Assembly (NCBI RefSeq): GCF_964275005.1
Contig: NC_092693.1
Coordinates: 22,152,835-22,216,834 of the forward strand
Source: Diadema setosum
Taxonomy: Eukaryota; Echinodermata; Echinoidea; Diadematoida; Diadematidae
Direction: 5' to 3'
Length of the DNA stretch: 64,000 nucleotides
The first letter of the stretch is position 1. Every line of letters begins with the position of its first letter. The position numbers were made by a program, and so were the translations under genes. The notes under the pieces are model-generated. The model was not told the origin of the DNA, did no database searches, and saw nothing but the letters and a program-made list of their open reading frames with translations. Of this stretch, positions 1 through 64,000 are shown piece after piece.

Positions 1-738
1 ATTTATACATATGCAATATACAATACTCTTGGTGCACGCAAGTTGTTTGCGATCATGACGGTGATGCTTCGCTCTTGCCTCTGTGAATCTGATATCTGAG
101 CGTTCCGGGTTTCCATGGCAACCGACCATGGTCCACCGTGGAATGAGCCGTCAAGGCGAGCGGGGAGCGTGTTTGGCTTTTAATTGCGATCAAATATGCG
201 TCCGTGATCGTATGAAAGCATATGTCTTTTTTTTCTCCCTTTTTTTTTCAGCTGCTTTAGCTATAGTCGAGCAAAATGGACGCTCGGTACTGTGGTTACA
301 GCTGCTTCAATACACTGACACACCACACACGCGTATTTATGAGTCTCATCTTTGCAAAGGTGTCTGAGAGTTAACTTAGAGACGCATGCAGGCTGCCCGA
401 ATTAAGGTTCAAGTAAAGCTCAACGCAGCCATTTTGACGTGATGTTCTGATTCAAGCATTTACTGCACGTCCCCAAGGGTTTCGAACAAGGACCAATATT
501 GAGCACAGTGGTGGATTCTGGACTCCAATCCAGCTGATGGAAGACTGGTGTGGTATTGGGGGAAACAGGTGCTAATCATGATATCTCTGGGATGATGCAG
601 AACATAGGGGCGCATGATAAGAAACGACCGACAAAAATTAATTCTTCATCATTCAAGTAGGAGATCATAATATTAATGTTCTAATTTTTCTCTTGATGAA
701 TGCTTGCATGCTAGATAAGACTGCGTAAGAGCCTGAGA
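1..738. other. Upstream flank of gene A, no gene seen
   Basis: No reading frame here shows a recognisable domain or convincing splice sites. The short open frames at 83-367 are interrupted by a T-rich tract and look like chance. The stretch probably holds the promoter and 5' untranslated region of the CUB/LDLa gene starting at 739, but I see no clear core promoter motif. Confidence 0.5.
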
Positions 739-3700
739 ATGAATGGGTTGGTCTACATAGCAGTTCTGCTGTTGGGTTTTGTCGACAAACCAGCAAGCGG
801 CAGCACAGGAACGAGTAAGTATAGACAAATACAGGTAACATTATTTATGTCGATGTTTTAACGTCGTCACACTCTTAACCTACTTCATACAGAAATATGG
901 TGCATCACGTGCAAAATCTACAGAGGTTTCAGAATATCGTAGGAGACATGATAAAAGATAATCGCAAAAATGAGCAATATTTTCATGATCCTTCTTTCGT
1001 CAATCTTAAGAATTTATTGTATCTTTTATAACGTTATCTCATGGTTTATGTCGCAATCGCATGGATTATTTCCCATTTCTCTATCTTACCTTCGAGTTCA
1101 TGAGCACCTGTTTATTTTACTTTTTTTCTATTTTAATGTAGTATTATTGTTATCATCATTATCTTTACTATCATTATTGAAGATATATATATATACTATA
1201 TATATGTATATATATATATATATATAATTCATTTATCTATTTTTTTTTTAAAAGGCGCTATCTTCAGTTACAAGCACAAACGCGAGGTAAAACTTGCTTT
1301 AATCTGATATTTTCCCTGCGTGCCAATACATGCAGTACTGACGTTTGCTCAGTCATAAATTAATGGGACATTATTATCTTGACTTCAGCTATAAAGTACC
1401 CTCCTTCCGGTCTGTCTACACTGAGCGACGAAGGAATGCTATTTCGTCCTAGTTGCTTGTAGTAACGCTGATATATTGCTTCGAACATAGAATAAACAAA
1501 GTAACAAGATATAGATAGGGGGAAATCGGATTTAAACGTTGATGTTAATCTACGCGGAGTGCGCAATATCATTTTTTTTTTGAGTGATTAACATGAGTAA
1601 TGGGATTTCGTCCAAAGATACAAACAATATCGCCATATTACCAAACACTTACTGCACTAACAAAATAAACAACCCCCTAAAAAAATATCTTTTCCACAAA
1701 CGTGCTATGAAGGAAACGCAATATTATTAGAAGATTGATCTGTTGTTGTTGTTTTCTTTTGTAAGAGAACGTTGACAGATGGATAATCCGATCATTAAGT
1801 TGTTGTTTTAGAAAGTACAACAAAAACGAATGAATACAAGAAAATGAATACATGAATATCTTTGTCATTCTTCAATCAAATTTCAACACAATCCCCAATT
1901 TAAGCATTTCACGGTCTCTGTTAAAGTATCCATTACCAGTTTCATAAAATCTATATGAAATATACCATATAGGAATATATTAATGTTACATTTTCTGGAG
2001 AAGATGAAAACATGATATGAATGATGATGATAATGATGATGATGATAGGAAGAACAATAGTGAGAATAAGAAGAGGAGGAGGAGGAGGAGGAGGAGAAAT
2101 GATAACAATACTACCAATGATAAATCATAATGCTAAAATAGCAATGAGAACAAGCAGAAGGAGAGAAAGAAATCAACGCAAAAAGAAGGAGAGATCACAT
2201 CTGTACATTTATTTGATTTTTCTGTAAACATCATGTGCCCTGTGCCCCGTCAGACCCTTGAGCCTTTGTATTCTTGGTCAACTATACTTCTTCGATCCAC
2301 TTAAAAGTATATGTTGTCCTCATTGTGATCATGGTGATACTACAATGAGAATCGGGTTTCTAAATTTGTATGCACGTATTATGACCGATACCAATATTCA
2401 ATCAGTCATTCATTTAATTCATTAAGAGATTTAGTTTCTACTTTTTTCAATGTTTATATCATATTATTTACTTTCAATTAGTCATCAAAGGCTCCATCTC
2501 AGGAAGCGAAAATGTGTGGAAAAAGGAGTACAAGGCAGAGTCTACACGACAAACATGACAAAGCAAATGAACAAAGTTAACTGCGTTACGCTTTTGTTAC
2601 GACCCAAGACACATTATGATGCTATAACGTACAACAGTAAAAAGACTCACAGCACTCAAGATACATTGCATGTATAAGCTTAAGTTACGCTCACAAGGAG
2701 GTTATTTAGCAAAGGAGAAAAAGATCTTTCATTTCTCCATAGTATATTCTACGCCGATAATGATACAATCGTTGTGTGTTAGTTTCACAAGGTATTCATA
2801 ACGATCGCATTCATAATGGCCATATAATGATCATTTTCGTCGTGATGAACATGTTGCTTTCTTAGTTCGTTAATGAAGTGTTATATTTTTTCCATTATTC
2901 TCTCAGGATGGTTCCATAGCTTACAAGCCAAGCTTTTTAGTAGACCCCTCCACTTCCGTAATTCATACTACAAGCAGTCTATGATTGAATTTCTAATATT
3001 GTATTTCGTTTGTTTTGTTCTATTTTATATAATTTTCTCATAAATGGCTAATAAACAATGCGTTTTGTGTTGCTGATGAGAATTTAAAAAAAAATCAATT
3101 AAAAAAATAACAATTAATAATGATATCGATGTCGGGTTCTGTGTGCAGTCGTCTTCACGGACTTCTGCGACACAAGTCTCCAGAAGGAGGACGCCAGTTT
3201 CGTCACGACGTCGGCCGACGAATCTGCCAACATCACCGGGCCGGTTGACTGTCTCATCGTTGTCCAGGCTCTCAAATCGAACCAGCAACTCGCCGTCGAC
3301 TTCGTGGAGCCGTTCATGATCGAGGGTATGTCCTTTGAAAGGCCCGCCTCGTCCGCGATTCATGGGGCTCCATCACGATGTCAAAAAATGTAGGCCATGC
3401 CACTCGACCGCTTTTCCTTCTCCAAGATTTTTGACCTGCCACAGCCCTCAAACGTCACATTATCAGAGTCAGGTGTATTCTTTGACAGGACGATAGCCTC
3501 CTATGATCAATTTCAGTACATATACTTTCAAATTTTGGGTGATAACATTCTTTGATTATGTCCAGTAGGGATTTTGGCTTGCAACTTGGGCAACACACGT
3601 CCATTTCACCATTTAAAAAAAAAAATCTTTTTCCAATGCCTCCGTTATCAAAGTGTTCATCAAGAAACTCATTGGAGCTGCATTTACCATGTTGACTAAA

Positions 3701-6700
3701 AATATAGGTTTTACATGATTTTGTTTCACCAGCAACTGAGAAAAGGAGAAATGATAACGCTGATATTTACGCGAAGAAAATCGATTGGTACATTTTATTT
3801 CTACCAAGCCAAAATTTCTCCTTGACGCACCAACATCAAAAAGAGACCCTTACAAAACATATGTATTTCATCTTGCATAAGCGGACAATAACAGTTAGAT
3901 AAACATAACAGCACTCGATATCTACTCAAATCAAATTATTTTATATTATTTGATATGCTTTCCTGGAGGGCAAGGAGTGATGAATAATACCAACGACATT
4001 AAAAAGGAGTTGAGACGTTGTGAATTTGTCACTAATTTATCGTGTGACTGCTTTCTTTTTCTATTGGTCTATCTCAGTACAGATCAAAATCTTACAAAAA
4101 GATGCGATCTCACTCACGGAGGCTAATAGCTAAAAAAAAGTATCTGAAACTTTATGTTTTCTCCCATGATTGGCAATTCGCTCATTTTGTAGAATATAGG
4201 CTTAATATGTCAAAAGTTTAATGTGACCCCCTCCAACCCCCCCCCAAAAAAAAACCACACAAAACACAAAACAAAAAACAAATATGCAAGAAAAAATATT
4301 TATAAACATTAATAGCACATAGCTCTGTATCAAGGGAATTATAGATACGTCCTTCCCTAAGTTAAACTTGTGGAAAATCTTGTTCATGCAAGATCCTGCT
4401 GCGGTCCATGTAGATGAATATAGATACAAAAATGCGGTTGATTTATGAATTTTGACCTGATTATCGGCTATGTTGACCGGTAATTGAAACAAGGGAGTTT
4501 GAAGACAGCTTCCTGAGGCTGTCTTGCAGAAGGTGTTATCTTTCCTGTGGCTTAGTTTGTAAGTCGATGCTCCGAAGAGAAACGTTAGTGCATGACTTTA
4601 ATTCAAGCCGCTCGGGAATGGTATTAATTGCCCTGAAATGCGGCGTGTCACTCTTTCTGTCCGATCTCCTAGTCTTGGTCACTGAAGTATATCCTTTCTG
4701 ACTCAATCATTCTGTAGTCAGATTGACAAAGAGGAACCGAGCATAAAAGGTCCCGACCATCATTTTCACACGAGGTGGCTCAGTGGATAATGTTCGGACT
4801 CGAAGTCGTCACGGAGTGAGGTCCCTGGTTCGATCCCCTGCCTGCAGCGGCTGTGGCCCTATAGGCAAGACACTCTGTCATCATTGCATATAGTTCTTCG
4901 GAAGGAATTTGTATCCTTCCGTCCGTCCCATGGTAGCTTCTTCATAAACATTTTAGTGCTTCCTGAAGTGGTCACGTATATACTACAGCGTGGCCGGTAC
5001 AAGAGATTTGCGCATTACAAAAATTCAGCGACGTATATCAATACTACTGAAACTAGCCTGCCTTTAAAACACAATTTATAGCGACGTTGATAATCACTAA
5101 ATTGCTCACGTGCTCATGAAGTCGGGTATATAGAGAAGAATACAAAACGGCCCAACTAAAGTTAAGAGGAAGGATATGGTCACGTGGAAGGGGAAGAAAA
5201 CAACATATCCATGTAAAGTGATAATCTTGGTTCTAACTCCTTTGACAAGTCAGAATCCAGGAGGTGGGAAGACAACTGAAATCCCTCAATCCGTCCGCAT
5301 GCCTAGAATAAGTACCTACAGCTTTTTGATAACTCAAACCTATTCATCGATATTGTTATTCAAACAGATGACGAGAACAACCCCGCCCTACCTGACGGAC
5401 AAGGGTGTCGTCGGTCGTCGCTCATTATCTGGGACGGGGACGATCTCGAGAGCGACGACTTGATCGGTCGGTACTGTGGCTCCGACGTCCCGTCCAGCTT
5501 CGAGTCCAGCGGCCAGTTTCTTACTCTGTATTTTCTCCTCAACGACTCGGCGACGGCGCAATTTACGTTGCTGTATTCATCCTTCGATAATGGTACGAGC
5601 CCGTGATGCAGTATGTAAGTGTGTGTGTGTGTGTGGGGGGGGGGGGTATCTTTTTAGCTTGCCGGAGTCAAAGGTGCAAGTGCACTTTTGCTATCATTCA
5701 TCGTCCGTCGAAAGTCGTCCGTCGTAGGTAAACTTTCTTAAAAACATTTTCAGCGTCTTCTTGTAAACCCCACGACAGATTTTCACCAAACTTGGCAGGT
5801 AGAATCCCTAGGACGATAGGATCTCAATTTGTACAAATGGGCACCATGCCCTCCTCCCCCATAGTTAGTGCTATTATTATGAGTAAGTAGGGTCTATGTG
5901 ACTCCACAGTTTCATATTATGTGTTCATGGGTTGTTGTTGTTGTTGTTGTGTTGTTGTTGTTCTTGGTGTTGTTGTCGTCGTCGTCGTTTTTGTTGTCGT
6001 CGTCGCTGTTGTTGTTTAAGGGAGATCAGGGTGCAAATTTATGACAATTTTCACAGTTTCATCTTTTCATCATTTGGCAGGTATTCTATACTGTCGCTAT
6101 GGATTATTATATTTGTATAAATGGGCATCGTATAACATCCCACTTGGGAGCTCCCAAAACCTCTTTTCTTGTGCCTTATGGCCTTTATCTGTCGTTCATG
6201 GAAAGGTTTTCTTCTTTTTTTCAGTCATAGTCGTGCAAGAGGCAGCTATCCCTCCCAAACAACCCCAGTGCCACTCAGAGTTCATGATTATCATTCATTA
6301 ATGACCGTCTGCTTATGACATGCTTGCGTTTACCATGGATACATCCGACATTTTGCTGAGGAGGTTTAATCCTTTATGACTTCCTCTATTTATGCTAGCA
6401 AAGTTTGCAGACAATATAAATTGCCAACGCGGGTATGAAAAGCGCACGTACATCATTATAAGTCTGACGGACAAAGAGTATGATACAAAGTAGAGCATGA
6501 TTATTCTGTTCACAGTTACCCCAGTCATTCGTCTCATATCTATCCTGTAGCAAATAAATTGTTTGAGTCTGTTGCCGAAACATGAGTACACGAGAGACAC
6601 GAGCTGATGTCATTCGTTGTTATGATTGCTGAAAGCAAAGTTATTATGAAGCAAAATGTCTGACAGAATTCGGATTTTGTTGAATAAATATGCTGATATT

Positions 6701-7076
6701 ACTCCCATATTCTAAATGACCGTTATCAGAACAGTGTGAACACGGAGGAGGCTGTTCCAGATAAATAAGACATCTTATTCCGTATTATTAATCATCGTCA
6801 TCGTATAATGATTATGATTAGTATGATGATGAGGGGAATTACCATGATCGTTATCACCATAATAGTGATAATAACCATCACTTTCATTAGTAGTAGTAAA
6901 TACATGTACTATAGCAGTAGAAGCTTTAATACTAGTCATAATAGTAGTAGTAATAGTAGTATTCGTAGTCGTAGTAGTAGCAGTCGCAGGTGAGTAACAT
7001 TTAAGTAGTTGTGTAGTAGTAGTAGTAGTAGTAGCAGTGATAGTAGTAGTAGTAGTATTTGTATTATTATTATTAT

Positions 7077-7112
<36 letters not shown>

Positions 7113-9827
7113 CAGTTGTATCGTAGTAGTAGAAGTGTCGTCACCATCATCATCATCACGTTATCATCACCTTTATCATCATTATCATTCATCATCTTGC
7201 AGGTGTGTGTGATGACGAGGTGACGGAATTAAGATGCAACAACGGACGATGTGTCCCCCGATCCGTGCGATGCGACACGGCTAATAACTGTGGTGACAAT
7301 TCAGATCAGTTCATTGATGCACCTGCCTATTGTCCAGGTCGGTCTTTTGATTTTTGGTGGAAGGAAGATAATCCATATACGGTACAATGTAAAGCACTAT
7401 ATACATACTATGTATATAGTAACACAAAACGGTAAACACAGATTACGTTACATATCAAAGACTGATGAGCAGGCAATGTTGTTCACTTGCAAGTTAAAAT
7501 TTTCTGGGGAAAGAACTGCAGACAATGATTATTTATTAGTATCTACTCATTATCAATTTTTAGTTGTATCTCTTTTCAAACAGACAGAACAGAAGGCATT
7601 GTGTCTTGTATTGTATTCATGAAGCATCAAGTATCTCCTTTAACCCTATAAAGCCCAAGCTATTTTGACCCCTTCCAGGCCCAAGGGGGGGGGGGGCACA
7701 TTGTGCCCCCCCCCCCTATATAACTTCTTTATTATATGATGTATGACCGTCATATTTGGCACATGGGTAGAGCAACTCATACTCTACAAGACCCAACATT
7801 TGAAATTTCCCAAGGTCATCCACTGAGGGCGCTATTAACCAAAATACAAAGAAATACATAGGAAATACACTAAAATCATGTTTTTTCTTTTTATTTCTTT
7901 ATCCCAAGTATATGTGTTTTTATTTCATAACAATCATTTTCATATTTACCACAAAGGAAAAGCAAGTCAACCTTCACTATTTGTTACTGTTGAAATTTAT
8001 CAAGGTCAACATGTGGGGGCGCTATTCAATACAATATAAAGAAATATATGAAACCTATGATGTATTGCTTGGAATGGGTACATATGAAGGGTTTGTTTGC
8101 AAAAACCGATAAGTCCATTTTTGAAGATTTTGAAGACGATCTCTGTCATAAAGTACAAAATAATACCTCTTAAATGATATATTGGTCACTACATATAAAG
8201 GTATATTTTTTAAGTTATGGTCAAAAGAAGCAAAAAATTTCTTATTATTCTCTTTATTTTTCTTGACCTTTAATCGCAAATATCTCCATTTGGCAAATAT
8301 GGACTTATCGGTTTTTGCAAACAAACTCTTCATATATTGGTATCATATTCCATATTTCCAAAATATTGAAATTTTGAGTTTGCAGATTGATAATATGATG
8401 AAGAAATGATATTACAGGCAAAGCTTGTGTGAAGATAACACAAAATAAAAGGGTAGTCTTTGGAAAATGCTGTATTTTCGATTATTTCTATTATGTCTAT
8501 TATTTGATGCCTATGTCATATAAAAAATAAAGGAAATAATAAGAAGACCATTTCAGGTTAATTCACAACCATAATAACTTCACATTTTGGTCCTTCAGCA
8601 AATAATAGCCAAGAAAACCCCCATTTCATCCATTATTATATTGTTAACTGAAATTTGAACAGAAAATCATGCAAAATCTGACGAACATGGTTGTCAGTTT
8701 ACGGTTGACATGGCAACCAGCAATATCGAACATAGCTAAATTATATATCAAAATGTTCGCAATAAGATTTTAGGAAAAGTCACCAAATTTGGTTGAAATC
8801 GAGTAAAAGGTGTAGGAGTGGCAAACGAAAAGATGGTAGGGGGGCACAATGTGCCCCCCCCTTGGGCTTTATAGGGTTAACCCTAAAGGGGCCGGGCTTT
8901 TTTGGCTATACTCAGACCGGGGGGGGGGGGGGGGGGGGATGGATTCCGCCCCCCCCCCCCCCCCCCGAGATCTCGGCCATCGGAGGTGCGATCGCGATGA
9001 AATTTTGCATGCGTGAGACCCGCGTCATAATCTACAAGATTGTGTCATAAGATTTTTTGAAACAATCAATTTCTAATTTTAATTAATTAATTATGGAAAT
9101 TAAGCTCAAGGTGATATTTTAGCCTAATTAAAAGCATTGAGAGTCAAATTTTTGATCTGTAAATCTGTTTTAGCATATTCAACAATTGTACATCACAAAA
9201 GCTTCCAAAACTCATTTCAATTCTTATGTATTTTATTGTTTTCAGAATTTCTTATGTATTTCTTTGTTTTTCAACTTTTGTTTTTTCTTTGTTTTTTCAT
9301 CGGAAATTGTCACTGACCACTTTTCTACCATAATTAGCACAAAATTAATCAATGAAAGTGATTAATTGTAAAAATAATCAGGTTTTTATGACTTTCATGA
9401 CAGAGCACTGTTTTCCATAGGAAATGTACACAAAATCACAAAATTTTGCCCGTTTTGGGGCGACATTCCGTTACAAAAATGGGCGTGGCTTCGCAAAGGT
9501 ATGCGCGGACGTTGCAAATTTGGTCTCAAAAGTTGCGCGAGACTTGAACGAAGAAAGTCAAGAAGCCTCGCGACGAGGCCTTCTCGCGTTACAGAATTAT
9601 AGCGCGAAACGTCGAGGGGGGGGGGGGGGCGGGTTCCGCCACCCCCCCCCCCCCGGCCCTTTCAGGGTTAACCAATGAGAAATTGGTTGAAAGGCCTAAT
9701 CCTACTGTCTTAATACTGGACTGAATAGCTCGAACAAATCATCCACTACAACTGCTACAAATTATTTATGTTGTCAGTCGTCTATGAACACCTTTTCGCC
9801 GTCCGTGTTTCCCTATTATTATTATTA

Positions 9828-9912
<85 letters not shown>

Positions 9913-10913
9913 CATTATCATCATCATCATCATCATCATCATTAATGTGAGCATGGAGGTACAAAGAAAGACCTTTTCTACCTCCATGATATGAGTAAAT
10001 GTGGTAATGTTATCATATTTGATTATCATGAGCACTGTGTACAAAAAAAACGTAATCATTTGATAATAGACTACTGCTATCAGCGCCGTCATCGTCTCTG
10101 TTAATTCCAGACACTGATCAGACCGTGGCGCAGTCGTACCTCCCACTGTGGGTGATCATGGCCGTACTGGGTGCCATCCTCCTCGCTCTGTTCCTCTACT
10201 GGTTGCTATGGAGACCGGGATACCTGATCTGGAGGCTTGGGTGTTGCCGGAATCTCTGGCACGGGTGCTGCCGGGACTTAAGGGCGAAGTGCTGTTGTCG
10301 CTCGCTCAATTACAGCAAACAATCAGGCAACCGTGCTCGTGGGAGGAACAAGGATGGTGAACCTTCCGGAGAGGAGGACGCTGACGAAGACGACGATGAT
10401 GTCGACGGGGATGCTGGATGTCTCTGCTGCGGTTGTTGCGGTGCAAGGAGTCGTCGAGGGCGACGAAAGAGAGAGCTAGCGGACTCGACGTCGAGTTTGG
10501 CACCGTTCGCCCATCCGGGTCTCTACAAGGAAGGTCTAATACTACCTCCCGATGCCGGAGACCGTCCGATACTACACCGAGAGGGGCTGATGCTTCCATC
10601 GGACAAAGGAGAGCGGCCGAAGCTCCGGCGAGAGGGGCTGATCCTTCCGCCCGATACCACCCGGCCTGTTCTCTATCGGGAAGGCGTTATGGTCCCCGAG
10701 TACGATCACCGTCCCCAGCTGTACAAAGAAGACGCCATTCTGCCGCACGCCGAGACTAAGCCACCTTCTTGGGGTATCTACCATGAAGACACCATCGTAC
10801 CGCCACCATCCACCTTAACACCCCCAACGCTGGGCGAGGTGCCGAAAACACAACGTCGGGTGTACGACTACCAGGTGGACTGGGATGGCGGCCATGCCCG
10901 GGAAGCGAGATGA
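739..10913 (+). CDS. Gene A: CUB-LDLa single-pass membrane protein with a long repeat-bearing tail
   Basis: Five exons: 739-814, 3149-3325, 5368-5592, 7203-7337 and 10111-10913. All introns are GT/AG and phase 1; the sum is 1416 nt, or 471 aa plus stop. Exon 1 gives a signal peptide ([14 protein letters not shown]). Exons 2 and 3 form one CUB domain (about residues 30-158) with four cysteines, including the typical GRYCGS. Exon 4 is an LDLa module with all six cysteines and the NNCGDNSD calcium-site motif. Exon 5 carries a transmembrane helix at about 215-238, then cysteine clusters ([23 protein letters not shown]), an acidic block ([10 protein letters not shown]) and about six tandem repeats of the type [14 protein letters not shown] (about 342-434). 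CUB and LDLa modules usually bind protein ligands with calcium, so a surface receptor or co-receptor is inferred; the ligand is unknown. Genes B and C share the exon plan. It resembles a one-CUB version of NETO-like proteins. The start is the first Met giving a signal peptide in frame. Confidence 0.88.
4774..4985 (+). mobile_element. tRNA-derived SINE copy 1 (intron 2 of gene A)
   Basis: A tRNA-like head has an A box (TGGCTCAGTGG, 4776-4786) and a B box (GGTTCGATCCC, about 4827-4837), spaced as in an RNA polymerase III promoter. A tail with ATGGTAGCTTCTTCATAAAC follows. The same head and tail recur at 22441-22665, which defines one SINE family. The head does not fold as a complete tRNA, so this is a retroposon and not a tRNA gene. 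Confidence 0.75.
5933..6016 (+). repeat. GTT/GTC trinucleotide microsatellite
   Basis: Imperfect GTT repeat passing into GTC in intron 3 of gene A. The Leu/Cys/Arg-rich reading frame over it is only a translation of the repeat. Confidence 0.85.
6893..7135 (+). repeat. AGT trinucleotide microsatellite just upstream of the gene A LDLa exon
   Basis: Long imperfect AGT/GTA repeat with interspersed ATT and GTC units, followed by an ATC-rich stretch up to the splice acceptor at 7201-7202. The Ser-rich open frame here is the repeat read in one phase and is not a protein. Confidence 0.9.
7644..8876. mobile_element. piggyBac-type non-autonomous element 1
   Basis: Bounded by TTAA at 7640-7643 and 8877-8880. 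Terminal inverted repeats read CCCTATAAAGCCCAAG on the left and CTTGGGCTTTATAGGG on the right. TTAA target duplication with ends starting CCCT is the hallmark of piggyBac elements. A GGGGGCACAATGTGCCCCC palindrome lies subterminally at both ends. No transposase frame is visible in the 1.2 kb interior, so it is non-autonomous. It sits in intron 4 of gene A. Confidence 0.85.
8881..9667. mobile_element. piggyBac-type non-autonomous element 2
   Basis: Starts CCCTAAAGGGGCCGGGC directly after the TTAA at 8877-8880 and ends CCCGGCCCTTTCAGGG before the TTAA at 9668-9671. Subterminal parts are long G runs facing long C runs (about 8920-8966 and 9616-9655), which could fold into hairpins. No transposase frame is visible. 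It abuts element 1 and shares one TTAA with it, so one probably inserted into the other's target site. Confidence 0.82.
9821..9943 (+). repeat. ATT/ATC trinucleotide microsatellite
   Basis: About 30 ATT units passing into ATC units, in intron 4 of gene A. The Ile/Met, Leu/Ser and Asn/Asp-rich open frames on both strands are artefacts of this repeat. Confidence 0.95.
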
Positions 10914-11186
10914 AGGCAACCTGCCAACAATTAACTTTCCAATGAACTTTATCTCTTTCTCTTTTTGAAACACTGAAAGCCGATATTGTTTGAGTGTTTG
11001 TTGATTTGAGTCGGTATGTTTTTTTTTAATTCAGTAAGTAATTCACCCTCTTGGCCAGGTTTATATAGGGCTACATATTATGTGGTATGGCTACTGCTGC
11101 CACTTGAACAACTGACTCAAAAACACTGCTGTCTCGTCGCCCTGATGCACTGCGTGTCCGGTTTACAATAACAACAGGGAGCTTTT
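10914..11186 (+). other. Probable 3' untranslated region of gene A
   Basis: Follows the gene A stop codon with no coding signal. No AATAAA is seen before the inverted-repeat element begins at about 11187; the nearest one downstream (11422-11427) lies inside that element. Confidence 0.4.
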
Positions 11187-12164
11187 AGTGGGGCAGATAT
11201 GTGAAAAAGATGCTCACATCCGGCGGAAAGTATGAAATTTTGCATACATGGGTATTTTGGGGCGCTGATTTCAAAAATTGCCGGATCCAAGAGATCTGGC
11301 CATGGGGTCGGCCGCCATTTTGAATTCCAATATGGCCGCCGTCAAAGATCCCTATCTTCAGTTCTGAATGACATAAGCCATTGGAATTTGATACATAAAA
11401 GCATGGTGATATGATGACTTCAATAAAAGACTTATTTGATATGTCTGACAAGCTGCACGGCAGCCAATTTTAATTTATACAAAGTTACCATGTTGGACTG
11501 TTGAAAATCTCTATCTCGGGTTTGTAAATTAGGCTACCTTATTGAGCGCGCGTTTGTAACTGATTGAGTGCGCGGTGCTGTATTTACATTGTGACGTCAG
11601 TGAAAAGTGCATTATGCTTCCTTTTTGCTGCACTTCTTGACATGCTCATGAATGTTAATTGTGGTGTTTGTCTTCGTAGCCACATTTGAATTCAAAATAG
11701 CAGGCATTGCGTTTGTCAGACACATCTCATGAGTTGATATTTTAACTCAGTATGTTAAAATACTTGTTTACACCTAATTTCAGCGTCACTCACCACTTAG
11801 AAATCGAGATAGGGATTTTGAATATTTCGTCGAGGCGGCCATATTGGAATTCAAAATGGCGGCCATTCGATGCTTGTCAGACACTTTCAATCAATCTGTC
11901 ATGAAATTCAATATGTCAAAACGCTCATATGTTCCAAATTTTGGTGCCACAGGTCATTCAGAACTGAAGATAGGGATCTTTAAATTTGTTTTGTGATGGC
12001 GGCCATATTGGAATTCAAAATGGCGGCCGACCCCGTGGTCAGATCTCTTGGATCCGGCAATATTTGAAATCAGCGCCCCAAAATACCCCTATATGCAAAA
12101 TTTCATATTTTCCGCCGGATGTGAGCATTTCCACCAATTTTTGTTACATATCTGCCCTACTATT
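11187..12164. mobile_element. Foldback-type DNA element with about 200 bp inverted arms
   Basis: The left arm (11187-11390) and right arm (about 11945-12164) are near-complementary. The outer ends read AGTGGGGCAGATATGTGA and its complement TTACATATCTGCCCTACT. Both arms carry CTCACATCCGGCGGAAA, GGATCCAAGAGATCT and the GGCCGCCATTTTGAATTCC motif. The interior has no recognisable transposase. It is read as a non-autonomous terminal-inverted-repeat element; the superfamily is not assigned because the target duplication is unclear. Confidence 0.75.
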
Positions 12165-12167
12165 TGG

Positions 12168-12312
12168 ATTTTAGACGCGCGGACGTTCAAAGGGTAAAAA
12201 ACATGGTCTGAGCGTGCGCAGAAGCGCACGTCAATTTGACGCACGCTTCTGCGCATGCTCAGACCATGTTTTTTTTTTTTTCCCCCTTTGAACGTCCGCG
12301 CGTCTAAAATCT
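12168..12312. mobile_element. Near-perfect palindromic MITE
   Basis: About 145 bp reading almost the same on both strands: TTTTAGACGCGCGGACGTTC at the left, its complement at the right, and an inner palindrome of ACATGGTCTGAGCGTGCGCA against TGCGCATGCTCAGACCATGT. It directly abuts the foldback element at 11187-12164. The size and symmetry fit a hairpin MITE. Confidence 0.75.
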
Positions 12313-14736
12313 AAAGCTCCATAATATAGTTACGGTACTTTAAAGGGGCAAGGTCCCGGTAGTGCAGATGGCGCTGTTGATGATACTGCCGATCACCGTT
12401 AGCATTGATACGAAGATTACCGAAGTTGAGCTGTCATCAAGAGTAAAGTGCGTAGGTGTTGCTAAGTAACGTTGCCTTTGTTGTCTTTTTTGCGCATCGC
12501 GCAGTCTGTAGTAATGCCAGGGTGCGTGCATATTATGTGCTTGTTATTATGACATCACAAAAGCAGTTTGCTGAAGCTGTCATCCCCCTCAGCCGAATCA
12601 TGAGCCGAACTGTGATCGGACCACTGACTACACTGAATCGGACTTCTTCGGACTCGGGAAAAGTGGGCCAAAGCGTAAGTGCCAAAGAGAAGTCGATAGC
12701 GTAGGTCTCTATAGGAAACTTGCGCCGTGCGCCCGCGTACGCATTTGACTAAAACACCGGGACCATGCACCTCTAAGGCCACCGCATATTTTACGACTTT
12801 CGGTCGCACGACCGACCGACTTAGGATCTGAAATAAACAAGCATGTTTATTCTGAGACTACTGTAATTTATTTCGGACCCAAAGTCGGTCAGTCGTACGA
12901 CTGAAAGTCATTGTGCAGTGGCCTTTATGCGTGAATATCTAGGAATGAGAGGTGTGGAATTATGACGTAATGATGACGAAATCTTGCTTTCTAATAAGAA
13001 TGTTTTGTTAATTTTTATATGCATATATAGAAATGTAGGGATGTTGTTTATTAAAACATCTCAAGCTTACATGATTTGAATCATAATATGATGATTATTA
13101 TACATAAATCTTATGGGTGAAAAGAGAAGGCAGTTGTGTTGATCAGCATGATAATATTTCTGTGTATATCTTTGGACATAATCTGTAGAAAATTATTATG
13201 TATTTTCCACAGGCTCAGGTAGCCATTCAGTAAAATGTTGTAAATATCACACTATAAATCAACACAAATTGCACAGCAATGCATTTCTAAACAGTGTATA
13301 CTTTATTCAAGCAAACATTCTGTCATCTAGAAAAAATATATATAATTTACAGAAGTTGACAGAAAGACTTGGTACTGAAAGACATAAATTTCACACAAAA
13401 CTTTACCCCAATCTCGCTGAAGAGTTTCCATTGCCTCCTCAATGGACTCAACCTACTGGTTCAGCGTAAAACACTCTACAAACAATAATCCCACCCCCCC
13501 CCCCCCATAAAACAAAACAAACAAATTTTTATAAGAGTCTGTGCCACACATCTAACAGGTTACTGATATGTGGTACAACAGAAAGAGGTGGAAATGAGTT
13601 GCTATCACGTCTGATACACATAACTTAAATTTGCTGTCTTAATACACGTAGAAGTCCCCTTGACAAATGCTCCAAATTGCAACAAATTTCATGTGACCAT
13701 AACATTCCAGGGAAAAGGTGCTCACACAAATTACATCTGAAGACAGACAGAAAAATCTGACAAAGATTTAGAAACATTTGTGTGTACTGTATGTGTGTGT
13801 GTGTGTGTGTGTGAGAGTGTGTGTGATATGTTGATCTAAAAGGAGTCAGTTATAACTAGAGCATGAGCTTATAGGAGACCACCAGAATTTGTCTTATGGA
13901 AAAAATGTTTTCTTCTCCATCATAACCATATCACACAAAGATTCCTACATATGTTTCCCAGTTAGATCATGTCATGAACACTAGTGACACTTCATCGACA
14001 CCAAAATTATTTCCTATCTCTTTGTTATTGTCACTTTAAGGCAAATTTTCCTATACATCATTTCCATGTCTGGAAGAAAGACACAGGTAAACAGTAAGGC
14101 AATCTGTGACTACCCTTAATATAGCTTTGAAGTTGCTGCAGACAGCAAGCACACAGTGAATATGAAACAACTTTGTTTGCAAAGAGTATCACTTCAAGAA
14201 TATACGAAACTGCAATTCCAAACATCGAAAATGAGCTGTGAAAATTATTGTTAGCGCAATTGCTAGTGTGGGTCACAGAAATCAAAACTTTCGACTGATA
14301 TGAAAAACGGATGAGAGCAAACATTGATGTGTAAATTGATACCTAAATATTGCTCGGCAAAAGAATAACAGTGATTATGAAATGAAATAAAAAGTCACAA
14401 ATAATGCATAATTTGTAGAAACAGCACAAAAACAACACCTCCGTGGATTTGCACTTCCTCCTCTTTCTTTCCAGTTATAAAGAGATAATTTGATCCAAAC
14501 ATCTCTAATATGAGAGAACTGATCAAAAAAAACCCTGCAATCCAGGTCAGCTGAACTAGTTTCACAAAGCAACAGGAACAGAGAGAAAAGTTTGCAACGA
14601 GCAAAACATCCTGTTTCTCTCTCGCCAGACAATTCTGTTTCTCTTCACTGATTCCTGAAAGTATCATCCATTTTAGTAATAGGTGTCAACAAAAAAGGAA
14701 AAAAAAGTCACACTTTAATCAGGTTGTAGATTGTTA

Positions 14737-14922
14737 CAGGCAACTCCTGTTTATATATGAGTCCTCGGGACAGGCAGTTTTCTTTCATCTTAAAGAAATT
14801 TCGTTATAGCCAAACGTTCAAGCATGTGAAGAGATATAGATGATAATTTTGGGACCTGAATTTTGAATTCGTTGTAAAGAGAATTTCATTATAAGCCTGT
14901 TTGTTATGACAGTAGTGCACTT
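14737..14922. mobile_element. Diverged pogo/Tc1-like MITE, same family as 42593-42777
   Basis: Read on the + strand, it aligns by eye along its length with the reverse complement of 42593-42777. Shared blocks are CAACTCCTGTT, GAGTCCTCGGGAC, GGCAGTTTTCTTT, AATTTCGTTATA and ATTTCATTATAA. TA lies at the left edge. It is clearly older and more diverged than the copy at 42593. Confidence 0.55.
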
Positions 14923-15409
14923 TACAACACCCTAAGTTACACCCACATTAAAAGAAGGAGAGTCAAATCTGCCTTCCAAATTTCCGTTCTAGTTCCCACT
15001 GCTCCCCATCTCTTTCGATAGCCACTTCTGATATTGCAGTTCTTCAGGTCAGAAGTTAATCATAACAATGTCATTTGAGACACCCATTTTCGTATTGATA
15101 CTGGAGGTGTACTCGTCTCGTTCTAGTCTTACACCGTGTGCATAACGATGGTATCATGGATACACTGTATAATTGAGCAATCAGCTCACTCATGGTCAGT
15201 TATGATTTGCTCAACAATCAAGAGGATTCCTTTTACATACCACGTACACATTCACTCTACAGAATGACCCCAAAGAATAACAATACTTCCATGTTCTGAG
15301 AGAAGTGGTCATAAAGGAATAAATAACACATAAAAACATACAAACAAAACAGAAAAACAATAATTACAAATGGTTCCTTAATAGATTTGACTGCCCGATC
15401 ATATTCCAA

Positions 15410-15607
15410 TACTGTAAAAGTGGAAATTTTCGCCCATTTCGTGCAACCCAAAACTAGCGTGAAAATAAAAGCACGCGAATATTTTTGTTTGCCATATTAC
15501 GTTCCAGCAGTTGATGACTTGATTCAGTGGAATTAAAAACATGCGAAACTCTTCTTACCCCGCCGAGGGCGAAAAATTAGTCGCGCAAATATATCCACTT
15601 TTACAGG
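15410..15607. mobile_element. Short MITE with ACTGTAAAAGTGGA inverted ends
   Basis: Starts ACTGTAAAAGTGGAAATTTTCGC and ends with the imperfect complement (GCGCAAATATATCCACTTTTACAG). The interior is rich in TCGCG-type words, with no coding. The open frame over its right half is not a protein. Confidence 0.6.
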
Positions 15608-17870
15608 ATTTGAAATATTCCTCTTCCAGGTGTGAGGATCTTTTCAATTATTTTGCTTTTATACATCTCCCTCTGTTCCTAGATCTCGATTCCACAAACT
15701 ACACTGGAATAGTTTTCAATGATAAGCATAAATATACAATGGACAGATGCAACTGCTATATTACAACACACTGGTCTCAATAATTCTAGTAAACAAGTAC
15801 CTTTTATCACAAAACACACGCAGACTCGGGAAAGATGAAGTATGTCAGGACTCGCTGAAACAACTTATGACTGGATTTCTCTTCGCTCAAAAGGAAATAT
15901 TATTCCAGGAATAAATGAAACAGAAAGTACTGGTTAAAATAACAAAAAAAATTATGAGCAAATTCATACACAACGCACAAACGGACCCGTTCATTTAAGT
16001 AGCTGATGAGAAAAAAAAAAAAAAGCATACATGTATATCAATTAATGTACAGACTACACTTCACAAGAGGTACTCTAATATTGTGTGACAGTACTGAATA
16101 CAATACATGTAGTATGATGCAAAGTCCATAACTATTCAATATGCTACATTGTGCTCATGATAATTTGAATTACATTGATGGAAGATGTACAACAGAGAGT
16201 TGACGTCTGTAAGAGACTACAACAAACTTCTTCAAAATTCAAAGAAAAAAAAAAGCCTACGCACACACTCCTTGTCCCATACTTGTCCTAGTTCTACTCT
16301 GCTTGGAGGAACAACAGAGCATACTGTCACCGGCAAATAAAAGGATAATAATAAAAAATAAATAAATAAATAAAAATTGCCGATTCAAGTTTTCATCAAC
16401 CACGACTCTGTTCAAATTTACTGGAACAACATCATTCATTCACATTCTTAGGTGTGAAGATGTAGGTGTTAATACAATGTCCATTTACCCCTTGTATCAT
16501 TATAGGTTTTCCCTCCCAATTTCATCAGATTTGCATTCTATCTAACAATGTGATCATTCAAGTTTGAGTGAATTTGAATGACCACCGAGATCAACATTCA
16601 AAAAGGTAACTAGTTCAACCGATTCAAAATCACCAGCATGCAATTTCATGAGTTTCTCAAATAAATGTGCAAAAAAGATGGCCAAGTTAAAAATTAATGT
16701 GCAATGCATTCAAAGTCGCATCAGCACTGCTGTGAAGGACGTTAAGAAATTTAAGTTCACAATAACTAAAAGGCAAACATTTACAACATATGGGCAGTGT
16801 TTTTCATTGTTGCTTATACTTTGTAATTACTCATCTGTTTGAAAATGTAAATTTAATGTATCTTGGAAAGGGATTTTTACCTTACACTAGCTAATAGCTG
16901 CTAATGGCACATATAACTCCACTTTGATAACATATAACATGTCACATTTTATTTGTACACGATTCAAGCAGCTGGTAGAGTAGAGTATACGTGAATATCT
17001 TGAATACGGACAGAAAAACTGGGTGAAGCATTTGATAACTAGCAAGACTATATTATTGGAGATACCCTTGAATGAACCATGAGAGTACAGCTGTCACAGG
17101 AGAAATGTATTTGGTTTTTTGTTTCTATTTCATTAGAATATATACCAGTGAATAGAGTAGGAACAGTTGCCATTGCTGGTGTAGTATAAGTGCGTTGAAA
17201 TGTGATGAAGCGCGATTTGTGCGTAACAAAATGACGAGTGTGTTTTCTATAACCCACTACAGACAGCTGTGTGGGGAATGCGATGAGACAAAAGCGATGA
17301 GACAAAAGGGTGGAATTTCCACAGGTGCCAGATTCCGTGGGCGAGCCGTCAAGGGTTTCTATGTAGCAGTTTTGTACATGATAGGTTAAGAACATTTTAA
17401 GTGCGTGACAGACTGAGCAGGGATGTGGTCGAAAGGAGGAGTCGTAGCAGAACCTCGCCAGTTATAAATCCTTTTAAGCCAGTCTGGACCACTTGAAGCC
17501 AGGGTTCTTTTTCCTCTCCACGGAGAAGAATACTCTCCAACCAGCAGTAAGTACTCTCGGTTATTTGTGTATTTCTTTGTTTTTTTATACAGGAACAATA
17601 ATGATGTGACATGAAACGCATTATTTGTCATGTATGCCGTGTGAGATTGAATACCACTAACGTGATGGTGAAAACAGCGTTATAACAACATGATATTATT
17701 GAAGTTAGGTATGAATAAGACTGATACATTAATGTGTACTGTTTAGAGTACATGTTACACTGTGATGTTATATACGAAATTGAGTATTTAAGCATCAAGA
17801 TTTATGTACACCAAAAAAATCAGCTGCCCATAGTATGTAAGGTTTCATAATACTGCTTTGATAATTTAGA

Positions 17871-18069
17871 TGGCAACTGGGTTTCGGGACTTCGCCCCAA
17901 AGTCGGCAATGTCATTCAAGATGCGGTGAAGGCTGCTGTCAACTGCGATACCGGCCAGTGGAAAATTAGTTCACTGGATGTGCTAAATGTTGGCAAAACT
18001 ATGCTCTTCAATCCGCCTAGCGCCTGTCGACACTTCTGTATGCTTTTTCGCGTCCAGCAAAATTGGTGA
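17871..18069 (+). CDS. Possible isolated exon of an unrecognised gene
   Basis: After a TTTAG acceptor-like site the + frame stays open for about 66 codons to a TGA. It reads DGNWVSGLRPKVGNVIQDAV, then a stretch with three further cysteines, and ends RVQQNW. Base composition is more GC-rich and codon-like than the surroundings. There is no in-frame Met at the start and no partner exon that I can support, although a strong GTAAGT donor lies near 17547. I do not recognise the family. It could be a terminal exon, a relic of a lost gene or chance. Confidence 0.3.
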
Positions 18070-19392
18070 TGTACACTGACAATTGAACATTGGACATTTC
18101 ATGTACTAGGAACAGTGGCCAAACAAATTACCTGGCAATGTTATACGCCCGATTATATTTGAGTTGGCTCACCACGTTGCAATTTGGAGAGGAGTGATAT
18201 GTTCATTAGTGCCTATGATACACGACAACAATATATAATTTTTTTACCATCATGGTGCGACCATGAGGTGTTCCTTTTTTGTGTGCATGACTGACAAGAT
18301 AAAGGGCTAAGAAGCCCGAATGATTATTAGCTCAGCAAGAGGTTGTTGAGTTTATGTCCCCTACACGTACGTGCCTTCCTATGGCGAATTGTGAGTGATG
18401 TACCTGGAAGTTTGTTTGAGGGACCGTGTATAGGGAGCTCGAGCATTTGATGCTCCATTTTGATGCTCTTTTCATAGCATTTGGAGAAGGTTGAGTGAAT
18501 ATATTTTTTTGTTGTTGTTCGATAACACAGATTACTTAGAAGTTAAACACTTAATGATATATCAGTAGGAGGATATTTAGTCGCTTCATGTGCACCACTA
18601 CGACCATATAAGTGGGGGTGGTATATAGATGCTAATGGAGTAATGATTACCTGTGTGCATAGTTACAATTATAATTTCTACCCCCCCCCCCCTCCCTTTT
18701 TTTAGAGGAAGTGTTACAAGTGTTATCAAATGGTGTTAAATATGAGTATACTAGCCCATGTTAGTTAGCTAGGTCCCATACTCGCCCTAAGTGAAAGGTG
18801 AGTTGCAGAAGTTGTGTAAAAACGTACTGCAACAGTTGTAACAGTAGTAAGGGCGACGGAGTGGTTATTGATGTAAAGATATCACAGCAGGTTCATATCA
18901 GGAACCTGAGATATCCAATAAGGTACTTGTGTATGGATTTGAGAATCAAAATTCGTGTACATGAATGTGGAACTCAGTTGATGAGATATAAGTTAACAAT
19001 GTTTTGAAGTTGTGAAGCCCTGAGGGTTGTTGTGTCCGAATAAACACTACAGATTGGTTGAGATACTAGATCAGTAAGTGGCATGTGTGATTATATCTGA
19101 CTCTGTTTTAACCCATGTGACAACAGCAGTGACCAATATTGCCTGAATTTTAATGCCTTTTTATTAATTCGAATGCAACTCTGATGAATTTGGGTGTGAA
19201 AATGTGTTATATCCATAATCCATACACTGGTGTGCATCATATGCAGTAACAGAAGCACATTTCACACACTTGCAAGTACTTGGTTTGTAAGTTTGCAGCA
19301 TCAGCCACTTGGATATAAATTTTCATTGTTTCTTGCTTTCCCTCCCCTCCCCCCCCCCTCTCTCTCTCTCTCTCACTTTCTGCTCTACCTGG

Positions 19393-19444
<52 letters not shown>

Positions 19445-19587
19445 GACTTCTGTGTAGTCTTCATGCTTAACCTTTCATCCAACAAACACACATAATATAT
19501 TCACATGCATACTGACACACAATCTTTTTAAGGTTCTTTCTCTCTAATTCAGTATATCTATAACCCCCCCCCCCCACCTCTGCCCCC
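18070..19587. other. Gap downstream of gene B
   Basis: No convincing coding. TTTATT at 19160-19165 (AATAAA on the - strand) is a candidate poly(A) signal for gene B. The 69-codon frame at 18798-19007 has no recognisable features. A C run at 18680-18692 and simple repeats at 19360-19441 are present. Confidence 0.45.
19360..19441. repeat. TC and TA dinucleotide microsatellites
   Basis: A short C run and TC repeat (about 19350-19374) precede a TA repeat (19397-19441). The Tyr/Ile-rich frames on both strands are artefacts. Confidence 0.9.
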
Positions 19588-22500
19588 TCACTTGCCCCAG
19601 AAATCCTTCTCTGTGTACTCATTGTCCACCTTGGGTCTGTCCATCTCCTCCTTCAGCTGGTCCATCAGCTTGTTGGAGCGCACCCTGTGGTAGACTGCCC
19701 GCACCCCGTAGATGATGATGACGAGGACGATGATGCCGCCGATTGCGATGAGGACGATCTGGCCCAGGGTCAGCCCGCTGTATGTGTCGATGTACGCTGG
19801 GTACCACAGAGGCAAATGTTGGGTGAAAAGCATGGTTAGACTCGTGTCACTATTTGACTCCTATTCACTGAGAGGAAGTCTTGAGACACTATAGAGTACC
19901 ACAGTGTGATGTCGTAGCCATTCATTGCCATGGAAACTGGTTCTAAACATCCTCACATAGCCTAAATATCTGTCAACACAAGGGTTGCTAACCATGCTTG
20001 AAGAAAAGACTGTGACATCATGCATCACTTCGGTACTCTACTGCACACAAAGCTCATCACAGTGTACAGCTTGCAACAATCACAACTACTGTGGCACCAA
20101 CTCCACAGCATGAAAAGTATAGCAGTAGTTGCACCTTGCTATGGCAGGGCATGTCACTTGTGACTGGGGTTTAAATTGATATGCACAGATGCTACAAAGG
20201 CCGTGGGGTGGAAGAAATGTGGCTATGTTTATGAAATAATGAAAATAACTGTGAGATCACCAGGTTTGGATTTTGACAAACAAACACATAACTGTCAGTA
20301 ATTAACTTCCAAGTTCAAGGAAAAACATTAAAAGACAGACACACCACTCAAGCTTGTACGAAATGTTGCCATATACAACAGCTTAGGTAAAAAGAGTGTA
20401 TCCTTTGCCAAAAATGTCTTTTCACTGGTGCAGGTATCTGTATTTGAATAGATGTGTGCTCCTCACAGTGATGTGTTAGTATTTACTAGCACTGCATTTT
20501 ATACACTTGTGGGACGAATGTGAGCAATACCATGTGACCAAAAGATGGTTTTACAAGGCTAATGATAAATTCTTAGCACTTCTCAATCCTCTTTCTTTTT
20601 TTTTCTTTTTTTTCTTTTTTTTTTTTTTGGGGGGGGGGGGGGGGGGAGGGGAATTCTTCACTGAAATAGTTCCTAAGGCAGCATACCATACCTTCACAAC
20701 CGTCTTCATCACTGTTGTCACCGCAGTTGTTGACAGTGTCACATATGAGGCTGACATCAATGCAGCGACTGGTGTTGCACAGGAACTGCGAAGCTGAGCA
20801 TGGGGCTGAACATAAAAATGAACGAACAAAAGATATATATCCAATTCTTCTGCATCTAAAATCCTCTAAAAATCTTAATGGCAAGGGAGAGGATTGAGAA
20901 GATATTTGTGTGATGGCTTGAGATAATGACTGATCATGGTAAAAAAGAGAAAGAAAAATCAGAACACAGTATCATCTTCCACTCCCAGAATGATTTAAGG
21001 GTTCATGCGACATGATTTTATAATCAATAATTTTTCCGTCAAAATATTTGCTTCAAAGGCACTATCAAAAAAAAAAAAAAATATGGAAAAGCAATAGCAA
21101 CAGGAATATATTTGAAATCTTGTTGTTCAGTCTTGGAGGTTCTAGTACTGCTGGCTAGCAGCTGAATTAACCCCATTAATATCTACTCAGCAAACAATCT
21201 GCACATGCCTGCTTGATTTGGCAAGGCCTACAGCATATTTGGCACATTTATGCTATTGAAAATGATCTTGTTACTTTTAATAACACATCAAAATCATTAT
21301 GAAGAACAGAATTCAAATCATGGCAACAAAAATGCAGGAAAGAATGTAAATTCCTAACTAAATGCATTTTAGCATTGTAGAGGACATCTTCTGAATGGGA
21401 AAAAAAACACCATGATCTCGTGCAGTTTAATGAAGTACCTAAAATATATGCTTTAGTGTCTTTTTGTGTCCATGTTTATGAAAAAAAAAAATGAGATGAT
21501 GAAGACTGTCCATGATACAAGTACAGTTGGCATTCAATTTGTCTACAGGGTTAAGTGGTGACCTGTCAACATAATCACACCATAAAATTGTAGACTGCAG
21601 TGTAGAGTTCCCCCATCTACTGTGGTCATCTGTCTACACTGGTCACTTACATTGTATGCGGTTTTTCGTAAGTGTTACCCAGCAATTGGCAAGTTTGAAT
21701 ACTGCCACATTGGCATAATACCTTCAACCAACCATTCATGAGTCTAACGTTCCACCAGCAAAATACAAAATAGAAAGCAGAGTCAAAACTACCAAAAAAA
21801 GTGCATACTGCCACACTAACTCTGTGACTGACCCATGCACAGGTCAGATGTCACTTGAGGTCAAAGTATTGCTTTGCTTCCAGAAGACTTGGCATATTGT
21901 ACAACAGGCTGACTAGACATACTGGAAAGTATAGTAACCTTATATTTATCTCTCTTATCATATCCATCTATAGATTCTGCAATTTGATATTAATCAAATT
22001 GGCAGGCCACCAAATATGAACAAGCAGACAGCATGTTAGAGGACGGGGTCTGTTCCACTCACGCTCTTCAAAGACTGTGTAGAGGATTCCAAAACCCAGA
22101 GCTACCCCTGCATCATCTGTCCTGAAGAGAAATGTCACGTTGCTGGTTGTGGATTCCACATCTTCCAGTCGCTGCCTGCCACACAGTTCACCAGTTATGG
22201 GTGTGGCTGCCTCGGTGTCTCCATCAAACACCTGCAGGCTGTCCACACAAGCTCCTGCAAATGTGGACATTTAGATCAGCCATCACTTTAAGCACTCCTA
22301 CTTTGGAGGTGGCAATCTGCTTTGGCTTGGATTACAACAAGACAATGCATCTATACAATGATTTGAATTAAAACCACAAAACCACAAAACCATCACTTGA
22401 CAATATATCTCTCTACTGTGCCTAGAATATTCTAACTATTCTGTGGCTCAGTGGATAACACAACAATCCCCAATCTTGATATTCCTGGTTCAAGCCCACT

Positions 22501-25500
22501 GGTTGTTATGGTTGTGCCATTAGGAAAGGCACTTTATCCTTATTGCCTAGTTGGGGGGGGGGGAGGGGGAGGGGAGGGGGAGGGAAAGGGGGAGGGGGAG
22601 GAGGAAGGGGATTTTAAGCCATTGGTTGTATGGTAGCTTTTTCATAAGCACTGATTCCTTAGTTGTCACATAAAATACATTCAAACAAGCACAATCACAA
22701 ATGTGGAAATTCAGTGATACTATTGAAATTGACTTACAAGTCGTAATTGCAAAATACTACACATGTACAATCGTAAAATATGTACAGGGTCTCAGTTAAT
22801 ACATGCAACTCTTGTTAAAAAAGCAACTTCTTGTAGCAACAGCCAACCATGGAGCAGGAGTCTTGTCATCACCATGACACTTGCCATTGCAGCAAAACTT
22901 GCTATCATTGTGACTTTTTATGTAATGTAGCCATGGGGTCCGTTTCAGGAAAGACTTATGAGAGACTTTTCTTTGCACACTAATTACAGACTTCATGAAA
23001 TGGATTTGAAAGTGTCTTATAGCTACATATGTAGCAAAAAAAGCTGCTGAAAAGTGCTTATCCAATGAGCAACTTTGGCCATTCTGAGATTTATGTAAAG
23101 ACTTCTTTGTGATGACTTCATGACACGGACCCCAGGAGTCAGACAAAGCAAGGATGATCAGACTTTCTTATCCATCAACATGGAATGAACTATTGAAGGA
23201 ATGAAATCACACCATCTATAAAGAAATACACAGCAGGTATAAGTGATTAAGTCTGCTATAAAACTGTTGTACTTTACTCATATTGGGCATGTTTATGAAT
23301 TTTTTACTTTACTTCTTATGTATGATTACATCTCTCAACTTCTTTGGAGCATTGTGTTTGACTTTATTGTATGACAACATGTAGGCCTATATGTCTTATA
23401 AGCCGGGCTCAACATAAACTTCTTTTTCTCTGATGGCCTGTTTTGGCCACTATAATCTTTGAATCTGAAATTTTGGCGGCCAAAAATTAGGGGAACTATA
23501 AATATTCATTTTGAATTTTAGCTGTCCTATCCCACCACCTTAAGATAAACTTTTGGGAAATTTGGTGGCTTGACATCAAATTTTAGTGGCCCTGGGCCAC
23601 CGGTCCACTGCTAATGTTAAGCCCTGCTATAAGGATCTACCACAATGACCACAATCCTATCCGGCCACCAAAAGATAAACTTTCTGGAAATTTGGTGGCT
23701 TGACATCAAATTTTAGTGGCCCTGGGCCCTGGGCCACCTGGCCACTGCTAATGTTGAGTCCTGCTATAAGGATCTACCACAATGAGAGGTCTTCCTTCCT
23801 CACCATTGACTTCCTCTTCAAGGACAAAGCGGTTGAACTGCAGCAGCAACTTCTTGCCCGGATCCGTGGCCAAGACTACATTGCAGTCTTGGTTATTTCT
23901 GTAGCTCAGGCTACTGTCAGGCTCCACTAGACCTGTGATGGCAGCCTGTATGGTGGTGTTGCATGAGTTGTACAGGTAAGCTGCATGGGGAAAGAAGGAG
24001 TGCAGATAAAGAATACAAGAAATACTGCTGTGAATTGAACTACAAAGTAAGCTCATTCATTTTGATACTTATACCCATGAAAGACCCAAGATTAAAATTG
24101 GAACTTGGGTACACTAGTCGCATATACATGTATGCCAACCAACCTGCTTGAAATGCTAAACATCCTGCTCAGTTCTTTGCAATCCCCCCCCCCCAAAAAA
24201 AAAAAAAAATGCCCTTTTCAGGACTATTAAACCCACTGTATCGCAAACTAACCACAGTACAATTCGTACATATTGAGAATGCATGCAAGCTCCTGTATAT
24301 AACATAATTTTAGCATGCATGGGAGTCTGCTGGCATCATATTGTGACTGACTGTCCCACTGATGGAATGAGCAAGTGTGACTGATATTATTTGAATCTGG
24401 TATGTTGCTTCTTTCTTCCTTCCTTTTTTTTTTTTTTTCATTTTGAAGTCATAAAAAGGGGAGGATGTACATTATACAATGTACTTCAGTGCAATACTTT
24501 ATTAAATTTTGGTAAATACCATGTACTCAGTAAAACAGGACTAAGCAAATATGCTGACACTGCAGGTAAAGTTCAAGTCTCAACACTGGACAAAACTCAG
24601 AATTACATGTACATTGTGCATTTAATACATTGTATGTCACACATGTAAATCTGCATTGTGTGCATGTGCAATTTATAGGATCTTAACCCCCTGTGCCTCT
24701 ACAAAAAGAGGATCAGTTGGCAAAATCTGGATTTTTTCAATGTGTCTGTAAATTTAATACTTGGAACAAGTATACCTGAGTTCCTTGATCATCACCATCG
24801 AGCCAACAAAATGGCTTGGTACTGCATGTGCATGTGAAAAGGTCGTCCGCATTAGCTTCAGTTCAGCATAGTGATCAGTGTTATTAGGTAGGTAGCTAGA
24901 GAGATAGCTACACTGTAGTTGGCCTTTGTAAAGAGACCCAATACTCAATACACTGTAGTTTAGTGCCACCATAGAGAGCCTAGAGGTATTGTACAGTGTG
25001 TACCTCAATGCCGACAATGGTGTCACTGGCACTGCACTCATTGTGCAATATCATGCATATCATTCTACATGTATATCTAACGGTGATTTAAGACTAGGCC
25101 CTATTATATAGATCTCTTCAACAATTTGCAAAAAAAAAAAAGGTTAAACATTGATACTTAAAATGGTGAAGAAGTTGATGACATTGTCTTTAACACGGCC
25201 ATTGGTGGGTCTGATACCGTGAAAAGACTGAAATATAAACTTACACTAAATTTATAGTCTACATACACAGTCAGAGAGCTAGACTCCTTCATGCTACGGA
25301 GTTCTAGTCCTAACGTGTTAGGTTTAGAGGTAGAGGTAGAGGTAGCGCCAGTAAATAATGAGAAACATCAGACGATCTTGGTATATGATGTTCAAGAGTT
25401 TATTGGCCGTGACCGAGTCAACTGCACACACGTAACACATAGCGTGCACAACACGTGGAAACCGATCAGAGTATGGAAAGCCACTTGATACAACATAACT

Positions 25501-28500
25501 ATAATTATAATCATAATGGCGTGATCCCTTTCTTCTTTCCTCTCATTACTTAAATGATGATACAATGTACTACCTTGTACCAAATCTACTCGAAACTACT
25601 GTTTCTGAAACAGCCTTGATCAACAATACGGTGTCAGGCCATGCATGAGTAAAACAACAATCACAAGCACTATCCTTCACACCACATAGGGCCTAACTTT
25701 GAACAATGTAACATATGTGTATTTTTACAATACTGCAACCAAAAGTGTGACATTGTACTACAAATTAAATTCCACTATAATGACCTCAAAATAAGCTTCA
25801 TTTTAATGAATAGTGACTTCTTGATATTCAGGGTTGTACAGAAAGATAGTGCACAAAAAAGCTCTGTAAAAAATTAAATCAGAAAAATGTTATTTTGTGT
25901 ACATTCCTATAGGGAAATCTATTGAAAATGCTTGGTGTCCTATGTAACATCCGTTACATAGAATATTGAAAATAATTTTAAACACATATTGTTGATCACA
26001 AAATATTTATAAACTTGATTTGTTAATAATGTAACTAATGTATTGTGATAACAGTGCAGAATTTTACTGTTTGTACTTATTTAGGCATTTTCCAAATATG
26101 CATAACGCGTGTCGCAACGCGCGTCGCGATTGGACACCAAAGAGAAAGAGGCAAATAGTTTCTTCCCAAATATTTTATATAATTTATATTCTTTTCTTTT
26201 GGATACCTATCCTGGAAAGGAACTCAGAAAAATCAGAAAGGCCAGTAAATAGTATTGGAAATGTACAAAATAAAAGATCAAATCTTCATGTGTAACGGTG
26301 GTTACATTGGACACCAAAAAATTGCTGATTTACCATTGTTAATTTTGACATAAAGATGTAAATATTTTGGAACAAAAGTCACATATTTTTCATCCCCCAT
26401 TGAGCTCATTAAAACAGCAAAAATGCATTGATTTTCAGAATTCCGATCAACCTTTTCTAGGATCTCTGTGTAACGGTTGTCGCGTGGACACCAAGCGTAA
26501 CACGCGTTACGCACTGTTTATAATGGCATTTTAGGAATGAAAAAGGTTTATTAACAGGATTTTCTTTACATGTCATTCCAAATAGGCATGTTCTGGAATA
26601 AGATCAGTCAAAAACACTTATAGAAATATATAATTTAGTTGAGTATGATGCATTTGATCTTAGGGGTACTAATCATGTCACAAATTTGGTGTCCTAAAAT
26701 GGCCAATTTTTAAGGCATATTGTTTAAAATATACGTGAAAAATGTAAGGTTTCATATGATTTTATCTCCACTATCTCTCATATATGTGGGCTACATATCC
26801 TGAAAGTTTTAAGTCTTAATTATGTTTAATTTTTGAATTAGGGCTAATCAAACTTAATCACCTTAAATCTCTGCAGTATTGTAAAAATACACATATACGA
26901 TGTATAAACAAAACAACTATCAATATCCTTCTCACTGAAGAACTTATAGCTGTTACACAACTATTATCTATAGCGGCCAACTCTAAAAATAGATGTTGGT
27001 CACATATCCAGAACAAAACAATCGACAACATAACATTAAACAAATTAAGATTGATTATGCAACTAGCACATACACTATCACAAACACATTACATAATCAA
27101 GCCTACCTTACTCACATAGTATTTAGCTTGTATAACATCACTCAAAACACGATTAACATACATGTACTAAAATTATTCTGATTAAAACACCTCCATTAAT
27201 CAATAATCACTCTTTACCAAACATCAAAATAATTGACACATTTATAACTGCTTTAGCACACAGCGTGACGCATAAATAGGTTACACTAAACCCCAAACTT
27301 TGACAGAATAAAATCAATGAACGAAATATTGAGAACAGGTTGGCACTTTGCACAACAAGCAATGGAAGTACATATACCTACCTACCTCAATACGTACCCC
27401 TATAAAGAAAACTCAAGGAATACTTCCATCACGCCTAATGGAAGTACATACATGTGTGACTACAACTGTACCTATCTTACTACATACACTGTACATCTAT
27501 CATAAACACTCAACACTTACGTCAAGCCTCACTCCTATTTTCCTACTTAAGCCAAACGCATACTTACAATGAATCAGCTTATGCAATAAGAGGAATAGCG
27601 TGTAACAAAAACAGCAAAAATTAATAATATCGTTGTTACAACAATTAATGGGTATAAGATACTGGAAAAAGGGCCATAAACATACACTGTATGTGTATAC
27701 ATGGGAGAAGTGTTCACATACACTGATTCGACAGTAACCGTAGGTTGTGTTGATATGCCTGTGCACACAGTGATGAGTGATACTGTCCATGTAGTGAAGA
27801 TGGAGACAGAGTGTGAGTGTGTACGTGAGGCTACATCTGAACATACAGGTTATGGGGAGTGTGATATCCCTGTGCAGATGAATAAAACTGCAACAAGTAC
27901 TAGTGCATGTGGGTATGAGCGGTCACATGAGCCTGAGTCGATCGAGTCTGAACATGACAATGCTCAGATTACTATGTCTGCCCGGAAGTGCAAAGAGAGT
28001 GAGGCACATGAGCAATGTGTTGGGGATCAGCCCGATGGTAGTTGTGAGTGGTTTCTCGAAAGTATGGAGAAAGAAAGTGACACTGGTGGTCAGTCTGAAG
28101 TATGTCAGTCTGTTACATGTGAATGCTTTCCTGAGAATGAGAGGGAAGATGAATGTGGCATTAGTACCCAGTCTAAGGGTGACAATCCTGGCTTTGACCT
28201 TGTTGATAAGGGTGATGGGTTGGACGATTTTCCAGTTACACATAGGAGTAAGTCCTCCGGTATTTTGACCATTCCATGTAGTGGATCTGAGGTTGACCGT
28301 CCCACTGCTACTCCTGTCACTGAGCCCAGCTCTGCTTTTCCCTGTACGGAGGCCAGTAGTGTTACCATGGTTACTGAGCGTAGCTCTGAGTGTGACTCTC
28401 GTGGGACTGGTGCTGCTCCCTCTTCTAGTGAACATAGCATCTGTTCCTTAGTTTCCATGGATAGTTCTGGGTCCTCCCTAAATGAATGTACACACACTAA

Positions 28501-29043
28501 ATCCCACCGCTGCCACCACGCCAGTAAATAATGAGAAACATCAGACGATCTTGGTATATGATGTTCAAGAGTTTATTGGCCGTGACCGAGTCAACTGCAC
28601 ACACGTAACACATAGCGTGCACAACACGTGGAAACCGATCAGAGTATGGAAAGCCACTTGATACAACATAACTATAATTATAATCATAATGGCGTAGAGG
28701 TAACTAGCTATAGCCCGACCAGACGCTGTGAGAAGCACAGGTCACAGCAAGCGACTGGGCTACTAGATCTAGCAATAGCATTGTAGCAGTAGTAAACATA
28801 AGAGAGGTGGCGTGCTGTGTAAGACTACATCATTTTACATGCATGGGACTACAGAACGGAAGTGTTGATTTATACGCCGAGCTCATACCACTAGTGAATA
28901 TGTCTACAAAATGCTCATGAACTTTTGCATTTCTTAGAAAAAAAACAGAGATACCTACCAACTTCTATTGCTGACGTAAATGACGAACATATTGCTACAA
29001 ATATCGTGATGAACGCAATCATTTCCTGGCCCAGCATCATCAT
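19588..29043 (-). CDS. Gene B: CUB-LDLa single-pass membrane protein with a short tail
   Basis: Five exons in transcript order: 29043-28959, 23980-23804, 22254-22063, 20805-20692 and 19796-19588. All introns are GT/AG and phase 1; the sum is 777 nt, or 258 aa plus stop. Exon 1 encodes a signal peptide ([20 protein letters not shown]). Exons 2 and 3 make one four-cysteine CUB domain; exon 2 is 177 nt, exactly as in gene A. Exon 4 is a complete six-cysteine LDLa module ([12 protein letters not shown]). Exon 5 holds a helix ([20 protein letters not shown]) and a charged tail of about 36 residues ending [10 protein letters not shown]. The start is the first of three consecutive Met codons. It is convergent with gene A and divergent from gene C. 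Intron 1 contains a young LTR element, and intron 2 a SINE. Its role is inferred to be a cell-surface receptor or co-receptor. TTTATT at 19160-19165 may be its poly(A) signal. Confidence 0.88.
22441..22665 (+). mobile_element. tRNA-derived SINE copy 2 (intron 2 of gene B)
   Basis: Head GTGGCTCAGTGGATAA (A box) and CTGGTTCAAGCCC (degenerate B box), then a tail containing TATGGTAGCTTTTTCATAAG, the same family as 4774-4985. A purine-only GGGGGA-type tract at about 22551-22612 has expanded inside it. Confidence 0.7.
23401..23785 (+). repeat. Inverted-repeat element with a partial tandem duplication, intron 2 of gene B
   Basis: Starts GCCGGGCTCAACATAAACTT and ends with AATGTTAAGCCCTGCTATAA, which is imperfectly complementary. 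The right half (about 23538-23650) is repeated at 23655-23785 with shared AATTTGGTGGCTTGACATCA and CTGCTATAAGGATCTACCAC. It is related to the GGTGGCCC-rich element at 53863-54323. The second copy ends about 20 bases from the splice donor of the CUB exon. Confidence 0.65.
25346..25521 (-). repeat. 3' LTR of the element at 25346-28694
   Basis: 176 bp direct repeat identical by eye to 28519-28694, from CGCCAGTAAATAATGAG to AATCATAATGGCG as read on the + strand. In element orientation it is the 3' LTR, because the purine tract adjoins it. Confidence 0.85.
27701..28531 (+). other. Long antisense open frame inside the LTR element
   Basis: 276 codons on the strand opposite to the element, with its stop just inside the LTR. 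The translation is rich in Ser, Thr, Glu and Cys (16 or more cysteines), has no hydrophobic segment and no recognisable domain. On the element's own strand shorter frames overlap it. It may be a chance frame in repeat-like sequence, an antisense gene or captured sequence; I cannot decide. Confidence 0.3.
28519..28694 (-). repeat. 5' LTR of the element at 25346-28694
   Basis: The matching 176 bp copy. The tRNA-Leu primer site (28501-28518) abuts it directly, which sets the orientation as - strand. Confidence 0.85.
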
Positions 29044-29367
29044 TCTACGTCTCGTCGACAGGATCTTATCGAGGAAAACAAATGGCCGTCTAGAATAATC
29101 TATTAAACAAAAGGGGGAAAATTTCTAACTGAACGGCGGATAAAAGTCAGCGGTGTTTATTCTGAGGTACCCTGATGCTCTGATATTCAAACTAATTAAA
29201 TAAGCCACTTTACAAATTATATTTGATGTAATTTTACCCAAATTTTATTATATAGAAGAAATATATATATTCAAATCATTATGTTTGTTTCCATATGTAC
29301 GCTTTGAATGATCTCCTCCCTAGTATTGAAATGAAATTGACTGATTGCCATGCAACACCAAGCGGAT

Positions 29368-29610
29368 GCGTTTTTTTTTTAAGACGGCACAGATTGGGGC
29401 ATGGCGCGTGTTAAACCTATGGGAAAAACGTTGGGTTATGGTTTTTGGTTATGGTTAGGGTTAGGGTTAGGTTTGGGGTTAGGGTTAGGGTTAGGGTTGG
29501 GGTTAGGGTTTGATGGTTAGGGTTAGGATTAGGATTAGGGTTAGGTTTAGGAATAGGGTCCCCGATAGATTTTTAGTTACCCAATCTGTGCCGTCTAAAA
29601 AAAACACGCA
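29368..29610. mobile_element. MITE carrying TTAGGG-type repeats
   Basis: Inverted ends AGACGGCACAGATTGGG (29382 on) and CCCAATCTGTGCCGTCT (29580-29596), extended outward by T and A runs and GCGT/ACGC. Flanks GCGGATGC and GCCGGATGC look like an imperfect target duplication of about 9 bp. The interior (about 29447-29545) is a degenerate GGTTAG / TTAGGG array. Confidence 0.7.
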
Positions 29611-29696
29611 AGCCGGATGCATCATGCATAATGCCTGTTATGCATACTAGAACTTAGCTGCGACAGGCTAGCCATGCTGGGGGCATTTAATGAAAG

Positions 29697-29825
29697 GAAC
29701 TTGTCGGATAAAATATCTGACAAGTCAATTATATCCGACAAGTTTTGAGAAATTCTTTAGTCTGATTGGCTGATTTCTCTGAACTTGTCGGATATAATTG
29801 ACTTGTCGGACATTTTATCTGACTA
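29697..29825. mobile_element. Palindromic MITE
   Basis: Left arm 29700-29752 and right arm 29770-29822 are near-complementary around a short loop. Each arm itself contains TTGTCGGATA and its complement, so it can form a nested hairpin. No coding. Confidence 0.65.
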
Positions 29826-30671
29826 TTTTCTTCATGAATGTCCCCCTGCAGATGGGGAAACATCGGCGCTCTGCTCTGGCTGTTCTCTGAATGATTGTGC
29901 CTTGGGTAGTTAGTATTCAAATCATACATAATTGTATTTTACTCAGTAGGCCTACCGTTAATTCACAGCTGTTAAACAATCCTTGAAATAGTGTACAGTT
30001 TAATTCGAATTATAATCCAATGGATCGGGAAAAAATCTTATTTATGTTTATACATAATTGATGCATTGTTTGTATGACTATAATGGTACATTGCAATTAT
30101 ATATCCTAGTGGCCAAATAAGGATGATAATAATAATGCAGGTCTTCAAGATCTGAGCAATTTTCTGATTTGTTAAGTTCAAGGGCAGACGTCAAAAGTCA
30201 CCACAGTCTGTAGGCCTAGTTTCAGCCATTGCGAAAAGAAGAAATAAAAGCATAAGTGAAGAAAGATTGGCATTGAGGTATTTTTTGTTCTTGTAGAGTA
30301 TCCTAAGAACGTGATAATAAAAATTGCTCTAATTAAAAACAATCAACAAAAGCAACTGGATCCTTTTGTGATAGGGTTGTCAAGGGAATTCATTTTCAAA
30401 GCGTTCACATTTTATTACAATTTAAATGTTGTAATGAAAGCATCACTTTAGCAAAAGCTTTCTATAGTAAAGGATATGCAACAACAACATTGACTCAAAT
30501 GCATTTATCTCTTTATTCCAATGTCCAATGTGCGCTGTGGTGCGTATCATCACGAAGTATTTCGTCATCAGAATAGACTATACAGATCAAAGGCAAGCTC
30601 ATAAAACCTCGTTGTCCCACATGATATAGGGCTATGCAAAGGCAACTAGCAGTGCAACAACACGATCGATG

Positions 30672-30707
<36 letters not shown>

Positions 30708-31250
30708 AGGATGGCAGAAACGAGTTTTGCGCCGAAAATTGATTTCCTAGAAGAAAGCTCTCTCTCCCTCCCTCTCCCCCTCTCTCTCTATCTATCTCTC
30801 CAAGGCTCAAGCTCTGCCTTTCTCGTCCTTGTTTCTTCCCCTCTCACTTCTTCTTTCTCTCCATTGTATCATCATTGTGTGCATCTTCGTGATTATTGTT
30901 TCGCTCATTCATACTCCACCTCCCTCATCAACATTCATTGGTGCTGCACCGACATCTCACTGAGAGATGAAACAAGATGACCAGATGACGTGCTTGCTGC
31001 GTCTGACGCGATTAAATCATTTTGAAAATTTGCTCGACTGACATGTGCATTGTTGGTTTGATGGATATGTCGTTGTGATGAACGCTAATAACAGACATTA
31101 CCGGCTGAAAAATGATGTTTGTATATCACAAACATTTCTTATACGCAACGTGGATACTAATCTTGCATTTGTGATGTACAACTATTGAACACAGTCGTTT
31201 GGAAAGTGAATATTTGTTTTATATTTATCTTTTTATCTCATCTACGCAAC

Positions 31251-32236
31251 ATGGATACTCATTTTGCTGCCTTCTGCCTCTCAATGGGCCTACTCTCAAA
31301 ATATTTATTTAGCTGTGTGCTGTCAACAGTTCCAGCGGGTGAGTTATCTTACTGATTTTTCTTTCTTGCTATGAATACATTACTGTGTTTATCAATGTTT
31401 AAATCAGTACACGATAGATGGGACAATTTTTTAGACATATTATTATTGAATCGCATTTACATTGACGAAAATTCATGCATATTCACCCCTCTGCATAATG
31501 GTATCTCACTACCAGTTAATACCAGTTATGTCTTTACATTCAGCCATATTTTTTTTTATTGTATTTCTTACTTTGTTGTCATTTAAGTTAGTCATGTAGT
31601 AAACGTATCTGTCTTTATCTTCCCTTCCAATAACTTCAAGGATACTATTGCACAATCAAATCATCCAGATTTTAATCTTTGTAGTGTCTCTCCGGCATGA
31701 TCACAGTGACATTGCAAATACAATAACAGATGAATAGATACAGTAACTATAATTGAATAAAAAGATATAAAACGATAAAATAAAAATCCCAAACTTATGC
31801 TATAATATGTCCATGCACTTAATGTTGTTCATTCCTATTTCGAAAATTACAATGCACATGAGTCTAGTGAAGTTTCCTCTTTAAGTGCTACATTGTTGAA
31901 AATAAAGTGTTTATGTTGTTGTTAGACAACTCAAGCAATCCGTTGAGTGCCGTTAGCCTTTAATCAAGGCATTCCACACCACCTTCTTCTATGCGAGGAA
32001 TTTGATATCCATGCAGTATTACAATTCTCGTGCATGGATATCTAATTCCTCGCCTATCTTTATTCTCTTCGTACCCACCTTGATTGAAGGCTAGGGTGCT
32101 TGTATTTTCTATCATTAAAGTATATTTTATTCATTTTTTAGTGAATTTTTTTAAATTATTCTTATAATTAATTACATGTATATTACGCAGATAAAGGCGC
32201 AAATATTCAAATGTGAATGACGCGCTTCTTAAACAT

Positions 32237-32271
<35 letters not shown>

Positions 32272-35200
32272 CGAATCCACCATCCAGTGGTTCACTGGAG
32301 CTTGACATGGCATGGCGGAAATATCCAATCAGTGTGAATCAAAACATTCCTATTCCGCCCATTTCAAGTGTAACGTAAAGTGCCATTTCCACTCTGTGCA
32401 ACCATGAGTTTAATAGGCTTGTCCCATTCAACCACTTCGTCCTATATTCTACATGTTGTTGATAAAATCACATTTACCAAAAACTGATCGATTTTACGAT
32501 GCAAGACTTTGAAATGAACAAGAGTCATTTAACGGTCATCACTACACATGAAGTTAAGTGTAGGAATGAGGAGAGTGATTGATATGAAAATAAACCTCTT
32601 CATTAAAGCGATTTGTTATCTGATCAAACATTCATGTATGTAATACATACTGCGGATCTATTTTAAAAAGTCTTTTTGTGAGGGAGGGGCAAAAGAAAAG
32701 TAGACCTAAAGTAAAGCATATCTCAATGACTTCTGTATATATCTCATAACCGTCAAATCATCCCATAAAGGGGAGGCCTATTTGTACTTGATGATTTAAA
32801 CTTTTATCTTTAAATGACAAAAAATCACTCCAAGTAAGTTGTATTCGAACGAGTAACAAAATAAAATGCATCAAACTTTTGCAACAAAAATGAACAGAGA
32901 AAACTCTGCTACATACATAAAGTTGAATTAGTGACGAAGTTGCCTTTTACATCTCACCAGTTTATATGCTCGAAGAGTGCAACGGGGTGATATTCGTGGG
33001 ACCTTCGACAGGTTTCGCCAGTCTCGTAATATCGCAGAGGACGGACAGCTATCCGAACGATGTCGCGTGTTCAATCACCATTCAGACGAACAAGTCACGG
33101 TTACTCGCTCTGACATTTGCAGATTTTGACGTTGAGGGCGACCTTGACCGCATCTGCTTTGATGCTCTCTGGTTTTTAGACGGAGTTGCCGACTCTTCCT
33201 TCAACATGGCTCAAAATGGTATGACATTTTGGAAGGATATTATGTAACATGAAACCCCCCCCCCCCATAATATATCATTTCTAATCATCTGGCGGCGATA
33301 ACACGTTGATTATAGCGACCACTGGCAACTATATATCATAAGCTGTTTTCTCTTTGATTTGGAAAAAAAAAATGTAACAATGAGTGTTGGGAATATTCGT
33401 TTTTTATAGTAACTGTTATAATGTTAACAGTTGTTATTTGAAGTATACAAAACAATAACATCACATTATCTTGGGATGTTGTATGCATAACGATCGCGAG
33501 CGTGACGTTTTTGAATTTCAGGTACTCAATACTGTGGCCCTGGGGAAAATATCGACAACCTCGCTTCCAGCGGATCTACCGTCACTCTTATGCTCACAAC
33601 AGATCAATATCACACCGCACGTGGATTCACACTGGTGATTACATCTTTCCATGTGGGTGAGGCATCCTAGTTTTGTTTCAAACTCTTCAGTACTCTATCT
33701 TGAGGATGATAATGCAGAGTGAGGCTACAGAGTTTCTGAGAGTCAAGGTTATGAGTATATTATGTGGAATTAATTACTCATCTGCATAGTCCAACAGTAA
33801 TTGCTGAAACCTCCATGTGACTGCCCCATCTCCTACAAGAAAACTTCTTTAAAGTACAAATCTACTGCGTACTCACCCATGACTTCACTGCTTCACTGCA
33901 TACTTTTTCATTATGTTTTTGCCTATGAAACCGAGAAAGCTATAGTGATCACAAAATCATTGTTATTCGTAAATATGCGAGAAAAAACCCCCACAGAAGT
34001 TGGGTGTCTTCTTTTACAAAGAAATTGATAGATAATAGCAACAACATGGCTATAGAACTCTCAGCAAGAACAGAAAAAAGGCAAAACTTGAGTTGCGGGT
34101 TCTTTCTATGGAGTTAAGGAGCATCAACAAAATCATAACTTCCTTGAACAGTAAAACAAACAAAATACAAACGATCCTGGCATTGAGTATGGGAAAAAAG
34201 TGAAAAAGTTCTTTATGTATGGAATATCATACGTGGATTCTACAGGGGAAAGATTTCTGTATTTTGTTTCTCAATTCCAACCGAAGGAGTCTGTGCCGAG
34301 AATGAATTCTCGTGTTCCAACGATCGCTGTATCAACAGACAACTTGTTAATGACACATGGGAGAACTGTGATGATGGCAGTGACGAAACAATGCTAGGTG
34401 AGGTCTCGTAGGTTCTTTAAAGGGTGTGTACAGTTCTGGTTGAGGTGAGGATTTAGCTTTTAACGTTTTGCGAGATATTCAGAAACCACTCTATGAGATG
34501 TCAAAGAGCATGCAATTCTAAGGGGTATCAAAAGTTTATTTGATGAAAATCGGTTTTGAAATGGCTGAGATATCCAAAAACAGGGTGAAACAAAGAGATC
34601 CTAATAAAAGGCGCGGCCTGTCGCCTTTTATTATTATCACTTTTTTTGGGGGGGGGGATATCTCGGCCATTTGAAAACCGATTTTCATCAAACATACGTT
34701 GAATCCTTCTTAAAATCACATACTCTTTCATAACAGGTTTCTCATTATCTCACTTAGGAATGTTCAAAACATGAATCCCCACCTCAACCAGTACTGTACA
34801 GTCCCTTTAACCATCATCTGTACCGAAATAATCTGGATCATAATAGGCAGTGGCGGATCCAGAGGGGGGCGCACTGGGCGCGCGCCCCCTCGTTATTTTT
34901 TGTTAAAAAAACAAAAGAAGTAGAAAGAAACTAGAAATGTCGCTACGGCGACTGATGCCTCCGCCATAATGCATGATTCTCCCATAATAGGTGTATAGTA
35001 CAATGTCTTCACAATGTGTGATGACAGTTTCACATAACTGGCAAAATATCGAAATAACAGGTTTATCGGAAATATCTTGAATGTTCACTTTCCACGAACT
35101 GGGTTTGCTATAATTGTCTATTAAAGAGTGCAGGTACACATATTTGGGGAATTGAAAATTTTTACTTGACTTCTGACCGACCTTATTATAAGTTTATGCA

Positions 35201-38200
35201 TTGAGTATAATTTTCAAGGTATGAAGAAAGAGTGCAATTACAGTACAAAATATATCTTTTTTTTTTTCATTTAAACCTAACCTTTGACCCTTAACCTTTG
35301 ACCTTCTGGCTGGAAATTTCCAAGAGAATCTCCATTAAGTAATACATGTACATATATTAAATTTTAAAACTAATAATGCAATCATTGCATATACTAGTAT
35401 ATGAGGGAAATAGTAACATTTTGAGGAGTTGATCTTGACCTTTGACCCCTGACTATTGACCCATGACCCCTAAATTCCCTAGATAATCCCTGCCAGTCAG
35501 TACATGCATATGTACCAAGTTCCATGAAGATACATTGAACCATTTGTGAGAAAAGTGATATTGCAACATTTTCACCTAACCTTTGACCTTTTGACCTTTG
35601 ACCTTATGACATGAAACTCTCTCTGGAGAATCTTTATGCAGTAGTACATGTCTACACTAAGTTTCAAGAAAATAACTGCGGGCATTGCATAGATATGGGG
35701 AAATAGCAAAATTTTTAGCATTTGACCTTGACCTTTTGACCTTTGACCTCTTGTCAATGTCGCTAAAATCTACTCAACTAATTGTCCCATCATACATCAT
35801 CCTTGGACCAAGTTTGGTGAAAGCTGCTTCATCCAGTTTTGAGTTATCACGTAAACAGATACATTTTAGGATTTGACCTTGATCTTTGACCTTTGACCTC
35901 GGTCCGGTTTCACTGAAAAACTAATCAAGTAATTGTCCCATCATACATCATCCTCCAACAAAGTTTGGTGAAATTTGCTCCATACAGTCTTGAGTTATCG
36001 CGTAAACGGATAAATTTCATGATTTGACCTTGACCTTTGACCTTTAGCCGATTTCACCTAAAATCTAATCAAATCATTGCCCCATCATACTTCATACTTG
36101 GACCAAGTTTGGTAAAATTCCAGTAAATATTACTCAAGTTATCGCGTAAACGAAAGCGGACGGACGTACGGACGGACGGACGGACAACCCGAAAACATAA
36201 TGCCTCCGCCACCACTACGTGGCGGAGGCATAACTAGAAATGTCGCTACAGCGACTGGTTATATCCCCGCCAAACGACATTTCATAAGCTTTGGTAAAAA
36301 AACTGAGGAAGTAGTTAAATCCGCAAGATCTTTCCTTGATCTTCTGCCATTAATATGCCGTTACCATGGCAACGTACTTTCGGGTACTGTCGAAAAATGC
36401 GTCTTGCACATCTACAACCAAAGGCACACATCTGTACCAAGTTTCATGGAAATTGGGCAAAAACTGACGAAGTAGTTTGCAACACAAAATTTTCCATCAT
36501 TTTGGCTCATAATATGTGAGCTGTTACCATGGCAACATACTTTTTGTCACTGTCAAGAAATGTGTCATGCTGACCTATATCCTAAGACAAACATTCAATA
36601 TGAATTCCATGAGAATTGGAAGAACACTGATGAAGCAGTTTTGCCATGAAGCATTTTGCCCTATTTTACCAATAACATGCCGTTACCATGGCAACGCACT
36701 TTTTGCCACTGCGGAAATATGTGTCTTGCACATTAACATATTCAGATGAACATCTGTACCTAATTTCATAAAAATTGATCAAAAACTGTGGGAGGAGTTC
36801 GCGACGCAAGATTTGTACCCATTTTTGCCCATAATATGCCGTTACCATCGCAACGTACTTTTGGGTACTGTCAAAAAATACGTCTTGCACATCTACAACC
36901 CAAGGCACACATCTGTGCCAAGTTTTATGAGAATCGGTTGAAAACTGAGGAAGTAGTTCGCGACGCAAGATTTGCAACGGACCGACCGCCCGACCGACCG
37001 CCCGACCGACCGCCCGACCGACCGCCCGACCGCCCGACCGTCCGCTGATTCCTATATACCCCCTTCAAACTTCGTTTGGCGGGGGTATGAAAATGGGGGG
37101 GGGGGGGGGGGGGGGCTCCATCCCTTTACGGAATTCCTGGATCCGCCCCTGTTGAGGTGAAGTTCGCCCAAACATAACAGACACTTTCTGTAATGTGCAG
37201 TCAATGTCGCCTAAGGCTAATGCAAAATGACGGGAAAAGATCCTTCGACGTACGTAAATTTCGACTTCTACTTATTCATAGATGTTTAGATCCATCTGGG
37301 ATAGAATTTTCTTCGACTTGGCCAGTGTTTCGACTTGTGCTGGTGTTAAGTTAACACAATCTTTAAAAATTTGAAATCAAATCTTGTTGCGGTTTATTTT
37401 TTTTTTTCTTCTTCTTCTTCTTCTTTTTTGATACGCACTGTAGAGCAATGCAACGCACGTCCGGTCGTAGTTATTCCACGGGTATTGATAAAATTACATC
37501 GCATTCTAGAGTGCTTTCAAATCAAACGGAGGTAACTGTTAATAAAAACGCACCCGCACATACCCTGTTTGGTTTATTTGAAAGAAAAGTGTTTACAATC
37601 TACAGAGAAAAAGAATTGTTCTCCCCTTTCGTTGACACTTGCTTGCGTGAAAAATTAAATTTTTCGGGTCATTGTTGTCGTTGTTGGTTTTGTGTTGCTT
37701 GTTGATTTCGTTTACAATAACGCATTTGGATGGGTACTTCATATTCCTCCATTTATAATCGCAATATACCATTTGTTGTTATACGTGTACAATGTATTAA
37801 ATGCAGGACGCACATCAGATAGGGCACTGTCGTAAAGGTAATGCATGAGAAAAATAGGAAGACCCGCACAATTATGGTTAGACGATTGTCGACCTACGAC
37901 CGCATTGCTATAATTTTCTTTTCTTCTTTCTTTTTGTTCCATCCTAGCTGACACTTTCACTAATGGGGATACGGGGAAAGCTTCACAATTTAGCGACGGA
38001 CTGATAATCGCTCTAGGCGTGTGTGCAGGCGTCTGCGTGCTCCTGATACTCGCAAGTACGGCGTGCTTTGTCTATCTAAAGTTCTGCCAAAACAAGCACC
38101 AAGATCACCATGGCAACACGAGAGAGACAGCTGCACCGATCAGGACAGTTTTTCGACGCACGCCGCGCGTGAGACACACGACGGCAGCACGTAACTCGAC

Positions 38201-38225
38201 GCAGACAATGAATGCATGGATGTAA
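31251..38225 (+). CDS. Gene C: CUB-LDLa-like single-pass membrane protein with an altered LDLa
   Basis: Five exons: 31251-31338, 32961-33218, 33522-33656, 34287-34397 and 37948-38225. Introns are GT/AG and phase 1; the sum is 870 nt, or 289 aa plus stop. Exon 1 is a weak signal sequence (FCLSMGLLSKYLFSCVLSTV). Exons 2-3 form a CUB domain with four cysteines (EECNG, ACSIT, RICFD, QYCGP). Exon 4 is LDLa-like (VCAENEFSCSNDRC, then ENCDDGSDE) but lacks cysteines 4 and 6; the position of Cys4 is Asn within NDT, a potential N-glycosylation site. An acceptor three bases later (34290) would also keep frame. Exon 5 has a helix (GLIIALGVCAGVCVLLILAS) and a basic tail of about 45 residues rich in Arg and Thr. 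It is the same gene plan as A and B. Exon 4 lies only 23 bases from a TTAA-flanked MITE. Confidence 0.82.
31948..32093. mobile_element. Palindromic MITE in intron 1 of gene C
   Basis: Outer inverted repeat TAGCCTTTAATCAAGG (31954-31969) with CCTTGATTGAAGGCTA (32078-32093), and inner arms GCGAGGAATTTGATATCCAT and ATGGATATCTAATTCCTCGC around a 15-base loop. No coding. Confidence 0.65.
32236..32272 (+). repeat. CAA trinucleotide microsatellite
   Basis: About 12 perfect CAA units in intron 1 of gene C. Confidence 0.95.
34421..34806. mobile_element. TTAA-flanked MITE in intron 4 of gene C
   Basis: TTAA at 34417-34420 and 34807-34810 flank ends AGGGTGTGTACAGTTCTGG and CCAGTACTGTACAGTCCCT (complementary with small differences). 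Subterminal TTGAGGTGAGGA faces TCCCCACCTCAA, and the inner arms GATGAAAATCGGTTTT and AAAACCGATTTTCATC continue the symmetry. TTAA duplication suggests a piggyBac-type origin, but the ends differ from the CCCT ends of 7644-9667. Confidence 0.75.
34918..36236. mobile_element. Non-autonomous element with TGACCT repeats
   Basis: Starts AACTAGAAATGTCGCTACGG then GATGCCTCCGCCAT, and ends with a GGAC tetranucleotide run (about 36162-36184) and hairpin TGCCTCCGCCAC / GTGGCGGAGGCA (36201-36230), then TAACTAG. The interior repeats the words TTTGACCTTTGACCT and ATCATACATCATCCTTGGAC several times. No transposase frame. A 3' hairpin followed by CTAG would suit a Helitron-like end, but the ATGCCTCCGCCA / TGGCGGAGGCAT symmetry would equally suit an inverted-repeat element; the class is not fixed. 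Confidence 0.55.
36232..37091. mobile_element. Second, related non-autonomous element
   Basis: Begins with the same AACTAGAAATGTCGCTAC leader as its neighbour, then TATATCCCCGCCAAAC. It ends TTCGTTTGGCGGGGGTAT, the complement of the start. The body contains four diverged copies of a block of about 160 bp (GCCGTTACCATGGCAACGTA, then GTCTTGCACATCTACAACC), followed by a CCGACCGACCGC run (36981-37040). No coding. It lies head to tail with 34918-36236 in intron 4 of gene C. Confidence 0.6.
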
Positions 38226-41156
38226 AAGAGAATGGTGGTGTAATAAGCCAATTTGGAGTTAGCTCATGGGCACATTGGTACGAATGACCTTTTTTTCTCT
38301 GTCGGTTAGGGGGACTTGACTCGATTTCAGAGCGACATAATGCATAAGCTTTATGTAACAATAAGATTTATGGATTCATAAATCCTGTTCTAACAAAGAA
38401 TGAACTTGCGTAGACCAGATGACTAGAATGATCCGTCAATTAACAGTAAGGAAAGCATCCATTTCATTATTATTTTTGCATTGAATCTCTTTCTATTGAT
38501 ATTGCCAAATATCACTTGCCGTCAGGTGGATGTGCTGTCAAGCAGCATTTACAAGGATTACATGAATAATCATTACATCACAGATGCTTATCCCGGTGAA
38601 TTTTAAAACCAACACGCCTGTGGTACGAAGGACCTCTTTCTGCTCATAGCAAATTGGAACTATGAACTGGTTTATTCCATCGAAACATTGCAACAACAGT
38701 ATGTAACATCCCCCCCCCTTGATTTTTGTTCTGTAGTTCTGTATATATGCATGTACAACAGTTTGATCGCAAGAAAAGTTAACACCATTCTTGTCAAGTT
38801 GAGATAATACGTGCAATTAAGCCTGCTTAAAAAATAATAAGAAAATATGGGATATTCTTAATCATAACTTCAAGAATACATGTATCTACTATAATGTTAC
38901 TAGTGAGGTACATGTTGTATCCGGGGAAAGGTTTTATTTTGTTCTATCTGATGATGGACTTGCTTTGATATGTTTAAAAATGGCACTTAGCCAATTTTGC
39001 AATCAAATTCTTCAAATATGTGAGTATATATGTATGTGTTTGTGTGTGTTTACAAAACAACAAATTGAAGAAAGCTTCTAATTTGCAAAAAAAAAAAAAA
39101 ATACAAACAATGATTATGTGGCTGGTTAGAGCAAAAAGCATACAAGTATTTCACCACTAAAATGCAGAAGAAAATGGCAAGCATAATACATGTATTATGT
39201 TCAGATTTCAAAGGCAATCAATGGCATACTGTGCTCCTTAAAGGCATAATTTAAAATTTGCAGATATATAAAAATCCATGTGAGTGAGGGATAGAAACAA
39301 TTAATGTAAAAGTTTGAATCAGTATAATTAATGTTAAGTATTGTTAAATATACAAAATGTGAACAATAGTTATAATAGATATGTTTCTAGACTAAACCGT
39401 CTACAGTTAAGGTTTACTGAGAAAAATAGCGATATCTCCATATACAATGTATTTAAGGCTTACAATTGCAATTCTTGTACATGGTAGGATGTTTTGTGAT
39501 AAACCGACTTACACATATGCATCAAATGTGATATCTCAAACATTTTTTAAATCACTCCTCCCAATGGAAAACAGTACCTTTAATTAATAGGGTGCAGGAT
39601 GTGAAGCATCCATGGTATTGTAGTACATGTATGTGTACATATAATTGAGTAACATGGATACAATTTTGTCTGTTTCATTTTCAAAATGGCAATTTGGTCC
39701 GTGTCAGTTTCAATAATGCAATCACTTCTTCTTCTTCCATTTTTTTTTTTTTTTTTTTGCAATTGTATCTATATCTGAGGATAATTGTATACATTCTACA
39801 ATTCAGCAATAAAGACACAAATAGTCTTAAAAGTCATTATATAATTTGACATCACTGTATTTCTGGAAATGATGGGCGGTAAAAACACAAAGAACGTAAG
39901 GGTCAAGCAGAACATACGTCGCATCATGATTAACAATTATTTAATTGCATGATAAGCCATGGTTACAAATCAATGACCAGAAGGAAATATCTATTAAAGA
40001 AATTTGAAAAGTGGCTTGCATATGTATTCAATCTTAAACACATGCCAACACATTTAGAATCAGAAGAAAGTAAGAGCCATTATCAGAAAATATAGACTGA
40101 TGGAAGATTGATCCTTTTCAAAAATAAGGACAGCCAATAGAAAGCATTTGCCCCGGTATGTATCTCAACAATTCATGTACACCACGTAACAGGACATGTA
40201 CACTGAATGCAGCAGTATACAATGTGTGAGAGGGTGTTTTTTTTTTTAAGAATAAGCATCTTTGCATCACTGAAAGTTCTTGGTTTATACACTGTATTGA
40301 TAACTTGGCAATTCAGAGTACCACTGTGTTACAATGCTAAAAGAGACACAAACTTATGGATCACAGCGATTTGCTGCATATTTCGGGATTGGAAGTTGAA
40401 AAAAAAAAAATGTCTTTACTCACACTTATCAGCTTGTAAAATATCAACTTCCAATCTGGAACAAAAAGCACAAAGAATGAGGTGTAATGTAATACATTCT
40501 TGCAGTACACACTGCTGGCTTATCTATAAGGGCATTACAATTCAGGTCATGCAGCTGTCACTGACTCAATTCACTTGACAGTATCCTCAGTTCTGTCATT
40601 TAATCTAAACTAATTCTTTCTGGAAGTCTCATGCCTTCATACAAAGCAAGACACAGCTTCTAGTGTAACCGAGTATGAGCTGGAATTAAACATTCACAAA
40701 CATGCAAACCTCTTTTAAAGGTGAAAATTCATTGTTCATTCTTTTGTTTTGTATGTGGTCTAAGCAGCCTATTCTACATGCGGTCTGTCCTTTACATCAA
40801 TCATTTCTATCTACTCTACTTGGTACTCTTATGCATTGTGTATATCACATCAATAACATTCAGACAGCTAGAGGTAAACAAATTCAGCAAATTAATACTC
40901 ATACATCTATTCTCCAGATTTCAAAATCCTAAAATGAATGACTTAATAAACAGGGCTACCAACATCAAAATCGATCAGGAAGGTCCCAGGGAGTGAACGG
41001 GGAGATGCTCTTTCTTTACCAGCAACTCAATTGGTAAAAAGAACTCCCAACATGAAGAGATTCCTCAAGTTTTCAGGGAACTTCCTGGAGAATGATATTA
41101 ATACAATAATGTCTTACTTATCGAGGGTAGTTTCTTCAGTGTTGCCACTGCTCTAC

Positions 41157-41337
41157 CAGAGGGCTCTGTCATTATTATTACCCTAGCGTTGCCAGGTACC
41201 CATTTATAAACCTGGATCGAGAGGGACATGGTGGGTAAAAATGTCTTGTCCAAGGAAGTAAACACTCAGTGAGAATTGAACTCACGTCCTCCAATTGGGA
41301 GTCTGGAGTCTTATCCACTATGCCACAGCGCCCCCAC
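41157..41337 (-). mobile_element. tRNA-derived SINE, second family, - strand
   Basis: On the - strand the head reads GCGCTGTGGCATAGTGGATA (A box) and GTGAGTTCAATTCTCAC (B-box-like). The body has CTTGGACAAGACATTTTTAC, GGTTTATAAATGGGTACCTG and GGCAACGCTAGGG, and the tail ends in AATAAT repeats. The body differs from the SINEs at 4774 and 22441, so it is a separate family. Confidence 0.75.
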
Positions 41338-41648
41338 AGGGGAGAATCAGTGAGACTTGGCAGCTATGCAAAGGGCACTGAACGTAAGTATGCAAAACTG
41401 TTTACTCTGTCTTTACCGATTGGGTACCATGCCAAAACTTCTTACAAATGTATCCATACGAGAGTTGTGAACAAGATAGTAATATCGCAGTACTGGCTGA
41501 GACGAGGATAGCAAAGTCTGTGGGAACTTCATGAAATACAGGAGCACACATGCATGGTGAGGATAACTAGTGCTGTCTCCACTGTCTTTAATAGAGAATG
41601 TTTCCTCCAGGACAAGTCTGAATTTGCAGACAAGCCTGAAAATAGGGG

Positions 41649-41842
41649 ACACTGTAAATCCAGAAATATCCGCAGCATGAAACTTCCGCAAACTGGAGTC
41701 GACGGCCATTTTCGCAACGTGAAGCTTTTATAAATTGTCACTGGCATTCAGTGCCTTGAGCAGACTAACTCTTCCACAAATCCCGGCTCCTTGCAAAATT
41801 CGTGAAAGTTTCATGCATGCAAAATCTTCTGGTTTTACGGTA
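41649..41842. mobile_element. MITE with ACTGTAAA inverted ends
   Basis: Starts ACTGTAAATCCAGAAATATC and ends TCTTCTGGTTTTACGGTA, which are imperfect complements. Inner words TGAAACTTCCGCA and TGCAAAATCTTC suggest kinship with 15410-15607. No coding. Confidence 0.5.
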
Positions 41843-42592
41843 AGCTATAATGAGCGATATGATGATGATTACCATTTAGAATATATTGATAAGACATCAT
41901 AGAAGATGAGAGCCCCTTGCCCTTGTTAACTTGGTCACATGAATGCAAATACAAAGATATCATATATAATGTTTCTTCGTGCATGACATATCACTCATTT
42001 TTGTTTTCATGAATTAAAATGTGTTTTTCCAAGACTCTGCTCAGTAGTAACTACTGCACAGAGCCTTGGAAAAACACATTATATCCAAGAAAACGAATAC
42101 TAGTACAGTATACAGGGATGTTTCGCCATGACATAGCTCTGTCTACTAAACCAGAGAAAGGTGATCACTTCCAAAACTACATGACAAAAACTCATATTTA
42201 GGACTTTTTGCTTCCACAAACAATGAACATGTACACAAAGCAAGATACACTTTTAATGGCAATGTGATTGAGATGGCTACATGGCAGTTCCCATATGACA
42301 ATGCACATGATGAATTATCCACCAGAACACTACAAACTGTATCTTAAACTTGTCAGATAGGCTTGTACCAACCTCCTGAATTGACTTCACCACCTTACAG
42401 CTGAACAACTTTCTACCAGAAGGACATTCCCTTTTAACAGAACTGCTTTGTTAAATCTAATGAAAAAGGTGGCGTGTCATAACCACCAGACAACATATAG
42501 TTATTGGATGCAGACAAAATTTTATATTGACGTCTGTATTGGTGATAGTAAAATGCACAGAGAAAATGAATATCACACCCTCAATGCAAGTA

Positions 42593-42777
42593 CAGTGTAC
42601 TCCCGTTATAAATAACACGGTTATAACGAAATTCTGGTTACGAAGAAGAAAAATTCAGGCCTCCACATTATCTACTTTATGCACTTTTATTGTTAATTTG
42701 TTCGGTTATAACAAAATTTCGATATAACAAAAGAAAACTGCCGGTCCCGAGGACTTCATTATAACAGGAGTCTCCTG
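42593..42777. mobile_element. pogo/Tc1-like MITE
   Basis: TA (42591-42592 and 42778-42779) flanks ends CAGTGTACTCCCGTTATAAA and TTATAACAGGAGTCTCCTG. The GTTATAACGAAATT words match the larger element at 49481-51615 and the diverged copy at 14737-14922. Confidence 0.7.
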
Positions 42778-43750
42778 TACAGTTGTATACATTTGTCAAA
42801 AGTATGCACATGAGTGATGATTTGTGATTTCTTTTGCAATGTATCGAACTCATGGAAAATAATTCCAGGGGGATCTTTTGTGTGTGACATTTCAGCTAAA
42901 GTTCTTCTTTTACTCTTCAAATAGGGAAAGCCTTCCAACATTCAAATAGCTTTAATGGCAAAATATCTGTTACAATCAAATCAGAGAATTGTCGCTATCA
43001 TAGTGCCTAATATTGCTTCCTTCACTGCTGTGTAGATAAAAAATTGTTCTTCCTTTTCATCATCCCAACCCTGACATCACATTTGAAATTCATATCCACT
43101 CAGTTGTAACACAGCTGTCAATGACAGAGAGTAACATAATATAACTAATCTCAGCTTCAATGTGAATAACATTAATAGTGACTTGGGGTGTGCAATGACT
43201 TGTGAAAAGCCTGCTGGCTATTCAGGAATCTACAAATTATGTACAATATTTACAAGAAACTAATCATCAAAATATTAACTACAGAGTGTATTTACAAGTG
43301 GAAAAAAAAAAGATGCTACCCATCACACAAATTTCCCCCTTTTTTTAAGCGCAAGAAAGTGCACCATCACAATTAGGTGAAGCAGAGATGCCACACATGA
43401 TAATGAATTGGGATCCACCTCATACGCACAAAAATGGTTGCTATGCATGACCAGCTGATGACTCTTGTGGGTAGACGAGTGTCAGTACCCACAGGAAGTG
43501 ATGTCATCGATCTGCAGGGGTCACTCATGTCGCTGCCTTCGAGTAACGACGATCCCCCGCCCTGGTCACCTGGCAGACAACTTCACATTTCCAGCAAAAC
43601 TCTCACCACATCGACATCCGTTCCTCCACTGGCTACGGGTCAACATTACATACAAAATGACACAAGAGCAGCAAAGCATGCTGGGCAATGTTCTAGCAGT
43701 CCAGGCATTTGCCTTGCTCACATTCTCCCAGGACTCGAATACACATCCTG

Positions 43751-55637
<11,887 letters not shown>

Positions 55638-56209
55638 TTTCTTTTGTTGATATTGCTACAACTAAAGAGGGCGCTGATGTAGATGTTGTAACGCTCACTT
55701 TATCATGGTGCGACTGTAATGAAAACAACATCGAAAAATAGGGTGAATAGATGAATAAATGACTGAATAAAATGTGATAAGAGAAAAGGGCTTTGATGCT
55801 TGTATTGCGTCATCTTAAGTTGTATGCATGCTAATTAAACGAAACATCTCCCATCAGTAAAACATACCGATAAACAAACAAACAAACAATCCTGAATCTA
55901 TAAAACCTGATTCATCTCGTCGGCGACCATCCGAACCGTCGTATATGTCAAAATTTGGTAAATTTTTCGAATTTCAGATTTTGCCGTTTTAAGAAAGCCC
56001 AGCACACACTCTTTCTACTCACAAAATTTTGAAGCCGGATTTTGTGTTTTTAACAGAGAAATTTGATATACGTCATTTTGCCTGAACGCGAATTGGCTGA
56101 AGGCGTTCATCCGAACCGACGTATCGCTATACGTCGGTTCGGGTGGGCGCGAATCTACGAGTCGCGTTCAGAGAAGGTGTCGTATCGCCAGAACTGGCAG
56201 AAGCAGACG
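55638..56209. promoter_or_regulatory. Bidirectional promoter region of NUDT21 (-) and the exon-array gene (+)
   Basis: Only about 570 bases separate the NUDT21 start codon from the first Met codon with a good splice donor on the other strand (876 bases to the signal-peptide exon). A head-to-head layout at this spacing usually means a shared promoter. No TATA box is evident. The middle is filled by an inverted-repeat element (55928-56146). Confidence 0.5.
55928..56146. mobile_element. Small inverted-repeat element with a terminal perfect palindrome
   Basis: Left CATCCGAACCGTCGTATA and right TATACGTCGGTTCGGGTG are complementary with one or two changes. The right end contains a perfect palindrome, CCGAACCGACGTAT / ATACGTCGGTTCGG (56111-56142), with a 4-base loop. 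It sits inside the inferred bidirectional promoter. Confidence 0.6.
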
Positions 56210-56241
56210 ATGGAGCGTCAACCGGACCCTCCCCAGGACCG
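56210..56241 (+). CDS. Alternative first coding exon (low support)
   Basis: Met codon followed by ERQPDPPQD and a GTGAGT donor in phase 2. It lies 570 bases from NUDT21 on the opposite strand. Splicing to 57511 would give a short product ending DKDGYEEYRSC. It could equally be 5' untranslated sequence of the gene whose signal-peptide exon is at 56514. Confidence 0.25.
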
Positions 56242-56513
56242 GTGAGTTTTATAATGTGTAGCTATGAAATCATGCAATTTCAAATGAAATTAACAGACCC
56301 AAGCAATTTCTATCCGTAAGATTGTCACTTGTCAAGATAAATACGCAGATTATCATGAGTTTTCCAAACTATTTCGTTTTGTTGTTAGGTGTAGTCCCGT
56401 GTATAGATAGATATGTGGGTACAAAGGGATACTCTATATAGGGCCGGATATGGGGCCTAACGTTAGTAGGGTTTAAATCATAGACCCTTTAGTCTAGAAA
56501 AACAACGTTCACA

Positions 56514-58095
56514 ATGTTCTCGTTGAGTTGGCTTTATTATGTGCTTATGGTCCATATATGGACCTCATACGTAGTGGATGTGGACAGTGCCAAACTGTTA
56601 ACACTTCAGGGTGAGTTGTTTGGGAATTACCACAAAAAGTACGAGATTACTGAATACTAGACGAGTCTAACAAGTTAGGTAGTCACAGCCAACAATTTAG
56701 AGCCGCTAATCGCTGGTTCATCATTGAGTGTAGGGCCCTAGAGTTCTGATGATAGGTTCTTTATCTACGGCCGATTGAGCCCCAAGCTTGCAAACACACA
56801 CAAAGAAAAACACCCAAATCTGAGTGTAATGTATCTCATGTGAATTTGCCAATTGATGTAAGCCAAGGATCTAGTAGAAGGGCCTATACTGGCTATAGTA
56901 AAAATGAATAATTTTACCAACGTCTGTAAATTTATCTGATACTAGTATTCCTAGGATTCAAGGAGTAGGATTAAATCATGCTGGCCCATAAATACATGTG
57001 TGTTGTTCAGAGATCTAGCCAACTGCAAATGCTTTGTACGGTACCGGTACTGAGTACGATATGTTTTTATCGCATGCATTTTTACTGTCGCTGTGAGTGC
57101 CAAGTCTCCATAATATTGAAATCACTGCAATGAAGGCTTTAGTGTGTTAACAGGCCAGAGGGCAGTACTTGAGTAAGCCCCTCCTGTGATATCTAATAGT
57201 AATACGCTGATGTTCCACTATAATTAAAATATATAAATTGAGGTCTAAATGCAATGTTCCACTTGTCAGATCTAGCCTAGCTAGGCTATAGGTGCTCACA
57301 CATTCTAGAGAGTAGTTTTGCAGTACTTGCCATAAGCACAGGGAATCTTCGCCCTCTATCTGTTTATAATATGAGTTGAATTGCGCTTTTCCATTTTTAT
57401 GATCAGTATAAATAGACCACTAGATAGGCTTGAGGTAAAACATTTCTGCTAAAATTAAACATATTTTTTAATACACTTGTAGTGAATGTGTTTGATTTTG
57501 TTTGTTACAGGTCTTTGTCCTCAGGGATGCCAACAGATGTTGAAGTCCTTTGGGACAAAGATGGGTACGAGGAATACCGTAGCTGTTGATCAGCTGAAAT
57601 TCAGGAAGGGCAGCTTCCCACGACTTGGAGTTCGTGTGTCAATGCGATGGCACAGGAAACTGTGGAAATGAACAGTTACTGCTGTGTATGGGGGAGAGAA
57701 TTCTGAAAGCAGTAGCGATGATGGAAACACAAGCACCGCAGACAGCAGTGACGAAGATGATACTTCTGATTATGACGATGATGACAACATTTACCTGGCG
57801 AAATTAGGTAAGATTGAGCGCACACAAATGAATACATACTTGTAGTAAAAAGTATGGACAGTATACAGTGTGTGTGTTTATTCAATGCCTCTAGGTAACC
57901 TCATAACTGTGCTGCAATGTTAGAAGTAGCTTACTCCATACTGCATGAATGCATTTAAGTAGTGCCTGGTATACATGTATTAGGTTTTCATGGTGTCAAC
58001 TCATATACAGCACAACCTGGTATACCATGTTTTCAAAATAAAGGCATGAGCGTGTACTTGTGTAGCCTTAATTCATGTTTATTAGTGTTATGCCT

Positions 58096-58129
<34 letters not shown>

Positions 58130-61100
58130 TTAATGAACAGATTAGACCTTCTATCAGTATCTTTTCTTTTTCTGTGTCACATCTGCTTGTATTTTGTGTT
58201 AGTTACTTTTTCCAATTTCATAATGCCCTTGTTTTGCTGCAAAACTGAAGATCTATGTGTGTAGCCAGCAAGGCTGAGTTTAAAAAATGTTGACTTGCTG
58301 ACCCCATTCGGGTGCCCTATAGTAACAAAAGAGTTTGTAAGCCTATTAGCAAATGCTAGTTTTGTGCCTCACTTCCAATGATGTTTTTGTATTCTTCATA
58401 AGCACATGCAATTGACTGTGGAAAGAGGATGCATGTACCGCTTGACTGCTTTTGCATTTAATGCAGATCACCAGTCTGTCCGATCTCTGCTGATGGGCAA
58501 AAAAACTCTTGTTTGTGGACATTTACATAGGGCTATCTGAAAAATGTGTTATTAAAAGTTTAATCTTAATTTTTTTTAAAAAGTAAATTCAACGTATAAA
58601 AAAATATGATATCAACAGTGAAAGATATATGCACTGTGTATATTTCGTTTTCCTCATTTACAGTTGGCATCAAAAAGGACATCAGCTACATTCCAGAGAT
58701 ACCAAAGCTAGCATTGAACAGTGAAGGAGCACCGTTAGATCCATCCCAGCAGAATGTCAGCTCTGACCAACTTCTCAATGGTGAGTGTTTGTAAAGCCTT
58801 AATCTTGTTCAGAAACCCAAGCAGATATGGTTGGCTACCATGTACCAGTATTTTTTGCAGTTGTCAGGGGTGGGTCCAGGAATTCTGCAAATTGGGGGGG
58901 GGGGGGGGACCACACACACATCTCCAGTTTCTCTCTGTTTATTTTTTGTTATAAAAAAAGGGCATCTTAAACCCCATGTGTCCTTGCGCAGATCCACCAT
59001 GGGTTGTAATCTGGATTACAAAGAAATGCACCATATCTATGCACCATATGTATTTTCTTTTTCTTTTTGTTTTCTTCATTTCCAGTTGGCATCACCATGG
59101 ACATGTACTGCATTCACGAGACCAATACCAGAATTGAACAACGAAGCACCATCAAATCCATCCCAGCAAAATGTCAGCTCTGACCAACTTCTCACTAGTG
59201 AGTGTTTGTAAAGCCTTAATCTTGTTGGGAAACCCAACCAGATATTGCTGCATTAATCTTGTTGGGATATCCATTAGTAGTTGAGTTTAAATGATGCTAT
59301 TGCTGTCTTATACACTTTAATAGCAATTAAAAAGGATGACATAAACTACACACAAGCAAAGAATGTAGTATCCTGGCAACGATGTACCAGTGTTTTTTGC
59401 AGTTGTCAGGGGTGGGTCCGGGAATTCTGTGAAGTTGGGGGGGGGGGGGTGGTGACCACACGCATGTCCTCCAGTTTTTTTCTATTCATTTCTTTTGTTT
59501 AAAAAAAAAGACAAAAATAAAGGGTATCTTACACCTGATGTGCCCCACATGAATCAACCACTGGTTGCAATCTGGATGACATGTTATCCTTCTTGTCATA
59601 TTGTAACAAATGGCTAACACACAAAGCTGGAGAATGTAGCTTGTCTGGCAATTGTACCTGGACCTTCCAAGCAGAGTGATAATCTATGAGCAATTCTCAA
59701 ATGAGGATGCATGTACCGTTTGACTGCTTTCGCATTAATGCAGATCACCAGTCTGTCTGATCTCTGCTGATGGGCAAAAAAACCCTCTTGTTTGTGGACA
59801 AATAGGGCTTTCTGAAAATTGTGGTATTAAAAGGTTAATCTTAATATTAAAAAAAAAGATAAATTCATTCTTTAAAAAAAATCTGATAGAAACAATAAAA
59901 TAGACATGGGTTATGTATATTTTGTTTTCCTCATTTACAGTTGGCATCAAAAAAGACACCAGCTGCCTTCCTGAGATACCAGCGCTAGTATTGAACAATG
60001 AAGGAGCACCATCAGATTCACCCCAGCAGAATGTCAGCTCTGACTAACTTCTCACTGGTGAGTGTTAGTACAGCCTTAACCTTGTTCGGAAACCCAACCA
60101 GATATTGCTGAATCAATCTTGTTGGAATATCAATTAGTAATCCGGATTAAATGATGCTATTGTTGCCATATAATAGCAAATAAAAAGAATAACATCAACT
60201 ATACACAAGCATAGAATGTAGCATCCTGGCTACCATGTACCAGTATTTTTTGCAGTTGTCAGGGGTGGGTCCAGGAATTCTGCAAATTGGGGGGGGGGGG
60301 GGTGGGGACCACACACACATCCTCCAGTTTTTCTCTGTTGATTTTTTTTTGTTTTAAAAAAGGGCATCTTAAACCCCATTTGTCCCCGCATGGATCCACC
60401 ATGGGTTGTAATCTGGATGACATTTTGTCCTTTGAAAGAAATGATTAAGTCAATCTTTCAATAAATTTGATTTTAAAAAAATGTAATATCTATGCACCGT
60501 TTGTATTTTGTTTTTCTTTTTGTTTTCTTCATTTCCAGTTGGCATCACCAAGGACATGGACTGCATTCACAAGATACAAATACCAGAATTGAACAACGAA
60601 GCACCATCAGACCCATCCCAGCAAAATGTCAGCTCTGACCAACTTCTCACTGGTGAGTATTTGTAAAGCCTTAATCTTGTTGGAAAACCCAATCAGATAT
60701 TGCTGCATTAATCTTGTTGGGATATCCATTAGTAATTACGATTAAATGATGCTATTGCTGTCTTATACACTTTAATAGCAATTAAAAAGGATGACATTAA
60801 CTACACGCAAGCAAAGAATGTAGAATCCTGGCTACCATGTACCAGTGTTTTTTGTAGTTGTCAGGGGTGGGCCCAGGAATTCTGTGAAAGTTGGGGGGGG
60901 GGGGGGACATGCATGTCCTCCAGTTTTTCTGTTTATTTCTTTTGATAAAAAAAAGACAAAAATAAAGGGTATCTTACACCCGATGTGCCCCACATGAATT
61001 AACCACTTGTTGCAATCTGGATGACATGTTATCCTTCTTGTCATATTGTAGCAAACAAGATTAATGATATGGGTAACACACAACTGGAGAATGTAGCTTG

Positions 61101-62418
61101 TCTGGCAATTGTACCTGGACCTTCCAAGCAGAGTGATAATCTATGAGCAATTCTCAAATGAGGATGCGTGTACCGTTTAACTGCTTTCGCATTAATGCAG
61201 ATCACCAGTCTGTCCGATCTCTGCTGATGGGCAAAAAAACTCTTGTTTGTGGACATTTCCAAAGGGCTATCTGAAAATTGTGCTATTAAAAGGTTAATCT
61301 TAGTCAAAGAAATTATGAAGTCAATCTTTCAATAAATATGATGGAAACAAATGAAATGTTTGTGCACCATGTGTATTTGTTTTTCTTTTTGTTTTCTTCA
61401 TTTCCAGTTGGCATCACCAAGGACATGGACTGCATTCAAGAGATACCAATGCTAGTATTGAACAATGAAGCACTGTCATATCCATCCCGCAGAATGTCAG
61501 CTCTGACCAACTTCTCACTGGTGAGTGTTTGTAAAGCACTTAATCTAATTGGGAAACACAGCCAGATATTGCTGACTCAATATTGTTGGATTAAGCATTA
61601 GTAACCCGGATTACATGATGCTATTGCTGTCATATAATAACAAATAAAAAGAATGACATCAACTATACACAAGCATAGAATGTAGCATCCTGGCTAATAT
61701 GTACTATTATTATTATTTTTTTTTTTGCAGTTGTCAGGGGTGGGTCCAGGAATTCTGTAAAGTGTGTGTGTGGGGGGGGGGGGAACCACACGCACGTCCT
61801 CCAGTTTTTTGTTTTTTTTTTCTGTTGATTTTTTGTTTAAAAAAACAAAAACGATAAGGGCATCTTACACCCTATGGCCCTAATTCACGAAGGTGGTACA
61901 AATGAAACCATGGTTTAAACCATGGACAAAAACCATGGAGCGCCAAGTGTCGCACGGAATATTTCGTTACGAAATTGGTCCGTTCGTCGACAAATTGACC
62001 GTTTCGTTAACGAAATTATCATTTCGTGGACGAAATGTTCATTTAGTTACAAAATGTTGTCATTTCGTTACAAAATAATCATTTCATCGACAAATTGACT
62101 GATTTCGTAGCGAAATATTCCATGCGACACTTGGCGCTCCATGGTTTTTGTCCATGGTTTAAACCATGGTTTCATTTGTACCATCTTCGGGCCCATATGT
62201 CCACACATGGATCCACCACGAGTTGTAACCTGGATGACATCTTGTCCTTTCAAAGAAATGATAAATTCAGTTTTTGAATAAACATGATAATGCAAATGTA
62301 ATATTTATGCACCATGTGTATCTTGTTTTTCTTTTTGTTTTCTTCATTTCCAGTTGGCATCACCAAGGACATGGACTGCATTCAAGAGATACCAATACAC
62401 ACTTTGTACCAGAATTGA
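56514..62418 (+). CDS. Unrecognised gene: signal peptide, acidic exon and a tandem exon array, partly degraded
   Basis: Exon 1 (56514-56610) encodes a hydrophobic N-terminus (MFSLSWLYYVLMVHIWTSYV) and ends in phase 1. Exon 2 (57511-57807) enters and leaves in phase 1. In that frame it reads GLCPQGCQQMLKSFG to KLWK, meets one TGA at 57669-57671, then continues as an acidic stretch (ENSESSSDDGNTSTADSSDE, then DYDDDDNIYLAKL). Six copies of a phase 1-1 exon follow (58664-58780, 59086-59197, 59941-60057, 60539-60652, 61408-61520 and 62354 on); copies 1 and 4 are intact. An alternative first exon (56210-56241, MERQPDPPQD, phase 2) would put exon 2 in another frame, GMPTDVEVLWDKDGYEEY, which soon stops. 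Further on, that second frame has CVNAMAQETVEMNSYCC, faintly like cysteine motifs of P2X7-like domains. AATAAA lies at 63255-63260. A secreted protein is possible, but the locus may be a pseudogene or contain sequence errors. The family is unknown. Confidence 0.4.
58664..58780 (+). CDS. Array exon copy 1 (intact)
   Basis: Acceptor TTTACAG and donor GTGAGT; 117 nt, phase 1-1. Reads VGIKKDISYIPEIPKLALNS, then EGAPLDPSQQNVSSDQLLN, with no stop. Longer than copy 4 by one codon. Confidence 0.5.
59086..59197 (+). pseudogene. Array exon copy 2 (frame broken)
   Basis: Acceptor TTTCCAG is kept and a donor (AGTGAGTG) remains. Length 112 nt breaks the 1-1 phase: relative to copy 4 the frame shifts after TKDM-type sequence (here ITMDMYCIHE) and meets a stop near CAGCTCTGA. 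Confidence 0.45.
59941..60057 (+). pseudogene. Array exon copy 3 (stop inside)
   Basis: 117 nt with both splice sites kept. Reads VGIKKDTSCLPEIPALVLNN, then EGAPSDSPQQNVSSD and TAA, where copies 1 and 4 have CAA (Gln). If used, this would be a terminating exon. Confidence 0.45.
60539..60652 (+). CDS. Array exon copy 4 (intact)
   Basis: 114 nt, phase 1-1, acceptor TTTCCAG and donor GTGAGT. Reads VGITKDMDCIHKIQIPELNN, then EAPSDPSQQNVSSDQLLT. It can splice in frame after copy 1. Confidence 0.5.
61408..61520 (+). pseudogene. Array exon copy 5 (one base short)
   Basis: 113 nt: CCATCCCGCAGAATG against CCATCCCAGCAGAATG in the others, so the second half is shifted out of frame. Splice sites are kept. 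Confidence 0.45.
61876..62194. mobile_element. MITE with about 90 bp inverted repeats, between array copies 5 and 6
   Basis: GGTGGTACAAATGAAACCAT, then AAACCATGGAGCGCC and AAGTGTCGCACGGAATATTT at the left; the complement at the right (AAATATTCCATGCGACACTT to ATGGTTTCATTTGTACCATC). The centre is a run of TTTCGTTACGAAAT-like words. It is absent from the equivalent intron between copies 3 and 4, so it inserted after the duplication. Confidence 0.75.
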
Positions 62419-62478
62419 ACAATGAAGCACCCTCAAATCCATCCCAGCAAAATGTCAGCTCTGACCAACTTCTCACTA
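62354..62478 (+). pseudogene. Array exon copy 6 (shifted, no donor)
   Basis: The acceptor is kept. An insertion near ATACACACTTTGTACCAG shifts the frame to a TGA at 62416-62418. The GTGAGT donor of the other copies is replaced by AATTATTG, so this copy can only be terminal. Confidence 0.45.
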
Positions 62479-62479
62479 A

Positions 62480-64000
62480 TTATTGCTTGCCTATGGTGCC
62501 TACAGTTTTTTGTGCATGCAAAAGCAATTTAGTCTATGTATTCAAATTTTTGATGATTTATCACTCAGCACTATCTCCCCACCACAATTCGCCATGTTAT
62601 AATTTGTCTATTCTATAGCTATTAAATATGCTATGATATCGTAATAACCTTTGATATTTCTTTAACAATAATTGTCATATTTTTTCATGTGAAAGATGTA
62701 CATGTAACAGCTTTATTCCTCTTCCAAATGTGATTTGATTTCTGTAGGACCATTGCGTAGATATTACTGTTATATCGAAATGAAAGTACATTGTACAATC
62801 ACAAACATGCACATAATAACAACTCATATCATACTGATTTTTTTTTTAGCCCTAAGACCTGAGTTATCAGAGATTCACTAATATTAGGAGGAAGTTGGCC
62901 CTCTGCTTTAAGCCACTTCCATCTAATGAATGTTTCAGAATGTATTTCAATATAAACTGTATTGTGTACAATTTTCTCATGTTAAAATCAGTTTAACAAT
63001 TAATTTAGATCAATATTTATTTTACCAAAGACATCTTGATTTGTACATTTAAAAATTTACGAGGAAATGTAACCATTGCATTAAAGGACATGTTCATTAT
63101 CAATGAATTTAAATCAATATTTATTTTACAGTACCACAGACATCTTGATCATTCTGTAAATGTAAAAGTTTTTAATGAAATTTGACCATTGTATTTAAGG
63201 ACATGTTCATTCCTTTTCTTTTCTTTTTGGATGTGAGATATTGATTGATTTTGAAATAAATATTGCTGCATTTTAATGCAGCCTTGTGTCAAGACTCACT
63301 TTCTTTGTTTGTTTGTTTTTTTTCTTCTATGTATTGGGATCTCATATCATGAGGAAATCATAATATTATGCACACTAAAATGTCAGCATATTAATTGGAA
63401 GTGAAATGATATTCATAGTACTACATGTACTTGAATATCATTTAAGTCTGTAGGGGTCTGTAGGACAATACACCTTTATCATTTGTGTGAACAAGTACAA
63501 TCCATGTTTGTGTGTGTAGATGTTTCTGTGTAGAAAATTAATTTGCATCTGTTTCAGAGTCCTGAACGTATATCATATACAGTGTATTTAAAAAAAAAAA
63601 CAAAACAACAATAATATGAGACAGACGTGTGGCTAAGTAAATTTTTTGCTTGTTATTTCTGATGAGCAAGCTGATAATTGAGTTTTATCCAACAGAATGA
63701 TCATGAATTATGTCTGCCATGCATGTGGTCTGGATTAAAGCTGTTAAAGAAAATCTTTATTCATGGGTTCAAATGTACAGTATCCATCATGGCAGCTTAC
63801 AAAGAATGAAAGTTAGGTCATTACAGTCATGATTGCGACATGAATTATCACAAAGAATAGCAAGGCTTGGATGTGTGATTTTGGTTTTTGTTTGTAGTAT
63901 TGGAGAGTAGGAGAGAGGGTTAAAGTGTGGCAAGGGAAAGAGAAGAGGTGGAGAAGAGCAATGAGAAGATGAAATGAGAGGAAAAAGAAGATGCAGGCTG
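62480..64000 (+). other. 3' flank of the exon array
   Basis: AT-rich with no coding signal. AATAAA at 63255-63260 is a candidate poly(A) signal for the + strand gene. Two similar stretches (about 62990-63100 and 63105-63215, sharing TTTAGATCAATATTTATTTTAC-type sequence and AAGGACATGTTCATT) form a diverged tandem pair. Confidence 0.45.

What the first reader, a model, noticed from the sequence alone, without database searches (positions are those of the whole stretch)
739..38225. Cluster of three CUB-LDLa membrane receptors with one exon plan but unrelated tails
Genes A, B and C each have exactly five coding exons (signal, CUB first half, CUB second half, LDLa, transmembrane plus tail), with every intron in phase 1. 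Ectodomain sequence has diverged a lot and the cytoplasmic tails share nothing visible (about 230, 36 and 45 residues). One CUB plus one LDLa plus one helix is not the two-CUB NETO layout. This looks like a lineage-specific receptor family in which the extracellular plan is kept and the signalling part is swapped.
Basis: partly seen in the sequence, partly recalled or inferred. Interest (0 to 1): 0.72.

Follow-up and report, generated by a model that had tools for sequence, protein, structure and literature searches.

The report
Three small CUB-LDLa membrane receptor genes
An animal genome carries three neighbouring genes for small membrane proteins of a layout already known from a fly axon-targeting protein, with alike outer parts and different inner tails; one tail holds an unusual run of six short repeats.

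Summary
Genes A (+), B (-) and C (+) each have five predicted coding exons; 12 of 12 introns are GT-AG and phase 1. All three proteins exceed Pfam's gathering scores for CUB and LDLa. Their tails share nothing.

Corrections: the exon plan is not identical, since C's CUB-splitting intron lies 23-27 residues beyond the A/B one. C's LDLa lacks two cysteines. A's tail holds six 16-19 residue repeats whose core is held while silent sites diverge.

As CUB-LDLa modules, B is the best match of both A and C among those compared. By CUB alone, A is nearer neuropilin-2, B ties between C and neuropilin-2, and only C is clearly nearest B. B's LDLa is nearest NETO2. One CUB, one LDLa and one helix is the published layout of Drosophila Loaf, so the architecture is not lineage-specific.

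Best reading: minimal Loaf/NETO-like adaptor receptors that bind another membrane protein through CUB-LDLa and sort or anchor it through the tail. The window's own genome could not be searched.

The parts
739..814 (+). Gene A exon 1: start codon and signal peptide (by eye)
   Evidence: donor gtaagt, phase 1
3149..3325 (+). Gene A exon 2: CUB, first part
5368..5592 (+). Gene A exon 3: CUB, second part
7203..7337 (+). Gene A exon 4: LDLa, six cysteines, long last loop ([11 protein letters not shown])
10111..10913 (+). Gene A exon 5: stalk, transmembrane helix, 234-residue tail with 12 Cys in its first 90 residues and six 16-19 aa repeats, stop
28959..29043 (-). Gene B exon 1: start codon and signal peptide
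23804..23980 (-). Gene B exon 2: CUB, first part (177 nt, same length as in A)
22063..22254 (-). Gene B exon 3: CUB, second part
20692..20805 (-). Gene B exon 4: LDLa, six cysteines
19588..19796 (-). Gene B exon 5: transmembrane helix, about 40-residue tail, stop TGA
   Evidence: (model printed to 19598) and the last codons and stop read
31251..31338 (+). Gene C exon 1: start codon and signal peptide
32961..33218 (+). Gene C exon 2: CUB, first two thirds (intron 2 not at the A/B place)
33522..33656 (+). Gene C exon 3: CUB, last third
34287..34397 (+). Gene C exon 4: LDLa lacking cysteines 4 and 6
37948..38225 (+). Gene C exon 5: stalk, transmembrane helix, about 51-residue tail, stop

Best explanation
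A, B and C encode small type I membrane proteins: signal peptide, one CUB, one LDLa joined to it by a fixed short linker, one helix, and a tail of its own. In layout they belong to the broad class of juxtamembrane CUB-LDLa proteins that includes Drosophila Loaf (one CUB, one LDLa) and NETO/SOL-2 (two CUBs, one LDLa). Most likely they are adaptor or auxiliary receptors. The CUB-LDLa unit binds another membrane protein on the same cell, as CUB2-LDLa of NETO2 bridges ligand-binding domains of GluK2. The helix packs beside it, and the tail sets where the complex goes. B and C have short tails suited to sorting. A has a cysteine-rich, possibly palmitoylated, tail with six copies of a [KRH]E[GD]x[IM][LV]P unit that could act as a multivalent docking strip. 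Shown: gene models as predictions, domains, shared linker length, tail repeats and their codon pattern. Inferred: the partner, the sorting role, palmitoylation and docking. Confidence about 0.85 in the class by layout, about 0.35 in the mechanism.
For: Domains above curated cut-offs in 3 of 3. All four CUB cysteines are kept in 3 of 3; A and B have six LDLa cysteines; C lacks the fourth and sixth, which are partners in the LDLa fold as I recall it. Whole-module phmmer bits: A-B 58, B-C 70, A-C 36-37; NETO2 CUB2-LDLa to B 55, to A 21, to C 26. Junction plus LDLa: B-NETO2 44 bits, both reading F-x-E-P-P-C. Loaf has extracellular CUB and LDLa and a predicted transmembrane domain; [quoted passage not shown] It is mainly endosomal, gave no adhesion in S2 cells, and alters the effect of Lrp4 (PMC8205486). 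CUB2 and LDLa of Neto2 contact LBDs of two dimers and its TM1 contacts GluK2 M1 (PMC12580572). Tail repeats: lag-17 self-similarity reached by 0 of 2000 shuffles; over the 16-codon units pS 0.74, pN 0.42, and 68 of 100 identical residue pairs use different codons.
Against: No expression, partner or localisation data. No Loaf sequence could be compared, so descent is untested. CUB-only scores do not tie A to B or C, and B's CUB ties between C and neuropilin-2. Against the whole NETO2 chain B scores 72.6 bits over two stretches, as much as B-C. The CUB tree joins the three at 89/92, below the tool's star level, with long branches. An aligned CUB-LDLa pair does not prove an auxiliary role: enteropeptidase has it too. 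The repeat constraint lies mostly in the positions used to find the units: without them pS is 0.69 and pN 0.55.
Confidence: 0.5

Rival explanations
1. A lineage-specific receptor family: one ancestral gene duplicated locally, the ectodomain was kept and the signalling tail was replaced.
For: Three neighbours in 38 kb; introns 1, 3 and 4 correspond; module scores B-C 70 and A-B 58 bits exceed the outside CUB-LDLa modules compared (NETO2, enteropeptidase, recalled LDLRAD2); tails unrelated; window clade 89/92 in a 13-CUB tree, label as clustered in 4 of 500 shuffles.
Against: A-C (36-37 bits) is below A to recalled LDLRAD2 (43-45); A's CUB is nearer neuropilin-2 and B's ties with it; intron 2 differs in C; the layout is also in Drosophila; replacement and divergence of tails look the same.
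Confidence: 0.25
2. Endocytic uptake receptors: CUB-LDLa captures a soluble or lipoprotein ligand and the tail drives internalisation.
For: LDLa and CUB occur in uptake receptors such as LRP2 and cubilin, which are among the hits; B's tail has YHRV near the membrane, which fits a YxxPhi sorting signal (motif recalled; tail).
Against: A single LDLa with no propeller domain; C's LDLa lacks two cysteines; by eye A and C tails show no clear sorting signal away from the membrane.
Confidence: 0.15
3. Independent assemblies: phase 1 CUB, LDLa and TM exons were shuffled together more than once, so the shared layout is convergent.
For: Class 1-1 modules are the rule in exon shuffling (PMC8001218 passages); the CUB of A and the LDLa of B point to different outside relatives; intron 2 differs in C.
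Against: Same order, same linker length and same split residue at intron 3 in 3 of 3 genes that sit next to each other.
Confidence: 0.1

Closest known systems
Drosophila Lost and found (Loaf, CG6024)
   Same: Extracellular CUB and LDLa, one predicted transmembrane domain, cytoplasmic domain; [quoted passage not shown] its Figure 2A was not held).
   Different: Sequence not compared here; tail and gene structure relative to A, B, C unknown.
NETO1/NETO2, Drosophila Neto, C. elegans SOL-2
   Same: Membrane-next CUB-LDLa-TM; B shares the linker and LDLa pattern with NETO2 (44 bits on junction plus LDLa); Drosophila Neto isoforms also differ in their intracellular domains (PMC9083331 passages).
   Different: Two CUBs there, one here; CUB2 of NETO2 is a poor match to all three CUBs (5-9 bits).
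LDLRAD2 (vertebrate)
   Different: No Pfam CUB hit in the recalled sequence; CUB-only score to A 7-8 bits. In two LDLRAD2 papers the term CUB does not occur; a third was searched only for the gene name.
C. elegans LEV-10
   Same: Type I protein with CUBs and an LDLa; its extracellular part suffices to cluster acetylcholine receptors (PMC9083331 passages).
   Different: Five CUBs; the LDLa is dispensable there.
Enteropeptidase heavy chain CUB-LDLa
   Same: CUB directly followed by LDLa; 48 bits to B and 42.5 to C.
   Different: Part of a protease; only 19.5 bits to A.

Membership tests
Loaf-like one-CUB one-LDLa membrane protein (layout) | One CUB, one LDLa, one transmembrane helix, in this order | tested here: met
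   no other CUB/LDLa exon found in the window; on predicted gene models
Loaf-like one-CUB one-LDLa membrane protein (descent) | Groups with Loaf in a tree | not testable with these tools
   no animal protein collection on hand; Loaf is not among the PDB hits listed (lists of 19 and 21 capped at 60)
Loaf-like one-CUB one-LDLa membrane protein (function) | Endosomal localisation, effect on other surface receptors | not testable with these tools
   needs cells; published for Loaf
NETO | Two CUB domains | tested here: not met
   one CUB per gene; none further found in introns
NETO | Juxtamembrane LDLa after the last CUB | tested here: met
LDLRAD2 | Specific similarity to LDLRAD2 above other CUB-LDLa proteins | tested here: inconclusive
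   43-45 bits to A against 21 for NETO2, but B is higher (58) and the LDLRAD2 letters are recalled
One lineage-specific paralogue family | Ectodomains closer to each other than to outside CUB proteins | tested here: inconclusive
   holds for B-C and A-B as whole modules; by CUB alone false for A, tied for B, true for C
One lineage-specific paralogue family | Same intron positions | tested here: not met
   3 of 4 introns correspond in all three; intron 2 only in A and B

The most novel reading that the evidence does not exclude
The cluster is a true locally duplicated receptor set in which the membrane-next CUB-LDLa unit is constant and the tails were replaced, and the six-copy [KRH]E[GD]x[IM][LV]P strip of A is a new multivalent cytoplasmic docking module that turns a generic CUB-LDLa adaptor into a scaffold.
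Probability: 0.15. Interest if true: 0.55.

Novelty: new member of a known kind. Interest (0 to 1): 0.3.

Why it matters
If these are Loaf/NETO-like adaptors, three minimal one-CUB forms with different tails sit side by side, which would let one ask which part of such a protein picks the partner and which part sets its destination. The repeat strip of A, with its core motif kept while silent sites diverge, is a concrete unexplained feature worth a search in other species.

Tried and rejected
Rejected: NETO membership (one CUB only). Rejected: extra CUB or LDLa exons elsewhere in the window. Rejected as evidence for kinship: the all-phase-1 pattern, since signal-peptide and module boundaries favour phase 1 in general (PMC8001218 passages; start of the abstract of PMC1626468 in the listing). 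Weakened on re-check: the constraint on A's tail repeats, because the ten codons include five positions used to find the units; without those, over the whole unit, pS is 0.69 and pN 0.55. Led nowhere: a strict LDLa/CUB pattern scan that printed nothing because the patterns were too tight (the looser one finds the three LDLa); NCBIfam (weak hits far below cut-off); searches for echinoderm, sea urchin or deuterostome CUB-LDLa receptors (7, 10 and 18 papers), in which I saw only titles and abstract starts and none named a single-CUB single-LDLa receptor; LDLRAD2 papers (46 papers, 30 listed; passages of three). The species was not determined. Structure prediction was not run: the tool takes sequences that the DNA gives letter for letter, and spliced products are joins.

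Full report
What is there. Reading the window and splicing by script gives three genes. A (+): 739-814, 3149-3325, 5368-5592, 7203-7337, 10111-10913, 471 residues. B (-): 29043-28959, 23980-23804, 22254-22063, 20805-20692, 19796-19588, 258 residues (the script's model stops at 19598; the last codons and the stop were read). C (+): 31251-31338, 32961-33218, 33522-33656, 34287-34397, 37948-38225, 289 residues. All 12 introns begin GT, end AG and lie in phase 1. Exon G+C is 0.40-0.59 against 0.387 for the window. These are predictions; no transcript was available.

Domains. Pfam CUB and LDLa exceed their gathering scores in 3 of 3 proteins. A hydrophobic peak (19-residue Kyte-Doolittle mean 2.71, 3.14, 2.86) follows the LDLa in each; the same scan marks the signal peptides of B and C, while that of A was judged by eye. 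A six-frame scan with profiles built from these three plus a typed consensus finds no further CUB or LDLa in the window: best other hits 5.7 and 6.1 bits, while five shuffled windows reach up to 11.3 and 8.8. So one CUB and one LDLa per gene is what the DNA offers, and the two-CUB NETO layout is not met.

Corrections to the finding. Introns 1, 3 and 4 fall at corresponding places in all three; intron 3 splits the same linker residue (SFDN[G]VC, VFEE[P]PC, SFHV[G]VC). Intron 2 corresponds in A and B only, within four residues; in C it lies 23-27 residues further on, just before TQYCG. The mature ectodomains hold ten, ten and eight cysteines: C lacks LDLa cysteines 4 and 6. By the LDLa disulfide pattern that I recall (1-3, 2-5, 4-6) these two are partners, which fits loss of one bond in a working protein rather than decay. 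Tails measured from the helix end are 234, 40 and 51 residues, with no similarity above shuffles.

The tail of A. It has 12 cysteines, all in its first 90 residues, and an acidic stretch, then six units spaced 17, 17, 16, 16 and 19 residues: [60 protein letters not shown]. Lag-17 self-similarity was reached by 0 of 2000 shuffles. Over ten codons per unit pS is 0.77 and pN 0.34, but five of these positions were used to find the units. Over 16 codons the values are 0.74 and 0.42; leaving out the five, 0.69 and 0.55; 68 of 100 identical residue pairs use different codons. So the units are old copies whose core motif has been held while silent sites diverged, and the rest of each unit is loosely held. 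This argues that the exon is coding and that the core matters. No Pfam match falls in the tail.

Are the three ectodomains special to each other? Against shuffles all three pairs score far above chance (z 18-30), as any two CUB-LDLa proteins would. Whole-module phmmer bits: A-B 58, B-C 69-71, A-C 36-37. Outside modules: NETO2 CUB2-LDLa 21 (A), 55 (B), 26 (C); enteropeptidase best 19.5 (A), 47.8 (B), 42.5 (C); recalled LDLRAD2 43-45 (A), 34-36 (B), 35-36 (C). Against the whole NETO2 chain, which has two CUBs, the sums are 31.8 (A), 72.6 (B, two stretches) and 27.7 (C), so B is as near to all of NETO2 as to C. Split by domain the picture blurs. CUB only: A-B 21.7, A-C 6.7, B-C 37, but A to neuropilin-2 a2 32.6 and a1 31.6, and B to neuropilin-2 a1 37.6; C's best outside CUB is 24.7. 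Junction plus LDLa: B-NETO2 44, B-A 38, B-C 30-31, A-LDLRAD2 34-35, C-LDLRAD2 33-34. A tree of 13 CUBs (three from the window, nine copied from printed PDB alignments, one recalled) joins the window three at 89/92, in 88% of 200 bootstrap trees, with long branches and no starred branch.

What is known. Drosophila Loaf is described with extracellular CUB and LDLa and a predicted transmembrane domain (PMC8205486: abstract, passages and section 12 seen). [quoted passage not shown] Loaf sits mainly in endosomes, did not aggregate S2 cells, and alters the effect of Lrp4. NETO1/2, Drosophila Neto and SOL-2 have two CUBs and one LDLa; LEV-10 has five CUBs and one LDLa (PMC9083331 passages). In GluK2-Neto2, CUB2 contacts the upper LBD lobe, LDLa the lower lobe in the neighbouring LBD dimer, and TM1 the channel's M1 (PMC12580572 passages): this is the part of NETO that A, B and C keep by layout.

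How it most likely works. The CUB-LDLa unit is held close to the membrane; four residues separate the last CUB phenylalanine from the first LDLa cysteine in A, B, C and NETO2 (alignment). It binds a second membrane protein in cis, and the tail decides sorting or anchoring. For B and C a short tail suits a passive or sorting role. For A the cysteine-rich stretch next to the membrane suggests lipid anchoring and the six repeats a multivalent docking strip. Partner, sorting, anchoring and docking are inference.

Verdict. A sound observation with one detail wrong (the shared exon plan) and an interpretation that is only part right. Ordinary as an architecture; the A tail is the unexplained part.

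Noticed in passing
10111-10913 (+): Tail of gene A: six 16-19 aa repeats with a held core motif, plus cysteine clusters; no Pfam match in the tail.
   Followed up: partly
25346-25522 and 28519-28695: Two identical 177-nt direct repeats 3.2 kb apart in intron 1 of B, with a 283-aa open frame (27680-28531) that runs into the second; looks like a recent LTR-like insertion. The open frame has no Pfam match up to E 0.1.
   Followed up: partly
43757-55637 (-): NUDT21 (CFIm25) gene in seven pieces downstream of C; the peptide joined by eye hits Pfam NUDIX_2 at 1.9e-78. The name NUDT21 is recalled.
   Followed up: partly
44424-46341: Seven copies of a 275-bp tandem repeat, 94% matches, between two NUDT21 exons.
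   Followed up: no
58738-62465 (+): At least five similar exon-like units (..QQNVSSD..) in tandem, one with an in-frame stop inside it; a gene growing by exon duplication or a decayed array.
   Followed up: no
about 29440-29545: Interstitial run of TTAGGG-like repeats just upstream of the start of gene B (read).
   Followed up: no
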